The notes beneath the pieces were generated by a model, which had not been told where the DNA came from, made no database searches, and saw nothing but the letters and a program-made list of their open reading frames with translations. A stretch of 64,000 nt of DNA, taken from positions 1 to 64,000 of IMG/VR virus record IMGVR_UViG_3300027971_000028, one strand, 5' to 3'. The DNA comes from a virus. Shown piece after piece: positions 1-64,000 of the stretch (positions are counted from its first letter, which is position 1; every line of letters starts with the position of its first letter). A program made the position numbers and the translations under genes.

Positions 1-1
1 C

Positions 2-907
2 TCCTTAACTTCTCCTGAGGAGAAAGAAGACACCTCCCTTTCCCTCCCTGATATTTCTACCCCTTACGACCTGCGGCCTGATTTAACAGAGATCGGCATC
101 ATCGAGGACGAACGAGGCGTCTGCCTAGACAGTTATGAAAACCGTTCCGCCTTGCGGCAAGCAGGCCTGAACTGGGATCCTGTATATGATCAACTTGGAA
201 TGCCAACGGGTCTCATTGTTGCCAGATCCAGAGAGTCCCTCAAAGAACGGCGTCTGCTTTCTCTATCTGAGAAACGACCTCTTCTTCAGGAACCAGACAA
301 TAACAACTCAGATTTCTTAACGGGTCTGGATCTCATCGTTGACGATAAGGCCAGCCGAATCACACCCCCTTGGGTTATCGGCGCGACTCGTGCCTACCTA
401 GCAGAACAAGAGAACGGCGGGCCGAAGTCCGCAAAGCGAGCGCCTGCCTCTCAACCACATAGATGTCGGATCATTAAACAAGACGGCTTGAGATGTTTAC
501 TCTGGAGTAGCGGGCGTCCGAAAGATGACGGCTTGTGTCGAGTCCACCTTCGTACCAATAGACGGCCTGGAGCAGATGTCGAACGGGCACGTCAGAAGTT
601 GTTGCAATCTGCACCTTACGCAGTTGATGTACTTGAGGAACTAATGGAGTCTGCTCAATCGGAACCCGTCAGGTTAAAAGCATCAACGGAGATCCTTGAC
701 CGAGCTGGAGTCAGAGGCGGCGTGGAGTTAGATGTCGGCGTGGATGTAACGGTCCGTAGTCCACATGAGGTTATTAAAGAACGGCTTGCCCGTTTAGCCG
801 CTGGTGCACAGCACATGCTGGAACTAAAGATGGACAAGGACGGCTCGTACATAGCACCCGTTGAGGAAACGGATGAAGCGGCAAGCCCAGAAGAAACCTA
901 CTCATGA
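2..907 (+). CDS. Possible terminase small subunit-like protein (5' partial)
   Basis: The frame is open from the first bases of the window to the TGA at 905-907, so the gene is cut by the left edge; the TTG at 152 is internal and I do not take it as a start. The last ~100 residues hold an Ala/Leu/Glu-rich helical stretch (APYAVDVLEELMESAQSEPV, then ASTEILDRAGV) of the type found in small terminase or DNA-binding proteins of actinophages. A middle segment has a Cys/His set (HRCRII, RCLLW, GLCRVH) that could bind zinc. The location beside a long non-coding region with inverted repeats would suit a packaging protein next to its site. The function is inferred from one helical motif, so another DNA-binding role is possible. 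Confidence 0.5.
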   Translation, partial: SLTSPEEKEDTSLSLPDISTPYDLRPDLTEIGIIEDERGVCLDSYENRSALRQAGLNWDPVYDQLGMPTGLIVARSRESLKERRLLSLSEKRPLLQEPDNNNSDFLTGLDLIVDDKASRITPPWVIGATRAYLAEQENGGPKSAKRAPASQPHRCRIIKQDGLRCLLWSSGRPKDDGLCRVHLRTNRRPGADVERARQKLLQSAPYAVDVLEELMESAQSEPVRLKASTEILDRAGVRGGVELDVGVDVTVRSPHEVIKERLARLAAGAQHMLELKMDKDGSYIAPVEETDEAASPEETYS

Positions 908-1083
908 GTATAAACAACTTAGAAGAACTAGCGGCTCGCCTGGCAAAGCGGCTTGAGGAAGACATACTTCTGTGCTCAACCCGTGCTGAACACATACGGG
1001 TAACGGCTCGAGCTAGCGAAGCTGTTGAACTTCTAAACAATGTAAAGATGTTGGTGGAGGAGAAGGCGGCGTGGGATTACTAG
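904..1083 (+). CDS. Small helical protein, unknown
   Basis: This is a 59-residue ORF whose ATG overlaps the TGA of the preceding gene (ATGA), which indicates translational coupling. The product is Leu/Ala/Glu-rich and predicted helical (NNLEELAARLAKRLEEDI at the N-terminus), and could be a small coiled-coil partner of the preceding protein. No known family is recognised. Confidence 0.55.
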   Translation: MSINNLEELAARLAKRLEEDILLCSTRAEHIRVTARASEAVELLNNVKMLVEEKAAWDY

Positions 1084-1184
1084 AGGGTAATTGTCTGGGT
1101 GAGTACGAGGTACCTGACTTTGTCGACGGGCCTGACGGTATAGATCAGATGAAGCAAAAAAAGAAACAACGGCATGGGGTATAG
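1071..1184 (+). CDS. Possible 37-residue microprotein
   Basis: This GTG-start ORF overlaps the end of the 904-1083 gene, with a GGAG-like sequence just upstream. The product has an acidic N-terminal half (EYEVPDFVDGPDG) and a Lys/Gln-rich tail. The only support is its compact packing between neighbours, so it may not be expressed. Confidence 0.3.
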   Translation: MGLLEGNCLGEYEVPDFVDGPDGIDQMKQKKKQRHGV

Positions 1185-1195
1185 GTAGGTACGCT

Positions 1196-1360
1196 GTGGA
1201 CATGGAACGGATAGTGACGGTGTGCTACTTCTGCAAGGAGTCGTACGAGAGCGCGAAGTTAAACGGTGCTCATAGATGTAAGAGGACTGGTTACTCAACG
1301 GGTAAGTGGAGTGATGACGATGACTGGAGTCCCATAGTTGTATTTAGATCTAACCGCTAA
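1196..1360 (+). CDS. Zinc-finger-like microprotein
   Basis: This is a 54-residue ORF. The GTG at 1196 is preferred because AGGTAGG lies 6 nt upstream; the ATG at 1202 is in frame and would give 52 residues. The sequence CYFC followed by HRC resembles a small treble-clef or zinc-ribbon knuckle, ahead of an acidic patch (SDDDDW). It is one of several Cys-pair microproteins in the left arm. No function can be assigned. Confidence 0.5.
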   Translation: MDMERIVTVCYFCKESYESAKLNGAHRCKRTGYSTGKWSDDDDWSPIVVFRSNR

Positions 1361-1390
1361 GCGTAAAAAAATACCCCCCTAACACCCCCC

Positions 1391-1490
1391 CAACATTCCA
1401 ACATTCCTCAATACAAATCCCCTTCTTAGACGCGTAACAGGTGAAAAGAGTTATCTCTATAAAACTTAGTTGCGGAATGTTGGAATGTTG
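1391..1490. repeat. Long inverted repeat, about 20-bp arms
   Basis: The left arm CAACATTCCAACATTCCTCA (1391-1410) is the reverse complement, at 19 of 20 positions, of 1471-1490. Homology continues outward: a C-rich run (ATACCCCCC, 1371-1379) faces the G-rich repeats to the right. The loop is about 60 nt. The arms contain the direct repeat AACATTCC, so alternative pairings exist. There is no T-run after the stem, which argues against a simple terminator. Confidence 0.75.
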
Positions 1491-1498
1491 AGGAATGT

Positions 1499-1533
1499 TG
1501 AGGGGGTATTGAGGGGGTATTGAGGGGGTATTG
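1499..1533 (+). repeat. Three tandem copies of TGAGGGGGTAT
   Basis: The 11-nt unit TGAGGGGGTAT occurs three times head to tail directly after the right arm of the inverted repeat, and a related TGAGGAATGT precedes it. It forms the G-rich partner of the C-rich stretch at 1371-1391. It could be an iteron-like binding site or part of an extended cruciform. Confidence 0.75.
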
Positions 1534-1795
1534 AAAAAACATCGCTTCAGGGATTCATTAAATTCGTACAGCCTTAATTCTAACTGTGTATATATCTGGC
1601 GGATCGAGGAGTAAAACTAGTAGAACCGTAAATTGTTTGTAGTGTGCAAATACGGGTTCTTCCTGGAGACTCACGCTCAGAAAATTAAATAAAAGCAGCA
1701 CATCAAGAAGTTGTTCCCATCTTCCTGGCTCGGCGGAGCTGGTGGCTCAGGCGGTGGTGGCGGAGGCGGTGGATCTTCGATCCATCACTTAAAGA

Positions 1796-1849
1796 AGTTG
1801 TTTGTTTCTACCAGCTCCTCAGGAGCTCTGGATAGCAAAAAGTAAAAAA
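1796..1849 (+). repeat. Dispersed composite element, copy 1
   Basis: Box 1 AGTTGTTT starts at 1796 and box 2 AGCAAAAAGTAAAAAA starts at 1834, a start-to-start distance of 38. The spacer holds a GC-rich palindromic stretch (CCAGCTCCTCAGGAGCT). After box 2 comes a CCTGGTACAGCAG segment that recurs near copy 4. Confidence 0.8.
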
Positions 1850-2033
1850 GCGGCCTGGTACAGCAGCTGTGAGGACAATCTACAGAAGTTGTTTACATCT
1901 CTACCTGGTCAGCTCAACGGGCTTGGCGGCTTGACAGGCCTGATAGGATAGCTTTCTGCAGCACTGCATAAAGTTAAAAACAGAAAATTGTTTAGATGTT
2001 ACTTAGCCGACTAACGGCTTGTTACAGCGATCC

Positions 2034-2063
2034 TTGACAAACGGCTTGAGCCATTGCTAACAT
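2034..2063 (+). promoter_or_regulatory. Promoter of the WhiB gene, probably leaderless
   Basis: The sequence shows TTGACA (2034-2039), an 18-nt spacer and TAACAT (2058-2063). A start about 7 nt after the -10 box falls on the GTG at 2070, so the mRNA would begin at the start codon. No Shine-Dalgarno sequence precedes the GTG. Confidence 0.7.
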
Positions 2064-2069
2064 AACGGT

Positions 2070-2471
2070 GTGAACTCAGAACCCGTCTTCAATATCAATG
2101 ATGCATTAATACCGTCTGCCCGTAACTGGTCCTGGCAAGATAAAGCGCTGTGCAAAACTAACGGCGTGGACGTGACCGTGTTCTTTAATGATGACATGCT
2201 TCGCGGTCCTGAGAAGCAGGCACGGGAGAGTGCCGCCAAGAAAATATGTACGGCATGCCCTATCAAGACGGAGTGCTTAGAGCACGCATTAACGGTGCCC
2301 GAGAACTTCGGTGTGTGGGGAGGCTTGACAGAAGAGGAACGGATGGTTATTGTTAAGTTCAAGAGATCAATTGACAGAGCAGAGAAAGCAGGGATTAAAG
2401 CGGATGCTACTTCTTGGGTACATAGCGTACAAAGTGAATCAGATACAGAAACAATTACTACTACCGTCTGA
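2070..2471 (+). CDS. whiB: WhiB-family transcriptional regulator
   Basis: This 133-residue protein has the WhiB signature: Cys28, then Cys60, Cys63 and Cys69 (ICTACPIKTEC), which ligate a [4Fe-4S] cluster, followed by the GVWGG turn at 81-85 and TEEER. WhiB proteins bind the primary sigma factor and alter promoter choice; they are confined to Actinobacteria and their phages. The GTG start is set by the promoter 7 nt upstream, and the residues before the first Cys fit the family. The tail after about residue 110 is Thr/Glu-rich and variable. A role in host takeover or timing of phage transcription is inference. Confidence 0.93.
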   Translation: MNSEPVFNINDALIPSARNWSWQDKALCKTNGVDVTVFFNDDMLRGPEKQARESAAKKICTACPIKTECLEHALTVPENFGVWGGLTEEERMVIVKFKRSIDRAEKAGIKADATSWVHSVQSESDTETITTTV

Positions 2472-2622
2472 GTCGGATCAAAGAACCGCTGACACAATAA
2501 ATCGTTGGCTAAACAATTTTGTAGACAAAATAGATCCTGATAGATGTTGCACCCATGATGGTCATGAGAACTATTGTGTCTGCTGTATGAATGAACACGA
2601 GAAATGCCGTGTCCAAGACTGA
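2434..2622 (+). CDS. Cys-rich small protein
   Basis: This ORF overlaps the 3' end of the WhiB gene in another frame. The GTG at 2434 gives 62 residues; a TTG further upstream would lie deep inside WhiB and is unlikely. The C-terminal third is Cys/His-rich (CCTHDGHENYCVCC, then HEKC), which suggests a metal-binding knuckle. No family is recognised, and the start is uncertain. Confidence 0.45.
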   Translation: MNQIQKQLLLPSESDQRTADTINRWLNNFVDKIDPDRCCTHDGHENYCVCCMNEHEKCRVQD

Positions 2623-2623
2623 T

Positions 2624-2653
2624 TTGACAAACGCTTTGTCGTGTGATTATAAT
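2624..2653 (+). promoter_or_regulatory. Strong promoter, leaderless start at 2660
   Basis: The sequence shows TTGACA (2624-2629), an 18-nt spacer and a consensus TATAAT (2648-2653). Exactly six bases separate the -10 box from the ATG at 2660. The geometry copies that of the WhiB promoter and fixes the start of the next gene. Confidence 0.8.
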
Positions 2654-2659
2654 ATTCCT

Positions 2660-2977
2660 ATGACAAACCAATACAAAGCAGTAAACTCGAAAACCCTGAA
2701 AAGGCTGATCGATACCGCAAAAATGCTCAACTTCAATCAGTATCCTGAGAAGTCGCATAACTTATCTATGAATGGCATCCATGTTTTAAAGATGGTTGTC
2801 CAAGACCACAAAGGTCATACAAATAAAGACATCATTCATCACAGAGCATCTGTCTTGGCTAGTGTTGGTGGAAGTTCTGAACCAATAGAATTCCTACTTG
2901 ACATTAGAGATGAAGACTGGAATAATCTAGTTGATGCCAAAGCAATGGCAGATAGCGCAAGGGAATTAAATGTCTAA
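2660..2977 (+). CDS. Unknown protein, leaderless mRNA
   Basis: This 105-residue protein starts MTNQYKAVNSKTLKRLIDTA. The frame is open further upstream to 2591, but a consensus promoter lies within that stretch and would start the transcript at the ATG at 2660, so the shorter form is preferred. The middle (VVQDHKGHTNKDIIHHRASV) is His-rich. The gene overlaps the secreted protease gene downstream by 8 nt, so the two are probably co-transcribed. No family is recognised. Confidence 0.7.
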   Translation: MTNQYKAVNSKTLKRLIDTAKMLNFNQYPEKSHNLSMNGIHVLKMVVQDHKGHTNKDIIHHRASVLASVGGSSEPIEFLLDIRDEDWNNLVDAKAMADSARELNV

Positions 2978-3890
2978 AAAAGTTTTACTTATGGTGGTTG
3001 CGATATCAGCAACCCTACTTCCCCTTCAGTCTGCGAGCGCGGTTGGAGAAAAGACTTTAGTAATTATTGACTCAGGCATAAATACAGATTTGGCTTGGGC
3101 TAAAAACTCAGTTGTAGATGAGGCATGCTTCGTTGAGTTTAATAGATGTCCAAATGGATTATCACAAATGACTGGTGCTGGATCAGCAAAAGTAACTCCT
3201 GCTATGACAACTGCTGGTTCATTTAGTCATGGAACTCAAATGGCTTCAGTTGCGGTTGCGGTTGATCCAAATGTAAAAATTGTTTCTATCCGAGTTGCTG
3301 GTATGACTGCTAAGGGCGTTCCTAATCCTTACACAGCCAAAGCAATTTCTTGGGCGTTGGATTATGTGGAAGCAAATAAGGCACGACTTAATGTTGGTGC
3401 GGTTTCTATTTCTCTAGGTAACTCTTACAAATCAACTTCTTGTCCAATAGTTGGAAACCTACAAACACAGATTTCTAACCTAATGGCTTCAGGAGTAGCA
3501 GTTGCTATTGCAGTTGGTAATGGTGGCTCTACCAAAATTGACTACCCTGCTTGTATCCCTGAGGCAATTGCGGTTGGCGCAACTGAGGATAGATATGCCA
3601 TGAAAGAGGTGTCAGGTTGGGTGTATCCAATTATGGCTATCTCTAACTACAACTCTGATGTTGATTATTTCGTAAATGGTAAATACACAGTTTCTGATCT
3701 TTCAGATAATAAAAATGTTTCTTTCGGAACTTCTAACTCAACTGTGGCTTTTGCTACCTATCTAACCAAAAGACTTTCTGCTGGCGAGAACTTAACTGCG
3801 GTTTTGGCTAGCGTTAATGCTTCTCTAGTCAATGCCTACAAAACCACGACACTCTTTTATCCTAAGCAGTTTAACTTGACAAATGGTTAA
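2970..3890 (+). CDS. Secreted subtilisin-like (S8) serine protease
   Basis: This is a 306-residue protein. Residues 1-24 form a signal peptide (MSKK, a hydrophobic core, then SASA). The S8 catalytic set is present in order: Asp34 in IIDSGIN, His87 in SHGTQMAS, the oxyanion Asn184 in AVGNGG, and Ser255 in FGTSNSTVAFA, where cellular enzymes usually read GTSMAAP. Four cysteines (53, 60, 158, 195) could form disulfides after export. There is no obvious propeptide or C-terminal anchor. Subtilases hydrolyse proteins. A phage could use one to alter surface proteins, free cell debris or assist spread, but the role here is unknown. It is co-transcribed with the 2660 gene. Confidence 0.9.
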   Translation: MSKKVLLMVVAISATLLPLQSASAVGEKTLVIIDSGINTDLAWAKNSVVDEACFVEFNRCPNGLSQMTGAGSAKVTPAMTTAGSFSHGTQMASVAVAVDPNVKIVSIRVAGMTAKGVPNPYTAKAISWALDYVEANKARLNVGAVSISLGNSYKSTSCPIVGNLQTQISNLMASGVAVAIAVGNGGSTKIDYPACIPEAIAVGATEDRYAMKEVSGWVYPIMAISNYNSDVDYFVNGKYTVSDLSDNKNVSFGTSNSTVAFATYLTKRLSAGENLTAVLASVNASLVNAYKTTTLFYPKQFNLTNG

Positions 3891-3903
3891 AAACTGTTAA
3901 GAT
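3876..3903 (+). promoter_or_regulatory. Promoter with -35 in the protease 3' end
   Basis: The sequence shows TTGACA (3876-3881), which encodes part of the protease tail (NLTNG), then 16 nt and TAAGAT (3898-3903). It would drive the microprotein run from 3930, whose ribosome site is AAAGGGG at about 3917. Confidence 0.6.
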
Positions 3904-3929
3904 AAAGACAACTAGAAAGGGGTAGCCAA

Positions 3930-4106
3930 ATGGCTAAGTATCAAATGCTGATTTCTTTCGAGACAGATAAAGAACTTTCATCTGACGAGCAAGATAATTT
4001 AGTAGGGCATGTAGCACCACAAATTGAAGAACCAATTACAAGTGATGGAGATGATGAGGAATACTCAACATCAAACTTACAAATCTCACTAGAGGAGATT
4101 AAGTAA
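3930..4106 (+). CDS. Acidic small protein
   Basis: This 58-residue ORF is preceded by GAAAGGGG at a good distance. The product is strongly acidic (SDGDDEEYSTSN, LEEIK). Its stop overlaps the next start (TAATG). It is the first of four coupled small genes. No family is recognised; acidic phage microproteins often inhibit host nucleic-acid-binding proteins, but nothing specific is seen here. Confidence 0.7.
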   Translation: MAKYQMLISFETDKELSSDEQDNLVGHVAPQIEEPITSDGDDEEYSTSNLQISLEEIK

Positions 4107-4240
4107 TGGGTAAAGCAGTAATTTGTGAATGCGGTTATCAATTATCTACAAAGGCTAGAACTTGTTCTAACTGTGATGAAATGTTTAACGAGGAATTAGA
4201 AACCTATATTGAAGCAATTGAAACTAGAGGAGATAAGTAA
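4106..4240 (+). CDS. Zinc-ribbon microprotein
   Basis: This 44-residue ORF is coupled on both sides by TAATG. CECG and CSNC, 13 residues apart, make a four-cysteine zinc ribbon (MGKAVICECG...ARTCSNC). An acidic helix follows. It belongs to the group of Cys-pair microproteins in the left arm. Confidence 0.7.
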   Translation: MGKAVICECGYQLSTKARTCSNCDEMFNEELETYIEAIETRGDK

Positions 4241-4395
4241 TGGGTCAAGCAATTTGGCAACATACTATTACACAAGACATGGTCGCTAAGTTAGATGACA
4301 ATCAACTAAGCCTATTCATAGATTCTTTAGAGAACTCTATAGATGAAATATATTCAAACTTTGATGTAGTTTCTACGACAGAAAAGGGGCAATAA
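4240..4395 (+). CDS. Small protein, unknown
   Basis: This 51-residue ORF is coupled to the upstream gene by TAATG and is followed 4 nt later by the next start. The product begins MGQAIWQH and is rich in Asp, Leu and Ser, probably helical. Its first residues resemble the MGQYH of its neighbour, but the rest is not similar. Confidence 0.65.
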   Translation: MGQAIWQHTITQDMVAKLDDNQLSLFIDSLENSIDEIYSNFDVVSTTEKGQ

Positions 4396-4399
4396 TAAA

Positions 4400-4786
4400 A
4401 TGGGTCAATATCATGTTCTAGCAAACCTAGACAAAAAAGAAGTTGTAACACCACACGGGCTCGGCATGGGCTTAAAGCAATGGGAACATATCGGGGGAAC
4501 TGCTTCACTAGCAGATGCTCAGTATATTTTAACCATGACTTCTCCAAACCGAGGCGGGGGAGATTTACCCCGAACGGACATCTCAGGCTCTTGGGCAGGC
4601 GACAGAGTTGTGATACTCGGTGACTACACAGAGGACTCGGACTTACCTAATATCCCTAATGCTGGCTCGCTCTGGGGTGAGACGGACAAGTGGGTAGATA
4701 TAACAGATTCTGTTGCTACCGCTTTTGAAGCGGTATTCAATGTAAAAATAACTGGCGAGGGTTGGAAGACTAGAGCCACCTTGTAA
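4400..4786 (+). CDS. Conserved MGQY-type protein, function unknown
   Basis: This 128-residue protein begins MGQYHVLANLDKKE. I recognise this opening (MGQYY-x-VNLDKKE) from a widespread family of uncharacterised bacterial and phage proteins. The Gly-rich PNRGGGDLP stretch and the SWAGDRVVILGDY motif also look conserved. No catalytic signature is evident. It is the last gene before a strong hairpin, so it ends the 3930-4786 transcription unit. Confidence 0.7.
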   Translation: MGQYHVLANLDKKEVVTPHGLGMGLKQWEHIGGTASLADAQYILTMTSPNRGGGDLPRTDISGSWAGDRVVILGDYTEDSDLPNIPNAGSLWGETDKWVDITDSVATAFEAVFNVKITGEGWKTRATL

Positions 4787-4803
4787 TACTCTTAACTTAC
4801 TTT

Positions 4804-4854
4804 AGGCGTGTCTTTTAAGCCCGTATAGAAATACGGCAAGGGCACGCCTTTTGT
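4804..4854 (+). terminator. Hairpin terminator
   Basis: AGGCGTG (4804-4810) pairs with CACGCCT at the far end, with an inner CCGTAT/ATACGG stem. A T-rich tail (TTTTGTATTTTC) follows. It closes the microprotein operon. Confidence 0.75.
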
Positions 4855-4912
4855 ATTTTCAAAAATACCCCCCATTCTTCCTAGACAAAAAAATGTAAAC
4901 TAAATCTATACA

Positions 4913-4965
4913 AGTTGTTTATACACTACTCCGAAAGTTGGAAGACTCCTTAGCAAAAAGTAAAA
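4913..4965 (+). repeat. Dispersed composite element, copy 2
   Basis: AGTTGTTT starts at 4913 and AGCAAAAAGTAAAA at 4952, a distance of 39. A solitary box 2 follows at 4983-4997, flanked by GAGGCA and TTGCC, so that the A-rich box would form the loop of a hairpin. Confidence 0.75.
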
Positions 4966-5089
4966 TTAGGCTCAGCGAGGCAAGCAAAAAGTAAAAATTG
5001 CCGCTTTTTATTTAACTGAGCCAGGTGAAGAAGTTATTGTGATGTGGTGCTATTCCGGCGTTTGTCACCTGAACGAGTGGCAAGGGTGC

Positions 5090-5118
5090 TTGACAAAAAG
5101 ATTCGGTTGTTATACGAT
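5090..5118 (+). promoter_or_regulatory. Promoter for the 5209 gene
   Basis: The sequence shows TTGACA (5090-5095), 17 nt, then TACGAT (5113-5118). The preceding AGGGTGC is shared with the promoter near 13309. Transcription would yield a structured leader of about 85 nt. Confidence 0.6.
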
Positions 5119-5208
5119 AAGGCTTCGCACCGCTACTCCGATAGTGAGAACCTAAGTGGGTTAGTCCGCTACTTGCGAACACGGACTACAAAATAATAAG
5201 GGGGAAAT

Positions 5209-5475
5209 ATGAAAGACGATATACAAGAACGCTGGAACGAAGGATATTACTCTGCTCTAAATGGGGCAAAGATTATTCGTTTTCTTGGCACTGTTCCTGA
5301 AGAGTTTGGTGGAACTGGTTTTCCACAGTTTCTAGTAAAACTCTCAACAGGGGAAATTATAGAGATGGAAGTTTCTAAAGATCCCGAAGGTAATGATGGC
5401 GGATTTTTATTTGGACTTCCTGATTTTACTTTACCTGAGTTTCGTGAAAATTTATTAGGGAGGAAAAATGCCTAA
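5209..5475 (+). CDS. Unknown small acidic protein
   Basis: This 88-residue protein is preceded by AAGGGGG seven bases before the ATG. It has a Gly/Phe-rich middle (PEEFGGTGFPQFLVKLSTGE) that looks like beta strands. It overlaps the following DUF1281-like gene by 8 nt, so the two are translated together. No family is recognised. Confidence 0.7.
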   Translation: MKDDIQERWNEGYYSALNGAKIIRFLGTVPEEFGGTGFPQFLVKLSTGEIIEMEVSKDPEGNDGGFLFGLPDFTLPEFRENLLGRKNA

Positions 5476-6130
5476 CTGGGTATTTAACCATTTAACAATA
5501 GATGGTTCTAAAGAAGACATAGCAAAAGTAAAAGCGCAGGTTGGCGCAACTGTTAAAACAAAATATAAAAGCGCAGATGAAGTAGATGAAGAAGTAGATA
5601 GAGAACCTATTTTCTCTTTCATGAATATACTTCCACCACCAGAAGATAAGTTAGATGAGTATCACGCTGTTCATGGATACGCAGATGGAAAGAAATCAGG
5701 CGATACTGAATACAACTGGTATAACTTTAATGTCCGTGAGTGGGGAACTAAGTGGGATGCTCGTGATGTAGAACTTCTAGATGATGATGAAACATATCTT
5801 CAGTATAAGTTTGATACTGCTTGGTCACCGCCAACTGAAGTAATAGCAAAACTAGCAGAACAAAATCCTAATCTAAACATTACTTTGGAGTATCGTGAAG
5901 AACAGGGTTGGGGTGGAGAGATTGCTTTTAATGGTTCTACTGCTGAAGTTGTAAAAGAGTGGGATGTGCCAGACACTCATGCTGAAGAGATAGCAGTTAA
6001 TAATGGCTACTGCTGGAAGTGTGAAAACTTTGATGGGGATTTCAGCGACCTTTATCAAGATTGCCCTGAAAGCCTAAAGCCAATAGAACTCCACGCCAAG
6101 CAAGAACTGGTATTGACAAAAGAAAAGTAA
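5468..6130 (+). CDS. DUF1281/YubB-like protein (api92 type)
   Basis: This 220-residue protein opens MPNWVFNHLTIDGSKEDIAK, the hallmark of the DUF1281 (api92/YubB) family of plasmids and phages. Family features seen are the FSFMNILPPPE segment, the YNWYNFNVREWGTKWDA region, and the FDTAWSPPTEVIAKLAEQNP block followed by a strand ending in EEQGWGG. The family has a ferredoxin-like fold and no established biochemical role. A C-terminal extension carries CWKC and a late Cys. Its last codons contain the -35 box for the next gene. Confidence 0.85.
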   Translation: MPNWVFNHLTIDGSKEDIAKVKAQVGATVKTKYKSADEVDEEVDREPIFSFMNILPPPEDKLDEYHAVHGYADGKKSGDTEYNWYNFNVREWGTKWDARDVELLDDDETYLQYKFDTAWSPPTEVIAKLAEQNPNLNITLEYREEQGWGGEIAFNGSTAEVVKEWDVPDTHAEEIAVNNGYCWKCENFDGDFSDLYQDCPESLKPIELHAKQELVLTKEK

Positions 6131-6141
6131 TTTGATAGAGT
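6113..6141 (+). promoter_or_regulatory. Promoter with -35 inside the upstream gene
   Basis: The sequence shows TTGACA (6113-6118, coding LTK of the upstream C-terminus), 17 nt, then TAGAGT (6136-6141). The leader is about 25 nt with AAAGGGG before the ATG at 6173. Confidence 0.55.
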
Positions 6142-6172
6142 TCTACCAAGCCTAAAGAAAAGGGGAAATAAA

Positions 6173-6571
6173 ATGGGTGATCGTATGGTGATTGGGTTTC
6201 AGGCAAAATCTGCCGAACCAACAATCTATCTCTACGCACAATGGGGTGGAGAAGCACAAAAAGAAATCCTAGTAAATGCTTTACAAAAATCAGAAAGTCG
6301 TTGGACAGATGCCGACTACGCAACTCGTATTTGTATTTCACAAATCGTGGGTGATAGTTGGAACGATACTTTGGGATTTGGTATCTCAGTAAATAATTTC
6401 TGCTCGCCTGACTACGACACAATTCAGGTAGTTGAGTGGCACAAAGGAAAAGTATCTATTCGGGAAACAAGTAATCCTGAAAATGTTCTAGAGGAAATCA
6501 CCCTAGAAACTTTCTGCCAAGACGACACGCTGGTAAAAGAGCAATTTGACAAAATAGTCAAAGGTATGTAA
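6173..6571 (+). CDS. Conserved phage protein of unknown function
   Basis: This 132-residue protein has an AAAAGGGG ribosome site. The pattern MGDRMVIGFQ, YLYAQWGG, then ADYATRICISQIVG and GFGIS resembles uncharacterised proteins common in actinophage early regions. It is predicted mixed alpha/beta, with no catalytic motif noted. The gene appears monocistronic, with a promoter on each side. Confidence 0.7.
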   Translation: MGDRMVIGFQAKSAEPTIYLYAQWGGEAQKEILVNALQKSESRWTDADYATRICISQIVGDSWNDTLGFGISVNNFCSPDYDTIQVVEWHKGKVSIRETSNPENVLEEITLETFCQDDTLVKEQFDKIVKGM

Positions 6572-6574
6572 TAA
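6546..6574 (+). promoter_or_regulatory. Promoter with -35 inside the upstream gene
   Basis: The sequence shows TTGACA (6546-6551, in the codons for FDK), 17 nt, then TAATAA (6569-6574). The gene it would drive starts at 6614 after a GAGAGGA ribosome site. Confidence 0.55.
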
Positions 6575-6613
6575 TATCCAAACAAGCAAGACAATTAACC
6601 TAGAGAGGAAAAA

Positions 6614-7069
6614 ATGTTAGACAAAGAAAAAAAAGTTCAGGGAGTTGCGGTGTATGCCGAGTTCCGAAAGCCGGGACAAGTCATGCAGATACTTGTGACA
6701 CCTGACGCATATAACACTTCGGGAAGCCTAGTTCCAATGTCTTTCCACCGCAGAATAATTACACCTGCGACACCTAAGAAACAATGGAGAACTACTTCCA
6801 TTAACTCTAAAGAGGTAAAAGATTTGATTGACAATAATCAAGTCTTACCTGATAGTGCTAAAGATGATTTTACAGAAAATCGTATGCGCTATACAACTTC
6901 TTACTTTGACCAAGTTATTTCACAAGGTTGGACTATGGAGAAAACTCCTATCCTTACTGAAATCTCTCGTCATGACGCAGATGATATTGGTAAGAGCAAA
7001 ACACCTAACAAGGTTATTTATCGTATCCATATTTCTAGGAAAGCACTCGCCTTTCCTGAATTGGTATAA
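6614..7069 (+). CDS. Unknown protein
   Basis: This 151-residue protein has AGAGAGGA upstream. It is a basic, mixed alpha/beta protein (VAVYAEFRKPGQVMQILVTPDA at the start, VIYRIHISRKALAFPEL at the end). The gene lies 18 nt before the AAA+ ATPase gene, which has no obvious promoter of its own, so the two are probably one transcript. No family is recognised. Confidence 0.65.
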   Translation: MLDKEKKVQGVAVYAEFRKPGQVMQILVTPDAYNTSGSLVPMSFHRRIITPATPKKQWRTTSINSKEVKDLIDNNQVLPDSAKDDFTENRMRYTTSYFDQVISQGWTMEKTPILTEISRHDADDIGKSKTPNKVIYRIHISRKALAFPELV

Positions 7070-7087
7070 GGGGAAAGGGGATAAACT

Positions 7088-8140
7088 ATGGACACTCTAA
7101 AAGAAAAATACAAAGAACTAAGTCCTAATCTTTCACCAACTTATTGGGAAATGATTATAGATGTAGCAACGCAAGGAGTAAATGAAAATGCGTCAAAGCA
7201 GTTATCTACCAATGTGCTTCCACAAGGACGCTATGTTGAGAGAGCGATTGGCTCTGACAGAAAAGCACGCAAAACAAAGGCAGATGCTCTAGTGAGTGTT
7301 GAGGCTTTGGGTGGCGAAAATATCTACTTGCGTCCTAATGGTTCTGCTTACCATGCTCGTATATGGGGGCAAAACAAAGATGTAGAAGTTTTACGCAAAG
7401 CAAGAGAAGCAACTAAACAATCAGTTCTAACTGGTGTTGGACAACCAATGTTTGCCATGCTTTATGGAGTTCCCGGAACAGGTAAAACTGCGCTGGTTGA
7501 GGCTTCTTTCGGCGAAGGTGTTCGCACACTACTTGGAAATGGTGATGTAGAAGTTGCCGACTTAATTGGTTCTTATGTCCAAACTCCTAGTGGAAACTTT
7601 GAGTGGATTGACGGCGACCTAGTTAAGGCAGCCGAAAATGGGGAAGTTTATTTCATAGATGAGATTGGTCTGATTGACCCTAAGGTTCTTTCAGTTATTT
7701 ACAATCTTATGGACGGAAAAAGAGAGATAACAATTACTGCTAATCCTGAAAGAGGAACAGTAAAATCTCACCCTGATTTCTATGTAGTTGCCGCAACTAA
7801 TCCAAAGGCTCCGGGCGTAAGACTTAGCGAAGCATTACTATCTCGCTTTGTTGTCCAAGCAGAAATGACAACTGATTGGAACTTGGCTCGTAGTCTAGGA
7901 GTGCCAACACAAATGGTGACTTGCGCACAAAACTTATATCGCAAAGTTCTGAATAAAGAAAGAATAAGTTGGTCGCCACAAATGCGAGAACTTCTAGCAT
8001 TTCGCGACATAGCAACAACTTTCGGAACTGAGTTTGCTATCGCAAACATGATTGCGTCTGCCCCAAATGATGATAGGGCAGTAGTAGCAGATGTTCTAAC
8101 CCGAGCCTATGGGGTAGAAGCAAAGCCTGCCAAAATCTAA
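7088..8140 (+). CDS. MoxR/CobS-type AAA+ ATPase
   Basis: This 350-residue protein has Walker A GVPGTGKT at 127-134, Walker B VYFIDE at 187-192, sensor-1 Asn238 in VVAATNP, and an arginine-finger candidate at Arg253 (LLSRF). The pre-Walker-B GDLVKAAENGE block and the overall order match the MoxR/CobS (AAA_5) clade. Such ATPases work with VWA-domain partners as chaperone-like remodelling machines or metal chelatases. The VWA gene follows 127 nt downstream under its own promoter. The N-terminal 115 residues are not recognised. The target in the phage cycle is unknown; a porphyrin or cobalamin chelatase role is not supported by neighbours. Confidence 0.92.
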   Translation: MDTLKEKYKELSPNLSPTYWEMIIDVATQGVNENASKQLSTNVLPQGRYVERAIGSDRKARKTKADALVSVEALGGENIYLRPNGSAYHARIWGQNKDVEVLRKAREATKQSVLTGVGQPMFAMLYGVPGTGKTALVEASFGEGVRTLLGNGDVEVADLIGSYVQTPSGNFEWIDGDLVKAAENGEVYFIDEIGLIDPKVLSVIYNLMDGKREITITANPERGTVKSHPDFYVVAATNPKAPGVRLSEALLSRFVVQAEMTTDWNLARSLGVPTQMVTCAQNLYRKVLNKERISWSPQMRELLAFRDIATTFGTEFAIANMIASAPNDDRAVVADVLTRAYGVEAKPAKI

Positions 8141-8162
8141 TTTATTAGATTGGCTGGATAAG

Positions 8163-8206
8163 GTGGGGGCGTATTTTTACTCTCTAGGTTAAATACGCTC
8201 TCCCTT
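8163..8206 (+). terminator. Hairpin between the MoxR and VWA genes
   Basis: GCGTATTT and AAATACGC form the core stem, extended by GGG and CCC, followed by TTATT. It lies after the ATPase stop and before the VWA promoter, so it probably terminates the upstream unit. Confidence 0.6.
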
Positions 8207-8212
8207 ATTAAC

Positions 8213-8241
8213 TTGACATTTAACACCTGATATGGGATAAT
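8213..8241 (+). promoter_or_regulatory. Promoter of the VWA gene
   Basis: The sequence shows TTGACA (8213-8218), 17 nt, then GATAAT (8236-8241). This is one of the best promoter matches in the window. The ATG is at 8267 with AAGGGGG before it. Confidence 0.75.
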
Positions 8242-8266
8242 TTGATTAACAAAGGGGGTAGTAAAA

Positions 8267-10042
8267 ATGGCTCATATTAAAATGAGTGAAACTCGCGCCG
8301 AAGCCACACCTAAAGAGTGGTTAGGAGTTGGTAGAGATATTGGGCAATTAGCAAATAAGTGGTCGCTTCGTGACGACCTTGTTGCGTATGTTGGTCCGGG
8401 TGCTGGTGGTCCTGCGCCTGCGTGCTATAACCCAACAACAGCAGAAGTAGAAGTAAATGTTGATGTCGCTTTCGGAAAAGGAATTACGCCACTAGAGATT
8501 GGTGATATTTCTAATCGCTCTACTCAGTATGAGTTTCCTAAAGCAACTGGCGCAATTATTCATGAAGCCTTTCATGCTCGCTTCTCAGGTTGGTCTATGC
8601 CTAAAGCGTATGAGGAATTAAAAAATGATGAATACAAAGCCTTAATTTTATTAGAGGAAAGTCGTATTGAGTATCAGGGTGTTATTTCTAATCCAAATGC
8701 TCGCGCCTTCCTTCGCGCCTGCGCTATGGAAATTGTTATTGGCGATACAAAAGATATGGAAAATGAAACACAAACACAATCTTTAACTAATCTTGTTGGA
8801 CTTGTTCATGCTCGTATTGACGCTGGTATCTTAGATGAGCATGAAGTAAAAGATGTGACTACAATTATTGAGAAGCAACTTGGTCTTGATGTTGTTTCTA
8901 AACTAAGAGAGGTAGTTCGTAAAGCGCAACTTCATGATAATCACAGGGACGCAACAGAACTTTATCCATTAGCAAAAGAGTGGGCAAAGATTGTTCGTGA
9001 TACTGCTAAAGAGCGTGGAGATGAAAACGCTGGTGAAGGTATGAAAATGCCTAAAGAACTTCTTAAAGCAATCATGGGCGCACTTGGAGAAGCAAGTGGT
9101 TCAGTAGAACTAAATAACTTTGAGGAACTTGCCAACCAAGAACAATCTGAGGATTGGAAAGAGGAAGTTAAGGCTAAGGCTTCTGACGCTAATGAGCAGA
9201 AAGAAAATGAAGTAGTGGCTCAGAAAGTATTCAGTAAGAGTTCCGGTCCGGGTCAATCAAATACTAATAGCACTTTAATTGAGAGCAGAGAACCTACATT
9301 TGAGGAATTGCGTGCTTCTTTAATTATTGGCGAAGCGTTAGAAAAAGCCAAGTATCGTGAGCGAGATGAGATACAAGTTTCTAGTATCGTGCCACCCGGA
9401 CGACTTCGCGCTCGCGCTATTGTCCAAAATACTGCTTATCGTGCTAGAGGACAAATGGCACAAGCAAAACCTTTCCGTAGAACAGTTCGCAAACATACAG
9501 ACGAACCAACTCTTAATGTTGGTGTAATGGTTGATATTTCAGGTTCTATGGGAAGTGCTATGAACCCTATGGCTACAACTGCTTGGGTAATGAGTGAAGC
9601 AGTAAATCGTATTCAGGGCAACTGCGCTATGGTTTATTACGGAAATGATGTGTTCCCAACTTTATCTGCTGGACAAAGATTAGATAAAGTAAATGTTTAT
9701 TCTGCTTCGGACGGAACTGAAAAGTTTCAGAAAGCCTTCCAAGCATTAGACGGCTCATTAAACTTACTTCATGGAACTGGCGCAAGACTTCTAGTAATTG
9801 TTTCTGACGGAGAATACACTCCTGAGGAAAACAAAAGAGCAAGAGAAGTTATGGAAAAATGTAAAGCGTCAGGCGTTGCGGTTTTATGGTTGCCCTTTGA
9901 TGACGGCAGAAGTGCAAAAGATATTGGTGGAGATTATGCCGAGATTGTTCTAGGTATAAATCAACCTGCCGAAACTGCCGAAGTTATTGGTAAGTCAGCG
10001 CAGGCAGTTATGACAAGAATTGGTGAGCGTGAAAGTGCTTAA
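8267..10042 (+). CDS. VWA-domain protein with HExxH motif, MoxR partner
   Basis: This is a 591-residue protein. The N-terminal part has HEAFH (His99, Glu100, His103) followed by a downstream acidic helix (LLEESRIEY, 129-136), the layout of a zincin-type metallopeptidase-like domain as in VWA proteins of the DUF2201 class. The middle is charged and helical. The C-terminal domain is a von Willebrand A fold with a full MIDAS start at 423-427 (DISGS) and a later VSDGEY. Together with the upstream MoxR-type ATPase it forms a MoxR-VWA pair. Whether the HExxH motif is active or only structural cannot be told from sequence. A TGA-free GTG microORF starts within its 3' end. Confidence 0.88.
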   Translation: MAHIKMSETRAEATPKEWLGVGRDIGQLANKWSLRDDLVAYVGPGAGGPAPACYNPTTAEVEVNVDVAFGKGITPLEIGDISNRSTQYEFPKATGAIIHEAFHARFSGWSMPKAYEELKNDEYKALILLEESRIEYQGVISNPNARAFLRACAMEIVIGDTKDMENETQTQSLTNLVGLVHARIDAGILDEHEVKDVTTIIEKQLGLDVVSKLREVVRKAQLHDNHRDATELYPLAKEWAKIVRDTAKERGDENAGEGMKMPKELLKAIMGALGEASGSVELNNFEELANQEQSEDWKEEVKAKASDANEQKENEVVAQKVFSKSSGPGQSNTNSTLIESREPTFEELRASLIIGEALEKAKYRERDEIQVSSIVPPGRLRARAIVQNTAYRARGQMAQAKPFRRTVRKHTDEPTLNVGVMVDISGSMGSAMNPMATTAWVMSEAVNRIQGNCAMVYYGNDVFPTLSAGQRLDKVNVYSASDGTEKFQKAFQALDGSLNLLHGTGARLLVIVSDGEYTPEENKRAREVMEKCKASGVAVLWLPFDDGRSAKDIGGDYAEIVLGINQPAETAEVIGKSAQAVMTRIGERESA

Positions 10043-10124
10043 CCAAAAAGAACGAGTGGAACTCCTACCCCTTTGGGGTTTCACTCTGCTAGTTATTTGC
10101 GGCAGCGGCGAAAGCAAAAAGTAA
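10029..10124 (+). CDS. Possible 31-residue membrane microprotein
   Basis: This GTG ORF overlaps the end of the VWA gene and terminates exactly in the repeat box (SKK then TAA). The middle is hydrophobic (LLPLWGFTLLVICG), enough for one short membrane segment. The same DNA forms a hairpin (10053-10085), so it may instead be only a terminator. No strong ribosome site is present. Confidence 0.25.
   Translation: MKVLNQKERVELLPLWGFTLLVICGSGESKK
10053..10085 (+). terminator. Hairpin after the VWA gene
   Basis: GAGTG and GAA pair with TTTC and CACTC, and CCCC pairs with GGGG around a TTT loop, with an internal bulge on the left. There is no T-run, so it may be an RNA-processing or partial terminator hairpin. 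Confidence 0.45.
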
Positions 10125-10128
10125 AAAA
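10113..10128 (+). repeat. Box 2 of the dispersed element, directly before a start codon
   Basis: AGCAAAAAGTAAAAAA ends two bases before the ATG at 10130. A short form AAAAAGTAAAAA (10611-10622) sits directly before the next gene's ATG at 10623. Other solitary copies are at 11531-11545, 13215-13230, 14576-14595 (interrupted), 15006-15021, 18421-18435 and 19987-20002. Confidence 0.75.
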
Positions 10129-10129
10129 T

Positions 10130-10573
10130 ATGGAAAGAGATGAAAGCAAGTTTGTTATTAAATACGCATCTCACATGTTGCCTTCCGTTGCGCATGGCAT
10201 TACAAGATTTGATGCTTGTTTCTATGCTGGCGAAGGTTATATAGCCACAGTTTTATATGAAGGCTTTGCCGTTGATATTTATTGCGACGGAGATACAAAA
10301 ATATATAACCCGAAGACAGAACAATATTACAGAGGCGGTGCGGATTTAATACTTGGTGGCTTTGATACGGATACTAAGTTTCATAAAGCAACTGAGGACG
10401 AGAGCCTAGTTATGGATATGAACTCTTGGTTTGACCTTTACTGCTACGGAGAACACCTTGCTGCGGTAAGCCACATGTTAGATGATGCGATTGGCTCTGC
10501 AAAAGATTATGTTTATCAAGAGTATTTCTGGGCTGAAACACTTCTTGACATGCCTGACATGCTTGACAAATAA
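10130..10573 (+). CDS. Unknown protein
   Basis: The 147-residue form starting MERDESKFVIKYASHML is chosen. An upstream in-frame GTG/TTG extension would be encoded by hairpin and repeat sequence (10053-10128) and is unlikely. There is no clear Shine-Dalgarno sequence; the A-rich box 2 lies immediately upstream. The protein is acidic and Tyr/Asp-rich (DIYCDGDTKIYNP, YRGGADLILGGFDTDTKF). No family is recognised. Confidence 0.65.
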   Translation: MERDESKFVIKYASHMLPSVAHGITRFDACFYAGEGYIATVLYEGFAVDIYCDGDTKIYNPKTEQYYRGGADLILGGFDTDTKFHKATEDESLVMDMNSWFDLYCYGEHLAAVSHMLDDAIGSAKDYVYQEYFWAETLLDMPDMLDK

Positions 10574-10591
10574 AGACTATTATGAAATAAT
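10563..10591 (+). promoter_or_regulatory. Promoter with -35 at the upstream stop codon
   Basis: TTGACA (10563-10568) encodes the last residues LDK before the TAA; then come 17 nt and AATAAT (10586-10591). It drives the gene at 10623. Confidence 0.5.
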
Positions 10592-10622
10592 ATGTTTAAA
10601 GCGAAAGGGGAAAAAGTAAAAA

Positions 10623-11156
10623 ATGCATACATGTCAGATTATGTTGGTAGAGGCAGATAGCGCAGAGCAGGCTCTGAGTTATGTAAAAGGCACAATTACC
10701 CATGCGGAAACTCCTTACCCCGCTTGGTCTGATTGGCATGGTGGTATTTCTGAAGGACTTGCTGGTCGCTGGTCTGGATTATTTCAGGGCTGGGAAGAGA
10801 ACCAAGATGTTCTTTGCTACACCGAGAATAAAGTTTTAGCAGACGACATTATTAAAGAGTTTGTTTCTTACCGAATAACTGAAGCCAAAAATCTTTGGGA
10901 CGAAATGAAAAAAGGAAATGGGTTTGATGTAGAGAAATCAATCTCTGAATATAATCCTTACGAACAAAGATTTGATGATAGCGGTATGAATATGTGGCGA
11001 CTACAAAGGATTTCCAAGATACTAAATAATGATTGGTGTTCTGATACTGGCGTATATGACTTACAAGAGCATACGGCTAACTTAAAATACTTTAAGGATA
11101 GGCTTGACAAAAATCCTGAAAAACAGTATCTTGTTCCAGTAGACTTTCACTTTTAA
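10623..11156 (+). CDS. Conserved phage protein of unknown function
   Basis: This 177-residue protein is preceded by GAAAGGGG and the A-rich box. The opening HTCQIMLVEADSAEQALSYV followed by SDWHGGISEGLAGRWSG resembles uncharacterised actinophage early proteins. It is Trp-rich and acidic. A promoter for the next gene lies inside its last 20 codons. Confidence 0.65.
   Translation: MHTCQIMLVEADSAEQALSYVKGTITHAETPYPAWSDWHGGISEGLAGRWSGLFQGWEENQDVLCYTENKVLADDIIKEFVSYRITEAKNLWDEMKKGNGFDVEKSISEYNPYEQRFDDSGMNMWRLQRISKILNNDWCSDTGVYDLQEHTANLKYFKDRLDKNPEKQYLVPVDFHF
11104..11132 (+). promoter_or_regulatory. Promoter within the end of the upstream gene
   Basis: The sequence shows TTGACA (11104-11109), 17 nt, then TATCTT (11127-11132). 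It lies wholly inside the 10623-11156 coding sequence and would drive 11168. Confidence 0.5.
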
Positions 11157-11167
11157 GACAAGGGGTA

Positions 11168-11392
11168 ATGATGATAAGTAATACAACAGTTTTAATGCGG
11201 ACACCAACATGTTTAATGTGTAGTGCTGGTGGGTTTGTAGAAGTTTTTTCTGAAGGATATATGAAATATAAACGAGGTGCGGCAATACAAGAGGCTTTTC
11301 CTGAACTAGATAAATCTTTAAGAGAACAAATTATTTCGGGAACTCACCCAAAGTGCTGGGAGAGTATGACAGCCGGATTGGAGAAAGAGTAA
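11168..11392 (+). CDS. Conserved small actinophage protein (CxxC, AFPEL type)
   Basis: This 74-residue protein has AAGGGG 6 nt before the start; two ATGs are adjacent. The pattern TPTCLMCSAGGFVEV, then IQEAFPELDKSLREQ and GTHPKCWESM matches a small protein recurrent in actinophage genomes. The CxxC plus the late Cys may bind metal. Function is unknown. Its stop overlaps the next start (TAATG). Confidence 0.75.
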   Translation: MMISNTTVLMRTPTCLMCSAGGFVEVFSEGYMKYKRGAAIQEAFPELDKSLREQIISGTHPKCWESMTAGLEKE

Positions 11393-11529
11393 TGATAACT
11401 TGCCAAAGTTGCGGTTGGGAGATTACAACTGATTTTGATTTATGGATAGACAGTATGGGTGGTGCGGTTTGCTTCTGGGACAGAGGAGTAGAAAAGCCAC
11501 ACTACCCACGAGTATTGGTTTCAGCGTAA
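11392..11529 (+). CDS. Cys-pair microprotein
   Basis: This 45-residue ORF is coupled to the previous gene by TAATG. It has CQSC near the N-terminus and a later single Cys (GGAVCFWD). It is another likely metal-binding microprotein; box 2 of the repeat follows 2 nt after its stop. Confidence 0.6.
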   Translation: MITCQSCGWEITTDFDLWIDSMGGAVCFWDRGVEKPHYPRVLVSA

Positions 11530-11563
11530 AAGCAAAAAGTAAAAATCAGGTGGTTGTTGCTGC

Positions 11564-11591
11564 TTGACTTTTTATTTTAAACTGGTATTAT
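11564..11591 (+). promoter_or_regulatory. Promoter for the DUF3846-like gene
   Basis: The sequence shows TTGACT (11564-11569), 16 nt, then TATTAT (11586-11591), shortly after a box 2 copy at 11531-11545. Confidence 0.6.
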
Positions 11592-11618
11592 TAGATCAAC
11601 AGTAAGAAAAGGGGAAAA

Positions 11619-11993
11619 ATGGAAAAGCAAAAAGCAGTAATAATCTCAACTGAGGGGCACAAGTCCGTCGTTGAGTTTGAGTTCGGCAAGTCTTATCAAC
11701 TACTTAGTGATGCCGTAGGTGGCATGATTGAGTGTGTTAGTTTAAAAGATGCGGACTTATGGTGTAATGAAAACGGCATCGCTGAAGGTCTGGAGTTAAA
11801 TATGATTGCTTCGGCTATTTACTCAGATGCCTTTAATGCGAGTAATCCAATTCTAGGTAATGTAATTATTACTGGAAGCGTTGATGCTGAGGGTGAGACT
11901 TTAGGTCTTACTGATGAGCAAGTCGCCTACTGGTTGGAATATAACAAAAAAGTTATACCTACCGCCTACCTAATGAGTGGCATTTATAACTAA
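11619..11993 (+). CDS. DUF3846-like protein
   Basis: This 124-residue protein has AAAAGGGG before the ATG. The sequence runs YQLLSDAVGGMIECVSL, then NENGIAEGLELNMIASAI and GNVIITGSVDAEGETLGLTDEQV, which follows the DUF3846 pattern (a VGG-IE block, an acidic N-x-A block and a G-N-V-x-I-TG block). This domain is common in actinophage and actinobacterial genomes and has no known biochemical role. The unit is monocistronic, with a promoter before it and a classical terminator after it. Confidence 0.8.
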   Translation: MEKQKAVIISTEGHKSVVEFEFGKSYQLLSDAVGGMIECVSLKDADLWCNENGIAEGLELNMIASAIYSDAFNASNPILGNVIITGSVDAEGETLGLTDEQVAYWLEYNKKVIPTAYLMSGIYN

Positions 11994-12010
11994 TAAACTT
12001 CCCACAAAGA

Positions 12011-12045
12011 GAAGATCTGGCTAACGCTGGATCTTCTTTTTTTTT
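12011..12045 (+). terminator. Rho-independent terminator
   Basis: GAAGATC (12011-12017) pairs with GATCTTC (12030-12036), followed by nine Ts. Confidence 0.9.
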
Positions 12046-12050
12046 GTAAA

Positions 12051-12105
12051 AGTTGTTTGGAAGTCTGCGGCCCTGGCTGCTCTGGCACAGCAAAAAGTAA
12101 AAAAA
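12051..12105 (+). repeat. Dispersed composite element, copy 3
   Basis: AGTTGTTT starts at 12051 and AGCAAAAAGTAAAAAAA at 12089, a distance of 38. The spacer (GCGGCCCTGGCTGC, CTGGCA) is partly complementary to the GCCGCTGCCAGG that follows box 2, so box 2 can lie in the loop of a stem. Confidence 0.8.
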
Positions 12106-12164
12106 GCACTTGCTTGCCGCTGCCAGGTCCATAAAAATATTTTAGACTTTCCTGACTTTTAGAC

Positions 12165-12193
12165 TTGACTTTCCTAGAACAAGGGCGTATTGT
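12165..12193 (+). promoter_or_regulatory. Promoter for the 12241 gene
   Basis: The sequence shows TTGACT (12165-12170), 17 nt, then TATTGT (12188-12193). Confidence 0.6.
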
Positions 12194-12240
12194 GCGCTAT
12201 GTAAGTGAGAAACTCTCTCTTACCGAAAGGAAAAGACACA

Positions 12241-12645
12241 ATGACAAACAATGTCAAAGGTGTTGTAGATACAGTAGTGGCAATTCGCACTACTACTACA
12301 ACCATTAAGAACGATACAAAAGTAATCGCTCTTGATGAAACTAATGCTAAAGAACTTCTAGCGAAGTTTGAGGCAAACAAGGCAGACAAGGCAACCTTAG
12401 AAGCCCAATACAAAGAACTACAAGCCGAAATCTATTCACTTCTTGGATACAAGAAGGTTGGCGACAAATGGATTGGTGTCGCAGATGAAGGCACTATTGA
12501 CGGAGTTTCCGTTATCAAAGTAGGAACACAAACTCGCACGAACTTTGATAGAGAAAAGTTTTTACAGGAAAATCCTGAACTTCTACCACTTGTTGAGGCT
12601 TTCACTTCACAAAGCACCAACACAATTCTAAAAACAACTCGGTAA
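12241..12645 (+). CDS. Coiled-coil protein, unknown
   Basis: The start at 12241 has GAAAGGA upstream; a longer in-frame form from 12205 would begin in the leader and is rejected. The 134-residue product has a Thr-rich start, a coiled coil at about 40-75 (LLAKFEANKADKATLEAQYK), and a C-terminal segment (NFDREKFLQENPELLPLVEAF). Phage genomes often carry proteins of this layout near nuclease genes, but no family is assigned. Confidence 0.7.
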   Translation: MTNNVKGVVDTVVAIRTTTTTIKNDTKVIALDETNAKELLAKFEANKADKATLEAQYKELQAEIYSLLGYKKVGDKWIGVADEGTIDGVSVIKVGTQTRTNFDREKFLQENPELLPLVEAFTSQSTNTILKTTR

Positions 12646-12659
12646 TAATTAAAAAGAAG

Positions 12660-12682
12660 CCCCCGCTTAATTGCGGGGGTTT
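12660..12682 (+). terminator. Rho-independent terminator
   Basis: CCCCCGC and GCGGGGG pair around TTAATT, followed by TTT, just after the 12241 gene. Confidence 0.85.
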
Positions 12683-12699
12683 CCCAACAAGGGGGAAAA

Positions 12700-13164
12700 A
12701 TGACAACAAAGACACTAACAATAGGTGAAGCAGTAAAATCTATGAACTTTCTTGCTACTAACTTTATGGAAACAAACGAGTTAGATAGAGAAGCGTTAGA
12801 GATATCCAGTAAAGCAATAAGTAAAAATCTACTTATTCGTGATTACTTTATGGGTATGCCGAAAGACTTCGGATTACCTTTTATGACTTCTCTATGTAAA
12901 AAAATGATAAGTGAGGTAGATAGTTCAGAACTTCTTGACCTATACGCAATTTATTCAGCGTTCTTATATGAGGGTGGAGAAAGCGAACTTGCTTTAGATA
13001 ACCTAAATAAAGCGTCAGAGATAAATAATAAGCACCCACTAACAGAACTGTTGGTTCGTGTTTATGAACACGCTTGGGAAGCAAGTAGTTTCTCTGAGAT
13101 GAGAAGTGCTATCCACAAAAAAGTTATTGCTGAAGCAAAGAAATACGCAAAAGACGAAATCTAA
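12700..13164 (+). CDS. DUF4192-like protein (tentative)
   Basis: This 154-residue helical protein has AAGGGGGAAA before the ATG. The order IRDYFMGMPKDFG, then LYAIYSAFLYEGGESELALDNLNKA and PLTELLVRVYEHA resembles the C-terminal part of DUF4192 proteins of Actinobacteria and their phages, where a short helical repeat follows an RD motif. The match is by pattern only; a plain TPR-like helical protein is the alternative. It is bounded by terminators on both sides, so it may rely on read-through or on the preceding promoter. Confidence 0.6.
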   Translation: MTTKTLTIGEAVKSMNFLATNFMETNELDREALEISSKAISKNLLIRDYFMGMPKDFGLPFMTSLCKKMISEVDSSELLDLYAIYSAFLYEGGESELALDNLNKASEINNKHPLTELLVRVYEHAWEASSFSEMRSAIHKKVIAEAKKYAKDEI

Positions 13165-13178
13165 AACAAAAGGAGAAG

Positions 13179-13200
13179 CCCCGCCAAGTGCGGGGTTTTT
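13179..13200 (+). terminator. Rho-independent terminator
   Basis: CCCCGC pairs with GCGGGG around CAAGT, followed by five Ts. Confidence 0.88.
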
Positions 13201-13308
13201 CTTTATGCGGCTACAGCAAAAAGTAAAAAATTACCAAGATGCCGCTGCTACAGAACTATAAACAATTTGGCTATGTGGGATAGGCAATTAAAAAACAGCG
13301 AGGGGTGC

Positions 13309-13336
13309 TTGACTAAATTATGTAAGTATGTAATAC
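13309..13336 (+). promoter_or_regulatory. Promoter for the 13364 operon
   Basis: The sequence shows TTGACT (13309-13314), 16 nt, then TAATAC (13331-13336). GGGGTGC precedes the -35 box, as at 5090. Confidence 0.55.
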
Positions 13337-13363
13337 TACGGATATCAGGGAAAGGGGAAACAA

Positions 13364-13615
13364 ATGAACTCTGAGGTGTTAGAACTAAAGTTAGACGAAG
13401 AGGAAGTTGGCTTCGTAAATATGGGTTTGGCATTGCTTTTAGAAATGCTTGGCTCTGATATAGATGGCTGGAAAAATAAGAAGGATACTTCTATGGATAA
13501 ATTATTCTTTTTAATGGATACCAAAATTGGAGTTGCTAACCTTTGGCGCAAGGTGCTTATCACCGCTGGGGCTGACCCTGAAGAAATTGCTGAACATTTA
13601 AGAGAGCAGGAGTAA
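13364..13615 (+). CDS. Small protein, unknown
   Basis: This 83-residue protein has AAAGGGGAAA before the ATG. It is acidic and helical (LKLDEEEVGFVNMGLALLLE; AGADPEEIAEHLREQE). It is the first gene of a tight five-gene run to 14566. No family is recognised. Confidence 0.7.
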   Translation: MNSEVLELKLDEEEVGFVNMGLALLLEMLGSDIDGWKNKKDTSMDKLFFLMDTKIGVANLWRKVLITAGADPEEIAEHLREQE

Positions 13616-13617
13616 TC

Positions 13618-13830
13618 ATGGCTGGGCACATTACAGTTAGAGAGTTGATTGACAACTTGATGAAGGTAGAGGATTTAGACTCGCCTGTTATCTATCAGTA
13701 TTATATTGGCGAACACTTTGAGGTTTCGGATAAAGTATTTGCTGAAGTTGCTAACGAGTATGAGTCTGTAATTCCATGTCTAACAAATTCTTACGACACG
13801 ATTTATCAGACAGTTAAGGAAAGGGTGTAA
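13618..13830 (+). CDS. Small protein, unknown
   Basis: This 70-residue protein starts 2 nt after the previous stop, with CAGGAG as ribosome site. The opening ITVRELIDNLMKVEDLDSPV resembles small phage proteins whose N-terminus reads TV-x-ELI-x-L. Function is unknown. Confidence 0.65.
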   Translation: MAGHITVRELIDNLMKVEDLDSPVIYQYYIGEHFEVSDKVFAEVANEYESVIPCLTNSYDTIYQTVKERV

Positions 13831-13835
13831 TAACT

Positions 13836-14003
13836 ATGATTAAAGAAGTAGAGTTGGAATACACAGTAGATACTCTTGCTAAGTTAGTAAGAGATAACTA
13901 CGGAAAGAACGCAGTTGAGTATCTAGTTGGTAGATTAACTAGTGTGATAACTGAGAAACAACTCAAGACTTTGATTGACTATGAAAAGGGAATAGATGGA
14001 TAA
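13836..14003 (+). CDS. Small helical protein, unknown
   Basis: This 55-residue ORF is preceded by GGAAAGGG and overlaps the next gene by 8 nt. It is basic and helical (TLAKLVRDNYGKNAVEYLVG). Context and coupling support expression; no function is seen. Confidence 0.6.
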   Translation: MIKEVELEYTVDTLAKLVRDNYGKNAVEYLVGRLTSVITEKQLKTLIDYEKGIDG

Positions 14004-14226
14004 TATACTTCCAAGCCGAACAGTAATGTTTGTTGGCGATTACTTTACTCTAATGACCACCATTGTCTTAGATGAAAAACTAAGAAATGAGGGCGAAGTT
14101 GATAATGACTTTGCGGTTCGTGTTGCGTCTGTATTCATGAACGAATACTACGGCTTTGATGTAGCGTCAGTTGCTAATAGTATTGGGGTTGTAGATGAAG
14201 ATGGCGCAGAGGTAGAAAATGATTAA
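13996..14226 (+). CDS. Small acidic protein, unknown
   Basis: This 76-residue protein has AAAAGGG upstream of the ATG. It has a hydrophobic first half and a C-terminus rich in Val and Asp (VGVVDEDGAEVEND-type end). It overlaps the next gene by 8 nt. No family is recognised. Confidence 0.6.
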   Translation: MDNILPSRTVMFVGDYFTLMTTIVLDEKLRNEGEVDNDFAVRVASVFMNEYYGFDVASVANSIGVVDEDGAEVEND

Positions 14227-14566
14227 GACTTCCATAGATTTGTTTGATGAAACCTGTAATGCCGTTTCTAAAGGAGAACTAGATAAACAACTAGTTCCCC
14301 TTAAAAAACTTATAGAGGAGCGACTAAGTGTTGTGAGGGTAGATGCGGACATAAAGGATTTTGTAGTTGGAGATAGGATTGTTCTAAATAGTAATTGCGG
14401 AACTAAGTCTTTGATAGGAGATGAAGGAACTGTGGTTGCTATTAGGAGAAGTAAAATCACTATTACTTTTGATAAACCTAAAGGTAGGTTCGCTAGAACA
14501 AACTCACAGGGGGAGATTTACTCTGCCAATGCCGTAGTTCCTATATCCATAGTTGATAAGATTTAA
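14219..14566 (+). CDS. Small beta-barrel (SH3/KOW-like) protein
   Basis: This 115-residue protein has an N-terminal half that is helical and a C-terminal half (VGDRIVLNSNCGTKSLIGDE, then GTVVAIRRSKITITF) that reads as an SH3-like or KOW-type five-strand barrel, with the GD and G-x-V-V turns typical of that fold. Such barrels bind nucleic acid or protein. It is the last gene of the 13364 run, followed by an interrupted box 2 and a long hairpin. Confidence 0.6.
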   Translation: MIKTSIDLFDETCNAVSKGELDKQLVPLKKLIEERLSVVRVDADIKDFVVGDRIVLNSNCGTKSLIGDEGTVVAIRRSKITITFDKPKGRFARTNSQGEIYSANAVVPISIVDKI

Positions 14567-14650
14567 GAGCGTCTGAGCAAATAAAAAGTAAAAAATCAGG
14601 CTAAACTAATTCTCACCTTGGGTAGCGGTTAATCCCCTTTTCCGCCCCGA

Positions 14651-14723
14651 GTTGAGAGCAGAAAACACCCCTTCATGCTCCGCCGACCCCCCACCGATCT
14701 GGGGGGTTTGGTGTTTAACTCAA
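14651..14723 (+). terminator. Nested hairpin, terminator or structured RNA
   Basis: Three stems nest: GTTGAG/CTCAAC outside, AACACC/GGTGTT in the middle, and CCCCCC (14687-14692) with GGGGGG (14701-14706) inside, followed by TTT. The inner stem alone could terminate; the outer stems are more than a terminator needs. Confidence 0.6.
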
Positions 14724-14760
14724 CAAAATCACCCTTCTGAGAGTAGGGTATTTTTTAACC

Positions 14761-15006
14761 ATGGAAATCGTAGATAAGTATTACCACTCCAACGGCTCTG
14801 CCGTTCCATTTATTGCCGCCCTTGTTGATGACCCCGCTGATGGAGATACAAAAATTGTTATTATGTTTGACGAGAGGGACTTTACTGCTGTTCTTTCGCT
14901 AGACTCTCTACTTCGAGATGAGGATATCTCAGCAAGAAACAATGGATATCACGGAGACAAGTATGAAAAACTTAGAGAAGATTTGTGGGATGGGTTTTTA
15001 GACTAA
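14761..15006 (+). CDS. Unknown protein
   Basis: This 81-residue acidic protein (ALVDDPADGDTKIVIMFDER, then LSLDSLLRDEDISARNNGYH). The ATG follows a T-rich run and lacks a strong ribosome site. Its stop overlaps a box 2 copy (15006-15021). The next gene starts 32 nt downstream. No family is recognised. Confidence 0.6.
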   Translation: MEIVDKYYHSNGSAVPFIAALVDDPADGDTKIVIMFDERDFTAVLSLDSLLRDEDISARNNGYHGDKYEKLREDLWDGFLD

Positions 15007-15038
15007 GCAAAAAGTAAAAAACAATTGGGGAAAAGACT

Positions 15039-15611
15039 ATGACAACTATTGCAGCGATACAGGGTGAGAACTGGGCTGCTATTGGGTATGACTCAAGGCT
15101 AACTGAAGACAATAGCAAGATCTATACGCTGCCTAAAGATAATGGCAAAGTAAATAGAAATGGTCCATACTTAATTGGCGCGGCTGGAGATATGCGTGCC
15201 ATCAACATACTTACACATGTTTTTAAGCCACCTGCGATAAATCCAAACCTTTACGGGGCAAAGTTGGATAAGTTTATTTCTTCAGTCTTTATCCAAGATA
15301 TGAAACACTGTTTCGAGGAGAACTCTTACAGCAAAGATGGAGAGCATGACTCTCAGGTAATGGTTGCGGTTAATGGAACTATCTACGAGATTGGTGATGA
15401 CTTCTCTTGGGCGCATGATGAAACAGGCGTATATGCCATAGGTTCAGGGGGCGGATACGCAATGGGAGCAATGCTGGCAAGCCTAGACAGCAAAAAGAAA
15501 ACCTTAGGCACAGCCAAAAATGTCATTAGACAAGCAATAACTATCGCTGCCAAGTTAGATCCAAGCACAGGGTTGCCGATCAATATCGCGGTGCAGCACT
15601 TCGGATCTTAA
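15039..15611 (+). CDS. Ntn-hydrolase, proteasome beta/HslV-like
   Basis: This 190-residue protein begins MTTIAAIQGENWAAIGYDSR. After Met removal Thr2 would be the N-terminal nucleophile, Asp18 takes the place of proteasome Asp17, and a Lys follows in the 33-37 region (PKDNGK). The later YLIGAAGDMRA and AIGSGGGYAMGAMLA segments match the fold's Gly-rich turns, and the C-terminal TGLPINIAVQ strand fits too. Proteins of this class occur in actinophages, where targets are unknown. There is no propeptide, unlike bacterial proteasome beta subunits. It may act as a small peptidase or amidase rather than a barrel proteasome. Confidence 0.85.
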   Translation: MTTIAAIQGENWAAIGYDSRLTEDNSKIYTLPKDNGKVNRNGPYLIGAAGDMRAINILTHVFKPPAINPNLYGAKLDKFISSVFIQDMKHCFEENSYSKDGEHDSQVMVAVNGTIYEIGDDFSWAHDETGVYAIGSGGGYAMGAMLASLDSKKKTLGTAKNVIRQAITIAAKLDPSTGLPINIAVQHFGS

Positions 15612-15652
15612 AAAGTTGTTTTGATCTGGGCCTACTAGCGGCTGAAGATATA

Positions 15653-15708
15653 TTTTTTTTACTTTTTGCTAAGAAGAAACACCTGAGCATCATACTTGCC
15701 AACAACTT
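15653..15708 (-). repeat. Dispersed composite element, inverted copy
   Basis: On the minus strand AGTTGTTG (15708-15701) is followed by AGCAAAAAGTAAAAAAAA (15670-15653), a start-to-start distance near 37-38. It is the only copy seen on this strand. An additional forward AGTTGTTT lies at 15614. Confidence 0.65.
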
Positions 15709-15724
15709 ATTAACATGATAGTAT
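15696..15724 (+). promoter_or_regulatory. Promoter for the 15750 gene
   Basis: The sequence shows TTGCCA (15696-15701), 17 nt, then TAGTAT (15719-15724). Its -35 box overlaps box 1 of the inverted repeat element, so a protein bound there could regulate it. Confidence 0.5.
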
Positions 15725-15749
15725 CTGTATTGAAAGAGGGGGAAATAAA

Positions 15750-16058
15750 ATGGCGAACTTCGACCTAGTAAAAGAAAGAGTTGGCGATGCTAAGGCTATC
15801 GCTTGGGATAGTTGCCACAAGATTTACTTGCTAATGGACGATGAGCAGGTAGAAACAATGCGTGGCTACGAGTATGACCCACTAATTAGAAACAAAGAAC
15901 TAACACCTGAAGAAATGCTAACAACCTTGCAAAACTGGTATTCAAATTCTTGCGGGCTTAGATTTATTCAAGCGGTTACTACTAACCACATAGATCCAAA
16001 CGCTGGCTTCGAAATCCTAATAGGACAGGGTGAACATGAAGAATACGAGGAAGACTAA
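15750..16058 (+). CDS. Unknown acidic protein
   Basis: This 102-residue protein has GAGGGGGAAA before the ATG. The run AIAWDSCHKIYLLMDDEQVE, then ELTPEEMLTTLQNWY resembles proteins of unknown function seen in other actinophage early regions. Its stop is fused to the next start (TAATG). Confidence 0.7.
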   Translation: MANFDLVKERVGDAKAIAWDSCHKIYLLMDDEQVETMRGYEYDPLIRNKELTPEEMLTTLQNWYSNSCGLRFIQAVTTNHIDPNAGFEILIGQGEHEEYEED

Positions 16059-16150
16059 TGGTGGACTTACTAACAATAAAGTGCCGTGAGTGTCTACAAA
16101 CTATGAGCCGTGAGGAATACGCCTATGGACACGACTGCGAATCTGCCTAA
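16058..16150 (+). CDS. Zinc-finger-like microprotein (30 residues)
   Basis: This ORF is coupled by TAATG. It has CREC in the first half and HDC near the end, the same CxxC...HxC layout as the 1196-1360 product. A terminator follows at once, so it is the last gene of the unit. Confidence 0.55.
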   Translation: MVDLLTIKCRECLQTMSREEYAYGHDCESA

Positions 16151-16164
16151 CATAAAATCAAACT

Positions 16165-16194
16165 AACTCCTTGCCTTACGGCAGGGAGTTTTTT
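16165..16194 (+). terminator. Rho-independent terminator
   Basis: AACTCC and TGCC pair with GGCA and GGGAGTT around TTAC, followed by a T-run. Confidence 0.85.
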
Positions 16195-16244
16195 ATTGGA
16201 AAAACCTTTACATTTTTTTCATCAAGGCGGTATGCACATCCAAA

Positions 16245-16299
16245 AGTTGTTTGTAAATCTGGATCTACAGCAGCATGGTCATAGCAAAAAGTAAAAAAA
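16245..16299 (+). repeat. Dispersed composite element, copy 4
   Basis: AGTTGTTT starts at 16245 and AGCAAAAAGTAAAAAAA at 16283, a distance of 38. TACAGCAG flanks box 2 on both sides (near 16265 and 16300). Another AGTTGTTT follows at about 16331. Confidence 0.8.
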
Positions 16300-16417
16300 T
16301 ACAGCAGCCTGGCTATTTGCGGCTTCGTAAGTTGTTTATAGATTTCAAAGCGGGCTCAAAGTGAGCGTAGGAAGTAAGCGCTTTTTCTGAAGGACAACTG
16401 TGGAAATTGTTGCCTTC

Positions 16418-16446
16418 TTGACAAAAAGTCAGGAAGGTGCTAATCT
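16418..16446 (+). promoter_or_regulatory. Promoter for the 16478 gene
   Basis: The sequence shows TTGACA (16418-16423), 17 nt, then TAATCT (16441-16446). It lies within an upstream open frame and so rules out the earlier start at 16400. Confidence 0.7.
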
Positions 16447-16477
16447 TACGAAACAAGGTAGGAGAAAGGGGAACTCA

Positions 16478-16654
16478 ATGAGAGGCTTACCTGATAGTGC
16501 GATACTAGGAACTTATGGTCGTATGAAACACATGAGGCACAAAAGTCGTCATAGTGCTAAGGAGTATCAAGCAACTGCTGATTTCCTAAACAATATGATA
16601 AACAAAGCAATACAAAAAAGATTAGACAAAAAAAGTAATTTGACAAAAATCTAA
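16478..16654 (+). CDS. Small basic protein, unknown
   Basis: This 58-residue protein has GGAGAAAGGGG before the ATG. It is strongly basic, Lys/Arg/His-rich (RMKHMRHKSRHSAKEYQAT; QKRLDKKSNLTKI), so nucleic-acid binding is plausible. Its last codons hold the -35 box of the phosphatase promoter. Confidence 0.7.
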   Translation: MRGLPDSAILGTYGRMKHMRHKSRHSAKEYQATADFLNNMINKAIQKRLDKKSNLTKI

Positions 16655-16668
16655 TTATTTACTAAAAT
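16640..16668 (+). promoter_or_regulatory. Promoter of the phosphatase gene
   Basis: TTGACA (16640-16645) encodes LTK of the preceding protein; then come 17 nt and TAAAAT (16663-16668). Confidence 0.65.
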
Positions 16669-16691
16669 ACAAAAAGAAAGGGTGGAACTAA

Positions 16692-17222
16692 ATGTTTTCC
16701 TTAGAAGATGAAGCAATAGAACTATTAGAAACAAAAATAGCACCACGCTCTTATACGATTGACTATCCAAAAGAGTTATGGTCAGAGGTTCTTCCTGGCT
16801 TATGGCAGGGCGGAACTGATGATGATGATGTCTTTGACCAACTAGCAAAGCCAATGATTACTAAGAAAGATTTTGACCTAGTAATTACCGCTTATGCTTC
16901 AGCGAACCCTGTTGATTGGTTTGTGAAAGAACTAAGGTTTGGATTTTACGACAGCGATATGCAGGACTTTGACCCTAATGAGTTAAAGCCGATTGTTCGC
17001 ATGGCACATGAGGATTGGAAACGCGGTCAGCGTGTCTTAATTCGTTGCCAAGCAGGTATGAACAGATCAGGCTTGATCATGGCTCTCGTTCTTATCCGTG
17101 AAGGTTATACGGCAGATGAGGCAATTAACTTGATCAGAACCAAGAGAAGCAAGCACGCCTTGTTCAATGGTCGCTTTGAGAAGTGGCTTAAAGAGGCAAG
17201 CGTTGAGGCTTGGAGAAACTAA
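16692..17222 (+). CDS. Dual-specificity phosphatase-like protein
   Basis: This 176-residue protein has LWQGG at 38-41, an FDLVITAYAS strand, and the P-loop IRCQAGMNRSG with the catalytic Cys119 and Arg125. The usual His before the Cys is Arg118 here. FYDSDMQDF (86-93) supplies Asp candidates for the general acid. The C-terminal helices are typical of cysteine-based DSPs. Proteins like this occur in actinophages; the substrate may be phosphoprotein, RNA 5' triphosphate or phosphoinositide. Its stop overlaps the next start. Confidence 0.85.
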   Translation: MFSLEDEAIELLETKIAPRSYTIDYPKELWSEVLPGLWQGGTDDDDVFDQLAKPMITKKDFDLVITAYASANPVDWFVKELRFGFYDSDMQDFDPNELKPIVRMAHEDWKRGQRVLIRCQAGMNRSGLIMALVLIREGYTADEAINLIRTKRSKHALFNGRFEKWLKEASVEAWRN

Positions 17223-17386
17223 TGCCTAGATACGAGATTATCTTTGAGAAGAACAAGACTAAGGTCATACGGGCATCTTCGCTAGAGATTGCTGAAGAAA
17301 GAGCGACCAAGATGGAAGTAGATGGTTGGGCAGTTATGCGTATCTACGAGCAAAAGGGGCAACACGCCGAAAGTCAGGAAAGTTGA
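17222..17386 (+). CDS. Small basic protein, unknown
   Basis: This 54-residue ORF is coupled by TAATG to the phosphatase gene. MPRYEIIFEKNKTKVIRASS looks like two beta strands followed by a helix (LEIAEERATKME) and a strand, a compact alpha/beta fold. No family is recognised. Confidence 0.6.
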   Translation: MPRYEIIFEKNKTKVIRASSLEIAEERATKMEVDGWAVMRIYEQKGQHAESQES

Positions 17387-17410
17387 TTTTGTCAGGAAAG
17401 TCTGTATAAT
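17383..17410 (+). promoter_or_regulatory. Promoter of the lysis-region operon
   Basis: The sequence shows TTGATT (17383-17388), 16 nt, then a consensus TATAAT (17405-17410). GTCAGGAAAG occurs twice around the -35 box. Confidence 0.55.
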
Positions 17411-17416
17411 TATCTT

Positions 17417-17433
17417 ATTGGCAAATTGTCAAT
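17417..17433. promoter_or_regulatory. Possible operator palindrome
   Basis: ATTGGCAAATTGTCAAT is a near-perfect inverted repeat (ATTG-x-CAA...TTG-x-CAAT) placed at the expected transcription start of the 17453 operon. That location suits a repressor site. Confidence 0.45.
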
Positions 17434-17452
17434 AGGACTGAAGGGGGTCTAT

Positions 17453-17608
17453 ATGAAAACGAAGGCAAAGTATATTAGACGCAGAGTGGTAGTAGCACTT
17501 GTGTTGATTGGTCTTATTGTTTGGGCTAACAACGCAACAACACCTGCCGAGTGTAAAGTGCCAACAGAGCAGATGAACCAATTCTGCTTAGATTTGTTAT
17601 ACCCATGA
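17453..17608 (+). CDS. Single-TM small membrane protein
   Basis: The ATG at 17453 has GAAGGGGG upstream; an open frame from 17426 would start before the ribosome site and is rejected. The 51-residue product has a basic N-terminus (MKTKAKYIRRR), one TM helix at about 12-27 (VVVALVLIGLIVWA), and an outside tail with two Cys. It could be a holin, antiholin or spanin-like component, given the lysozyme gene 1.7 kb downstream. It overlaps the next gene by ATGA. Confidence 0.6.
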   Translation: MKTKAKYIRRRVVVALVLIGLIVWANNATTPAECKVPTEQMNQFCLDLLYP

Positions 17609-17817
17609 ATATAGAACCAAAGACACCTAGTCCTGCTACCACGGCACAAAGTTTTGCAAGGGTGGAACTAATCAAGCGCCACCGCGCTGAGTATGACGAA
17701 ATCTATCGAGCAAAAATGATTGAGTTAGGTGGCACGCCAAAGCCTACTACTCAAGAAAAGATAGAACTGTTAAAACAAGAAATAGAAAAACTGCAATCAG
17801 AATTGGCTTATAACTAA
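17605..17817 (+). CDS. Coiled-coil small protein
   Basis: This 70-residue protein has an ATGA overlap with the upstream gene. The C-terminal 25 residues are a Lys/Glu/Leu coiled coil (QEKIELLKQEIEKLQSELAY). No family is recognised. Confidence 0.6.
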   Translation: MNIEPKTPSPATTAQSFARVELIKRHRAEYDEIYRAKMIELGGTPKPTTQEKIELLKQEIEKLQSELAYN

Positions 17818-18104
17818 TGTCTGATACGCATAATCACCTTGAACAACTAACTGAGAAATGGAACGAAGTCCCTAACTGGACAGTTCTTGAGTATTGGAAA
17901 GGAAAAGGAAAAGAAAGTAATAAGTTCTATTTTAAGATTTATGAAGATAGAACAGGAGAGCATGCACCGTTCTATTGCTTAGAGGAAAACAAAGAAAGTA
18001 GGACTTTTATCTACTGCGCCACGAGGACAAAAGACAGAAAAGGGTATATCTTTCACCTAGAGGAAATAGATATAGCCCCACAACTAGTAGGAAGTGAGAA
18101 ATAA
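17817..18104 (+). CDS. Unknown protein
   Basis: This 95-residue protein has a start that overlaps the previous stop (TAATG). It is Trp/Tyr/Phe-rich, with alternating strands (WTVLEYWKGKGKESNKFYFK; ESRTFIYCATRTKDRKGYIF), probably a small beta-sheet protein. No family is recognised. Confidence 0.6.
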   Translation: MSDTHNHLEQLTEKWNEVPNWTVLEYWKGKGKESNKFYFKIYEDRTGEHAPFYCLEENKESRTFIYCATRTKDRKGYIFHLEEIDIAPQLVGSEK

Positions 18105-18105
18105 T

Positions 18106-18252
18106 ATGATACTTGACACGGGAACAATGGTCGCTATTATTATTGCGCTTGCATGTTCATGCTTCGTAATGGTGCTTTCTATCGTAAAATATGGTGTTTT
18201 ATTTAGAGAGAACCAAGAACTAACCGAGAAATTAAGGAAAGGTAAAAAGTAA
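18106..18252 (+). CDS. Single-TM microprotein, holin candidate
   Basis: This 48-residue ORF starts 1 nt after the previous stop. One TM helix at about 8-30 (MVAIIIALACSCFVMVLSIV) is followed by a charged tail ending GKK. The stop codon lies within a short copy of the A-rich repeat box. Its size and topology suit a holin-type protein near the lysozyme gene. Confidence 0.55.
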   Translation: MILDTGTMVAIIIALACSCFVMVLSIVKYGVLFRENQELTEKLRKGKK

Positions 18253-18254
18253 AA

Positions 18255-18431
18255 ATGAACCAATTTCCAGAGTGCGACACCTTTAGGTGTCAGTTTGAGT
18301 GGCTTGACTTGTCAAGCAACTTCTTTGATATCTCAGTTTACACTCCTGCCGCACTTGCGGTGTTGTTTGGAGTTTTAATTTACAGAGCCGTTAAGAGAAA
18401 ACAGGGATCTGAGTTTAATGGCAAAAAGTAA
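18255..18431 (+). CDS. Single-TM microprotein, lysis candidate
   Basis: This 58-residue ORF starts 2 nt after the previous stop. It has an N-terminal segment with two Cys (ECDTFRCQFEW), then a TM helix at about 30-45 (TPAALAVLFGVLIY), then a basic tail (RAVKRKQ) ending in GKK. The final codons fall in the box 2 repeat. It overlaps the next gene by 14 nt. It could be an outward-facing partner of the 18106 product. Confidence 0.5.
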   Translation: MNQFPECDTFRCQFEWLDLSSNFFDISVYTPAALAVLFGVLIYRAVKRKQGSEFNGKK

Positions 18432-18618
18432 AAAACTAGAAAGTCAGGCTGCAGAACTATATACATCTGGTCTGGCTATCGATAGTGTTGCGGTTGAACT
18501 AGGAGTTTGTTATAGAACTGCTAGGAAGGCTATCCGTAATGGTGGAGTGCAACTAAGAGATCCCTCTTCTCGCTTGAGAGGTCGGACTAAACCTAACAAC
18601 AAGAAAGGCAAGAAATGA
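18418..18618 (+). CDS. Small HTH protein
   Basis: This 66-residue basic protein contains a helix-turn-helix at about 8-38 (AAELYTSGLAIDSVAVELGV then CYRTARKAIRNGG), of the resolvase/transposase type. It begins MAKSKK because its first codons are the repeat box GCAAAAAGTAAAAAA. The C-terminus is Arg/Lys/Asn-rich. Likely a DNA-binding regulator embedded in the lysis operon; target unknown. Confidence 0.65.
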   Translation: MAKSKKLESQAAELYTSGLAIDSVAVELGVCYRTARKAIRNGGVQLRDPSSRLRGRTKPNNKKGKK

Positions 18619-18767
18619 ACAACTTAAACATAGTATGGACTGCTGTAGGAACAATAGTCTTAGGACTTGCGACCCTACTGTCAGCATGGCAGGGTGACAT
18701 GACCTACACGGTGGCATTTGGTCTTGCATCAATTGCTTCGGCTACTTTGTCTAGCAGAGAGAAGTAA
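18615..18767 (+). CDS. Two-TM microprotein, holin candidate
   Basis: This 50-residue ORF has an ATGA overlap with the HTH gene. It has two hydrophobic helices (about 7-24 and 32-46) separated by a short polar turn (AWQGDMTY), and a charged end (SSREK). This is the shape of a class II holin. It is followed by a strong terminator. Of the four TM microproteins here it best fits a holin. Confidence 0.6.
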   Translation: MNNLNIVWTAVGTIVLGLATLLSAWQGDMTYTVAFGLASIASATLSSREK

Positions 18768-18792
18768 GCCAGAAGATAGTTTTCAGCAGAAG

Positions 18793-18828
18793 CCCCCTAG
18801 AACTTTGGTTGGGACTAGGGGGTTTTTT
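18793..18828 (+). terminator. Rho-independent terminator
   Basis: CCCCCTAG (18793-18800) pairs with CTAGGGGG (18815-18822), followed by six Ts. Confidence 0.92.
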
Positions 18829-18845
18829 GCTGTCTCGGCGTGTCT

Positions 18846-18874
18846 TTGACTATTTGTCAGGAAGGTGGTAGTAT
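18846..18874 (+). promoter_or_regulatory. Promoter for the 18898 gene and perhaps the lysin
   Basis: The sequence shows TTGACT (18846-18851), 17 nt, then TAGTAT (18869-18874). GTCAGGAAGG between the boxes also occurs near the promoters at 16418 and 17383. Confidence 0.65.
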
Positions 18875-18897
18875 TTGTCCTAAAGGGGGGTATTTAG

Positions 18898-19008
18898 ATG
18901 AAAACCATGAAAAAGCAAATCATTTATATTTCTTGCTGGAAATGTGGCAAATCTATGGCTGTAGCGGAGAAAGACTACCGAAATGGGCTCATATGTGAGA
19001 GTTGCTGA
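18898..19008 (+). CDS. Four-Cys zinc-ribbon microprotein
   Basis: This 36-residue ORF has AAAGGGGGG before the start. CWKC (13-16) and the terminal CESC make a complete four-Cys ribbon with 16 residues between the pairs. It is probably a zinc-binding regulator or toxin-like inhibitor; no target is known. Confidence 0.65.
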   Translation: MKTMKKQIIYISCWKCGKSMAVAEKDYRNGLICESC

Positions 19009-19184
19009 CCCAAAAACCTACTTTCCTGCACTATTTGTGGTAACCTGATACCTATGAAGCACCAAACGACTTACGACCTACGGACGCATTAGAAAGGTAG
19101 TTGTAATACCTGTCTCCCCAAAGCGGGTGGCACGGGTTGGCTAGTTAAGCAACCTTGTCTCTGTCCCCTAACAAAGGAAAATCA
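19009..19184 (+). other. Structured leader before the lysozyme-like gene
   Basis: About 175 nt lie between the microprotein stop and the lysin ATG. Small stems are visible (GGTA/TACC near 19097-19111, GGTTG/CAACC near 19135-19154), and AAAGGAAA precedes the ATG. Cell-wall hydrolase genes of Actinobacteria often have a regulatory leader, but I cannot match this one to a known riboswitch. Confidence 0.35.
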
Positions 19185-19787
19185 ATGCACAAACCCAGTA
19201 ATAGAGTTGTCGAACAAATAGCAAGCATATTAATTGCTGTTCTATCTGTGTCTATCTTCTCTACTTATATTCAATCGTCTGTCGCACAAACGACAACGCA
19301 AACAAAAGATGCACTAAAGATCCAGATTGACAAAGAAATAGAACAGCATAAAGTAAAAATTAAGCAGTTAGAGTTGAAGAAGTTCTCTGAGCAGAAGACT
19401 CCTTTCACGGATGAAGAGTTAGCCAAGATGCTAAGTGCCATTGGTTTTGAAGGTAGAGCACTTAAAGTAGCGTGGGCAGTAGTGAAGAAAGAGTCAAATG
19501 GACGCCCTCTAGCCTTTAATGACAATGTTAAAACAGGAGATCACTCATACGGCATGTTCCAAATCAACATGATCGGTGGATTAGGAGTAGCCCGTCGAGA
19601 TAAGTATGATCTTAAATCTAATACGGATCTGTTTGACCCAGTTGTTAATGCCCAGATTGCATATCACATGAGCAACGAAGGAAGTGATTGGTCATCATGG
19701 GGGGTAGGTAAGTTCCCTTATAATGGTGCTACCGACCAAGCCATGTATAACTTATGGATTACCAAGTTCCCAGAAGGAGCAATCTAG
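19185..19787 (+). CDS. Membrane-anchored lysozyme-like endolysin / transglycosylase
   Basis: The ATG at 19185 has AAAGGAAA upstream; a TTG at 19155 is in frame but lies before the ribosome site. The 200-residue product has an N-terminal hydrophobic segment at about 10-33 with a possible cleavage site (SSVAQ), a Lys/Glu coiled coil (42-67), and a lysozyme-fold domain. In the latter KESNGRP carries the presumed catalytic Glu, followed by SYGMFQINM and FDPVVNAQIAYHMS, as in SLT/phage lysozymes. It cleaves the peptidoglycan glycan strand. Its stop overlaps the next start (TAGTG). Confidence 0.85.
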   Translation: MHKPSNRVVEQIASILIAVLSVSIFSTYIQSSVAQTTTQTKDALKIQIDKEIEQHKVKIKQLELKKFSEQKTPFTDEELAKMLSAIGFEGRALKVAWAVVKKESNGRPLAFNDNVKTGDHSYGMFQINMIGGLGVARRDKYDLKSNTDLFDPVVNAQIAYHMSNEGSDWSSWGVGKFPYNGATDQAMYNLWITKFPEGAI

Positions 19788-20266
19788 TGAGCGATGAATT
19801 AAATCAAGAAGCCCCAGTCAGTTGGGAAGCCCCTGCTGAGGCTGAAGCCCCTGCGGTTGTAGAAGTTGTTTCTACTCCAGCAGAGCCAGAACCAGTTGTA
19901 GTTCCAGAACCAGAGCCAAAGCCAGTTGTTGAAGTTGTTGCTACTCCAGAGCCTGCGGCTGTAGTTGAAACACCTGCGGCTGAAGAAGCAAAAAGTAAAA
20001 AACCAGCAGCAGCCAGCTATCAAGATGGCGAAGTTGTTGTGTTGTCTAAGTTAGTTCTTAGCAGCAAAGAGAGAAACTCTAGGTCAGTTGCTTTAGTTCA
20101 AGAGCAATTGATATCAAAAGGATATGCCGATGCCGATATGGATAAACGCGGTTGGTATAAAGAGAATACCCAGAAGGCATTGTTAGAGTTCTGCGGCAGC
20201 GAAGGTATTAACGAAGCTACATTAAAAAAGCTATTCGCTAATACAAAGGTAGCAATAGCCTACTAA
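19787..20266 (+). CDS. Pro/Glu-rich protein with possible peptidoglycan-binding domain
   Basis: The GTG at 19787 overlaps the lysin TAG and follows AAGGAG by 7 nt; a longer frame from 19754 starts within the lysin and is rejected. The 159-residue protein has a Pro/Glu/Val/Ala-rich linker at about 8-75 (PEPEPKPVVEVVATPEP), then a short domain (RSVALVQEQLISKGYADADMDKR, GWYKENTQKALLEF) with the L-Q-x-x-L...G-x-x-t-x-x-A-l pattern of peptidoglycan-binding domains. There is no signal peptide. Box 2 of the repeat is embedded in frame (AKSKK). It likely acts with the lysin. Confidence 0.7.
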   Translation: MSDELNQEAPVSWEAPAEAEAPAVVEVVSTPAEPEPVVVPEPEPKPVVEVVATPEPAAVVETPAAEEAKSKKPAAASYQDGEVVVLSKLVLSSKERNSRSVALVQEQLISKGYADADMDKRGWYKENTQKALLEFCGSEGINEATLKKLFANTKVAIAY

Positions 20267-20274
20267 AATTAAAA

Positions 20275-20294
20275 AGCCCCCCATGCGGGGGGCT
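20275..20294. terminator. Hairpin terminator, probably bidirectional
   Basis: AGCCCCCC and GGGGGGCT form a perfect stem around ATGC. A-rich and T-rich flanks on the two sides suit termination of both the lysis operon and the convergent minus-strand gene. Confidence 0.85.
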
Positions 20295-20311
20295 TGTTTA
20301 TAGATTGTTAA

Positions 20312-20458
20312 TTATTTTCTAGATTTCTTTACATCAAAACTTACGGGCACTAGCTCAAGACTTAAAGCGGGTAGGACCGCTACTTTAATTAAATCCTCTA
20401 AACCGTATTGGTCTAGCTTGTTGCCTTCTACTTTAAAGCTAACTGTATATTTAGTCAT
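20312..20458 (-). CDS. Lone minus-strand small protein
   Basis: This is a 48-residue ORF on the minus strand with CAAGGGGGC before the ATG, its own promoter, and a shared terminator. The product (MTKYTVSFKVEGNKLDQYGL, then a hydrophobic ALSLELVPVSF stretch and a KKSRK end) looks like a small alpha/beta protein. It is the only leftward gene in the window and sits between the early and late blocks, so a regulatory role is a fair guess. No family is recognised. Confidence 0.7.
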   Translation of the reverse strand: MTKYTVSFKVEGNKLDQYGLEDLIKVAVLPALSLELVPVSFDVKKSRK

Positions 20459-20508
20459 TTTATTGCCCCCTTGTTTTTGCCCCGCCTACTGCGTTGCTTA
20501 TGAAGCAT

Positions 20509-20538
20509 ATCTTACACCCATAATAAAAGGCTTGTCAA
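20509..20538 (-). promoter_or_regulatory. Promoter of the minus-strand gene
   Basis: On the minus strand the sequence shows TTGACA (20538-20533), 18 nt, then TAAGAT (20514-20509). The leader is about 45 nt. Confidence 0.65.
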
Positions 20539-20718
20539 GTATCTACTATAGGCGTGTCTTAGTCAGACATATGTTCTAGGAATATCTAGAGTAAAGGTTT
20601 ATAGTTAGACTTAAGGGCAAGAGTAGTCAAACCATTAACAAGAACTCTGGTGCATTCAACATCAGAACAATTTATTTACTCGTGAAACATCTACACCTGA
20701 TATATCTAGGCTAATCAA

Positions 20719-20745
20719 CCTTGAGCCACCTTGACTCAACCTTGA
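20719..20745 (+). repeat. Three CCTTGA direct repeats at 10-11 bp spacing
   Basis: CCTTGA occurs at 20719, 20729 and 20740, with extended forms AACCTTGAG, CACCTTGAC and AACCTTGAC. One-turn spacing puts the copies on the same face of the helix, as for an activator or repressor array. Confidence 0.6.
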
Positions 20746-20992
20746 CTACAAGCCTATCCCTATAGAACAATAATTTATATAAATAAAAAAAAATAAAGTG
20801 TTGTCTGTCTTAGAACTTAAAAAATATAAAAAAGTTCTTATTATTAAAAAACTTTCCGGAAACGATTTAGAAAATGTTCAAACCCATGCAGAGCCTTCTC
20901 ACAGGCCAAAAGCAAATAATGGAAACCTTCATATTTTTGTCTTTTCGTCCAATAAGCAATGCCCTCTTCCTGTACGACATTTAAAAACAATG

Positions 20993-20998
20993 TAAAAT
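20993..20998 (+). promoter_or_regulatory. Possible -10 box for leaderless late transcript
   Basis: TAAAAT lies six bases before the GTG at 21005, the same geometry as the leaderless promoters at 2058 and 2648. No good -35 box is present, so an activator may be needed. Confidence 0.4.
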
Positions 20999-21004
20999 AA
21001 AGGA

Positions 21005-21505
21005 GTGAAAAACAAACCAAAACTACCTAAAGAAGAGATTAAGTTTTTACTCTCTCTTTCCCAAGATGCATTTACTGCCCGCCTTCGCTCCCTCTGGGAA
21101 GCAGGCTGGTCACTTGGGATCATTGCTGAGTCTTTCACTCCGCCTAAACCAAAATCAACTATTCATTTCTGGGTTAAAACCGCTACTCAACAAGAGCAAA
21201 TAAAGCCTATTCCAGAAACTCCATCCAAGTCTTTAACGGTTCTTTCCCCTATTACTGATACGCCTAGACTTCGTTCTATCTCTCTTGGTGTACCTCCTGA
21301 GATTAGAGCGCGTTTAAAACACCTTTCTAGCCTTTCTAGACGCTATAGATCAAAGAGCGCAGCAAATAGTGAACCAGCCTTAGCAAATGTTGCTTTAACT
21401 GAACTTGCAAGGAGTCTACATAATCGAGGAGTTGCAACCGCTACTATTGCCGAGGCCGCTGGAGTCACATATCGAGCCATGGCTAGAAGAATAAGCAATG
21501 GCTAA
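21005..21505 (+). CDS. Two-HTH DNA-binding protein
   Basis: This 166-residue protein has a GTG start with AGGA directly adjoining, too close for a normal ribosome site. The N-terminal half has an HTH-like segment (LWEAGWSLGIIAESFTPPKP) and the C-terminal end has another (NRGVATATIAEAAGVTYRAM). The middle is Pro/Ser-rich. As the first gene of the virion operon it could be a regulator of late genes or a small terminase; the sequence does not decide between them. Confidence 0.65.
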   Translation: MKNKPKLPKEEIKFLLSLSQDAFTARLRSLWEAGWSLGIIAESFTPPKPKSTIHFWVKTATQQEQIKPIPETPSKSLTVLSPITDTPRLRSISLGVPPEIRARLKHLSSLSRRYRSKSAANSEPALANVALTELARSLHNRGVATATIAEAAGVTYRAMARRISNG

Positions 21506-21845
21506 GACATATAAAAACTCTTCTGGCACATACTTAGATAAAGATCTAGTTGTTGCCATATGGCTAAACCCAGAGAAGCAAGGCTCTAGACCAAACGCTA
21601 GACGTCTAGAAACAATTACCTCTAAGGAATCTCCTAACCCAATTGCTTTTCCATTATCACTTCTTAAGAAAAATAAAGTCTGGGCTTTATGTCCCGTTGT
21701 AGTTAAAGTAGAGGACATAGATGTATGGTTAACCCCTAAAGGTGCTTCTAGAGAAAAACCTCTTCTAGTCCCCCTAACAATCGCTAAATCATATTTCGGC
21801 TGGGAAGATTTTCACATACCTTCCGAGTATAAGGAGGTTGTGTGA
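21498..21845 (+). CDS. Unknown protein
   Basis: This 115-residue protein overlaps the HTH gene by 8 nt. MAKTYKNSSGTYLDKDLVVA is followed by several strands and a YFGWEDFHIP segment. It lies in the virion operon but is upstream of the portal, so it may be a packaging accessory. No family is recognised. Confidence 0.6.
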   Translation: MAKTYKNSSGTYLDKDLVVAIWLNPEKQGSRPNARRLETITSKESPNPIAFPLSLLKKNKVWALCPVVVKVEDIDVWLTPKGASREKPLLVPLTIAKSYFGWEDFHIPSEYKEVV

Positions 21846-22201
21846 ACGTGGTAGCTGATGTATTTCCAGCGATGGTCGCCTTAGCCTTACCAGGATCTTT
21901 AGAGGATATAAATGAACTTCTACCTAAGGGCGCATCTCCTGCAGGCACTAGGCATGTAGATAGATGTAGAGCAATCTTGCTAAATAATAAACTCTTAATT
22001 GCTGTAGATACCCCTACAGGAGCCAATGTAGTTTTTAATGAAACTTATGTTTCTCATAGCAAAATAGATAGAATCCATAGGGTTACCACCGAGTCTGGAA
22101 AACTTATTGCATTTACTAAAGACGATAACTGCGGATGTGGCTCTAGGCTTAGGTCTTGGAACCCATACGGGTCAATCATTACTGTTGGAGGGGAAGAGTA
22201 A
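21842..22201 (+). CDS. Unknown protein
   Basis: This 119-residue protein has a GTG start that overlaps the previous stop, with AAGGAGG 4-5 nt upstream. It has a Cys cluster (DDNCGCGSRLRSW) near the C-terminus. Genes with this end are found before DUF1360 and portal genes in some actinophages. Function is unknown. Confidence 0.6.
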   Translation: MNVVADVFPAMVALALPGSLEDINELLPKGASPAGTRHVDRCRAILLNNKLLIAVDTPTGANVVFNETYVSHSKIDRIHRVTTESGKLIAFTKDDNCGCGSRLRSWNPYGSIITVGGEE

Positions 22202-22492
22202 ATGGACAACTTCTTTGAGTTATCAGTGGCTGGTCTTGCTACCTATAGAATAGCAAGGCTTATTGTTAAGGACGAAATATTCTCTAAATTAAGAAATGCA
22301 ATTTGGAAAAAGTTTCCCCCAGAGAAGTCCAAATTTGGCTACCTGTTCACCTGTATGTGGTGTACCGCAATTTGGGTCGCATCACTACTTGAAATATCAC
22401 GTATCATTATCCCTAACGTAATACATCCAGTAGAGGTTGTTCTAGCGATCTCTGCTATTGCTGGTTTGTTGGCTGCGTATGAAGAAAAGTGA
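22202..22492 (+). CDS. DUF1360 membrane protein
   Basis: This 96-residue protein follows the DUF1360 pattern: ATYRIARLIVKDEIFSKLR, then the Cys pair in YLFTCMWCTAIWVAS, and a C-terminal hydrophobic helix (VVLAISAIAGLLAAYEE). Two TM helices are likely. DUF1360 proteins are frequent next to portal genes of actinophages; their role is unknown. It starts right after the previous stop. Confidence 0.88.
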   Translation: MDNFFELSVAGLATYRIARLIVKDEIFSKLRNAIWKKFPPEKSKFGYLFTCMWCTAIWVASLLEISRIIIPNVIHPVEVVLAISAIAGLLAAYEEK

Positions 22493-24260
22493 TAGTTCTT
22501 CTACTCCGCCACAGAGACGAGGAGTTTCAAGGGTGAGTGTTTTCAAACACCAAGAGCCGATAGAGCCTACCCCTATCGTTGCGTCTGAAATTGTCCCAAA
22601 GAAAGTTAGAAAAAGAAAAAAGTCTACTACTCGTTCAACTCAGATAGTTAGAAACATTAAACCAAAACTTACAGGCGCTGCTGGAATATTTATTTCCTCT
22701 AATGCTCAAGCAGTTTCCTATTCAACACCTAGAACTTTAACTGCTGCTGCAGTACAAATTAAAATTAATGATAAAGGCGAGTTTGAACAATTCAAACAAC
22801 GTCGATCTGCTGGCTCTAGTGCATGGCAATCCGAAGCATGGGAATATTATGATGCTATTGGAGAAATAAAATATGCATTTAACTTAGTTGCTTCCGTTGT
22901 TTCTCGTATTCGTATCTACGCTGCTGCCATCGATAACGCTGCAGAAGCACCAGCACCCGTTGCGTTATCTAGTGTTATTGATCCACGTTTAGCAGCAGCT
23001 GCGGAGCGAGCACTTGCTCGTTTAGATTCTGCGTACGGTGGACAAGCAGGACTTCTTCGTGATGCTGCATTAAATATTTCAGTTGCTGGTGAATGTTATT
23101 TAGTTCAAATGCCAGAACGAGTTGGTTCAGGTATTCCAGAGTCTTGGGATATTAAATCTGTAGATGAAATAATGGCTGACACTCGCGGTGGATTTAATAT
23201 TGTTGGTCGCAGAGAACAAAGTATTGGTGGAGGTATGTCACCGAACAATAAACTTTCTAAGAGTGCATTTGTAGGACGCATCTGGCGTTCACATCCTCGT
23301 TACTCAGATGAAGCAGATTCATCTCTTCGTGGCTTACTAGATCTTTGCGCAGAACTTTTACTTCTTAATAGAACATTCCGTGCTACAGCACGTTCACGCC
23401 TAAATGCTGGTGCACTTTACTTGCCAGATGGTTTGTCAGTTGCAGCAGGTGGCGACCCAGACTATCCATATGACACAGATAGCGAAGCGAACCCAGGGTT
23501 TACTGCAGAAGAAGCAGAGGATGAGTTTGAAGAACAATTAATTGACGCTATGACAACTCCTATTCGCGACGAGGAGTCTGCTAGTGCAGTAGTTCCACTT
23601 ATTATTCGAGGTCCCGCTGAACTTGGCGACAAGATTAAACAATTTAAGTTTGAGCGTTCATTTGATCCAGCACTTGCTTCTCGCGCCGACAGAGTATTAG
23701 AGCGAATCCTGCAAGGACTAGATGTTCCTAAGGATGTTGTTACTGGTCTAGCAAACGTTAAGTATTCAAACGCACTTCAAATCGATGAGTCACTATATAA
23801 AGCACATATCGAACCATTGATGTTATTAATTGCTGATGCTTTAACAGTTGTTTACTTACGTCCATACCTTAAGGCACAAGGATTTACTGAATCAGAGGTA
23901 GATCGAATTGTTGTTTGGTATGACCCTTCAGCAGTTGCTACTAGAAATGATAAAGCAGCCGATGCTGACTCAGGATTTGATCGTGGCGCTATTTCTTACG
24001 ACTCATGGAGACGTGCTCATGGATTCTCATCTATGGATGCACCAACACCAAATGAACTTGCTATCCGAATGCTTTCTGAAAAGGGAGCAATTAGCCCTGA
24101 GTTAACAGAAGCAATGTTAAACACTGTTGCTCCAGAAATGATGAACGCAGTTAGAGATACACAGCAAGAAAATTCTGTTGCTCCTCTGCCACCAGAGGTA
24201 GAACAAGTTTTACAACAAGCAACACAACCCCCAACTGAGCAACAAGGAGTTACACAATGA
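22479..24260 (+). CDS. Portal protein
   Basis: The ATG at 22479, overlapping the DUF1360 gene, gives 593 residues; a TTG at 22458 is less likely. Portal features are the AWQSEAWEYYDAIGEIKYAF block at about 105-125, a long middle clip/stem region, the GLDVPKDVVTGLANVKYSNAL segment, and the C-terminal SYDSWRRAHGF...MLSEKGAISPEL. The N-terminal 90 residues are basic and Ser/Thr-rich. The dodecameric portal forms the DNA entry ring. No large terminase precedes it, which is unusual. Confidence 0.85.
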   Translation: MKKSDSSSTPPQRRGVSRVSVFKHQEPIEPTPIVASEIVPKKVRKRKKSTTRSTQIVRNIKPKLTGAAGIFISSNAQAVSYSTPRTLTAAAVQIKINDKGEFEQFKQRRSAGSSAWQSEAWEYYDAIGEIKYAFNLVASVVSRIRIYAAAIDNAAEAPAPVALSSVIDPRLAAAAERALARLDSAYGGQAGLLRDAALNISVAGECYLVQMPERVGSGIPESWDIKSVDEIMADTRGGFNIVGRREQSIGGGMSPNNKLSKSAFVGRIWRSHPRYSDEADSSLRGLLDLCAELLLLNRTFRATARSRLNAGALYLPDGLSVAAGGDPDYPYDTDSEANPGFTAEEAEDEFEEQLIDAMTTPIRDEESASAVVPLIIRGPAELGDKIKQFKFERSFDPALASRADRVLERILQGLDVPKDVVTGLANVKYSNALQIDESLYKAHIEPLMLLIADALTVVYLRPYLKAQGFTESEVDRIVVWYDPSAVATRNDKAADADSGFDRGAISYDSWRRAHGFSSMDAPTPNELAIRMLSEKGAISPELTEAMLNTVAPEMMNAVRDTQQENSVAPLPPEVEQVLQQATQPPTEQQGVTQ

Positions 24261-24712
24261 ACGTAGAAAAACCAGAACTAGTTAATGCTTTAGCAGTATC
24301 ACTTAGTGATGCTGTAGTGCTTTCTCATAAAGTACAAGGCGCTCATTGGAATGTTATGGGGCCTAATTTTCCAGAGTTTCATGAGTTCTTTGGTGAGATA
24401 TATGAAGACATTGATGGATCTATAGATCCTTTTGCTGAAAACATAAGAAAACTTGGAGCTGTATCTCCATCCCGTTTGTTTGAGTTCGCACGTATGTCAA
24501 ACGTTGAAGATACTGAAGTTGGATATATGTGCTTAGATCTTACTAACGATATTCTTATTGCTAATGCTGTAATGCTTAATGGGTTAAGAAGAGCATTTGA
24601 TATAGCAAATCAAGCAAATGAGCAAGGCATTGCAAACTTTATTGCAGAGCGTATTGATATGCATGCAAAGTGGGATTGGCAGTTAAAAGCAACTACTTAC
24701 CAAGGAATGTAA
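24257..24712 (+). CDS. dps: Dps-like ferritin
   Basis: This 151-residue protein has the Dps signature: LSHKVQGAHWNVMGPNFPEF, then HEFFGEIYEDIDGSIDPFAE and NIRKLG. His30, His42, Asp57 and Glu61 match the spacing of the inter-subunit ferroxidase residues of Listeria Dps (His31, His43, Asp58, Glu62). Dps dodecamers oxidise and store iron and can protect DNA. The N-terminus lacks a Lys-rich DNA-binding tail. Its start overlaps the portal stop (ATGA). A role in the virion or against host oxidative stress is inference. Confidence 0.93.
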   Translation: MNVEKPELVNALAVSLSDAVVLSHKVQGAHWNVMGPNFPEFHEFFGEIYEDIDGSIDPFAENIRKLGAVSPSRLFEFARMSNVEDTEVGYMCLDLTNDILIANAVMLNGLRRAFDIANQANEQGIANFIAERIDMHAKWDWQLKATTYQGM

Positions 24713-24721
24713 ATAACAAAA

Positions 24722-25756
24722 ATGGCAAAGCAGTGGGCGCCCTCTAACTGGGCAAAAGAAGGTAGTAAGGATTATGTTCCTGTAACTACCTCTATTTCTG
24801 CTGCCGCTGGTTCAAAACCTGCCCCTAAAAAAGATCAAATAAAAGGCTCAAATAAAAACTCTAAAGGATCTGCATCAGGTTCTCGCAAAGTTGTTTTTTC
24901 TAAAGCAGTAGAGAACTCTCTTAAAGAGAAAGTCTCTAATCATAACGAGAAAAGTCCTAAAGGAAGAAGAGCAACTTTAGGTATGTTAAAAGCAGTTTAT
25001 CGTCGTGGCGCTGGAGCATTTTCTGTTTCTCATCGTCCTGGTATGAACCGTAATCAGTGGGCAATGGGAAGAGTAAATGCTTTTCTAAAACTACTTAAGT
25101 CTGGCAGACCAACAAATGCTGCTTATAAGTCAGACAATGATTTGCTACCATCTTCTCATCCTCGTAGCACTAAAAAATCAAACTCTATTACTGCAGCAGG
25201 TTTAGTTCCTGAAGAACAAGATTTAGCAAATGCATTGATTGAGATCTCGCAGAAGTATGGAAAATTTAATGAAGACGAAGAAGGTATTTGGGCAGGCTAC
25301 ACGCCGCCAGCGGAAAATGAAGTTGCTTCTATTGGTGTTACTTGCGCCAATTGCGTTCTATATGCTGGGGGTTCGAATTGTAAAATCATTGCTCTCCCAG
25401 TTGAGCCAACAGGAAAATGTAGATTTGCCGTAATACCTGACGGAGTTGTTAATGTAGAAGGCAGTAAAAATCTAACTGAAGTAAAAGATGAATTAGATGA
25501 GTACGTAATAGATCAAGAGTTAAATGTTCTACTAAAGAACAAAGAAGATTATGAAACTGTAGAAGATGCAATTTTTGCTATGACTGAGTATCTAGGTTAT
25601 GGATATGAAGCAGAGCCTGCAATTAGAGCAAGTTGGTTAAGAGCAGTTAAAAATGGAGAAGATCCATTCTTAAGAGCATCACTTCTTGCTTCACTAGGAA
25701 AAGGTAGTTTAGATGCAGATTTGCTTCCAGTACTAGAAGAGGAGGATCAAGCATGA
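24722..25756 (+). CDS. Structural-operon protein with Cys-rich module
   Basis: This is a 344-residue protein. The N-terminus is basic and Ser/Lys-rich. Residues ~80-135 (RRATLGMLKAVYRRGAGAFS, NQWAMGRVNAFLKLL) form a conserved phage domain, followed by DLLPSSHPRST, a linker also found in the next protein. At ~205-240 comes CANC, then single Cys residues before GKCRF, a four-Cys module resembling HiPIP-like or rubredoxin-like sites. The acidic C-terminus is probably helical. Its stop overlaps the next start. It is probably a capsid-assembly or internal virion protein. Confidence 0.65.
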   Translation: MAKQWAPSNWAKEGSKDYVPVTTSISAAAGSKPAPKKDQIKGSNKNSKGSASGSRKVVFSKAVENSLKEKVSNHNEKSPKGRRATLGMLKAVYRRGAGAFSVSHRPGMNRNQWAMGRVNAFLKLLKSGRPTNAAYKSDNDLLPSSHPRSTKKSNSITAAGLVPEEQDLANALIEISQKYGKFNEDEEGIWAGYTPPAENEVASIGVTCANCVLYAGGSNCKIIALPVEPTGKCRFAVIPDGVVNVEGSKNLTEVKDELDEYVIDQELNVLLKNKEDYETVEDAIFAMTEYLGYGYEAEPAIRASWLRAVKNGEDPFLRASLLASLGKGSLDADLLPVLEEEDQA

Positions 25757-28700
25757 GTAGAATAAGAAGAATTAGTTATGCCATCACTCCTGAAGGTCGT
25801 CGTGCTGTTGCTATTAAGCAAGCAGTAGATTTAAGAGATAAAGTTTTGTCAGTTGTAGATAATGCTAATTTTTCAACATCTACTGCAAGAAAGATTACTA
25901 AAAAAGCTGCTTTTTCTGTAGTTATGCGCTCTCTAGAAGAGAGCAAAGGATTGCCACTATCTCTTCGCGAGCACTTAGCAATGAAAGAACTTAATAAGTA
26001 CATATCACTTGCTAAACATAATAAAAGTGATTTCTTCTACGCAACTAATACAGATTTATTACCAATCTCTCACCCACGCTCAACTCGCGAGCATTCAATG
26101 ACTGCTAGTGCATTAAGAATTGCACGCTCTCGTTGGTTTGCTGCTGATCCAAGGATTACAGATGAAAGAGCAAAAGCAGTTCTTGCTTCAGCATTTGAAT
26201 CAATACCAGGATCTGTAGAGCATCTTTACTACACTTCAATATTACTTTCACTTCCTCAAGGAATGATTCCAGGCGAGGCTTTAATTGCAGCATCTGATGG
26301 AAACTCTTTTGAGTCACGTAGTGCTCGTGCTAGACGTCAACGTCGTGATCGTAAAGGAAGATTTGCTTATGAAGGTGGAGGTATTCGTGCTCTTATTCGT
26401 CGTCTTGACGGAAATGTATTTAGTCTTAGTGGAAGAGTAGTTGCCAACGCTAAAAATAGTAAAGATGTAGAAGTAGAGTTTCCAGATGGAAAAATCGCTG
26501 AAATAAATCCTGCTAAAGGTGAATATATAAAAGCAGTTCTACCTACTCCAAATGGCTACTCTCCTGAACCTATAATTCCAAGTGTAACTGATGAAGTTAT
26601 AAATGAAAAAGATTTAGTATTTCTTGATGCCCCTAACGGCTGGGAAAAAGATGAAAAATATAAAGAGTTTGGCGATAAAGTAGAGAGATATGTAGATTCT
26701 GATAAAGAGTTTGTAGTTTTTGTCTCTAAACAAGATGATGGAACAAAAGATTATCAAATACTAAATGCTAAGTCTGCTGAACAAATTGCTGTAGTTAAGA
26801 ACTGGGCAGATGTTCAAGATAAATTAGAAGGAAATGAAGATAAACTATTAAATCCAAAAGCAAATCTTCCATTTAGACAAGGCTTAATTCCTGCTGAAGA
26901 TAGACCAGGGCCAAATGCATATGAGCGCCTTATGGCTGAGAAAAAAGATAAAGAAAATGCCATTGCAAATCGTAAAGCAGAGTTAAAGAAGAATGCTGAT
27001 GACAGAGTAGATGCTTTAGATCGCACCGTCCCCGAGGGTTGGGATATTGAAGAGAAAAACAATGCTCTTATGTTACGCAGAGCCACAGAGCCAGCAGACT
27101 TAGAGAACGTTTATAAGCAAGATAACTTTGTAGCAAGAGTTATAGAGCAAGGTGATATCTCAGTTAAAGATGCAAACAATCTTTTAAAAGACAAGGTTTA
27201 TCAGAACTGGGCTTATGTAGATAAAGAAAAAGATGCTAGAGCCACGGAGTATGCTCAAAAGGCTCGTGAAGAGATTAAAAACTTTGCTCCTGCTTATGGA
27301 TACAAAGAAGAAGATTTAAAAAAGATTGATTCAATGTCCGCTGATGAAATTGCTAGTTTCTTTTTAGATGAAAAACTTCAACCAGAAGGATTTGCTAGTG
27401 CATTAGATGACTATATGAATTCAGCTATGGTAGATGCTCCATCTAAGCAACAAGAAGAAAAGTGGAATAGTTTTGGTAAAAAATTAAAGATTATAAATGA
27501 CGCTGGAGATTTTCCTGGTAATAATAAAAAGAAGGCTGAGTTACCTAAGCAACCAGATGCTCCAGTTGAAACTAAAGGTGGCTTTGAATTTAACTACCCA
27601 GCGGGGGCGTATAAAATTAAGCAAGGTTCTGCATATGATCCTCAAGGGCGCGTAGATGAAGATAGTCCAGACTTTACAGATGACCCTATTGAACTTGCTC
27701 AAAAGCAAGATGAAAGAGACATACTTGCTGCATTAGAGCAAGCAGTTTCTCCAGGAGAAAACGGGGAGAATGCTTTAGGAGTAGGAGCTCTTCCTTTTGC
27801 TAAAGGCGATGAGTTTGTTCCTGCTGAAGCACTTTTCTTTGCTTTAGAAGAAGCAGGAATTGATGCTCCTATGGAGTTAGCAAAGATTTATGATAAAAAA
27901 CTTGGTGCTGATAATAACGAAAAAGCATTAAATGATTTTAGAAAGAAAGCAGAGATTGTTTCTGGTAATACTCCAGAACTTGCCGAGTCATTTAAAAAAG
28001 TTACAGAACAAAATCCTGATTTAGAGCCTCCTACTCAAGAGCCAAAGTTTGATGCTAAAGAAATGGATTTGGTTCCACTTCCTCCGCTTCTAGAAGGTCT
28101 TAGCCAAAAAGAGTTAGATCAATTTAATGAGACAAAAGATCACATTCCATACTTACCTAAGAATGAAGAAATTCAAATGCCAGAAGGTTATAACCCTCTT
28201 AGCCCAGAGCCATTTGCAGCATGGAAAGAAGTAACTGCAGAAAATCCTGATGCAATTCTTCCTGAAGGCTTCTCAGACAATCCTGTTTTCTTAGCACAAG
28301 AGATTTCTACAAATGATTTGTTAAAAGAATTACGTCGATCTGTAGAACCAGGCAATGAGGTTCCAGGCGCTGCTGTAATAGCACTTCCTACAGATGATGG
28401 AGAAGACTTTGTTGCAAACGTACCAGGAGAAGCAGTTAGAGATGCTCTTCAACTTAAAGGAATTGACACTAACGCTGAATTAAAGAAGATTGCTGAAGAA
28501 GGATTAATCGGTCAAGTAGATGAGGCACCTGTAGCAGAACTTCCTGCTGATGATGCCATACGTCTTGTTGTTGATGGAGATGTTCCACTAGAGACTCAGA
28601 TTAGAGATGCAATTGCTGCTAAAAAGAAAATTGCATTCTTATACAATGGAACTGAGCGTTTAGTTCTTCCTGTAGAAGTTTTTGAAAATCCTAGAAACTC

Positions 28701-31700
28701 AAATGTAAATGTAAGAGCAATTGATGCAAAGGGAGACAAAAGAACATTTACTCTTAGCAAGATTGAGAACAGTAAAGAAGGTTCACCAGCGGGTACCCCC
28801 GAAATTACCGATAAAGAAATTTTTGATCGCCGCATGGCTGGAGAGTCATTACAAGATATTGCAGATGCTACAGGCATCCCTCGTGAAGAGATTCGTGCAA
28901 GAGAGGCTAAGTATGCTCGTGAGAACCCAGAAGCAAAGCCAGAGGCAGTTGTTGGAGACTACAAACCTACTGCTGATCAAATAGATAAACTTCAAAAGGG
29001 TGTTGCAGAGATGGATTGGCTAGATAACGGAATTATGTTCCTAAAGCCTGATGATGGTGGTCCTCGCGCAGAAGCACCTATTGAGATTTATGACGATAAT
29101 GGTTTACCAGAAGATGGCCCATTTGCAAAGATTGATTCAAATGGAAACTTTGAATGGAAAGATCAAGGAGCATACGATAAATATGCTGATCGCTTAAAAG
29201 AAATTCTAGATGCTGACTTAGCAGGTATCGGCAATAATCAAGATAACCAACAACCAAAAGAAATTGATAACGTGCCCGTCGAGCAGGCAAAACTTGATGA
29301 TAATCAAGAGCCAAAAGATAAAAAATATGTAGAAGAGAACCCTGAAGTAATCAAGGTGAATGCTTTTGTTGAAGCAAATGCTGGACGTCTTGCTCCTACT
29401 AAAGCAAGAGATGTAAAAACTGGTGATTTCTTATGGAATAACTTTAATAAAGTATATGAAGAGATTCTTGATATTCAACCAGCACCTTTTGGTCGAGTTA
29501 GGTTTTTAATTAAAGATCCAAGAAATCAAAAAGAGTATTTCCGTTTCTTTGATCGTCGCTCTCCTATTCGTAATATGCGTCGTCTTGGTACTGGAGAGGT
29601 GCCTGAAGATTTTAGAGTTCCGCCAGAAGAGAATAAGGGCGATGGACCAAAGCGTGGTCGCGCTTTAAGACAACCACTAGAAAAAAGAGTTGAAGTAGTT
29701 GCTGGGCGTGATGTAGGAGGATTTGCATACAGAGAAGGCTTCTATAAAGATAAAAATGGAATTGTTTTAAAACCTGGCGATAGAGTTCGTCATGGAAATG
29801 CAAAAAAGAATGAGATGTATGGCGAGGGTGTAGTTCTTGTTCGCGCTGGAGATCAGATTGATGAAGCCAAAAAGGTTGGTGGAATTGGTCGTAACGGAAA
29901 AGTTTATAAAGACTACGTATGGGTACAACTACCAGGTGAAGATGGTCCACGTTTGTGGAAATCAAGAATGATTGTCAGACAAGGAGATAACGCAGGTCCT
30001 GCTCGCGTTGCACCTGAGGCTAGAGATGTTGCACCTGATGCTCCTAAGATAGAGATCCCTAAAGCAGAGCCAATAGCAGAAAAAGTTCCTGACGCTGCTG
30101 ATATGAATGAAGAACTTATTCAAAAAGAACTTAAGAAGATTAGAGTTAAGTATCTCCCTAAAGCCAGAGATTATAAAGCAAATGATGAAGTCCGTGGTGC
30201 TGGTAAAAAACTAGACGAGGTAGTTAATAAATTAAATGCTGGAGAAAAAATAGAAGATCTTTCTACATCTCCTCTAGATTCAGCAATTCGTAAATTACGT
30301 AGAGTTAGGGATCTAGAGAATAACCCTAATGCGTTAGTTCTTGCTGACTATATAGAAAACTTCAAGAAAGAAATAGAAAAATATAAAGATGAGAAAGATA
30401 AAGAAAGACGTGCTGAGTTTGAAAGAATATTAAATGAGCCAATACCAGATGATTTAATCCCAGCAAACGTAGATGCTCTTGATGAAGAAAAAATTAAAGA
30501 GGCTGTAAAAGTAATTTCTATAAAACTTCCTAAGTGGAATGAGAGAGGCGCTAATCGCAAAGCAAGTGAGGCTGCCTACTACTTAGAGAGATTTGCTAAA
30601 GAAATGGATCAAGGTCAAGTAATTGAAGGAATTGACCCTGCTGATCTACTTCAGGTATCTACATACTTAAAAGACTCAGGGGATGCTAGATACGAGTCTT
30701 TGGGAGATAAGATAGATCAACTTAACGAACTTATCAAACAAAGACAAATTGCCAATGAGAAGCCTTTTGCTAAAGCAAATATGGAGTTTATTGATCCTGT
30801 TGCTGAAGCAGAAAAAAGAGTTAATAATAAAGATAATGAGTTTAATGCTTCTGAAAAACTACGATCTGCTTTTGCTTCAGATGAGATCTATCAACAAAAC
30901 TCTTATTTAAATCCTCATAAAGATCAATTAAAAGAATTTTTTGCTCTTGAAGGCGGGGCCTCTTTAGCAAAACTAGACCAAAAGGCTCGTCAGGCTTTGG
31001 CTCAATATGTAAGTCAAGAGATTAGAAATCCTGATGGCATGCAAGGTGCTGATGACGCTGAGACAGCAAAGAACATAAATGAAATTGCTACTTTAGTAAA
31101 AGCACTTCACGATGAAAAGATGGTTTACAGCCCAAATAGATCTAACATTGGACCAGCAGATGCTTTACTAAATATAGATCCTACAAAGATTTTAAATTTT
31201 GGAAAAACTCTTGATTCAGGAGTTCGTAAGAAGTTAGTTATAGATGGAAACGACACTGGGTTTGATATTCAAAGAGTTTCTCAAGGTATAAATAGCGGTA
31301 GCAACTTTAGACTTATACATAGACAAAGTGGTCAGGTTGTTTACTTTAAGAGAGAAAAAACAGAAGGAGCAGCTGATGCAGAGTATGTTTCTTCAAAGAT
31401 AGCCCAATCTCTAGGTATTGCAGGTGCAGCATATGTTCAAAAGCATCCAAACGATTCTAGAACAGTTCTTATTACAAATGCTGGAGATGGAATAGATTTT
31501 AAGAATAAGCCAGTACTATTTGATAACTTCCCTGGTAAATCTTCAACCGAGACTATTGCTAAGAGAGCTGCTCTTGCTGATGTGATTGGTTTAGCAGTTC
31601 TTGATGCTGTTATTTATAATACTGATAGACACGTACAAAACTTCTTAGCAGGAGTCGTTGACAATAAAGGCGTAGATAAAAATGGTTATGAAGAAATTCA

Positions 31701-32019
31701 ACTTTTACCAATTGATCACGGATACGCTCAACTTCTAAATGGTGGTGGTAGTAGAAGTGTTACAGATCCATTTACCCACATGAAGGGCAGAGATGCTCGT
31801 ACAGGTGGAGAGATCAATAAAGCAGTGGCTAAGCAAATTGGAGCAACTGCATATAAAGAATTAATAGACATGACCTCTCAACAAGCGATACAAGCACTGA
31901 AAAGAATGTATGGTTCTGACATTAGTAAAGCAACTTTAGATGAGGTAATTACTCGTCTGGAGGATCTACGGGGAATAAGTAAAGAAAAATGGCGTACTGG
32001 TTTAGCGGGAAGGAACTAG
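25753..32019 (+). CDS. Giant virion-operon protein with C-terminal kinase-like domain
   Basis: This is a 2,088-residue protein. The N-terminal part carries the DLLPISHPRST linker and RRDRKGRFA. A tandem-like duplication is seen at ~644-716 and ~840-915. Residues ~946-1005 resemble a WYL domain, followed by an HTH-like segment (~1020-1055) and two beta-rich domains. Two related helical domains occupy ~1450-1670. The C-terminal ~280 residues have Lys1866, Glu1877, TDRHVQN at 1957-1963 and PIDHG with Asp1988, the layout of HipA/PI-kinase-like enzymes. It may enter the cell with DNA or act in assembly; both are inference. Confidence 0.8.
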   Translation: MSRIRRISYAITPEGRRAVAIKQAVDLRDKVLSVVDNANFSTSTARKITKKAAFSVVMRSLEESKGLPLSLREHLAMKELNKYISLAKHNKSDFFYATNTDLLPISHPRSTREHSMTASALRIARSRWFAADPRITDERAKAVLASAFESIPGSVEHLYYTSILLSLPQGMIPGEALIAASDGNSFESRSARARRQRRDRKGRFAYEGGGIRALIRRLDGNVFSLSGRVVANAKNSKDVEVEFPDGKIAEINPAKGEYIKAVLPTPNGYSPEPIIPSVTDEVINEKDLVFLDAPNGWEKDEKYKEFGDKVERYVDSDKEFVVFVSKQDDGTKDYQILNAKSAEQIAVVKNWADVQDKLEGNEDKLLNPKANLPFRQGLIPAEDRPGPNAYERLMAEKKDKENAIANRKAELKKNADDRVDALDRTVPEGWDIEEKNNALMLRRATEPADLENVYKQDNFVARVIEQGDISVKDANNLLKDKVYQNWAYVDKEKDARATEYAQKAREEIKNFAPAYGYKEEDLKKIDSMSADEIASFFLDEKLQPEGFASALDDYMNSAMVDAPSKQQEEKWNSFGKKLKIINDAGDFPGNNKKKAELPKQPDAPVETKGGFEFNYPAGAYKIKQGSAYDPQGRVDEDSPDFTDDPIELAQKQDERDILAALEQAVSPGENGENALGVGALPFAKGDEFVPAEALFFALEEAGIDAPMELAKIYDKKLGADNNEKALNDFRKKAEIVSGNTPELAESFKKVTEQNPDLEPPTQEPKFDAKEMDLVPLPPLLEGLSQKELDQFNETKDHIPYLPKNEEIQMPEGYNPLSPEPFAAWKEVTAENPDAILPEGFSDNPVFLAQEISTNDLLKELRRSVEPGNEVPGAAVIALPTDDGEDFVANVPGEAVRDALQLKGIDTNAELKKIAEEGLIGQVDEAPVAELPADDAIRLVVDGDVPLETQIRDAIAAKKKIAFLYNGTERLVLPVEVFENPRNSNVNVRAIDAKGDKRTFTLSKIENSKEGSPAGTPEITDKEIFDRRMAGESLQDIADATGIPREEIRAREAKYARENPEAKPEAVVGDYKPTADQIDKLQKGVAEMDWLDNGIMFLKPDDGGPRAEAPIEIYDDNGLPEDGPFAKIDSNGNFEWKDQGAYDKYADRLKEILDADLAGIGNNQDNQQPKEIDNVPVEQAKLDDNQEPKDKKYVEENPEVIKVNAFVEANAGRLAPTKARDVKTGDFLWNNFNKVYEEILDIQPAPFGRVRFLIKDPRNQKEYFRFFDRRSPIRNMRRLGTGEVPEDFRVPPEENKGDGPKRGRALRQPLEKRVEVVAGRDVGGFAYREGFYKDKNGIVLKPGDRVRHGNAKKNEMYGEGVVLVRAGDQIDEAKKVGGIGRNGKVYKDYVWVQLPGEDGPRLWKSRMIVRQGDNAGPARVAPEARDVAPDAPKIEIPKAEPIAEKVPDAADMNEELIQKELKKIRVKYLPKARDYKANDEVRGAGKKLDEVVNKLNAGEKIEDLSTSPLDSAIRKLRRVRDLENNPNALVLADYIENFKKEIEKYKDEKDKERRAEFERILNEPIPDDLIPANVDALDEEKIKEAVKVISIKLPKWNERGANRKASEAAYYLERFAKEMDQGQVIEGIDPADLLQVSTYLKDSGDARYESLGDKIDQLNELIKQRQIANEKPFAKANMEFIDPVAEAEKRVNNKDNEFNASEKLRSAFASDEIYQQNSYLNPHKDQLKEFFALEGGASLAKLDQKARQALAQYVSQEIRNPDGMQGADDAETAKNINEIATLVKALHDEKMVYSPNRSNIGPADALLNIDPTKILNFGKTLDSGVRKKLVIDGNDTGFDIQRVSQGINSGSNFRLIHRQSGQVVYFKREKTEGAADAEYVSSKIAQSLGIAGAAYVQKHPNDSRTVLITNAGDGIDFKNKPVLFDNFPGKSSTETIAKRAALADVIGLAVLDAVIYNTDRHVQNFLAGVVDNKGVDKNGYEEIQLLPIDHGYAQLLNGGGSRSVTDPFTHMKGRDARTGGEINKAVAKQIGATAYKELIDMTSQQAIQALKRMYGSDISKATLDEVITRLEDLRGISKEKWRTGLAGRN

Positions 32020-32028
32020 GAGATAAAA

Positions 32029-32805
32029 ATGGCTATAGAAATATTTAGAGCATACGTAAACTCTGACCTGCCTATTCAAGATGGAGATCATATATTTTCC
32101 ATTATTGCTTCTGATGCTGATGTTGCTTTTGCTGCACCACAAGAAGTTATAGATTCATACGGTCTTACTCAAGAAAGAATTGATATGGCAAAAAATTTAT
32201 ACACTGCTTCTGATGTAGAACTACCTACAACACCAACGGACTGGGCGATACTGGCTTCAACAAATATGAGTCAAATTTCTGTTATTCCTTTTGATGTATC
32301 AGAGCCTTACGACACTATTGAGCAAGCAGTTACTGATGAGACTAGTGATGCTCAAGATGCGTTAGAGATAAGAAATGAAAATCAATCAGTAGAACCTGTA
32401 ACTGCTGCTGTATCAGATGCTTGTCCTCCTGCAACACAAGATATACCAACTAACCTTGCAAACCGCGAGAAGGCAATTAAAGATGCTGCTTATGGCCCAC
32501 TAAATCCAGCAGAACCAAATGAAGAATTCTGGCAAGAAAAAGCAACACGCTGGTCTGTAACAATAGATGAAGCAAAGAAGTCACGTTGCGGAAACTGCGT
32601 AATGTTTATTAGAACTACTAAAATGAAAGACTGCATTGCTCAAGGCATTGAGCAAGGTGGATCAAGTGAAAATAACGCTTGGGATGCTGTAGATGCTGCT
32701 GAACTTGGTTACTGCGAAGCATTTGATTTTAAATGCGCCGCTTCCAGGACTTGTAACGCTTGGGTTGCAGGTGGTCCAATTGATGACTCTAAGGCAAAGG
32801 AGTAG
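32029..32805 (+). CDS. Cys-rich structural-operon protein (possible metal/Fe-S site)
   Basis: This 258-residue protein has an acidic N-terminal half. The C-terminal half has FWQEKATRWSVTIDEAKKSR, then CGNC, a Cys in MKDC, and YCEAFDFKCAASRTC near the end, six cysteines in about 80 residues. The same kind of module is reported in phage structural proteins resembling high-potential iron-sulfur proteins; that identity is by pattern only. It is probably bound to the capsid or exported in the virion. Confidence 0.6.
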   Translation: MAIEIFRAYVNSDLPIQDGDHIFSIIASDADVAFAAPQEVIDSYGLTQERIDMAKNLYTASDVELPTTPTDWAILASTNMSQISVIPFDVSEPYDTIEQAVTDETSDAQDALEIRNENQSVEPVTAAVSDACPPATQDIPTNLANREKAIKDAAYGPLNPAEPNEEFWQEKATRWSVTIDEAKKSRCGNCVMFIRTTKMKDCIAQGIEQGGSSENNAWDAVDAAELGYCEAFDFKCAASRTCNAWVAGGPIDDSKAKE

Positions 32806-32807
32806 TT

Positions 32808-33092
32808 ATGGCTTTCACACCAGATAAACCAGAAAACATTTCAGATTTGTATGCACTGATTGATACAGAATTTGATGAGGTAGTAGTAGTAATTTACGAG
32901 TCAGATGAAGGCACTTTCTACAGACAGAATGGTGACTGGATTGAGCTATCTGACGAGGATGACCACTTTGATTTTGATGGTTTAATGGTCATATATGTTG
33001 ACCCCGCCTTTATAGCCGTATACGACGAAGCCGAAGGTTCCAGCGAGGCTATTGGAATAAACGAACTAAAAGAGTACGAGTCAGCGAAGTAA
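32808..33092 (+). CDS. Small acidic protein
   Basis: This 94-residue protein starts 2 nt after the previous stop, with AAAGGAG as ribosome site. It is very acidic (ELSDEDDHFDFDGL; DEAEGSSEAIG) and beta-rich. It could be a capsid decoration or scaffold-like piece. No family is recognised. Confidence 0.6.
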   Translation: MAFTPDKPENISDLYALIDTEFDEVVVVIYESDEGTFYRQNGDWIELSDEDDHFDFDGLMVIYVDPAFIAVYDEAEGSSEAIGINELKEYESAK

Positions 33093-33109
33093 AAGAGACG
33101 GAGTTTAAG

Positions 33110-36100
33110 TTGCAATTTATAGGTCGTAGTGGGAATAACGCCTTATTTGTGCTTGAAAACAAGGCTGTAGTTGTAGACGAAAAAAGAAACTTAGTTTCTT
33201 CTATTGACTATGCAGATGCGCTCACTGCTTCTTTCACTCCTGATGATAACCAAGAGAATCCATCTTCTGTTACTTACGAGTTAGCAACCGCTGCAATATC
33301 AGATTTAGACATAAAGATTTTTTCAAATAATGACCGTTTATACACAATTCCAAAATCAGTTCAGTCAGAGGCAAAACGTGCCTTAGAGTGGCGTAAAAAG
33401 CATGATCGCGGTGGCACATCGGTAGGTTTAAATACTGCTAGAACTCTTGCTCGTGGTGGTCAAATTGGTATTAGAAAAATTCGTCACATCGCTAAGTACT
33501 TCCCTCGTCATCAAGTAGATAAAAAAGGAAAAGGCTACGAGCCTTCAGAACCTGGCTATCCTTCAAATGGACGCATCGCTTGGGCTCTTTGGGGTGGAGA
33601 TGCTGCTGAACGCTGGGCCAGTGCAATAGTTGCCCGTGAAAATAAGAAGGCTCAGGCAAACTCAATTACTGCTTCATATAAATTTGTTATGGCCGACTAT
33701 GAGTCTCCAGAAAAGGTAGAACTTAACTCTTTTATAGAGTCAGAGATGTTGCCAGAAGATATGGCTCCTCAGTTCTTTATTCGTATTCGTTTAGATGGTA
33801 CTGGCATTGATCGCTTATATAAAGTAAATACAGACGGATCAGTCTTTGTTTGGGACGATGCAATGTGGGAAGATCTTGGAAATATTAACTATGATTTTCA
33901 CACTTACGATAAAAGCCTCGATGATCCCTATGACATGGTTGAGAAAATACATGTTCCTGTAGACACAGAAACTGCAATTATTGTTTCAGGAAACTTAGAC
34001 TCTAATCCTATGAAATCAATTTCTATATCTCAAATTAATCAAGAAGAGTCTGACATATTTGTAGATGAGATGGATAAAATTGATTGGGATTTAATTAATG
34101 AGATTTCTTATGATGAAAATATGTATAGCGAGTATGAGGAGTTTTCAGACTCTTCTTTAACTGCTGCCACTGCTCCGACAGCAGGAACTCCTGTAACTAA
34201 TCAAGATGGAAATTACACTCCAGAAGAGCGCTCTCAGAAAGCACGTTCTCAGGTAAGAGATGCTATAGGTAAGTTTGCCAAGTCTGGTGGACGAGTTGTT
34301 ATTGGTAAAAAGCCAGAGTATTCAGGAACTATTGAATCTATTAACCCTGCTACTCAAAGCGTTAAGGTTAAGTTAGATAATGGAAATTATGTTGATGTTC
34401 CTGCTAATACTACAGAGCCTGCAGATACTTTTAAACCACTTCCACAAGAAAAAACTTTAACATCTACTAAGCAACTTACTAAAGGAATTTTAGGAGAGCC
34501 TAGAGTTCCTATTGATTCCCCTAATGCCACTCTTCCTGGAAAACTTCCTCAATTAAACACTGCTCAAGTTCAAACAATATTAAATGACCTTCCAGCATGG
34601 AGCACTGATCAAAGATTAAAAGCATCTTCTCCTAGCGCTCCTACGGCTGTTAGCACAGAAACAAAAACTCCTAATGCTTATAACGATCCAAGTTTAAGAA
34701 AGTTTTTAGAGAAAAAAGTTGTAGTAAATGGAGAAACCACTTATCCTAATTCAATTTGGTATCAACCAAAAGTAGATCCTTCTTCAATAGAAGGCTACAA
34801 ACCAACTAAAGACTTAACTCCTTCCCCTGGATTAAAAGTTCCACCTGCTTTTCGACAACCTGCTAAAGGTCTTACCTCTGCTGCATCTGTAGCATTAACG
34901 CCAGATACTTCAGATGTTCCACCAATTTATATGGCAATTGTTTCACCTGATGATCCTCAAGCGGTAATGGAATTAGTTTCATTAATACCTACTAGTAAAG
35001 ACTCTGTTGTAACTTCTACATGGAAGCGTAAGCCAGGAGTATGGGAAAAAGATGACTCAATTCTTTCTGATTTAAAGAGTCCTACACCTCCACCAGTTGT
35101 TGTCTTAGATGATGACACCTTAAAAATAGTTTTGGATCAAATAGATTCAGCTGCTAAAACTGCATCTGCATATATTACAGATTCAATAATTTCTTCCTTA
35201 ATTGCTGCTGGAGGAATTGACCGTAACAAAGGAAATGCTGAAAAACTTCGTCGTTATTGGTTATATGGAAAAGGTGCAGCAAAAATTCGTTGGAATACCG
35301 CAGGTGATTGGACCCGCTGCGTTCGCCAACTTTCAAAATACATGGGTCCTCGAGCAAAAGGCTACTGTGCATTGCGTCATAAAGAAGCAACTGGCATGTG
35401 GACTGGAGATAAGGAGCATCGTCAACTTTATGGCAAAAAAGGAATTAGAGCAGACGCGTTTAGCACAGATTTTATACTTCCTTCTGAAGCCATACTCGAA
35501 GCAACCTCTCTTAAAGCAAGAGCAGCGGATGCCAGAAACAGAGTTGTCTTAGCAGGAGCAGAGATAGAAGATTTTAAAGGAGCAGAGTTTGTTATTCCTT
35601 TAGTTATCCCAGAAGACATAGAGTCTGGAGATGGTCGTAAGTTTGAAAAAGGCGCTATTACTATGCGTGAACTTCCTCTTCCATTTTTATGGCAAATTAA
35701 GACTGGCGAGGGTCATTCTGGATCAGTTGTAATTGGAACAATTATTCAGATGGAAAGAGTAGAACAAGGTATTGGAAATGCCAGAGGATATTTTGATACT
35801 GGAGAATACGGAAAAGAAGCGGAAAGATTAGTTCGTGGAGGCTTCATCCGTGGAGTTTCTGCTGATATGGACATGTTTGAAGCAGATGAAGAAAAAGAAA
35901 ATGCTGAAAATGACTCTAACAAAAAAGTTGGAGCAGGTAAAATGAACATAACTAAGGCAAGGGTTATGGCTGTAACTCTTGTCCCCAAGCCCGCTTTTCA
36001 GGAATGTCGAGTAGAACTCGCAGACCAAAGCGGAGAAATGCAGGAGGAAGAAGTGATATCTGATGGAGTGTATGTCGAAGGATTAAATCCTTTAGACGCA

Positions 36101-38302
36101 TCAGCGTTAGTAGCGTGTGGAATTGTGGCTGGGTCAATACCAGTTACTCCACCGAAAGATTGGTTTGCTAACCCAAAATTAAAAAAACCAACCGCACTAA
36201 CAGTAACTGATGAAGGTCAAGTGTATGGTCACATTGCTGCATGGCATGTAGATCATATTGGAATGTCTTATGGAACTCGTCCTCCTCGGAGTAAGAGCAG
36301 TTATGCATACTTCCACACTGGTGCTGTACGTGCTGACGATGGAACAGATGTTCCAGTTGGACAATTAACTTTAGCTGGAGGACATGCTTCTCTTGAAGCA
36401 AGTGCTTCAGAAGCAGTTCGTCATTATGACGACACAGCATCTGCAGTAGCAGATGTACATGCTGGAGAAGATGCTTATGGTATCTGGGTATCAGGAGCAC
36501 TTCGCCCTGGCACAACTCCAGAACAAATTCGTGCTCTACGTGCCTCTGCTCCGTCAGGAGATTGGAGACCGATTAAAGGTGCTTTAGAGCTTGTAGCAAT
36601 TTGTCAGGTAAATGTTCCTGGCTTCCCAATTGCTCGTGCTCGTGTTGCATCAGGTCAAGTTATGGCACTTGTTGCTGCTGGTGCAAGCGTTCTTGCTCAA
36701 CTAAAGAACGATCCTTTAGCAGAGTTACATACTCGAATTGATAAACTAGAAGCACCATTAATTGCGGCTAGTAATAGTGCTAAAGATAGAATGAGAACAA
36801 TTACTGCTGCTATTAAAGCATCTGAATTATCTAATAGAGTAAATAAGATGAAAGAAGAATCTTCTTCTTATATGCTTCAAAGTATTGATAACTCAGATTC
36901 AGAGTTAGCAGTCATTACTCGCAAACAACGTATGGAATTAGCAAAAGATAAAAAAGCACTTCCAGATGGGTCATTCCCAATTAGAAATGTTTCTGATCTA
37001 AAAAATGCTGTTCATGCATATGGACGTGCTAAGCCAGGAAATCGTGGTTTGGTTCGCCGTCATATTGTAAAGATGGCTCGTCAGTTAGATCGAAAAGATC
37101 TAATTCCAGAGAACTGGAAAGAAGCATCCGTAAACGATACAGATAGTATTGCTGCTAGTTTAAGAGCAAGAATCTCTATTGTTGAATCAGTTGTTGCCGC
37201 TGGCGGTTTGGATCGTAACCGGGGAAACGCTGAAACGCTTCGTCGCTACTGGACAAGAGGCGAAGGAGCTGCAAAAATCCGTTGGGGAGCACCTGGTGAC
37301 TGGAGTAGATGCGTAAAGCATTTAGCAAAGTATCTAGGTCCTCGTGCTAAGGGTTACTGTCAACTACGTCATAAAGATGCTTTAGGTATTTACACTGCAA
37401 CACATGCTAAGCGTGATAGAGCTAAGAATAATTCTGTAGAAGAATTTTCTAGTGATTACATGCCAGAGACAATGGAGCAGATGGAGATTCCACAGGATCA
37501 ACTACAAATGCCTGTAAGCAAAATTATTCAACAACCAGATGATCTATATGACGCTCAATGGGAGCCAGAAGATATGATTGTTGTCATTTTAAATGAAATG
37601 GGAGAGGCTTCAGAAGCAGATTTTTTAGCCAATTCTGAAACATTTGCTGAAAAAGATCCTTATGTAGTAGATCAAAGTGAGCCTGTTGGTACACCTGATT
37701 TAACAAAAGAAGATCTAAAAGGTCTTACAGATGAAGAAACAGATATACTAAAAAAAGAAGTTAAGAGTAAGCAAGACGCAGAAAAGTCTAGAGCTAAATA
37801 CACACCTAAAACCCAACCCCGTGATGCCACAGGGAAGTTTCGACAAGTGCTTGCTCGGTTGAAACTGGACCTAGGTGATGCTGGATCAGATGCTGCATTA
37901 AAGAAGATTGAAGAGGTTGATAATCTAGATAATGCTGGTAACTACGCTGAAGCAGCCAAGGCTGCTGGCGATTTGCTAGATATTGTAGATAGATTAGATA
38001 CAGGAGCACTTAACGCTGAGGCTATAGGCAATGTTAGAAACAGTGCTGGAGAATTAGGCAAGGTTATTGCTAACCTACCTTTTGCCTTTGGAGAAGATGC
38101 TCAGAAGATCAGATTTAGTGATGTACCACCTGCCCTACAGGATCTAATGGAAAAAATGATCACTAGGGTTGAGAATAAAATTGGTCAAAAAGACGCAGAT
38201 ATTGCTACTAAAGGTATGAAGGACTTTATGTCAGGTCAAGAGGTCTACAGCCAGAGCGAGATATCTAGTCAAATGTCTAAGTTACTTAGACTACTTACCT
38301 AA
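33110..38302 (+). CDS. 1,730-residue fusion with internal prohead protease
   Basis: The TTG start has GGAG 6 nt upstream. The N-terminal domain (~88-180) is a phage module (WRKKHDRGG, YFPRHQVDKKG, GRIAWALWGG). A prohead protease lies at ~810-985, with His869 in GEGHSGSVVIG and Ser917 in GVSADMDMF as likely catalytic pair. A 75-residue domain is duplicated (~697-770 and ~1361-1435, GNAE-x-LRRYW...KGYC-x-LRHK). ALPDGSFPIRNVSDLKNAV at ~1295-1345 matches DUF6582. RDAIGKFA and RDATGKF linkers recur. It probably processes the capsid and supplies internal proteins after cleavage. Confidence 0.82.
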   Translation: MQFIGRSGNNALFVLENKAVVVDEKRNLVSSIDYADALTASFTPDDNQENPSSVTYELATAAISDLDIKIFSNNDRLYTIPKSVQSEAKRALEWRKKHDRGGTSVGLNTARTLARGGQIGIRKIRHIAKYFPRHQVDKKGKGYEPSEPGYPSNGRIAWALWGGDAAERWASAIVARENKKAQANSITASYKFVMADYESPEKVELNSFIESEMLPEDMAPQFFIRIRLDGTGIDRLYKVNTDGSVFVWDDAMWEDLGNINYDFHTYDKSLDDPYDMVEKIHVPVDTETAIIVSGNLDSNPMKSISISQINQEESDIFVDEMDKIDWDLINEISYDENMYSEYEEFSDSSLTAATAPTAGTPVTNQDGNYTPEERSQKARSQVRDAIGKFAKSGGRVVIGKKPEYSGTIESINPATQSVKVKLDNGNYVDVPANTTEPADTFKPLPQEKTLTSTKQLTKGILGEPRVPIDSPNATLPGKLPQLNTAQVQTILNDLPAWSTDQRLKASSPSAPTAVSTETKTPNAYNDPSLRKFLEKKVVVNGETTYPNSIWYQPKVDPSSIEGYKPTKDLTPSPGLKVPPAFRQPAKGLTSAASVALTPDTSDVPPIYMAIVSPDDPQAVMELVSLIPTSKDSVVTSTWKRKPGVWEKDDSILSDLKSPTPPPVVVLDDDTLKIVLDQIDSAAKTASAYITDSIISSLIAAGGIDRNKGNAEKLRRYWLYGKGAAKIRWNTAGDWTRCVRQLSKYMGPRAKGYCALRHKEATGMWTGDKEHRQLYGKKGIRADAFSTDFILPSEAILEATSLKARAADARNRVVLAGAEIEDFKGAEFVIPLVIPEDIESGDGRKFEKGAITMRELPLPFLWQIKTGEGHSGSVVIGTIIQMERVEQGIGNARGYFDTGEYGKEAERLVRGGFIRGVSADMDMFEADEEKENAENDSNKKVGAGKMNITKARVMAVTLVPKPAFQECRVELADQSGEMQEEEVISDGVYVEGLNPLDASALVACGIVAGSIPVTPPKDWFANPKLKKPTALTVTDEGQVYGHIAAWHVDHIGMSYGTRPPRSKSSYAYFHTGAVRADDGTDVPVGQLTLAGGHASLEASASEAVRHYDDTASAVADVHAGEDAYGIWVSGALRPGTTPEQIRALRASAPSGDWRPIKGALELVAICQVNVPGFPIARARVASGQVMALVAAGASVLAQLKNDPLAELHTRIDKLEAPLIAASNSAKDRMRTITAAIKASELSNRVNKMKEESSSYMLQSIDNSDSELAVITRKQRMELAKDKKALPDGSFPIRNVSDLKNAVHAYGRAKPGNRGLVRRHIVKMARQLDRKDLIPENWKEASVNDTDSIAASLRARISIVESVVAAGGLDRNRGNAETLRRYWTRGEGAAKIRWGAPGDWSRCVKHLAKYLGPRAKGYCQLRHKDALGIYTATHAKRDRAKNNSVEEFSSDYMPETMEQMEIPQDQLQMPVSKIIQQPDDLYDAQWEPEDMIVVILNEMGEASEADFLANSETFAEKDPYVVDQSEPVGTPDLTKEDLKGLTDEETDILKKEVKSKQDAEKSRAKYTPKTQPRDATGKFRQVLARLKLDLGDAGSDAALKKIEEVDNLDNAGNYAEAAKAAGDLLDIVDRLDTGALNAEAIGNVRNSAGELGKVIANLPFAFGEDAQKIRFSDVPPALQDLMEKMITRVENKIGQKDADIATKGMKDFMSGQEVYSQSEISSQMSKLLRLLT

Positions 38303-38470
38303 TCGGTAAAAACAGTACAAAAAAGAAAATCACACTATAAGAACTAATGTAGTATTCAGTATTAGGTGGAGTGCCTCCACGCATCTATTGCGTCCGCGAG
38401 TCCCTCAGCCTCGACTGATCAGCGAGATGGGGAAAAGCCCTATCCTAACTGACCCTAAGGAGGGACAGTA
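38303..38470 (+). other. Structured leader before the major capsid gene
   Basis: This 168-nt gap contains a GTGGAG/CTCCAC hairpin (38365-38380), GC-rich segments with further pairing, and AAGGAGG before the GTG. TAGTAT at 38350 could be a -10 box, but no -35 box is evident. It may give the capsid gene its own strong transcript or stabilise the mRNA. Confidence 0.45.
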
Positions 38471-40609
38471 GTGGACCAAATCAAACAAATGATGGATCAG
38501 TTATCTGACATCACTGACGAACAAGTTAGTGAACTTCAGGCATCTATCCTCAGCGAATTTGAATCGGTCGAGAAGGAGGATCCTACTCCGCAGACAGTTG
38601 ACGCTATGACGTCACTTGCCGACATGCTCGATGGAGTTAGAAACGAAATCAAGCGTCGTGAGGTAGCAACTGTAGAACTTGCTCAAAAAGCAGCAGAAGC
38701 AACTAATCGCGTATACGGAAAAGAAGACGAAAATAAAGACATGGAAACTACTGAAGTTAAAGATGCTGCAATGCATGAAGAGGCTCCTGCCGCTCCTGCT
38801 GAAGAAGCACCTGTAACTGAAGAAGCACCTGTTTCTGAAACTCCTGCCCCAACCATGGAAGAGGAGAAAAAAATGGAAGATGCAGCAGCAATGCCTGCAG
38901 CTCCAGAAGTTACTCCAGAAGTAGAAGATGAAAAATCTCCTGCAGACATGGAAGAAGACAAAAAGGAAGAAAAGGAAATGGAAAAAACTATGACTGAAGC
39001 GTCAACCGAAGCAGATAAGAAATCTGAATTTTCGACTGAAGTTAAAGAAACAACTGAAGCAGCAGCAGCTGTGGAAGAGATAGTTGTTGCAGCTGTTGCA
39101 GAAGCACCAGCAACAACAACAACAGCAGAAGTACCAGTAGTAGCAGAAGCAGCAGTTGTAGAAGAGGTAGCAGTATCGCAAGATGCTCCTGCAGCTGAAG
39201 CAGCAGTTGTTGTTACTGAAGGTGCTGAAGCAGCAATCATTGAAACACCAACACAAACAGAAAATGTGCAAACAGCACAAGAAACTATGGAGGCACCCGT
39301 GACCGCCGCTGCAGATAACGCAGATAACCTCAACATCGAGGTACCGGCTGACCGTCGCCCAACATCTCGGACAACAGAAGCAGCCGTGGCAATCACTGCT
39401 GGTGCTGATATTCCTGGATATACAGCAGGCAGCTCAATTTCAAGCATGGCAGAAGTTGCAGAAGCAATGGCCAAGCGTCTACATGGCCTACGCCGTGTAA
39501 ATGGTGGAGATGGAGAACAACATATTGTTGCTTCTATTTCTACCCAATTTCCAGAGGCTCGCACCCTTAATCAGGATGCACAAGCTAACTGGGACAAAGT
39601 ACAAGCTGTAGTCGGACCTGAGGCACTTGTTGCTTCTGGTGGACATCAAGCACCTTTCGAGGTTAAGTACGATATCTTCGGTCTTGGCTCAGCAGTGCGC
39701 CCAGTCCGTGATTCTCTACCTCGTTTCCAAGCAGACCGTGGCGGTATCCGCTACATCACTCCACCAGTACTTAGCTCATATGCTAGCGCTGTTGGTGTAT
39801 GGACTGCTGCTAACGATTCAGCAGAAACACCAAGCCCAGCTTCAAAGTTGAGCTTAACTGTAGCCGCAGCTGCTGAGACAACTGTCTCAACTGATGCTGT
39901 TACTTTGCAACTACAATTCGGTAACCTTCTAAGCCGTGCATATCCTGAATTAATTGCTCGTCACAACGAACTTGGTTTAATTCAACATGCTCGCGAGGCT
40001 GAAGGAAATCTTATGGCAAAAATCGGTTCAGCATCAACAGCCGTTACTTCAACTTCCGTAATTGGAATGGGTCGTGACTTCCTAGTTCAACTAGGTCGCG
40101 CTGCTGCCGCTTACCGTGCACGTCATCGTCTAGATGCAGATGCTCCACTTCGCGCAATTATTCCAGCATGGATTAAAGACGCAATGGCAGCTGATCTAAC
40201 TTTAAATATGCCTGGAGATTCAACTCTAAATGCATATGCAGAGATTGATGGCTACATTGCAGCTCGCGGAATCAACGCTACATTTGCTCTAGATACTGCA
40301 GCAGGAGCTTCTCCTTTTGCAGCACAGAGCTCTGGCGCAATGAATGAGTTCCCAGATACATTCGTTTGGTACTTATTTGCTGAAGGATCATTCTTGTTCC
40401 TTGATGGTGGCACTTTGGATCTTGGAGTTATCCGTGATTCAACACTTGTCGGCACCAACGACTACAAGATGTTCGTTGAAACCTTTGAGAACGTTGCCCT
40501 TATCGGCGTCGAATCTCTACAGGTTACATCAACTATCAATGTAAACGGAGTAGCAGCCGCTCTTCGCGATACACTTGGTGGATTGACTGCAGCAACAATC
40601 GAGTACTAA
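38471..40609 (+). CDS. Major capsid protein with long N-terminal scaffold domain
   Basis: This 712-residue protein has a GTG start and an AAGGAGG site. Residues 1-80 are coiled-coil (delta-domain-like), 90-300 are Ala/Glu/Val/Pro-rich low complexity, and from about 330 the HK97-type coat follows (VKYDIFGLGSAVRPVRDSLP, GRDFLVQLGRAAAAYRARHR, PAWIKDAMAADL, FVWYLFAEGSFLFLDGGTLD). The long N-terminal part would be the scaffold, removed by the protease in the upstream fusion. The position after the protease and before tail genes supports this. Confidence 0.85.
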   Translation: MDQIKQMMDQLSDITDEQVSELQASILSEFESVEKEDPTPQTVDAMTSLADMLDGVRNEIKRREVATVELAQKAAEATNRVYGKEDENKDMETTEVKDAAMHEEAPAAPAEEAPVTEEAPVSETPAPTMEEEKKMEDAAAMPAAPEVTPEVEDEKSPADMEEDKKEEKEMEKTMTEASTEADKKSEFSTEVKETTEAAAAVEEIVVAAVAEAPATTTTAEVPVVAEAAVVEEVAVSQDAPAAEAAVVVTEGAEAAIIETPTQTENVQTAQETMEAPVTAAADNADNLNIEVPADRRPTSRTTEAAVAITAGADIPGYTAGSSISSMAEVAEAMAKRLHGLRRVNGGDGEQHIVASISTQFPEARTLNQDAQANWDKVQAVVGPEALVASGGHQAPFEVKYDIFGLGSAVRPVRDSLPRFQADRGGIRYITPPVLSSYASAVGVWTAANDSAETPSPASKLSLTVAAAAETTVSTDAVTLQLQFGNLLSRAYPELIARHNELGLIQHAREAEGNLMAKIGSASTAVTSTSVIGMGRDFLVQLGRAAAAYRARHRLDADAPLRAIIPAWIKDAMAADLTLNMPGDSTLNAYAEIDGYIAARGINATFALDTAAGASPFAAQSSGAMNEFPDTFVWYLFAEGSFLFLDGGTLDLGVIRDSTLVGTNDYKMFVETFENVALIGVESLQVTSTINVNGVAAALRDTLGGLTAATIEY

Positions 40610-40629
40610 GCCGTAACCAATTTGTTGAA

Positions 40630-40653
40630 GGGGAGCCTAAAAATAGGCTCCCC
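40630..40653 (+). terminator. Hairpin after the major capsid gene
   Basis: GGGGAGCCTA pairs with TAGGCTCCCC around AAAA. There is no T-run, so it more likely marks an mRNA end or partial terminator that raises capsid transcript levels. The following GATACAATAA recurs at 56988-57004. Confidence 0.65.
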
Positions 40654-40697
40654 CGATACAATAAACAAAAACTAGATTTAAGTTAGGAACAGAGAAC

Positions 40698-41564
40698 ATG
40701 GCTTTTACCGGAATATTTGAAGCTCCAAAGATCACACCTTCAGAGTTCGGTCTATTCACCGTAGCAAAGCCTGATACTAAGATAAAAGAAGATCAATGGA
40801 TTAGAGGATTCTCACAAGAGTGGGATACCAGTATTTATTCTACAAAAAACTGGGACGATACAGATACTACATCCGCTGTTATTGCCTCGAATGCAACACC
40901 TACGCGATACACTGAAATTAAACCATTTTTTATTGAAGCTGAAGATTATCGCTCAACATTAGGTTTTACTGGCTTTGACTATGTAGCAAGAGTTAAACGT
41001 CAACTTGAAGGAATAACACAGAAGTCAATTGAACGCGAGCTATGGGATGGAGCAGTTAGAAAAGGCGAATCCCACGAAAATAAAGCACTTAGTGCCGCAA
41101 GTGCAACACTTGTTAATGGAACTACAGCACTTTCTGTTCAACGTGCACTTGCATTACTTGACTATGAATTGTCTGATACTTCCCCTTGCGGAGAAAACGG
41201 TGTCATTCACATGACAAAGGATGTGGCTGGTCTTCTATCTGCTAACTATATGATTTTTGATAATAAAGAAAAAGGCCACCTTCAGACAGTTAGTGGAACT
41301 AAAATTATTGTTGGTTCTGGTTACACTGGAAATGGTCCAGATTCACAGACAGGCGCAACAGCGTCAGCGACAAACAAATGGATGTACGGCACTGGCACAA
41401 TCAAGACACTTATTGGTGATGTTGATGTCGTAGCTGACAATCTGGCTCAAAGCTATGATGTAGCGGGAAATCAAAATGATATGCGTATTAAGGCAATTCG
41501 CCCAGCGGCGGTTTACTTTGATACATCTATACATTTAGCAATCAGAGTTGATTTAACAGCGTAA
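40698..41564 (+). CDS. Capsid-related structural protein, possible second HK97-fold protein
   Basis: This 288-residue protein starts MAFTGIFEAPKITPSEFGLF. The order (a long N-terminal arm, then FFIEAEDYRSTLGFTGFDYV, a long helix, VIHMTKDVAGLLSANYMI and a C-terminal sheet ending IRPAAVYFDTSIHLAIRVDL) resembles an HK97-fold coat more than a decoration protein. It may be a minor capsid protein; a head-completion or decoration protein is the alternative. Confidence 0.6.
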   Translation: MAFTGIFEAPKITPSEFGLFTVAKPDTKIKEDQWIRGFSQEWDTSIYSTKNWDDTDTTSAVIASNATPTRYTEIKPFFIEAEDYRSTLGFTGFDYVARVKRQLEGITQKSIERELWDGAVRKGESHENKALSAASATLVNGTTALSVQRALALLDYELSDTSPCGENGVIHMTKDVAGLLSANYMIFDNKEKGHLQTVSGTKIIVGSGYTGNGPDSQTGATASATNKWMYGTGTIKTLIGDVDVVADNLAQSYDVAGNQNDMRIKAIRPAAVYFDTSIHLAIRVDLTA

Positions 41565-41603
41565 AATAAGAACAAGTAAAAACCAACTAAAGGAGAAATC
41601 AGT

Positions 41604-42653
41604 ATGGCCACTCAGGACTACGCGGCAAGCGTCCAAGGTGTGGCGATCCGTGTCACTAGACTGGACGCCTCAGGTAACCTACTCACCCAACCAGGTGATA
41701 GTTATACAACCTCGGCGTTCCTTCGCGCTTCATTTACACCAGAGTACGAAGAGGGCGATGAAATCGTAGAGAAGTCAGCAAACGGTACAGTTTGCGTTTC
41801 CTACAAAGCCCCAGACACTCTTAAAAGAATTACTATGGAACTGGCAATTTGTGAGCCAGATACAGAACTTACTGCTCTATTAGCAGGCGGGTTACTACTT
41901 CGTAAGAATCTAGGAACTTATGCTTCACCAGATCGCACATCAATTGGTTGGGCCGCACCAGCCGTTGGAGATGACCCTGCTGGAAACGGCGTTGCTCTTG
42001 AAGTTTGGTCATTTGCTGTGAAGGATGGAAAGCGTGCAACAACTCGTCCATACTTCCACTGGGTTTTCCCATATGTTAAGTTGCGTCAATCAGGTGACCG
42101 TGTAATTGAAAACGGATTACTTGCAAACACTTTCGAAGGCTATGGTCTTGGAAATGAGTCCTTTGATGCAGGTCCAGACGGCCGCTGGGAGTTTCCAGTT
42201 GCAGCAGAGCGTCCATACTCATACGCTCGCGATTCATGGGCACCAACTGGTCTAAAGGGCTTCTACGAGTGGCATGATGATATTACTAAGACTATTAGTA
42301 ACACATACCGCACTGGAACTACTGCAACTATTACAACATCTTCTGCTCACGGATTCCGTGTAGGAGATAGCGTAACTGTTGCTGGTACCAACGGAAACTC
42401 TGCACTTCACGGTACTAAAACAATTACCGCAGTTCCAACAACAACAACCTTCACATACACCACTACAACAAGCGGAACTATCACCTCTGCTGCTGATACT
42501 GGAACCGCAGTTGTTGCTAAGGGCTACTGGGCAGTTACAGACTTTACCTCTCAAGGATCTACTACTGCGTACAACGTACCTGGTAGCAGTTCATATAATG
42601 CTGACAACGCTGTTGACTTCATTATTGCTTCATCAGAGGATGCAACCTCTTAA
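41604..42653 (+). CDS. Major tail tube protein with inserted beta module
   Basis: This 349-residue protein has AAAGGAGA before the ATG. The tube fold covers about 1-225 (TTSAFLRASFTPEYEEGDEI, VWSFAVKDGKRATTRPYFHW, FPYVKLRQSGDRVIENGLLA). A module of about 75 residues (YRTGTTATITTSSAHGFRVG to SAADTGTAVV) follows, then a short C-terminal tail. The module is repeated in two later tail proteins. In many phages a C-terminal Ig-like domain decorates the tail tube, and the module may play that role. Confidence 0.8.
   Translation: MATQDYAASVQGVAIRVTRLDASGNLLTQPGDSYTTSAFLRASFTPEYEEGDEIVEKSANGTVCVSYKAPDTLKRITMELAICEPDTELTALLAGGLLLRKNLGTYASPDRTSIGWAAPAVGDDPAGNGVALEVWSFAVKDGKRATTRPYFHWVFPYVKLRQSGDRVIENGLLANTFEGYGLGNESFDAGPDGRWEFPVAAERPYSYARDSWAPTGLKGFYEWHDDITKTISNTYRTGTTATITTSSAHGFRVGDSVTVAGTNGNSALHGTKTITAVPTTTTFTYTTTTSGTITSAADTGTAVVAKGYWAVTDFTSQGSTTAYNVPGSSSYNADNAVDFIIASSEDATS
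42288..42516 (+). repeat. Tail module copy A (in tail tube gene)
   Basis: This encodes KTISN...TTATITTSSAHGF, VGDSVTVAGTNGNSALHGT, VPTTTTFTY and GTITSAADTGTA. The protein match to copies B and C in the next tail gene is very close (AGTNGNSALHGT is identical in A and B). Confidence 0.8.
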
Positions 42654-42665
42654 TATAAGTAAAAG

Positions 42666-42721
42666 AAGGGCGGACGACGTGTTGGTCGTATCATTGATAC
42701 AACTACCCGTTGTTCGCCCTT
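42666..42721 (+). terminator. Long hairpin between tail tube and connector genes
   Basis: AAGGGCGGACGACG (42666-42679) pairs along its full length, allowing two G-T pairs, with CGTTGTTCGCCCTT (42708-42721). It is followed by ACTCTTTAGG rather than a T-run. Confidence 0.65.
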
Positions 42722-42744
42722 ACTCTTTAGGATTGGTGTAAATA

Positions 42745-43887
42745 ATGGGCAATCTTTGGGTAGATGTTAACGAACTTGGCTCTACTTATGCAGAGTCTCA
42801 ATACGCATATGATGCTGTACAAACAGCCTCCTACCTACTTTGGGGCATGTCTGGAAGAAAATACTCTGGCGTAACAACTGTTACTGAGCGATATGTATCT
42901 TCTTATGATCCTCATATCCGAACAGGCGCCTCTATTCTTACATACTCTCCCACTTTAATTAGGGGAAATGTTGAAAATATTAGATTAAATGGTTCAGGAC
43001 CATATCAGCAAGATGACTTTTCAGGGGATGGAACATCTGCAAGTACTCGCGTACGCCTTCGTGGTCGTAAAGTAATAAGAGTTCATACACTAAGAGATAG
43101 AAATGGCGTTGTAATAGATCCAAGAGATTACTATTTAGTAGAGCACTCAACTATTCTTGCTACACCAGGGGCTAGTTGGACATCTTCTAATATTGAAGTT
43201 ACTTATTCATATGGAACACCGCCACCATTAGCAGGAAAAGCTGCTGCTCGCTTACTTGCCATTGAACTTGTTAAGTTATATGAAAATGACGACACTTGTG
43301 CTCTTCCTCAGCGTGTAACCTCTGTTGCTCGCCAAGGTGTTTCATATACAATTCTTGATAATCAAGATTTTATTGATGAACTTAGAACTGGTTTATATGC
43401 TGTAGATCTTTTCTTAAAAACAACTAACCCAGATAGGGCTAGAGCAAAAGCAAAAGTATTTAGTCCAGATACGCCTAGAGCACGTCGCCCTATTCCTAAG
43501 CCATATCAATTAACAGAGACTCCTTATGACTTAAAGGTACTTACATCTGGTTCAGCACTAGTTCTTTATTTAAGTGAAATAAATGGAAGTTTCTTAGAAG
43601 ATGATTCAGCATGGGAAGTATCTTTAACTGTGTCTGATCACTCTTACACAAAATCAGAAGACTTAGAAAACTCTATTAGCCTAAGTCGTGTTAATGGAAC
43701 AATAACTATCTCCCCAACTTATAGTCAAATATTAGACATTATTGGTCCAAGAGAGCCTGGTGTTTATGACATCTATTGCACTAGACCTAGCCTAGCCGAT
43801 CCAACTGTTGATGAAGTAATTAACCTACTTACAGCAAACGTATCATTTGAACTTTACACAAGAGTAGAGCCAATTTACACACTGTAG
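42745..43887 (+). CDS. Head-tail adaptor protein
   Basis: This 380-residue protein has an N-terminal part (ESQYAYDAVQTASYLLWGMS, then RKYSGVTTVTERY) that matches head-completion adaptors of actinophages, in which a helical bundle binds the portal. The middle (VIRVHTLRDRNGVVIDPRDY) is beta-rich. The last ~110 residues form a separate beta domain. It joins the capsid vertex to the tail. The gene lies after the tail tube gene, an unusual order. Confidence 0.7.
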   Translation: MGNLWVDVNELGSTYAESQYAYDAVQTASYLLWGMSGRKYSGVTTVTERYVSSYDPHIRTGASILTYSPTLIRGNVENIRLNGSGPYQQDDFSGDGTSASTRVRLRGRKVIRVHTLRDRNGVVIDPRDYYLVEHSTILATPGASWTSSNIEVTYSYGTPPPLAGKAAARLLAIELVKLYENDDTCALPQRVTSVARQGVSYTILDNQDFIDELRTGLYAVDLFLKTTNPDRARAKAKVFSPDTPRARRPIPKPYQLTETPYDLKVLTSGSALVLYLSEINGSFLEDDSAWEVSLTVSDHSYTKSEDLENSISLSRVNGTITISPTYSQILDIIGPREPGVYDIYCTRPSLADPTVDEVINLLTANVSFELYTRVEPIYTL

Positions 43888-43914
43888 GATATAGACAACA
43901 AGTAGGAGAGACAA

Positions 43915-44421
43915 ATGTCGACAACGATAAATAAGGCAACTGTTAGTAGTGACGCCAAAAATCTTGCTGTATTTTTAGATGCAGTACTTGCTCAAGTTGT
44001 TACTTCTTACGCTTCTTATACTATGCCACTTCCTCTGCGTAGATACTACACATTAGGACAACCTGTAGTTGATTGTGAGCAAGTAGTTGTTTCTTTTGTA
44101 CAAATGTATGTTGGTGCTCCAGGAGATGAAGCGACTCAGCCTCGTAGATGTAGTGATCCAAGAAGTGCGACAATTAATGTTTCCGTATCAAGAGCAGTTC
44201 CAGTAGTTGGTCAGAACGGTAGACCACCTTCTGCTGAAACAATAGAGAGTGCTTCAGAAATTGCTGCGTATGATGCATGGATTTTACTAGATAGCGCTTC
44301 TCAATTAGATACTTGGGAGTCTTCTGGTTTTGGTCTTGGAGTTATTGCAACTGTTGAGGTTCAAGCCCCTGAAGGTGGTTTTCAAACTGTAACTCTTACC
44401 CTGACTGCAGCCGTTCCATAA
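43915..44421 (+). CDS. Head-tail connector / tail terminator-like protein
   Basis: This 168-residue protein has GGAGAGA upstream. The opening (DAKNLAVFLDAVLAQVVTSY) and the block (CEQVVVSFVQMYVGAPGDEA, CSDPRSATINVSVSRAVPVV) match a connector protein regularly found between the adaptor and gp10-like gene in actinophages. A tail-terminator role is the best guess. Confidence 0.65.
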   Translation: MSTTINKATVSSDAKNLAVFLDAVLAQVVTSYASYTMPLPLRRYYTLGQPVVDCEQVVVSFVQMYVGAPGDEATQPRRCSDPRSATINVSVSRAVPVVGQNGRPPSAETIESASEIAAYDAWILLDSASQLDTWESSGFGLGVIATVEVQAPEGGFQTVTLTLTAAVP

Positions 44422-44422
44422 A

Positions 44423-44806
44423 ATGGCAACAGTAGTATTTCGCAGGGCAGAGTTAGATTTTCTACTTAACTCTCCTGAAGGTGATGTAGGAAAGTACTTA
44501 GCAAAAAAAGGTCGTTTAATAACCGCTGCTGCTAAGGCTCAAGTTGGCGTAAGAACAGGAGCACTTCGTTCTTCTATCCACATGAGACATTTACGAGACT
44601 CTCGGGGTCAGTATGTGAAAATTGGATCTAATTTGGACTACGCTTTGCTACACCATCAAGGAACTAAGCCTCATGTTATTCGACCAGATAGGGCAAAAGT
44701 GCTGAGATTTGTTAGAGGCTCAAGGATTATATACACGACTTCTGTCATGCATCCTGGAACTAAGGCAAATCGCTATCTATCAGATAACTTAAAGTTGGTA
44801 AAATAG
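44423..44806 (+). CDS. HK97 gp10-like neck protein
   Basis: This 127-residue protein starts 1 nt after the previous stop. AAKAQVGVRTGALRSSIHMR, then YVKIGSNLDYALLHHQGTKP is the typical HK97-gp10-like motif. Such proteins complete the neck between head and tail. The C-terminus (HPGTKANRYLSDNL) fits as well. Confidence 0.8.
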   Translation: MATVVFRRAELDFLLNSPEGDVGKYLAKKGRLITAAAKAQVGVRTGALRSSIHMRHLRDSRGQYVKIGSNLDYALLHHQGTKPHVIRPDRAKVLRFVRGSRIIYTTSVMHPGTKANRYLSDNLKLVK

Positions 44807-44814
44807 TAACAACA

Positions 44815-44834
44815 TTTACTATAAAAATAGTAAA
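44815..44834. promoter_or_regulatory. AT-rich palindrome
   Basis: TTTACTAT and ATAGTAAA are perfect inverted repeats around AAAA in the gap before the tail chaperone gene. It could be an operator or a small mRNA hairpin. Confidence 0.4.
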
Positions 44835-44866
44835 TAAAAGACAAATGAGAAAAGAGGAATATCAAC

Positions 44867-45220
44867 ATGACAACAGGTAGGTTTAAGGATTTTGGTAGCG
44901 GTGGTGATGTAAACACGCAACCTTTATCTTTCAAACTTTACGGAGAAGATTTCCAATGTAAAACGGCTCTTCAAGGTAAAGTTCTTTTAGACATGGTTGC
45001 AGATGCTGGTTCTGATTCAAGCGGAATGGCAGCTGCTCTTATTGACAAGTTCTTTGCAAAGGTTTTATTGCCAGAAAGTTTAGATCGTTTTCTAAAACTG
45101 GTGGATGACCCTAGCAAAATTGTAACTGTTGAAAAATTAGGTGAAATCACTTCTTGGTTGGTCGAGCAGTACTCAAGCCGTCCTATACCGGGGCTAGAGG
45201 ACTCGCAGAGTGGGCAGTAG
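44867..45220 (+). CDS. Tail assembly chaperone, upstream product (G)
   Basis: This 117-residue protein precedes an overlapping -1 ORF and the tape measure gene. FGSGGDVNTQPLSFKLYGED at the start and KFFAKVLLPESLDRFLKLVD in the middle are typical of chaperone G proteins. It binds the tape measure during tail assembly. The overlap with the 45154-45600 frame indicates a programmed frameshift. Confidence 0.85.
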   Translation: MTTGRFKDFGSGGDVNTQPLSFKLYGEDFQCKTALQGKVLLDMVADAGSDSSGMAAALIDKFFAKVLLPESLDRFLKLVDDPSKIVTVEKLGEITSWLVEQYSSRPIPGLEDSQSGQ

Positions 45221-45600
45221 ATCTCTGGCCTTATGTTAACGGGAAAGCACTAATGAACGGCCTACAACTATCTTCTATGGAACTAGCAGACATGCTAGAC
45301 GTTATCCATGTAATTTTTGAAGATGACATGACCTCCGTCGCTAGTGCAGAACAAGTTGACGTCAAAGAAAAAGTAAGAGAAATTATTTATAGGGATTTTT
45401 ATAAAACTACTTATAAATATAAAACAACTAAAAAAAGTCAAAACGCAGGTTTTGACAACTCTGTTGGAGATTTTGACTACAGCGACATCACACCGTTTGA
45501 CCCAAGCAGTCAAGCAGTGAAGCCGTTTGTTCCGCCAACAGAGTTTAATCCAGACATGCAAAAGCCGTTTGGATCAGTACTAGATGCCCCTTTGGGCTAA
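45154..45600 (+). CDS. Tail chaperone, frameshift extension (GT)
   Basis: This frame is in the -1 register relative to the G gene. It has no ribosome site, and in this register stop codons are present up to 45144, so the switch must occur at 45145-45218. The best slip site is ACCGGGG (45187-45193; 0-frame CCG GGG). The extension (~135 residues) is acidic and helical, followed by a Phe/Pro-rich tail (DITPFDPSSQAVKPFVPPTE). Fusion GT recruits tail tube subunits in lambda-type systems. Confidence 0.75.
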   Translation: MVGRAVLKPSYTGARGLAEWAVDLWPYVNGKALMNGLQLSSMELADMLDVIHVIFEDDMTSVASAEQVDVKEKVREIIYRDFYKTTYKYKTTKKSQNAGFDNSVGDFDYSDITPFDPSSQAVKPFVPPTEFNPDMQKPFGSVLDAPLG

Positions 45601-45621
45601 GAGATTAGGAGGTGATGGCGC

Positions 45622-48441
45622 ATGGCAATTGTTGGTGATGCATATGTAGTAGTTCGCGCCATCACTACTAGTGTTGAAAGAGATATTCAAAAATCTTTTA
45701 AAGGTGTGGACGCAGTTGGAGAAAAAGCTGGAGTAGATATATCTAATGGAATAAATAGAGGTATTCGCAGAGCTAAATTTGATTTTAGTGGAAGTTTTGC
45801 AAAATCAGCAATAGATGCTAAAGAACGATTTTCATCTTTAACAAGAGCGGGATATGCGTTAGCGCCAGCACTTACAGCATTAGGTGGGATTATTGGTCTT
45901 CTTGGTACAGGACTTATTTCTTTAACTTCAATAATTGGAGCCGCTGCTACCCCCGCGTTAATTACTTTAGCTGGAGCATTTACAGCCGCAGGTCAAGCAG
46001 CTCTGACACTAAAATTAGCATTTTCTGGGGTCGCTAAAGCAGTACAAGCAGGAACTAAAAACTCTAAAAAAAGTGCTTCTGCTGCAAAATCAGAAGTAGA
46101 TGCTCAAAGAAATTTAGCAAAAGCATATGAAGATCTAGCAGATGCTCAAAAAGGAGTAAATGATGCTAGAGAAACTGCAATTGAACAGATACAACAACTA
46201 GGTTTTGATTCTGAAGATGCTGCAATTAACGAACAAAAAGCAGCACTCGAACTTGAAAAAGCCCGTGAGACTCTTGCTCGTGTTTCAGATCTTCCACCTA
46301 ACTCTCGTGCTCGTAAAGAGGCTCAGCTTGCTTTTGCTGAAGCAGATTTAAATCTTAGAAGAGCGGTTGATCGTAACAATGATTTAAAAAAGGCAGAAGC
46401 AGAAAATGCAAAAGCAGGTCCTGATTTATCTTCTCAAGTAGAGGCAAGTAAAGTTGTTGTTAATGCTAAAAAAGCAGAATTAGATGCTGAAAGAAACTTA
46501 ATAAAAGCAACAGAAGCAAGAGATGCTGCTCTACAAGGATCTGGAGCAGATGCTTACGCTGACGCACTTTCTAACTTGTCAAAAGAAGCCCAAAACTTTG
46601 TTAAATATTTAGTTTCTATACAGGGAGAGTTTAAAAAACTTAAGGCTGCTGCTGGAGAAAAACTTTTCCCTCAACTAGAAACAGCAATAGATAACTTAGT
46701 AAAAAACCTATTTCCTGCTCTAAGACCTCTTCTTACTGAAACAGGAGATGTTTTAGGTAAGGTAGCAATAAGAATATCTGAAGTAATAACAAAATCAGAA
46801 AACATAAAAAGACTAGAGTCTATATGGAAGACAAATAATAAATTTATAGACAATTTTGGTAGTGCAATAGCCAATCTTTATGAAGGATTTTTAATTCTTT
46901 TAAACGCTGCTAAACCTTTAATTGATGCTTTCGGTGAATGGCTAAAGAATGTTACTGGCTCATGGAAAGAAACTTTAAAACTTGATGAAGCAACTGGAAA
47001 ACTTGGAGAGCGTTTTAAAATTGCTAAAGGAATATTAAAAGACTTAGGCACTATTCTTGGAAACGTTTTTGGAGGATTTAAAAATCTTGTAAAGGCAAAC
47101 GTGGGTCCTGGCAGTGGCGGTCAAATATTCTTAGACTACTTTAAAAAAGTATCTTTAGCATTTAAAAATTTAAAGACAATAGATGGACGTCCTCTAAAAG
47201 ACTTTTTTGCAGATGCAGCAAAAAACGGTACAGTTCTTCTATCATTGCTAGGAGAAATTATTGGTGGGTTCATAAGACTAGCCGATAATAAAGGCTTAGG
47301 AATTTTCTTAGAGCAACTTAGAGTAGTAAACGGTATCTTTAGTGATATAGGTGAAAGTTTAGACTCTTCTTTACCATCTTTTGGTAATTTTTTAATAGAG
47401 TTTTCAACTTTTATAAAAACAGTAACAGACTCGGGATCTATAACAATATTTTTTGATACTTTGTCTGGAGTTCTTAAAAAATTAAATGATTTTTTAAATA
47501 GCGAATTTGGTCAAGCATTACTGAGGGTATCTGCTCAAATACTTCCTTTATTAGCAGCCTTTGGGTTAATAACTAAAGCAGTAACATTTTTTGGAAAAGT
47601 ACTTTTAGGACCTCTATTTTCGCTTATTAAGTTTGTTGATAAAATTGTAGAGATAGCCCCTAAGATACGAGCATTTGCAACAGCATTTGGCGGCCCAATT
47701 GCAATTATTTTAGCTGTTGTAGCTGTGTTTGCTCTTCTCTACCAAAATAGCGAGATATTTAGAGAATCTATTGGAAAGCTAGTTTCTGCTGTTGGTGGTG
47801 CGTTAACAGATGCATTTAAAACAATAAAAACTGCTGTAGATGGTTTTGATCTTTCTGGAATTATGAGTGTATTTAAAATGCTTGGTGATTTTTTAGGAAC
47901 ATTTATAGTTCCAATAATTAGTGTAGTTTTAGTTACTGCTATAAAAACTGTTGCTGGTGTAATTTCTTCACTAATAAAAGTAGTAGGTCTTTTAACAAAT
48001 GCATTTAGCGGAATTGCAGGTGCTGTAAGCAAGGCTTTTAGTATCGTAATTTCAGTAGTTAAAGGTGCAATAAATGCATTAATATCAGTTTGGAATAATA
48101 GTCTTGGTAATTTAAAGATTACGCTACCTAAAATTGGGCCATTCGGCGGCGGAACCATTGGATTCCCAAAAATTAATCCTCTTGCAAAAGGTGGAGTTGT
48201 AATGCCAAGCGCTGAAGGAACTCTTGCCACAATCGGTGAAGCAGGTCGACCAGAACGTGTAGAGCCACTTGATCCAAACGGTCTGTCAAAGCGTGATAAA
48301 GCAATGATAGAAACATTATCTGGTGGAAAAGGTTCTGGAATTAATATAACAATTAATCCTTCTGCTGGCATGGATGAGAGAGAACTTGCCTCTATTGTTT
48401 CTCGTCAGATTGCCTTCCAACTTCGTAAGGGAGCCGCCTAA
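45622..48441 (+). CDS. Tape measure protein
   Basis: This 939-residue protein has AGGAGGTG before the ATG. The N-terminus has a hydrophobic part (LAPALTALGGIIGLLGTGLI), then a long coiled coil (~150-330), several hydrophobic segments at ~640-830 and a Gly-rich end (AKGGVVMPSAEGTLATIGEA, GRPERVEPL). This is the standard composition of siphovirus tape measures. At about 1.5 angstrom per residue it predicts a tail of roughly 140 nm. It overlaps the next gene by ATGA-type coupling. Confidence 0.9.
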   Translation: MAIVGDAYVVVRAITTSVERDIQKSFKGVDAVGEKAGVDISNGINRGIRRAKFDFSGSFAKSAIDAKERFSSLTRAGYALAPALTALGGIIGLLGTGLISLTSIIGAAATPALITLAGAFTAAGQAALTLKLAFSGVAKAVQAGTKNSKKSASAAKSEVDAQRNLAKAYEDLADAQKGVNDARETAIEQIQQLGFDSEDAAINEQKAALELEKARETLARVSDLPPNSRARKEAQLAFAEADLNLRRAVDRNNDLKKAEAENAKAGPDLSSQVEASKVVVNAKKAELDAERNLIKATEARDAALQGSGADAYADALSNLSKEAQNFVKYLVSIQGEFKKLKAAAGEKLFPQLETAIDNLVKNLFPALRPLLTETGDVLGKVAIRISEVITKSENIKRLESIWKTNNKFIDNFGSAIANLYEGFLILLNAAKPLIDAFGEWLKNVTGSWKETLKLDEATGKLGERFKIAKGILKDLGTILGNVFGGFKNLVKANVGPGSGGQIFLDYFKKVSLAFKNLKTIDGRPLKDFFADAAKNGTVLLSLLGEIIGGFIRLADNKGLGIFLEQLRVVNGIFSDIGESLDSSLPSFGNFLIEFSTFIKTVTDSGSITIFFDTLSGVLKKLNDFLNSEFGQALLRVSAQILPLLAAFGLITKAVTFFGKVLLGPLFSLIKFVDKIVEIAPKIRAFATAFGGPIAIILAVVAVFALLYQNSEIFRESIGKLVSAVGGALTDAFKTIKTAVDGFDLSGIMSVFKMLGDFLGTFIVPIISVVLVTAIKTVAGVISSLIKVVGLLTNAFSGIAGAVSKAFSIVISVVKGAINALISVWNNSLGNLKITLPKIGPFGGGTIGFPKINPLAKGGVVMPSAEGTLATIGEAGRPERVEPLDPNGLSKRDKAMIETLSGGKGSGINITINPSAGMDERELASIVSRQIAFQLRKGAA

Positions 48442-50582
48442 TGAGTCGCTCAAATTTATTTACAAACCCTACTTACCAAACTAACACTACTGGCTGGTCT
48501 GCTGCTCAAAAACTAAACAAAAGAATTATTAACTCCCAAAGAAGTGCCACCACTGCGACAATAACTACTAGTACTGCCCATGGTTTTTTAGTTGGTGATA
48601 GCGTAACTATTGCTGGCACTAATGGTAACTCTGCTTTACATGGTACTTATACAATTACAGCAATACCAACCTCAGTAACATTTAGATATACAACTGCAAC
48701 CAGTGGAACCATAACTTCAGCAGCAGATACAGGAACTGCCACCGTATTTGGGCTAGCACCTTCTGCTAATACAAAAACTATTAGCAACTCTCAAAGAAGT
48801 ACTACAACAGCACTTATAACTACTTCAGCATCTCACGGTTTTGCGGTAGGAGATGTCGTAACGATTGCTGGAACTAATGGCAACACCCCCTTACACGGCA
48901 CTTACACAATTACAGGAGTTCCTAGCGATACTACCTTTACCTACACAACCTCAACCTCTGGAACTATTACATCCGCTGCCGATACTGGTACAGCAGTAAT
49001 TGCCACTACATCTTTAGCAAGAATTACCTCTGACTACTTTGTTGGCTCTTCTTCTTTACAAATAACCAAGTCTGCTCAGGCTAACTCTGGAGTAATTACT
49101 ACCGACAGAATTGCTACTACAGCGTTATCTAGTTATGCAGTTTCTGGGTATGTAAAAGTTCCTACTGGCGCAGAAGAAGGCTCTTTTAGTATTAAGGCTA
49201 TTTGGTATAACGCATCTACTGCTGGAAGCATAGTTTCAATAAGTAATAACACTGCAAGAGATTTAACCAGTTCCTCAGGCTGGCAAAGAATCACGGCAGT
49301 ATTCACCGCACCAGCCACTTCAACTCATGCAAACTTTGCTTTTATTCAAAGCACCGCTGGTACTAAAGCCGAGACTTTCTTACTTGACGCTGTTTTATTA
49401 GAGCAGTCTGACTCAGTAGAGGGCTTTTTTGTTAACTCTAATCAAGCCAATGAAACTTCAAAGGTAAACCTTGCTTTAGCCCCACTTCCACAGCCTCATT
49501 TGACGGGAATGAAGTTACAAGCAGATATATCGCTGAATGACTTTACTTTTAATACAATTGATGAATACGGAGTTATTTGGGTAGTTACTGATATTGGTGG
49601 TTGGTGGCAACATCCTTCTCCTGAAATCCCTGAGGTTTCTAGAGGCTGGGGCGATGGTTCATATGATGTTAAAGGTAAATACAACGCAAGAGATATAACT
49701 TTTGAAGGCGTTATTCTGACTCCAGATCCTTCTCTACTTGCTGCTGCTAGAGATAGATTTGTCGCGGCTACAAATTTAGTTTATACAGGTGGATGGCTTA
49801 AAACAAATGAAGGATCTTACATTAAAGCATCTTATGTAAGATTAAGCGGAGATCCAGAAATACAAACAGTAAATGCTCGCGGGCGCACTGAGTTTTCTAT
49901 CGGACTTAGAGCAGCAGATCCTATAAAATATAAGTGGAATACAGAAGACCCAATCTATGGGTATGAGAACGTATTAATACCGTGTGAAGCAACATCTACA
50001 GCCGCGGATGGAACCGAGATTATAGAAAATGAAGGTAACTACCCTGTTAGCGTATATTTAACTATTACTGGTCCGCTAGTTGGTCCAGCGGTAATATCTA
50101 ATGACACTTCCGAGGAACAAATTAATATAACAGGTGCTCTAAGAGCTGCTACTACTAAAACAATTAATAACAGAGGCTTAACTGATAATTTAGTAACCCT
50201 CTCAACTACCACCACTCACGGATTAGTTGTTGGTGATGTTGTTACTGTTTCTGGTCTTGGTTCACCGTATGACGGGGATTTTGTAGTACTTAGTGTTCCT
50301 ACAACTAGCACATTTACATATGCAGCAACTGGTTCTAACGTCGCTTATGGAGCTGGTAGTGGGAGCCTTGCCTATGGTCCAGATACTTTAGAAATCAACA
50401 CATATGATAGATCTGTATTTTTAAATGGAGAGTATTTAGGAGCAAGAGCAAAATTAGAAGTGTATAACGAATGGATTAATTTATACCCAGGCAATAACAC
50501 AATTAGTTTTTATGACATAGGCGATGCTGCCAATTCAACGGCTACTTTATCTGTAGACTATCGTTCTGGATGGCTTGCTTAA
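48441..50582 (+). CDS. Distal tail protein-like with split carbohydrate-binding domain
   Basis: This 713-residue protein begins SNLFTNPTYQTNTTGWSA, the first strand of a CBM_4_9-like fold, which continues only at about 195 (LARITSDYFVGSSSLQITKS ... GWQRITAVFTAPA ... FLLDAVLLEQ). Two copies of a beta module lie between. From about 345 follows a distal-tail (Dit)-like domain (YGVIWVVTDIGGWWQHP, RDITFEGVILTPDPS). A third, diverged module copy is near 572-645. The protein would form the tail tip and bind cell-surface sugars. Confidence 0.75.
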   Translation: MSRSNLFTNPTYQTNTTGWSAAQKLNKRIINSQRSATTATITTSTAHGFLVGDSVTIAGTNGNSALHGTYTITAIPTSVTFRYTTATSGTITSAADTGTATVFGLAPSANTKTISNSQRSTTTALITTSASHGFAVGDVVTIAGTNGNTPLHGTYTITGVPSDTTFTYTTSTSGTITSAADTGTAVIATTSLARITSDYFVGSSSLQITKSAQANSGVITTDRIATTALSSYAVSGYVKVPTGAEEGSFSIKAIWYNASTAGSIVSISNNTARDLTSSSGWQRITAVFTAPATSTHANFAFIQSTAGTKAETFLLDAVLLEQSDSVEGFFVNSNQANETSKVNLALAPLPQPHLTGMKLQADISLNDFTFNTIDEYGVIWVVTDIGGWWQHPSPEIPEVSRGWGDGSYDVKGKYNARDITFEGVILTPDPSLLAAARDRFVAATNLVYTGGWLKTNEGSYIKASYVRLSGDPEIQTVNARGRTEFSIGLRAADPIKYKWNTEDPIYGYENVLIPCEATSTAADGTEIIENEGNYPVSVYLTITGPLVGPAVISNDTSEEQINITGALRAATTKTINNRGLTDNLVTLSTTTTHGLVVGDVVTVSGLGSPYDGDFVVLSVPTTSTFTYAATGSNVAYGAGSGSLAYGPDTLEINTYDRSVFLNGEYLGARAKLEVYNEWINLYPGNNTISFYDIGDAANSTATLSVDYRSGWLA
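48519..49001 (+). repeat. Tail module copies B and C, in tandem
   Basis: Copies run from about 48519 to 48747 and 48773 to 49001. Both encode SQRS-x-TTA-x-ITTS, HGF, AGTNGN, LHGTYTIT and TSGTITSAADTGTA. They interrupt the carbohydrate-binding domain. They are closer to copy A than to later copies. Confidence 0.85.
50157..50380 (+). repeat. Tail module copy D, diverged
   Basis: This encodes KTINNRGLTDNLVTLSTTTT, then HGLVVGDVVTVSG, YDGDFVVLSVPTTSTFTY and a Gly-rich end. The skeleton is conserved but sequence identity to A-C is much lower. Confidence 0.7.
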
Positions 50583-50606
50583 ACTTAAAAAACTTAAGGA
50601 ACTAAA

Positions 50607-53264
50607 ATGACAACTAATGAAATTAACCCAGCTGATTACAGATACTACGCTGTAGATTTGCTTACAAACACCTTGTTGGTAGAGATCCCGTTTGTAGATG
50701 TTACTTATGGAAGGGCTCTAAGTAAAGCAGGTTCTTTTTCTGGGTCAATTCCTATAGTTGAAGCAAACGCTCATTTAAATCTATATGAAAACACCATGCC
50801 AGGAAAAACAGCAATATATATTCTTAGAAACGGCGTCTGCGTCTGGGGCGGAATTATATGGAGCAGAAGTTACTCTCCCATTGATAAAAAGTTAACTGTA
50901 GATGGCGCAGAGTTTATAAGTTATTTGTATCATAGGATGGTATGGCAAACTCTTTATTATGGAAGTGAGCCTTACTACTGCAGCAGATATGTAGCAGGGT
51001 CTGGTACAGCAACTATTTACACTAGTACAGAACATGAATTTGAAGTAGGAGATGTTGTAAAGGTTTACGCACTAAATAATGCTTTAAATGGTACGCATGT
51101 AATAACAGCAATCCCGTCTGCTTCAAGTTTTTCTTTTGCCTCCGCTGCGACGCTCTCTTTAAGCCCTTCTGATATAGGTCAAGCTCGTTCTGTTGTTGAT
51201 TCATATGATGTTGCTAGAGATATTTTAGGCTGGTTAAATGAGGATTTTTCTACAAATGATTTTTTAAATGATGAGGCTTATGGCGATAGACGTATAAATT
51301 TTCCAGCCACGGATGAAGAGTACACAGTTACCAATAAACTTTGTGTTTCAAACAGTACTACTCTAACTTTAGATAGGCCGCATGATCTAATAGTAGGTCA
51401 ACTAGTTGAAATTGCAGCTGTAGATGATTTATTAGATGGTTATCAAACTATTACAGCCGTCCCAACCAGCACAACCATTAAATACAACGTCACTGGTTCT
51501 GTAAATATCTCGACTGCTGCTGTAACCCCGTACACAAGTTATGATGTAACTTCAAAAAGCATATCCACTACTTCTTTAACTATAACATTTAAATCAGTTT
51601 CATCTAATATTGCAACAATAACTACGAGTCAACCCCATGGGCTTGCAGTAGGAGATTATGTAAGCATAGCAAAATTAGATAACAGCGTTTCTTATACTAA
51701 AACAGCCACTGCCTTTAGTGGATCTACTACCCTTACAGTTACAAGTGCTACTAATTTAGTAGCAGGAATGTTAGTTTCTGTAACAACTGGAAAACTTAGT
51801 GGAAACACTATTGTTGAGAAAATAGTTGGAACTACTGTTACTTTAAACAAACCTACATTATCTGCTATAACTTCTGAAACTGTAAGTTTTACAAATCAAT
51901 CTGCACTAAATGGCACTACTAACGTTATTTCAATACCAACTAGTACAACTTTTACAATACCAGTAGATAGTGCTGATATTGGTACTACCGCTGTCGCTGC
52001 AAATACAGGCGAGGCTTCTTATAAAACTGTTACCTTAACTACATCTGCTAATCACGGAATAGTGGCAGGTACCAGCATTATTGTTGAAAATATAGGAAGT
52101 GATTACGATGGTAATTATGTAGTAGCGTCAGTACCAGATGTTAAAACTATAAAATACACAGTCTTTTCTACTTTAAACTACGTTACCACAGGAGTTTCTG
52201 GCGGTACTGTTTCTTGGGGTGGCAGATTAGTTGCTGGTACTTATGGTTCATATTCTTCTAACTCTAATATAGGCATAGACTCTACTGAAGAGTTAAGTGC
52301 AAAATATTTAGGGTCAAGTAGTAAAGTATTTAGAGGCTCTGACTTAAGATCTTTTGGAGATATATTAGAAGATTTTTCTAAAGAACTTGAAGGTTTTGAG
52401 TACAGAATAGATTGTGATTTTGAAAATGATGCTTTTACTAGAACATTTACTTTTGTTCCTTTTGTTGATCCACCTGTAAGAATACCTGTAACATTTAAAC
52501 AACTAACATCTAACATTGCAACAATAACTACAAGCACTGCTCACGGGTTAGTTGCTGGGGACGAGACTGTTATTACAGAGGTTGGCTCATCATTTGACGG
52601 AACAGTTACTGTTGTTAGCGCTCCTACTACAACTACCTTTACTTTTTACTCTTATAACAACAATGTCCCTTCTACTGCATCTACAGGATATATAGGAGTG
52701 GTTCATCCGTTAAGTGTTTTAGGCGCTGATCAATATGTTTTCGAGTACCCAGGCAATATTTTTCAATTTACTTTAAATGAAAATGCAGAAGACTCTGCTA
52801 CTAGAATGTGGGTAGGTGGATCTGCTGATGGATTAGATGGCACTGCTAGCCAACCTTACGCTGCAGCGGCTTCAAAAGATTTACTAAATCAAGGTTGGCC
52901 ACTATTAGATGAGATCGAAGAAAAAAATGATGTAGATACTGTTGCTGCTGGTAAAGAGGCTTTATATAACTATGCTTTAGACTTTTTAGGAGAATCTAGA
53001 CCTCCAGAGGCAACTTTTAATATAGAGGTTAATGGATCTTTAGATCCTGTAGTTGGGTCTTACTACCCAGGAGATTGGTGCTCAATAATTCTTGATGATG
53101 AGTTTGTTAGAATGCGTCTAGCAACTGATCTAGAGCCTAGAGGTGATGTAATTGTTCGTAAAATTATTGCCTACACAGTTGGTGTTCCAGAAACTCCATC
53201 TTTTCCAGAAAAAGTAACACTGACTCTTCAAACTGAATGGAAGGAGGATAGAAAAAATGTCTAG
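50607..53264 (+). CDS. Baseplate / minor tail protein with multiple beta modules
   Basis: This 885-residue protein has TTAAGGAA before the ATG. The N-terminal ~115 residues (YGRALSKAGSFSGSIPIVEA, GVCVWGGIIWSRSYSPIDK) and the C-terminal ~200 (LGESRPPEATFNIEVNGSLD, WCSIILDDEFVRMRL) are typical of the actinophage minor tail protein after Dit. At least five diverged copies of the module lie between, in blocks near 50983-51190, 51337-51530, 51583-52015, 52024-52214 and 52489-52694. Probably a baseplate hub with decorations. Confidence 0.75.
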   Translation: MTTNEINPADYRYYAVDLLTNTLLVEIPFVDVTYGRALSKAGSFSGSIPIVEANAHLNLYENTMPGKTAIYILRNGVCVWGGIIWSRSYSPIDKKLTVDGAEFISYLYHRMVWQTLYYGSEPYYCSRYVAGSGTATIYTSTEHEFEVGDVVKVYALNNALNGTHVITAIPSASSFSFASAATLSLSPSDIGQARSVVDSYDVARDILGWLNEDFSTNDFLNDEAYGDRRINFPATDEEYTVTNKLCVSNSTTLTLDRPHDLIVGQLVEIAAVDDLLDGYQTITAVPTSTTIKYNVTGSVNISTAAVTPYTSYDVTSKSISTTSLTITFKSVSSNIATITTSQPHGLAVGDYVSIAKLDNSVSYTKTATAFSGSTTLTVTSATNLVAGMLVSVTTGKLSGNTIVEKIVGTTVTLNKPTLSAITSETVSFTNQSALNGTTNVISIPTSTTFTIPVDSADIGTTAVAANTGEASYKTVTLTTSANHGIVAGTSIIVENIGSDYDGNYVVASVPDVKTIKYTVFSTLNYVTTGVSGGTVSWGGRLVAGTYGSYSSNSNIGIDSTEELSAKYLGSSSKVFRGSDLRSFGDILEDFSKELEGFEYRIDCDFENDAFTRTFTFVPFVDPPVRIPVTFKQLTSNIATITTSTAHGLVAGDETVITEVGSSFDGTVTVVSAPTTTTFTFYSYNNNVPSTASTGYIGVVHPLSVLGADQYVFEYPGNIFQFTLNENAEDSATRMWVGGSADGLDGTASQPYAAAASKDLLNQGWPLLDEIEEKNDVDTVAAGKEALYNYALDFLGESRPPEATFNIEVNGSLDPVVGSYYPGDWCSIILDDEFVRMRLATDLEPRGDVIVRKIIAYTVGVPETPSFPEKVTLTLQTEWKEDRKNV
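50983..52694 (+). repeat. Tail module copies E to I, diverged
   Basis: Five segments share the pattern TTS-x-x-H-(G/D/E)-(L/F/I)-x-(V/A)-G, a variable turn, (L/Y)-(N/D)-G-x-x-x-(I/V) and a (V/I)-P-x-x-x-x-(F/I) strand. Copy G (from 51583) has an insertion of about 70 residues. Confidence 0.65.
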
Positions 53265-54312
53265 TAGAAGACGTAACAGTAAGAAAAATCTAGGAACTAA
53301 TCTATCTGACATACAAAGACGTCTGCGACGTATGGAGAGAAAGCCTATAAGAACTAGGCTTCAAAATAGAGTTATTAAAGGTGCTGCTATAGCCCCTAGC
53401 AGTATTACAGCAGATGAGGTTGGTTTTGGTACTAATATAGTAAGCACAGAAAATCCTGAAGATTTTGTTAATTTAAAAGATGGGCAAGAAATAACAAACC
53501 CAAACACTGGTGAGAAAAAAGTATATGATGAACTAAATGACGAATTTATAACTATAAAAGACCCCGCTGCTCAAGCGTCCGCAGATGGAAAAAATAAAAT
53601 CTATCGTCAAACTTCTCAACCTACGGGGGGTACCTACGTTCAAGGAGATACTTGGTTTGATACAGATGATGACAATAAAATTTATCGTTATGATGGGACT
53701 TCTTGGGTAGGGTTTACTTTAGGAGATGGCGCTTTAGCCAGTATTTCTGCTAATAAACTCACTGCTGGAACAATTGATGCACGTGTCATAACTGTTTCAT
53801 ATCTTGATGCAGGAAACATAACATCTGGAACAATAACTGGAAGAACTCTTCAAACTTCTGCATCTGGAAGAAAAGTTATTATAGATGGGTCCAATAACTA
53901 TATTAGACTTGATGATCAAACTGGTACGGCTACTGCATTTATAACTCCTTTAACCATAGAAAGTCTTGGAGATTACGGAATTTTTATGCATTCTGGATCT
54001 ACGGTAGACACTACTGGTGCTACTGCTGGAGCTGGAATATTTATTGCCGAGTATGCAACAAGAATATATGCTCAAGATAGAGCAAGTTTTATCAGAATGG
54101 ACAACGGTCAAATAGAAATCTCGGCGGACAATGCAACGTTTGCAACTATTATTTTAGATTCTACTGAAGTTTACATTAGTAAACTTAATGGACAGGCTAT
54201 AGCAGAAGACCCTACATCAGACATGAAAGTTAGAAATATAATGGCAACTAATACGGCAGGTACCCCGACTTATAGCGGGGGAGCCGGGGACATAATGTTG
54301 GTTTACACTTAA
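53257..54312 (+). CDS. Minor tail protein / fibre base
   Basis: This 351-residue protein has AAGGAGG before the ATG and overlaps the previous gene by 8 nt. It has a basic N-terminus (SSRRRNSKKNLGTNLSDIQR), then a GDTWFDTDDDNKIYRYDGTSW motif typical of tail-fibre shafts, then NKLTAGTIDARVITVSYLDA and a beta-helical C-terminus. It probably attaches the fibre protein that follows. Confidence 0.75.
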   Translation: MSSRRRNSKKNLGTNLSDIQRRLRRMERKPIRTRLQNRVIKGAAIAPSSITADEVGFGTNIVSTENPEDFVNLKDGQEITNPNTGEKKVYDELNDEFITIKDPAAQASADGKNKIYRQTSQPTGGTYVQGDTWFDTDDDNKIYRYDGTSWVGFTLGDGALASISANKLTAGTIDARVITVSYLDAGNITSGTITGRTLQTSASGRKVIIDGSNNYIRLDDQTGTATAFITPLTIESLGDYGIFMHSGSTVDTTGATAGAGIFIAEYATRIYAQDRASFIRMDNGQIEISADNATFATIILDSTEVYISKLNGQAIAEDPTSDMKVRNIMATNTAGTPTYSGGAGDIMLVYT

Positions 54313-54316
54313 TCTC

Positions 54317-56755
54317 ATGCCTACTAATTACATAAAGACAAACTCTGGTTGGAATCCTATATCGCAAATTTGGATAAAACTTGCAGCGGGATGGAAAAGT
54401 ATTTCACAGGGGTGGGTTTATGTAGCTGGAAATTGGCGTCAATTCTTTCCAGGAGGTCTTGTTCCTGTCATTGCTGCTCAAGTAACAATAGCCAAGTCTG
54501 GTACTGGCACTATAACTTTAACTGGAACAAATAGACGTTGGACTAACTTTTCTACTGGTGTTTATTACTTTGATAGTTCTACCGATAACTCGAACTGGAC
54601 GCAGATGGATACGGGAGCAATTACAAACCCTGCAGTTGCTGGAACAAATACTAAGACTTATGTTTTAACTCAGTCGGACGTTACAGCCAATACAACTAAT
54701 TACTACAGATTTCGTGTAGAAGTAACTAGTTCTACTCCAGTAACTGCTACTTCTACCTCCACCAATGTCACAGTTGAAGGCACTCGGGACATAACTGATC
54801 TATCAGCAACTGCAAGTCTTTTATATGGAAGTGTTATAGATCTTTCATGGACTGCTTCCGTCTACGCTGGAAGCCAGAGAGTTCAATATAAACTTGCCTC
54901 AAGCGGTATTTGGAGTACTTTTTCTACAGTATCTGGCTCTGCAACATCAGTAAGCGTAACTGGGCTAACAGGCGGCGGAATTTCTTATAATTTTAGAATA
55001 CTTCCTTATACAGGAGCCTCTGCTACAGGCTATTACGGAAACTACTCCAATACAGCAACCGCCTCTACATACGCAGGATATCCGTATACTTTTAATTTTG
55101 GAAATACTTTATATATAGGAACAAATGGATACATATCTTTTGACTCTGGAAGAACTGTAACTTATCTTGGTTTTGTAGGTCGCGTACTTTCTATGCTTAC
55201 AGCAGATCTAGTACAAGACTTTTTAAGCGTTGCTGCCTCTGGATCTACGCAATATATTTTTTGGAGAGGTCATCGTTTTGGAAATTCAAATACATCTGAA
55301 ATTAGATTAGAAATACAAATACCAGATGCAGGTGGCTATGCTTTTATAGAGTATACCTTTACTACAGCAGTTAGTCCAAGAAACAGCTCTACTATAAGTA
55401 CTGATATTGGATATTATGTAGATGGAATCGGACCTTCTGGCGGGTATAGCAACATATCTTCTAGCATTTTAACCACGCAGCAAGTATTGATATATTTTGG
55501 CTTTGGCGCTTCTACAGGTCCAGGATCTGGAATTTTTTCTTCTCAAGGTATTAGTTGGGGAGGATGGATACAACTTGATACGGTATCAGGTGGTGATCTT
55601 GATGATGGATACTATGCTCTTACAACAGTTGCTGGCTCATCTCCATCAGCGCCTACATCTGTAAGCAACTCTAGTGTAACTGGAAGTTCTGCATCTGTAT
55701 CTTGGTCTGCTCCATCTAGCCTAGGCGGATCTAAAATATTAAGTTATGACTACTCAACGGATCAATCAAACTGGACAAATACAGGATTAACAACGTCTGC
55801 AACTGTTACTGGTCTTTCTGGTGGAACAAACTATACGGTTTACGTTAGGGCTAATAACTACTTTTTTACTGGAACCAGTTATGGAACTACTAATTTTACA
55901 ACTTCTTCTGTTTTAACACCGCCAACCATTTACCTAGTAACTGCTGGAGACTCCAGTGGGCAGCCAGTAACAGTTTATTTTTCTGGTGGCTCTGGACCTT
56001 ATTATCAAATATGGTGGACTCTCTCATTCGGTAGCACTTCATATGATGAGTATGGTAGTTCGAGCCCAATAACTGATTACACTGGACCTACTTCTGCCAG
56101 CAATGCTTGGTATGCTTACGTTAGATCTGTTTCAAGTCCAACTAACACTGGGCTAGGTCCGTCTTCAACAATAAGTGATTGGAGCCCTGGATACCAATTT
56201 ACTGTTACTCAAGCGCCAATTATTCCAACAATTACAATGAATGCAAACACTGGTATTAGTTCAAGTGGTGCAACAATTAACTGGTCATCAACTAATCAAT
56301 CATATTCTTATGTAAATAGTACATATCTTGGTTTTGCTAATAGTTATACTTTTTCTGGTCTATCTTCAAGCACATTCTACTCTGGAACTGTTACCGTATA
56401 TTCTTCTACTGGCAATACAGCATCTGCTAGTTATAGTTTTACAACATCTGCTCCAGTGGTAACAATACCAGCAACTCCGACTGGTCTTACCCTAAGTGGA
56501 AGCGGAGCCGTAAATTGGAATGCAGTTTCTGGTGCAACTTACTATGAAGTATTAAATTACACGGCGCGGAGTTCCTCTGGTGCAAGTCGCCTTGGACCTT
56601 ATAACACAATTGTGTACGGAACATCTCTTCAGCTTGGAGCCAGCCAAGGGTACTCGGGTTTAAATAACTATGCAAGAGTTCAGGTAAGGGCAGGAAACAG
56701 CGCTGGGGTTTCATTATATGGTCCATGGGAGCCAAGTGCTACAACATACACTTAG
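54317..56755 (+). CDS. Tail fibre protein with FN3 domains
   Basis: This 812-residue protein begins with a Trp-rich fibre-attachment segment (IKTNSGWNPISQIWIKLAAG, WKSISQGWVYVAGNWRQFFP). Several fibronectin type III domains follow (for example SAPTSVSNSSVTGSSASVSW with GLSGGTNYTVYVRA). A globular beta domain at ~255-445 (YPYTFNFGNTLYIGTNGYIS) lies between them. Ser/Thr/Gly/Tyr composition suits a receptor-binding fibre. It starts 4 nt after the previous stop. Confidence 0.8.
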   Translation: MPTNYIKTNSGWNPISQIWIKLAAGWKSISQGWVYVAGNWRQFFPGGLVPVIAAQVTIAKSGTGTITLTGTNRRWTNFSTGVYYFDSSTDNSNWTQMDTGAITNPAVAGTNTKTYVLTQSDVTANTTNYYRFRVEVTSSTPVTATSTSTNVTVEGTRDITDLSATASLLYGSVIDLSWTASVYAGSQRVQYKLASSGIWSTFSTVSGSATSVSVTGLTGGGISYNFRILPYTGASATGYYGNYSNTATASTYAGYPYTFNFGNTLYIGTNGYISFDSGRTVTYLGFVGRVLSMLTADLVQDFLSVAASGSTQYIFWRGHRFGNSNTSEIRLEIQIPDAGGYAFIEYTFTTAVSPRNSSTISTDIGYYVDGIGPSGGYSNISSSILTTQQVLIYFGFGASTGPGSGIFSSQGISWGGWIQLDTVSGGDLDDGYYALTTVAGSSPSAPTSVSNSSVTGSSASVSWSAPSSLGGSKILSYDYSTDQSNWTNTGLTTSATVTGLSGGTNYTVYVRANNYFFTGTSYGTTNFTTSSVLTPPTIYLVTAGDSSGQPVTVYFSGGSGPYYQIWWTLSFGSTSYDEYGSSSPITDYTGPTSASNAWYAYVRSVSSPTNTGLGPSSTISDWSPGYQFTVTQAPIIPTITMNANTGISSSGATINWSSTNQSYSYVNSTYLGFANSYTFSGLSSSTFYSGTVTVYSSTGNTASASYSFTTSAPVVTIPATPTGLTLSGSGAVNWNAVSGATYYEVLNYTARSSSGASRLGPYNTIVYGTSLQLGASQGYSGLNNYARVQVRAGNSAGVSLYGPWEPSATTYT

Positions 56756-56763
56756 GAGAATTG

Positions 56764-56979
56764 ATGCTAACCAATGAAGAAAAAATAAACATTATAATTG
56801 ATAAACTTAACAAACTGGATTTTGTAATAAAATCATTCATTGATCATGCCGAAGAATTTAAAGATAAATATTCCTTGGAAGATGAGTTAGCAGATTGCAA
56901 CGCTAAAAAGGCTGTTTTTATATCAATGCTAGAAGATTTAGGCTATTCAGGGCATGAAAGCCCTATACAGTCAGGTTAA
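56764..56979 (+). CDS. Small coiled-coil protein, paralogue 1
   Basis: The ATG at 56764 has TAGGAGA upstream; a longer frame from 56725 starts within the fibre gene and is rejected. The 71-residue product (MLTNEEKINIIIDKLNKLDF) shares the EEK-(I/V)-x-I-I opening and an NK(L/Y) motif with the next two proteins. It may be a chaperone or accessory of the tail fibre. A small AGGGC/GCCCT hairpin lies near its end. Confidence 0.65.
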   Translation: MLTNEEKINIIIDKLNKLDFVIKSFIDHAEEFKDKYSLEDELADCNAKKAVFISMLEDLGYSGHESPIQSG

Positions 56980-56987
56980 GAACCCCT

Positions 56988-57004
56988 CTCTCCTGATACA
57001 ATAA
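56988..57004 (+). promoter_or_regulatory. Conserved CTCYCCYGATACAATAA motif
   Basis: CTCTCCTGATACAATAA here matches 40648-40664 (CTCCCCCGATACAATAA) at 15 of 17 positions. TACAAT could act as a -10 box. Both sites are short intergenic gaps in the late operon. Confidence 0.45.
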
Positions 57005-57040
57005 GAACCTACACTACACAGAACTAAGGAAATGGAAAAA

Positions 57041-57259
57041 ATGACAATAGAACTAAGTAAAGAAGAAAAAGTAAGCATTATAAATCAACACATCAAAACT
57101 TTGAAGTACAACAAGTATGACTATCAAATATCTATAAAAGAAGAAGAAGCCGTAGCAACACCTTCTACTTCTAGAGTAGACTCACTTAATGAAAAAATAA
57201 CAGAGGTCGATGCAAAGGTTGCAGCACTAAGCGCTGAAATAGCAGCACTAAACGCGTAA
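57041..57259 (+). CDS. Small coiled-coil protein, paralogue 2
   Basis: The ATG at 57041 is chosen because AAGGAA lies 9 nt upstream; the in-frame ATG at 57032 is too close to it. The product has 72 residues: MTIELSKEEKVSIINQHIKT, then NKYDYQISIKEEEA, then a coiled coil (LNEKITEVDAKVAALSAEIA). It is clearly related to the neighbours on both sides. Confidence 0.65.
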   Translation: MTIELSKEEKVSIINQHIKTLKYNKYDYQISIKEEEAVATPSTSRVDSLNEKITEVDAKVAALSAEIAALNA

Positions 57260-57268
57260 GGATCTTCA

Positions 57269-57493
57269 GTGGTCACTAAAGAGGTAACAAAGCAAGAAAA
57301 ACTTGACTTAGTTGCTTCTCGTATACGTAATCATAAAATTAATAAATTTAACTCTGAACTTTTTATTATAGAAGAAGAGGCTAGTTTATCCCCAACTGAG
57401 TCCGATATAGCCTCTGCAAGAGCCTCTATACTTTCATCAGAGTCTCAGATAGCGGCTTTAGAAGAAACATACTCTGTCATCCAAGCAGAGTAA
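57269..57493 (+). CDS. Small coiled-coil protein, paralogue 3
   Basis: This GTG ORF has 74 residues with AAGG upstream. MVTKEVTKQEKLDLVASRIR, then NKFNSELFIIEEEA and an Ala/Ser-rich coiled coil repeat the pattern of paralogue 2, including the EEEA motif and its spacing from the N-terminus. Confidence 0.65.
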   Translation: MVTKEVTKQEKLDLVASRIRNHKINKFNSELFIIEEEASLSPTESDIASARASILSSESQIAALEETYSVIQAE

Positions 57494-57518
57494 AAACATA
57501 AGAGAAAGACAAAAAGAC

Positions 57519-57683
57519 ATGAGTGAATTTAAGACAAAGCAAGAGTTAATGATTATTGCCCTTCAACAACGTATCGGTGAACTTACTGCAAATTATGAAG
57601 GACAAATTGCTTCCCTTCGCGCTGATCTAACTCAACTTATGGAGATAGCAAAGATTTCTGAAACCGAAACTAAAGAGACATAA
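57519..57683 (+). CDS. Small coiled-coil protein
   Basis: This 54-residue ORF has AGAGAAAGA upstream. It is a heptad-like helix (MIIALQQRIGELTANYEGQI, LRADLTQLMEIA). It shares only the coiled-coil character with the three paralogues upstream. The stop overlaps the next start (TAATG). Confidence 0.6.
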   Translation: MSEFKTKQELMIIALQQRIGELTANYEGQIASLRADLTQLMEIAKISETETKET

Positions 57684-58153
57684 TGTTTGAGGTAAAAGAT
57701 AGTTCTAGAACTTTACAGTTTAATGGAACACTACTAAGTAAATCTTCTTCATGGCGTAAGGGATCTGTTCGCTGGATTGAGTTTGCTCTTTATAAAACTG
57801 AAAACGGTTCTTATGTACTTTCTCGTATTGGAGTTTCTTTAATTTACCACGGCGCAACCTGTGAAAAGGTAGATCGATATAATTTAGTTGACGAGTTCAC
57901 CGAAAACCTTGAAGATGACGCCATTCCTTGTGAAGAGTGCTCCCCTAATAGATCTTTACCTATTATTTTTCCAGAAAAGTATCGCTACTGGGCTCAGGTG
58001 AGTGATAACCCTCAGCCAGTATTAGACGCACTTTACAAATATAACGAGAATGGGGCAAGATACCTCACCTACGTTGCTCAGAAACTTCTAGACATTGCCG
58101 CTAAGAATGACGAGAATATAGATCTTATCTATAGAGTAGAGACAATTCCATAA
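57683..58153 (+). CDS. Conserved actinophage protein, unknown
   Basis: This 156-residue protein has an N-terminal half that is beta-rich (WRKGSVRWIEFALYKTENGS, YVLSRIGVSLIYH), followed by CEECSPN with a preceding Cys, perhaps a zinc site, and a helical end (KYRYWAQVSDNPQPVLDALY). I have seen similar proteins between the tail and polymerase genes of actinophages. Function is unknown. Confidence 0.65.
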   Translation: MFEVKDSSRTLQFNGTLLSKSSSWRKGSVRWIEFALYKTENGSYVLSRIGVSLIYHGATCEKVDRYNLVDEFTENLEDDAIPCEECSPNRSLPIIFPEKYRYWAQVSDNPQPVLDALYKYNENGARYLTYVAQKLLDIAAKNDENIDLIYRVETIP

Positions 58154-58190
58154 AAAAGAACTAAACTAAATCAAAACGACAGAAGGATAA

Positions 58191-60011
58191 ATGACAAACG
58201 GATTAGATGGAATTCAAGTAAGCCTTGTTGACTCTGTAGAAAAGGCAAACGAATTTATTTCTTGGTTAGGCCAGCGCCGTCCTCATGATGCAATTGCAAT
58301 CGACACTGAGACGGGGGAAAAACTAGGTTCACCTAGAGATCATGCTTTATCTCCTTGGCATGGTGATCTTCGTTTGGTTCAAGTTGGTGATGGTATGCAC
58401 GGCTGGTCTATTCCTTGGGCAGAATGGTCTGGAGTTTTTTATGAAGCAATGAATAAATTTGATGGACCTATTGTGTGCCACAATATTGCATTTGAAGCAA
58501 GATGGTTTGCGATTAAATCTAATTGGGAAATACCTTGGCATCGTGCACATGACACAATGATTATGGCTCACCTTATTGATCCGTTAGGTCCTGGTGGATT
58601 AAAGCCTTTATCAGCAAGACTTGTAGATGGTCATGCTGCCCACCTTCAAGATAAGTTAGATGTTGACCTAGCAAAAAATGGTTGGACTTGGGGAACTGTT
58701 CCAACAAACTTTGAGCCTTATTGGTCCTATGGCGCACTAGATACTATTTTAACAATGCGTCTTTGGGAAAAGTTTTATGAGAAGTGCGGTCCTGGTCAGC
58801 CTTATCACAAAGCCTATGAGATCGAGATGGCTGCTAGAAAAATAGTTACTCGTATGGAAATAAACGGAGCAAGAGTTGATCTAGAGTATTCAAAACGCAA
58901 GTATGAAGAACTTATTGATTACACGGAGTCAGTAAAAGACTGGGCTGCTAAAACCTATGCTGGAACTAGTATCACTAGCAATATTCAACTAGTTAGATTA
59001 TTTGAAAAACTTGGCGCAGAGATAACTGAAACTACCCCTTCTGGTCAAAAATCTGCAAGTAAGGATCAACTTCACCTACTAACTATTCAAGGAAATGATG
59101 AGGTTAAAAATCTTGCTGAGACAATTTTAAAACAGCGTAAAGCAGATAAACTGGCAAATACCTATTTCCTCAACTTCTTAAACAAGTCCATTGATGGCAT
59201 TGTCCACCCTTCTGTAAAGACTTTAGGTGCTCGTACCTCTCGTATGTCTATCACCGACCCAGCGCTACAAACCCTGCCAAAGGGAGATGACACTGTTCGC
59301 AGAGCATTTATCCCTAAAGATAAAGATCACGTAATTATTACCTCTGACCTAGATCAGGTTGAGTTTCGTATGTTTGCTTCTTTATCTAAAGATCCTAATT
59401 TAATTAATCTTTTTAATCGCGCTGATGCAACTGGTTCAGATCCCTTTACTGAAATTGGTCGTGAGGTTTATCAAGAACCAGATATGACTCGTGCAGATAA
59501 AAGACGTAACCTAATTAAGGGAATGGTTTATGGTCGTCTCTACGGTGCTGGAGTTGCTAAACAAGCACTTACTGCTGGAGTTCTAGAGTCTCAGATGAAA
59601 TCTGTATCAGATGCTTTTGATAAGCGTTACCCAGGGATGATTAAGTTTCAAAGAGATATTGAAAATCTTGGTGCTCGTAGAGAAAGAGATGAGGGTCAAG
59701 GTTACATTTACACTTGGACTGGTCGTAAGATTCCTTGCGATGAAGGACGTGTTTACACGTTAATTAACTACTTAATCCAAGGCGGGGCTGCCGAAATATT
59801 TAAAAGTAATCTAATAAAACTTGATCAAGCAGATTTGACCGAGTACCTTATCGTCCCTGTACATGATGAAATTGTTTTACAAGCACCAAGGGATGAAGCA
59901 GAAGAAGTAAAGAAAGTAGTTCAAGAATGTATGACAACCACTGAAGGTTGGGATGTTCCACTAACTGCTGGAATAGATGGTCCATTAGAGAACTGGGGAC
60001 AAAAGTACTGA
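58191..60011 (+). CDS. polA: DNA polymerase I (family A) with 3'-5' exonuclease
   Basis: This is a 606-residue protein. The exonuclease domain has Asp38-Thr-Glu40 (IAIDTETGE), CHNIAFEARW and a YGALDT motif. The polymerase domain has motif A SDLDQVEFRM (Asp386), motif B with Lys443 and Tyr447-Gly (IKGMVYGRLYGAG), and motif C VHDE (557-560). There is no 5'-3' exonuclease domain, as usual for phage enzymes. It replicates the phage genome. The RuvC gene overlaps its stop. Confidence 0.95.
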   Translation: MTNGLDGIQVSLVDSVEKANEFISWLGQRRPHDAIAIDTETGEKLGSPRDHALSPWHGDLRLVQVGDGMHGWSIPWAEWSGVFYEAMNKFDGPIVCHNIAFEARWFAIKSNWEIPWHRAHDTMIMAHLIDPLGPGGLKPLSARLVDGHAAHLQDKLDVDLAKNGWTWGTVPTNFEPYWSYGALDTILTMRLWEKFYEKCGPGQPYHKAYEIEMAARKIVTRMEINGARVDLEYSKRKYEELIDYTESVKDWAAKTYAGTSITSNIQLVRLFEKLGAEITETTPSGQKSASKDQLHLLTIQGNDEVKNLAETILKQRKADKLANTYFLNFLNKSIDGIVHPSVKTLGARTSRMSITDPALQTLPKGDDTVRRAFIPKDKDHVIITSDLDQVEFRMFASLSKDPNLINLFNRADATGSDPFTEIGREVYQEPDMTRADKRRNLIKGMVYGRLYGAGVAKQALTAGVLESQMKSVSDAFDKRYPGMIKFQRDIENLGARRERDEGQGYIYTWTGRKIPCDEGRVYTLINYLIQGGAAEIFKSNLIKLDQADLTEYLIVPVHDEIVLQAPRDEAEEVKKVVQECMTTTEGWDVPLTAGIDGPLENWGQKY

Positions 60012-60490
60012 TGAAATATATAGTTTCTGTAGATCCTGGTAAAGCAACGGGAGTTTGTTTAGTTGAGTGGTCTGGCTTGCCAGAAGAGGCTCCAGTAGTA
60101 AAGATGTCAGCAGAGGTTGACCCAGAAACATTTGCTTCTTGGATAGACACGGCTATGTCTATTGCTTTTTCCTCAGCCGAGTCCTACGATAATGTTTTAG
60201 TGGTTTGTGAGCGATTTGTTATTACTGCTCAGACAGTGAGAAACTCACAAGCGCCATTTAGCCTTGAACAGATAGGGGTTTTAAAGCATATGTGTCGAAC
60301 TAAGGAATATGACCCTGAAAAAATCATTTTTCAATCCCCTGTAGATGCCAAAACTATGTTTCCTAACGATGCTTTAAAGAAGTTAGGCACTTGGCATAAA
60401 GGCGGAGAAGGTCATGCAAATGACGCCATACGACACGCCCTTTTAAAGTTGGTTAAGATCGGTTGGAAGCCATTAGTTCTGTTAAAATAG
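60011..60490 (+). CDS. ruvC: RuvC-like Holliday junction resolvase
   Basis: The ATG at 60011 overlaps the polymerase TGA; a longer frame from 59948 is rejected. The 159-residue protein shows the RNase H-like acidic set: Asp8 in VSVDPGKATG, Glu67 in VVCERF, and His135 with Asp138 in GHANDAIRHAL. It would cut branched DNA formed in replication or before packaging. Confidence 0.85.
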   Translation: MKYIVSVDPGKATGVCLVEWSGLPEEAPVVKMSAEVDPETFASWIDTAMSIAFSSAESYDNVLVVCERFVITAQTVRNSQAPFSLEQIGVLKHMCRTKEYDPEKIIFQSPVDAKTMFPNDALKKLGTWHKGGEGHANDAIRHALLKLVKIGWKPLVLLK

Positions 60491-60551
60491 GTATGGACAG
60501 AAAAAAATAATCTAAAAACTATTTCAGTCTATATATAGGTAGGGGGTAAAA

Positions 60552-62351
60552 GTGGCAGTATCTGTAGATATAGATGCCCAAGGCGAACATATCCTTATAA
60601 GTGCTGACTGGCGCTACAAAGAACTCTGTAAAAGCCTCCCAGGAGCCTCCTGGAGCGCTTCTGAGCAGGTTTGGAGAGTCCCCCTAAGTTGGACAACCTG
60701 TTTAGCCTTACGCTCCACTTTCCGCAGTGATTTAGAGATAAAGCCTACTTTAGGCGCTTGGGCAGCCAATCAATTAGAGACAAGAATTACCCCAGCCAAC
60801 AATTTAAGAGAGTTAGAGACCTATGAAGGCGATGATGTGCTATTCCCTCATCAAAGAGCGGGAGTTGCCTTTTTAGCAACCGCTAAAAGAGCCCTTCTAG
60901 CCGATGAACCTGGCTTAGGTAAGACTGCTCAGGCTATTAGAGCCCTAAAAGAGTTAAACGATAGAGGAGAAGAGGTTTTCCCTATCCTTATTGTCTGCCC
61001 TAACACTTTAAAGAATAACTGGGCAAGAGAGTTTGCTAGATGGTGGCCAGATGTAACTACACAAGTTATTAAAGGATCTGCTGTTCAACGCAAAAAACAA
61101 TTCGAACAACCAGCACAAGTATTTATTATTAACTGGGAGTCACTGCGTTCTCACTCAAGACTTTCTCCTTATGGATCTATCTCTTTAACAAGATGCCGTG
61201 CTTGTGGTGGTCAAGATGAAAAAATTAGCGAGAACCGTTGTGAAGTTCATTTAAGAGAGTTAAACAACTTTAAATTTAAAGCAGTGGTTGCAGATGAAAT
61301 TCACAGAAGTAAAGATCCTAAGTCAAAACAATCTCGTGCTCTTTGGTCTGCCTCTGGTAATGCTGAAATTCGCTTTGCACTAACTGGAACACCTATTGCT
61401 AACAATGTTGTAGATCTTTGGTCAATACTTCACTGGATCTCTCCTAAGGACTGGCCTAGCAAGACAAAGTGGATTGATCGAATGGTTGATGTAATGCTTA
61501 ACGCTTTTGGTGGAATGATGGTTCTAGGAGTTAAGCCTCAGATGCAGGATGAGTTTTATAAGAGCGTAAATCCATACATGAGACGCATGCTTAAAAAGGT
61601 TGTACTACCAAACCTTCCTCCAGTTCTAAAAGAGCGTAGAGATGTAGAGATGTCTACTAAGCAGAAAAAAGCCTACGAGCAGATGAGAGACTTAATGATC
61701 TCTGAACTTGAGTCTGGCGATACTCTCGCAGCACCTAGCGTTCTAACTCAAACAATTAGACTTCTTCAATTTGCTAGTTCTTATGCAACTATTGCCACCA
61801 ATGAAGTTACTGGTGAGCCTAGAGCAGTATTAGATGCTCCTTCATGCAAAATTGATGCTCTGATGGATGATATTGAAAACGGAGACTTTGGAGATGACTC
61901 TGTAGCGGTAAGCGCCGTCTCTAAACAACTTATTAATCTGCTGAGCGCTGAGTTAACAAAGAAAAAGATTTCTCACGGATTAATTACAGGAGATCAAGAT
62001 GAGGATGAACGTCAGAAGGCTATTGACGATTTTCAGTCTGGAGCAATAAAATGGATTCTGTTTACAGCCCAAGCGGGAGGAGTTGGAATCACACTAACCG
62101 CTGCTCGTCGTCTGATAATGCTTCAAAGACCTTGGTCTTTAGTTGATTACAAGCAAGTATTAGATCGCGTACACAGAATCGGAAGCGAAATACATGACTC
62201 TATAGTAATTACCGACTATGTTACGGAAGGAACTATAGAAGAGAGGGTTATCCAAGTTTTAGAAACTAAAGCCGATAACTTTGAACAAATTGTTAAAGAT
62301 AAAGATCAACTTCTAAAACTACTACAAGATGATAAGACAGGAAACCTATGA
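60552..62351 (+). CDS. SNF2-family DNA helicase
   Basis: This 599-residue protein has a GTG start after AGGGGGTAAAA. Walker A is DEPGLGKT (118-125), motif II DEIH at 248-251, motif III LTGTPIANN, and the C-terminal half carries AGGVGITLTAA and RVHRIGS. An insertion with CRAC and CEVH before motif II may bind zinc. The N-terminal ~80 residues look like a HARP-type domain (WRVPLSWTTCLAL). It remodels DNA or replication forks. It overlaps the next gene by 4 nt. Confidence 0.92.
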   Translation: MAVSVDIDAQGEHILISADWRYKELCKSLPGASWSASEQVWRVPLSWTTCLALRSTFRSDLEIKPTLGAWAANQLETRITPANNLRELETYEGDDVLFPHQRAGVAFLATAKRALLADEPGLGKTAQAIRALKELNDRGEEVFPILIVCPNTLKNNWAREFARWWPDVTTQVIKGSAVQRKKQFEQPAQVFIINWESLRSHSRLSPYGSISLTRCRACGGQDEKISENRCEVHLRELNNFKFKAVVADEIHRSKDPKSKQSRALWSASGNAEIRFALTGTPIANNVVDLWSILHWISPKDWPSKTKWIDRMVDVMLNAFGGMMVLGVKPQMQDEFYKSVNPYMRRMLKKVVLPNLPPVLKERRDVEMSTKQKKAYEQMRDLMISELESGDTLAAPSVLTQTIRLLQFASSYATIATNEVTGEPRAVLDAPSCKIDALMDDIENGDFGDDSVAVSAVSKQLINLLSAELTKKKISHGLITGDQDEDERQKAIDDFQSGAIKWILFTAQAGGVGITLTAARRLIMLQRPWSLVDYKQVLDRVHRIGSEIHDSIVITDYVTEGTIEERVIQVLETKADNFEQIVKDKDQLLKLLQDDKTGNL

Positions 62352-63274
62352 GTGGAGTCATAAGACTATCTAACTCGGAAATACAGACATTTAAAGATTG
62401 TCGCCGTCGTTGGTGGCTAACTTACTATCGTGCATTAAAACCTAAGCATCAAGATATGACTGGTCCACTTGCTATGGGAAGCAGAATCCATGCCGCTCTA
62501 GATGCTCACTACGCAAAAGGTGTTCCTTTGCTAACTGCGCACTCTGAATTAATTGAACAAGATAAACAACTTTTACTACAAGATTTTAGAGATGTATCTA
62601 ACCTTGAAACAGAAGGTGAGTTAGGTCGCATCATGCTTGAAGGCTATGAGCAATGGGTAGAAGAAAATGGTATTGATGCAGAACTTGAGATGATTTCAAC
62701 GGAGGAAACAATTATTGCTCCACTGTTTAATGGCGAAGTAGAACTTCAAGGAAAACTTGATATGCGTGTTCGTCGCAAAGCCGACGGCGTAAGAATGTTC
62801 CGTGACTTTAAAACTGTAGGAGGCTCTTTATCTGAGTTTGCAAATATGGCTCATATGAATGAGCAGGTTATGACATATATGCTTTTAGAGTCTACTAAAA
62901 CAGATGAGAAGGAAAGAAGTGAGGGTGGAATATTTACACTTCTTAAAAAAGTTCGTAGAACTGCGGCTGCTAAACCTCCGTTCTATGATCAAGTAGAAAT
63001 TCGCCATAACATATTTACTTTACGCTCTTTCTGGAATAGAATTCACGGAACGATTACAGATTTAATGAGAGTAAGACAGGCGTTAGATGCTGGTGAAAGC
63101 CATGCATTTAATGCTTATCCAAAACCAAGTCGTGACTGTAAATGGAAATGCCAATTTTTTGCTATCTGCCCAATGTTTGACGACGGAAGCGCCGCTGAAC
63201 AAGCACTTAGTGAAATGTATGAGGAGACTGATCCTTATGCATATTATGAAACAGAGAAAAAAGGAGGCGAGTGA
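62348..63274 (+). CDS. PD-(D/E)XK nuclease, Cas4/RecB-like
   Basis: This is a 308-residue protein. Residues 9-22 (NSEIQTFKDCRRRW) and MGSRIHAALDAHY are typical of the RecB/Cas4 fold. The catalytic site is Asp138 in GKLDM, then Asp153-x-Lys155 in RDFKT. Cys18 and CKWKCQFFAIC near the C-terminus would form a 4Fe-4S site as in Cas4/AddB. It probably processes DNA ends in recombination together with the RecA-fold gene downstream. Confidence 0.9.
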   Translation: MSGVIRLSNSEIQTFKDCRRRWWLTYYRALKPKHQDMTGPLAMGSRIHAALDAHYAKGVPLLTAHSELIEQDKQLLLQDFRDVSNLETEGELGRIMLEGYEQWVEENGIDAELEMISTEETIIAPLFNGEVELQGKLDMRVRRKADGVRMFRDFKTVGGSLSEFANMAHMNEQVMTYMLLESTKTDEKERSEGGIFTLLKKVRRTAAAKPPFYDQVEIRHNIFTLRSFWNRIHGTITDLMRVRQALDAGESHAFNAYPKPSRDCKWKCQFFAICPMFDDGSAAEQALSEMYEETDPYAYYETEKKGGE

Positions 63275-63277
63275 CGT

Positions 63278-64000
63278 ATGAGTGAGATCCAACGCTCTCT
63301 TACGGTTATGGTGTACGGAGAAAGCAAGGTAGGTAAATCTACTTTTGCTGTAACTGCTCCATACCCACGACTCATGCTTGACGTCGAGGGTGGGCACCGA
63401 TTCCTACCTATCGTTGTTAAGTATTGGGATCCTCTTCGCGAGGAACCACCAATCGCTGATGGAACTTGGGACACTGTTGTAGTTACAGTTCGTGACTATG
63501 ACACTGTTATTAAGGTTTATCAGTGGTTACAACTTGGAAAGCATCACTTCAAGAGTTTGATTATTGATTCAATCTCTGAACTACAAGTTAAATGTATGGA
63601 CAGCATCGCAGGTACAGAACAAATGAAGATGCAACAGTGGGGCGAACTTCTTCGTCACATGGGTGGGCTTCTTCGTGATCTTCGCGATCTAACTATGCAT
63701 GCTACAAATCCTCTTGAAGCAGTTGTACTTACTGCTATGTCAAGAACAAGCCAGGATGGAAGACACCGTCCATATCTACAAGGTCAACTAGCAATTCAAG
63801 CACCATATTTTTACGACATTCTTGGTGCGTTGACAGTAGAGCAAATGGCAAATCCAGATCCACTACAACCTCCTTATAAAGTAAGGCGTATGTATGTGGA
63901 AAGAACAAACGATTATGAGGCTGGCGAGCGAGTACAAGGTCGTCTAGGTTCTATAGTCGAGCAAGACAAGTTATCAATTGAAGTAATGCTTAATACCATT
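63278..64000 (+). CDS. RecA-fold ATPase, Sak4-like (3' partial)
   Basis: The frame is open from the ATG at 63278 (AAGGAGG upstream) to the right edge, 241 codons. Walker A GESKVGKST at ~14-22 is followed by LMLDVEGGHRFL and a Walker B-like strand (SLIIDSISEL). The set matches the AAA_24/Sak4 group of phage single-strand annealing or recombination ATPases. The 3' end is outside the window. Confidence 0.85.
   Translation, partial: MSEIQRSLTVMVYGESKVGKSTFAVTAPYPRLMLDVEGGHRFLPIVVKYWDPLREEPPIADGTWDTVVVTVRDYDTVIKVYQWLQLGKHHFKSLIIDSISELQVKCMDSIAGTEQMKMQQWGELLRHMGGLLRDLRDLTMHATNPLEAVVLTAMSRTSQDGRHRPYLQGQLAIQAPYFYDILGALTVEQMANPDPLQPPYKVRRMYVERTNDYEAGERVQGRLGSIVEQDKLSIEVMLNTI

Follow-up and report, generated by a model that had tools for sequence, protein, structure and literature searches.

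The closest described counterparts of the repeat studied here come from mycobacteriophages. The SAS repeat of Cluster K is an asymmetric 13-bp sequence (consensus GGGATAGGAGCCC) with 11-19 copies in the non-structural part of the genome, mostly in one orientation; it contains AGGAG, lies 3-7 bases before start codons, and its function is unknown (PMC3203893). About half of the SAS sites are accompanied, across a variable spacer, by a second motif, ESAS, whose consensus is specific to the subcluster (PMC3203893). The stoperators of Cluster A are also asymmetric 13-bp sites, present in more than 20 copies, mostly in one orientation and within short intergenic spaces; they have lineage-specific variants and are bound by an identified repressor (PMC6550527, PMC9283540).

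We analysed a stretch of 64,000 nucleotides, hereafter the window, from the 133,336-base record of a freshwater actinobacterial phage in which the boxes described below are scattered among many small genes. The main repeat, box2 (AGCAAAAAGTAAAA), has 11 exact copies in the window and 14 with at most one mismatch, in keeping with the dozen or so that the initial annotation had placed between 1.8 and 20 kb. The expectation obtained by shuffling is 0.16, and none of 100 shuffles reached 14. Four of the looser matches deserve caution: those at 18,244 and 10,611 lack the AGC and are not proper boxes, and those at 12,813 and 19,345 are weak, with one mismatch, and lie within predicted ORFs. Outside 1.8-20 kb the whole record holds two further copies, each with one mismatch, at 96,845 (minus) and 132,551 (plus). 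The latter is immediately 5′ of the terminase start codon, so the arm runs on across the record end. Box2 is restricted to the arm between terminase and portal, both in this phage and in 14 of 22 related records, where its pattern was scanned as AGYAAAAAGTAAAA; in the long records nearly all matches fall in the same arm, and a reversed control pattern gave none in the 22. It is a short asymmetric site with many copies and one main orientation relative to transcription (10 plus and 1 minus in the window; 21:1 and 14:3 in the relatives G006 and G005, respectively).

A second box, box1 (AAGTTRTTTGKARTT, with a consensus also written A..T..RAAGTTRTTTGKARTT), occurs in either direction around box2. 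A scoring matrix derived from other phages finds it 18 times in the left 20.4 kb, where 0.87 matches are expected, and 13 times in the remaining sequence, where 4.8 are expected. The fullest arrangement is a three-part element in the order box1, arm, box2, arm, box1, with sharply bounded distances. Across 141-152 non-redundant sites, same-strand box1 upstream of box2 lies mostly at -34 to -44, and same-strand box1 downstream begins at +42 with none nearer; reverse box1 falls in that same downstream zone. Box1 is present on both sides at 33 sites, usually as direct repeats. The box1-flanked arms have 55% GC compared with 41% for the genome, and helical phasing of box1 against box2 is weak. In the window, plus-strand box1 copies (matrix scores in brackets) are found at 1708..1722 (16.3), 1795..1809 (18.0), 1886..1900 (18.0), 4912..4926 (13.4), 5031..5045 (19.1), 12050..12064 (19.9), 15613..15627 (16.1), 16244..16258 (23.2) and 16329..16343 (18.9), and reverse copies at 13254..13268 (12.4) and 15694..15708 (19.4), the last overlapping a predicted -35. 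All five box1/box2 pairs reported earlier at start-to-start distances of 37-39 were recovered in place.

Relatives were sought with the VWA/CobT-like and portal proteins as queries, and 108 loci were recovered; among named phages, Actinomycetia phage DSL-LC01 and Microbacterium phage Pumpernickel come closest. At 142 non-redundant sites, information is confined to the core TAGYAAAAAGTAAAAA with none around it, and the T preceding box2 owes its presence partly to TAG stop codons that begin with it and are completed by the box. Throughout one clade AGT mostly replaces AGC. Identity to close relatives is 97.5% in box2, about 80% (0.79-0.81) in the arms and 84% in the neighbouring sequence; the boxes are under purifying selection. 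Matches to the composite pattern of both boxes occupy 31 stretches of viral contigs, most of which belong to this phage group. An origin of the composite in the host was rejected, as 257 Gb of bacterial genomes gave 12 scattered single matches, one of them with a second box and none, by record title, actinobacterial.

The constraint extends into a coding sequence. The box2 copy at 19987..20001, confirmed to lie inside a gene (19754-20266) as had been proposed, keeps its bases constant in relatives while the encoded residues change between AKSKK, VKSKK and AKSKN, and its C/T allele mostly matches the allele used genome-wide, with G005 as the exception. It is flanked within the gene by box1 at 19932..19946 (plus, EVV codons, score 15.8), with the same geometry in relatives, and at 20031..20045 (plus, score 17.4), and this full three-part layout is retained in several lineages. 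The initial annotation had held that either DNA or RNA was the conserved entity and had seen GC-rich stems around the A-rich box. The in-gene copy upholds the DNA half of that proposal, and the stems did not withstand comparison with swapped arms and shuffled controls: arm-arm pairing energy is -14.4 as against -14.7 for swapped arms, and the mean fold z is -0.19, leaving no shared stem on the RNA side. A search of the window's left 22 kb against Rfam brought no curated family near its gathering score, only weak unrelated matches, and no family at the boxes. Because the arms pair no better than swapped arms, copies on the minus strand are found among genes of the plus strand, and many copies precede the promoter, the repeat appears from its sequence to act as a DNA site and not as RNA. 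The same considerations make the antitermination or RNA-processing signal once suggested for it unlikely.

Most box2 copies lie between the end or terminator of the previous gene and the next promoter, and others overlap stop or start codons. Promoters here are sigma70-type predictions; on the same strand, 36 predicted -35 elements fall at +70 to +139 from box2 and 4 at -120 to -21. In the window (plus strand unless noted), an exact box2 at 1834..1848 occupies the box1-rich region upstream of a WhiB-like gene, whose putative promoter (TTGACA-18-TAACAT) was read at 2034..2063. A pair follows at 4952..4966, in which the last base differs but which is conserved in relatives, and 4983..4997, identical in relatives, ahead of a predicted promoter at 5090..5118 that has the same place in relatives. 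The next copies rest on the match and on comparison with relatives. Box2 at 10113..10127 follows the VWA/CobT-like gene and precedes the next start codon, which its orthologue overlaps or abuts in several relatives, and that at 11531..11545 comes right after a stop codon and before a predicted promoter (11564..11591). Two copies occupy terminator-promoter intervals, 12089..12103 (predicted promoter 12165..12193) and 13215..13229 (terminator-like hairpin with T-run 13179..13203, predicted promoter 13309..13336). The copy at 15006..15020 overlaps a stop codon 5′ of an HslV/proteasome-like gene, and its orthologous place is occupied in distant clades. A reverse copy at 15656..15670 (minus) sits between inward-facing box1 copies and adjoins a predicted promoter (TTGCCA-17-TAGTAT, 15696..15724), and the box2 of a three-part element at 16283..16297 precedes another (TTGACA-17-TAATCT, 16418..16446). 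The latter promoter and the hairpin are sequence readings; those at 11564, 12165, 13309 and 15696 combine such reading with relatives. Two copies formerly assigned to gene junctions, at 18243 and 18421, fit that description poorly: the former is the match at 18,244 without AGC, and the latter, at 18420..18434, is a GGC variant (ATGGCAAAAAGTAAAAAA) in coding sequence, where it supplies the opening MAKSKK codons of a 66-aa HTH gene.

Among the 152 sites, a strict finder places a terminator within 120 bases upstream of box2 at 17. A TAG stop codon at the box edge (14 sites) and an AAAAATG start at the box end (14 sites, a few chance ORFs included) both stand out among offsets. Copies abutting start codons are found at the terminase start, at the gene after the VWA gene and, in relatives, at the gene at 5209, and presumably sit downstream of the promoter; at some genes box2 lies between the Shine-Dalgarno and the ATG.

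How does this element compare with the described repeats? Like SAS/ESAS it is asymmetric, similar in copy number, restricted to one arm, mostly in one orientation and associated with a second motif across a variable spacer. Unlike them it has an A-tract core, lies mostly between terminator and promoter, and has its second box about 25 bases away, often on both sides and usually as direct repeats. We found no similarity between TAGYAAAAAGTAAAAA and the SAS consensus, and where SAS lies 3-7 bases from start codons, an ORF-opening ATG follows box2 at +12 to +14 at 17 of the 152 sites, some by chance. With stoperators it shares asymmetry, copy number, a main orientation relative to transcription, siting in short intergenic spaces and lineage-specific variants, but the sequence is unrelated, the sites are mainly upstream of promoters and a second box is present. 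Stoperator-type siting in transcribed regions may apply to a minority at stop or start codons, many sites being upstream of predicted promoters. A stoperator is moreover defined by its binding protein, for which a two-HTH candidate alone is at hand here. The element resembles both systems in kind but lacks the defining SAS features that we tested. A word search of the freshwater actinophage papers examined found no mention of such repeats.

Other lineages have different elements in the same arm. G016 carries 38 copies of another A-tract box, GTATTTATTTTTTCTG, and G015 carries 41 copies of GTATTCGTTTTTTCC (both sequences read in the direction of the genes). Each small gene has about one copy, and the terminator comes first, followed by the box, the promoter and the gene. 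Measured to the start of the promoter motif, the distance from the box in G016 is 42-47 bases for 26 of 36 motifs and 35-37 bases for 5 (Rayleigh p about 6e-7). In G015, where box orientation is mixed (31:10), the distances form clusters spaced by about 11 bases (p about 1e-4). The G016 spacing would put the centre of the box near -72 or -62 relative to the transcription start. Class I activator sites, such as those of CRP at -61.5/-71.5, have a fixed, helically phased upstream position of this kind. In the window's clade, by contrast, the distance from box2 to the promoter is widely variable without clear phasing, and since the G015 and G016 boxes resemble box2 loosely, the phasing argument is one by analogy. 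DSL-LC01 instead has GATTCTAAAGATGTTATAATAGAATC, an inverted repeat over the -10, in at least 9 places, and the L016 group has CCTGATATAATAGTAC, an extended -10. In each of these lineages the arm thus appears to be under a shared control element, and the element differs.

Several genes are candidates for the trans factor. The WhiB-like gene (2070..2471, plus; PF02467, E 1.6e-21, significant) adjoins the box1-rich region, and a gene at 21005..21505 (plus) has homologues annotated HTH in Microbacterium phages. Most box-positive genomes have box2 at the very start of the 66-aa HTH gene (18418), while in box-negative relatives, which retain the gene, its start lacks the box. In L069 and L091, a copy of a candidate-factor gene has box2 within its opening codons. 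The placement of box2 at HTH gene starts suggests that candidate factors may be autoregulated. HTH matches in Pfam score below the curated cut-offs for both the 66-aa and the two-HTH protein, and the candidate regulators have no significant relatives of solved structure. Comparison of gene content and recognition helices yielded several shared HTH genes, none decisive, and no candidate protein clearly covaries with box type.

The explanation we favour, and consider probable, is that the copies of the repeat serve as dispersed operators, specific to the lineage, through which a DNA-binding regulator of the phage coordinates small transcription units, mainly from positions upstream of promoters. 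One phage protein (or two) would recognise the asymmetric A-tract box2; where the site is fullest, box1 would also be recognised on one flank or on both, separated from box2 by about 25 variable bases, and a three-part protein-DNA complex would form. This complex would set the timing or strength of transcription of the small-gene units of the arm as one regulon, a role suggested by the position of most copies between a unit's end and the next sigma70-type promoter. A protein-binding site, one of the functions initially proposed, is consistent with in-place conservation, DNA-level constraint in a gene, fixed geometry and lineage-specific variants. Beyond the enrichment, arm confinement, geometry, siting upstream of predicted promoters and replacement elsewhere documented above, we infer that a phage protein binds the boxes and acts on initiation. 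By analogy with the fixed or helically phased distances in distant relatives, the bound protein may contact RNA polymerase. Counted against the operator reading are the variable promoter distance in the window's own clade, the predicted nature of the promoters, the small share of sites (17 of 152) with a terminator by the strict finder, and the lack of clear covariation between candidate proteins and box type.

A purely upstream role does not cover all copies, given those abutting start codons and the one in a gene. These are better served, at the start codons, by the main rival, in which a (monomeric) phage protein bound to box2 halts elongating RNA polymerase at unit boundaries and silences or insulates the arm, as in Cluster A mycobacteriophages. 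The overlaps with stop and start codons, the in-gene copy and the orientation mostly with transcription fit such a road-block, and the repressor of TipsytheTRex, a monomer with two domains, is comparable in outline to the candidate two-HTH family (PMC9283540). Most copies, however, lie upstream and not downstream of the promoter, orientation is mixed in G015, a road-block has no need of the promoter phasing in G015 and G016, and no immunity repressor or lysogeny module was identified; we regard it as rather unlikely. A signal linked to translation, SAS-like and read in RNA near gene starts, could draw on the genes with a copy between Shine-Dalgarno and ATG, but it is highly improbable: most copies precede promoters, some are on the non-coding strand, and the box contains no Shine-Dalgarno and has neither a shared RNA structure nor an Rfam family.

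Two further readings concern the DNA itself. The PeSL cassettes of T4-type phages (Arbiol et al. 2010) reportedly also place a terminator and a promoter between the small genes of a plastic region. Here, unlike in those cassettes, no stem-loop is shared and no pairing excess surrounds box2, the conserved part being a box like a protein site. The boxes do lie between exchangeable gene blocks, and of about 12 synteny breaks 2 coincide with boxes (about 13240 and 15671), as junctions for recombination or module exchange, or a mobile short repeat as also suggested initially, would have it. Most of the breaks are nevertheless away from boxes, the gene block inserted at about 13300 in L001 carries none, copies stay at orthologous places, and the boxes alone are alike, with no whole unit with defined ends such as a MITE would have; we think this quite improbable. 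Structural sites for partition, replication or DNA compaction over the arm, of the centromere or nucleoid-protein kind, would suit the A-tract core, the many copies within 20 kb and the one in coding sequence. They are very improbable in view of a placement that follows unit boundaries and promoters, and of about 40 copies, one per gene, in G015 and G016.

Dispersed repeats of the SAS/ESAS type have been on record since 2011 and their function is still not settled; this phage group offers many natural variants within one syntenic arm. The near-fixed distance between box and promoter in some lineages makes a regulatory function directly testable. The in-gene element is a clear case of an operator-like element conserved within coding sequence, and the group shows how a phage can replace the operators of a whole regulon. 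We tentatively extend this, at less than even confidence, to a group of freshwater actinobacterial phages: their terminase-to-portal arm may be an array of small units with a shared element, the whole set of elements being swapped between lineages in sequence, orientation and type. If true, this would mean a rapid genome-wide turnover of the regulatory code, coding sequence included, driven perhaps by immunity between phages.

In several clades, a copy of box2, the dispersed A-tract DNA box of the terminase-to-portal arm, has as its neighbour a tract rich in G that reads GGTGGTGGCGGAGGCGGTGG or the complement of this sequence, as at window 1741-1772 and at approximately 4.0-4.5 kb in the related phage loci L007 and L011. 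To the left of the cluster of box1, the second box flanking box2, window 1360-1530, part of an extended non-coding stretch, holds inverted and tandem repeats (AACATTCC...), among which GAGGGGGTATT occurs three times. Rfam matches here, found on both strands, were weak and false. A short conserved stretch at window 20798-21000 (TCCGGAAACGATTTAGAAA...) precedes the structural genes and a 166-aa gene whose homologues are annotated as HTH proteins, and sequence resembling it adjoins box2 in the related phages L091, L095 and G021.

The small-gene arm also carries subtilase-like (window 2970-3890), proteasome/HslV-like (window 15039-15611) and dual-specificity-phosphatase-like (window 16692-17222) genes. 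In the full record (G000), collagen-like repeat codons (GGTGCAACTGG and similar) are present in many copies between 70000 and 132400. The record is probably circularly permuted, because a terminase-like gene appears to continue over its end (132565-133336 plus window 1-907).

In the relative Actinomycetia phage DSL-LC01, the inverted repeat GATTCTAAAGATGTTATAATAGAATC lies over the -10 in at least nine copies (24796-37316), and is likely a repressor operator.

Follow-up and report, generated by a model that had tools for sequence, protein, structure and literature searches.

Why should a virus of an actinobacterium carry, some 3 kb into its sequence record, a gene for an exported subtilisin-like protease, and how could such an enzyme manage without the propeptide of classical secreted subtilisins? 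The gene lies in the first part of a virus record of 133,336 bases, of which the initial 64,000 nucleotides form the window. Pfam and PHROG matches in the window include genes for the portal and for the major head and tail proteins; together with the WhiB regulator gene in the same stretch (Table) they rule out bacterial contamination of the contig. A second WhiB gene stands at ~67.8–68.3 kb of the record. A study of Nanopelagicales phages describes WhiB as confined to Actinobacteriota and as a key marker of actinophages (PMC10202952), so the host is, judging from gene content, an actinobacterium and the record that of an actinophage. A genome scan with the phage WhiB protein, aimed at the host, gave no match. 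Clustering and sequence inspection placed a WhiB-type gene within the fetched stretch at 39 subtilase loci.

The start of the subtilase gene is marked by the overlapping stop of the previous ORF, by AGGGA 5 bases before the ATG, and by relatives that begin at the same place with M-x-K. A start further downstream, which the original prediction had considered as a way of losing the signal peptide, appears unlikely because the N terminus is a textbook signal peptide whose first residue is shared by the relatives. This signal peptide, of the Sec type found in classical secreted subtilisins as far as sequence and a heuristic can tell, consists of a KK n-region, the h-region VLLMVVAISATLLPL and then SASA/VG; a simple heuristic rule for signal peptides is passed by 91 of 100 family members, compared with 87 of 1660 (5%) other ORFs in the same loci, and it is only here that the AlphaFold2 model falls below pLDDT 50. 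We saw no C-terminal membrane anchor, since beyond residue 60 no 19-residue window exceeds a hydrophobicity of 1.4, and no virion domain in this protein of 306 residues; the signal peptide and the single domain rule out a virion protein.

Table. Features of the subtilase gene and of its surroundings in the window.
Feature	Position	Strand	Basis
WhiB regulator, actinophage marker	2070..2471	+	Pfam Whib, E 1.6e-21
Shine-Dalgarno-like AGGGA, 5 bases ahead of ATG	2960..2964	+	read from sequence
Exported S8 subtilase gene, 306 aa, family group A1	2970..3890	+	exact ORF, Pfam, AlphaFold2, Foldseek
Predicted signal peptide, aa 1-24, SASA/VG	2970..3041	+	sequence; 91/100 relatives pass simple rule; AlphaFold2
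Catalytic Asp34	3069..3071	+	invariant 93/93
Four cysteines: Cys53 (3126-3128), Cys60 (3147-3149), Cys158 (3441-3443), Cys195 (3552-3554)	3126..3554	+	sequence
Catalytic His87	3228..3230	+	invariant 93/93
Short His87-Pro100 connection, 13 residues, without calcium-site-A loop	3228..3269	+	spacing, AlphaFold2 helix 83-98
Oxyanion-hole Asn184	3519..3521	+	invariant 93/93
Asp191, aligned with subtilisin residue 166, S1 pocket	3540..3542	+	sequence alignments
Catalytic Ser255, in G-T-S-N-S-T-V (canonical G-T-S-M-A-x-P)	3732..3734	+	Ser 93/93
MoxR-type AAA ATPase, core gene; subtilase adjoins it in relatives	7088..8140	+	Pfam AAA_5, E 4e-19; synteny
VWA protein, DISGS and invariant HEALH motif	8267..10042	+	Pfam, motif inspection, synteny

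Is this an isolated acquisition, or a member of a larger family? Scans of IMG/VR returned 30 relatives with the window protein, 126 with a 16-sequence alignment and 183 with a 50-sequence alignment, so that the family has at least 183 confirmed places by one scan, and its tree splits into groups A1 (to which the window belongs), A2, B, C1 and C2. The description of such enzymes as rare in phages outside virion fusions was thus too strong, the more so since other short phage S8 proteins are deposited in BFVD. No INPHARED record matched group A or B proteins by tblastn. A scan for two short motifs, which distant cellular kin would escape, covered 84,980 species of bacteria and archaea; not one of its 22 pattern matches encoded a relative. 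From these searches the family is apparently phage-restricted. S8 proteins as such are already known in phages; our literature search found no report of this family, two papers on freshwater actinophages make no reference to subtilases in the main text, and a propeptide-less, loop-less, phage-restricted S8 variant appears to be unreported in searchable papers.

By fold, profile and catalytic residues the protein belongs to family S8. It matches Pfam Peptidase_S8 (PF00082) with E 7.2e-13 and 48.9 bits, the gathering score being 21.8; group C members also pass this threshold, and in one group B member Pfam did not detect the domain. The motif contexts are those expected: D34-S-G, H87-G-T, G-N184 and G-T-S255. 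The AlphaFold2 model built on the 50-sequence alignment reached pLDDT 89.8 and pTM 0.88, replacing a run on 16 sequences at pLDDT 57, and its top PDB match by Foldseek was subtilisin BPN' (1sua; E 3.6e-14, TM 0.64 by query and 0.74 by target). Engineered forms of the same enzyme are also the nearest sequences of solved structure. The catalytic quartet is invariant across 93 distinct relatives down to ~25% identity, and pairwise dN/dS within the family is 0.05–0.30, which together argue for an active enzyme under selection. Cys60, Cys158, Cys195 and Pro193 are likewise invariant in 93/93 distinct phage members, and the mature part holds exactly four cysteines in 97 of 100. The assignments with which this analysis started, namely the catalytic residues in S8 context, the signal peptide, the four cysteines, and a phage-encoded, exported and catalytically competent protein, are therefore all supported by sequence, structure and selection, and it is very probable that the gene encodes an exported active S8 protease.

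What sets the protein apart is its front end. Only 33 residues precede Asp34 in the window protein, and 24 of these are signal peptide; groups A, B and C1 have ~29–34 residues before the catalytic Asp, nearly all signal peptide, and group C2 has 36–62. There is no room for the ~75-residue N-terminal propeptide of classical secreted subtilisins, whereas the cellular relatives carry 145–190 residues ahead of the S8 domain, a stretch we call a prodomain by eye, Pfam calling no I9 there. The connection from the catalytic His to the next Pro is also short, 13 residues in 93/93 phage members compared with 16–25 in cellular relatives; it aligns without gaps with BPN' forms lacking residues 75–83, and the model shows a single unbroken helix at 83–98. 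In the delta75-83 subtilisin this helix is likewise single and unbroken and refolding is greatly accelerated, and with an engineered disulfide refolding becomes 700–850-fold faster (PMC4865297). The His-to-Pro length of the phage protein equals that of these engineered forms. Loss of the site-A loop does not by itself free an enzyme from its propeptide, however, since proteinase-K-type enzymes lack this loop yet have a propeptide, and one cellular relative (L270) has an intermediate His–Pro spacing of 16.

The surroundings of the nucleophile differ as well. After the catalytic Ser, Met at +1 and Pro at +4 are each found in 0/93 members. The PROSITE patterns PS00136-138, in the form applied here, each match none of the 93 phage members, compared with 3/3, 3/3 and 2/3 of the cellular relatives, these patterns being annotation aids and not the definition of the S8 family. 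The loss of Met and Pro could mean altered chemistry, but that it shifted the chemistry towards peptide transfer seems to us highly improbable. In the S1 pocket, position 191 is Asp in 52/93 and Asp or Glu in 58/93 members, though not in group C1. An acidic residue at subtilisin position 166 favours Lys or Arg at P1, and from the alignment Asp191 would predict a preference for basic P1 residues. From all these features we infer that the enzyme is a subtilase minimal by nature, has no zymogen stage and is exported by Sec.

Comparison with known systems sharpens this picture. With subtilisin BPN' and its engineered delta75-83, calcium-independent forms (MEROPS S8A), the phage enzyme has in common the fold, the catalytic Asp, His, Asn and Ser, and Sec export; unlike BPN' it has no propeptide, has four cysteines and G-T-S-N-S-T-V at the nucleophile, and is only ~20% identical. 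The closest cellular relatives found are secreted S8 peptidases of Nonomuraea, Streptomyces and Sinorhizobium (L270, L271, L272; ~24–28% identity), which have the EACF...LCPNG cysteine motif and equivalents of Cys158 and Cys195, but a long N-terminal extension, a retained GTSMA-P, longer loops and C-terminal extensions. The suggestion that close host homologues might reveal capture of a host gene is not borne out by these, the closest being ~28% identical and bearing an N-terminal extension absent from the phage protein. Mycosins (MycP, TIGR03921), exported S8 enzymes of actinobacteria, are the top NCBIfam match, but at 27.1 against a cut-off of 278.75 the phage subtilase falls far short of membership, and unlike them it lacks a C-terminal transmembrane anchor; no type VII secretion genes were seen in the examined parts of the phage DNA. 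The PHROG family phrog_3677 ('protease'), 1125 positions long, matches residues 31–258, yet the window protein is not of that virion-fused type, in which the S8 domain sits inside a long structural protein. The short phage S8 proteins of BFVD (among them Lactococcus phage AM4 protease, Bacillus phage vB_BcoS-136 'subtilisin DY' and uncultured Caudovirales A0A6J5P4E2) have the S8 fold in common with it and are structural matches of only 14–24% identity. Lastly, the Aeromonas sobria protease (ASP/AspA, S8B) is one of two subtilases named as having no propeptide (PMC9549277), but the phage protein ends 51 residues past Ser255, with no room for the S8B P-domain, and no exported partner gene was seen beside it in this comparison.

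Turning to the genomic setting, the position of the gene varies by phage group, operon structure being read from gene order only. In group A2 the subtilase comes directly after the VWA gene, and in group A1 ~3–4 kb upstream of the MoxR–VWA pair; group B has an HslV-like gene on one side and in most cases a tRNA array 7–12 bases downstream; in C2 the HslV-like gene comes first and the subtilase follows at a distance of two or three genes, and in C1 a WhiB and a nuclease-like gene precede it. The subtilase occurs in 23 of 80 loci with the MoxR–VWA pair within the fetched flanks and, where whole records were searched, in 3 of 35, being absent from ten records longer than 110 kb. An empty site is seen in one locus (L249): the VWA gene there abuts the gene that in another (L245) comes after the subtilase. 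The MoxR–VWA pair is thus core and the subtilase accessory, gained and lost; a functional operon of the two is weakened as an idea, the core pair mostly occurring without the subtilase. The neighbours vary from one phage group to another and indicate no single function, and PADLOC gave no match of the subtilase to a known defence gene.

Some of these neighbours deserve mention in their own right. The MoxR ATPase, the VWA protein and a protein of ~151 aa form a core triad in ~80 actinophage loci. The VWA protein of the window has its HEALH in the N-terminal part, besides the DISGS metal site, and by these motifs is possibly a metallopeptidase-VWA. An HslV/20S-proteasome-like Ntn hydrolase lies at 15039–15611 (+) of the window. 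Its score for Pfam Proteasome is 22.5 bits (against 22.4), and its Thr2 immediately follows Met. Relatives of this hydrolase lie near the subtilase in 63 loci of groups A2, B and C2, so that a cytosolic protease and an exported one are often found together in these phages.

How might the enzyme work? We consider that it would be made in the infected actinobacterium and exported through Sec, whereupon the signal peptide would be removed and the chain would fold oxidatively on the outer side of the membrane, unaided by a propeptide. Absence of the calcium-site-A loop, and probably two predicted disulfides ordering the chain, would lower the kinetic barrier for which subtilisin requires its propeptide. 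That the protein folds with neither propeptide nor dedicated chaperone is, from these sequence features, probable, although a trans-acting chaperone may be encoded elsewhere. It would then be active immediately, without passing through a zymogen. A lytic virus has no need to spare its host by way of a zymogen, which may be what made loss of the propeptide possible. The active enzyme would cut exposed host-surface proteins, probably after basic residues, and the removal or alteration of these proteins would leave competing or sister phages unable to adsorb (superinfection exclusion) and keep progeny from sticking to debris. Overall, the explanation we favour is a phage-specific minimal propeptide-free S8 subtilase, exported and cutting host-surface proteins, to which we assign a probability of roughly 0.5. 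Surface shaving taken alone, among the roles that the original prediction had offered, is the most likely one, although we hold it with somewhat less than even confidence, and superinfection exclusion as its purpose is a more tentative proposal. Bolder still, and rather doubtful as a whole, is the thought that actinophages evolved a large clade of propeptide-free, zymogen-less subtilases as an exported exclusion or surface-remodelling enzyme, matching the engineers' solution of losing calcium site A and adding disulfides.

Other readings need to be weighed against this. The enzyme might aid release, as the original prediction had also proposed, by degrading wall-anchored or S-layer-like proteins late in infection, letting the endolysin open the cell and progeny escape. 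In many group B phages at most a few genes separate the subtilase from holin-like and CHAP endolysin genes, and an S-layer-like protein with a signal peptide is encoded nearby in phages of groups B and C. In the window's phage, however, a lysis role is disfavoured because the lysis cassette is separate and on the other strand: the CHAP endolysin lies at ~123.1–123.6 kb on the minus strand, ~120 kb from the subtilase at ~3 kb on the plus strand, so the latter is not beside a holin or endolysin gene of its own strand. Groups A1, A2 and C1 have no directly adjacent lysis gene, and many close phages lack the subtilase altogether, so that we regard a release aid as unlikely. We think no better of a maturation protease that would trim one secreted phage or host protein, as mycosin, cyanobactin and lantibiotic proteases do, without general shaving. 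In its favour, the top NCBIfam matches, though weak, are to mycosin, QhpE and dentilisin PrtP, and two of these three are proteases dedicated to processing; further exported proteins occur in related phages, and Asp191 suggests a defined P1. Yet no exported partner lies beside the subtilase consistently from group to group, and the mycosin score, about 27 against 279, counts against it.

Digestion of extracellular protein for peptide uptake by the infected cell would suit an accessory cargo gene of variable location, but no peptide-uptake gene was seen nearby and a diffusible enzyme would feed neighbours as much as the producer, with little viral gain per cycle, which makes this reading improbable. 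Least credible is a degenerate S8 fold kept for binding, without a working protease: the universal loss of Met and Pro after the catalytic Ser and the failure of the three signature patterns would fit it, but a pseudo-protease is rejected on the invariance of the catalytic residues and the selection described above.

Secreted proteases have scarcely been considered among phage cargo genes, and a family recurring across several actinophage lineages would make host-surface proteolysis during infection testable. Because it lacks the propeptide, the calcium-site-A loop and the usual nucleophile motif, the phage subtilase also lends itself naturally to the long-standing question of why subtilisins depend on a propeptide.

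We note several further exported or surface-related proteins in these phages. Signal-peptide, S-layer-like repetitive proteins lie close to the subtilase in groups B and C (L169:4615-5730, L102:1262-2365, L018:1740-3449); they gave no Pfam or PHROG match where tested and are perhaps phage-made surface proteins. In group B phages an exported PA14-domain protein (L102:2498-4645) stands directly 5' of holin-like ORFs; PHROG ties part of it to tape-measure proteins, and a homologous stretch occurs in the window's record at ~103.6–104.0 kb. A second exported protein of 380 aa with the signal peptide MLKNKVRILGLATALTLIASPAFA (L106:4345-5484; ~68.3–69.5 kb of the window's record) comes just after the second WhiB gene and has no Pfam match. 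Finally, the minus strand of the record at ~74–124 kb holds many repeated tail-fibre-like ORFs with GPTGATG collagen-like stretches and repeated 'MPILGTQASQNTKSFL' starts, a region that by its sequence looks like one of receptor-binding diversification.
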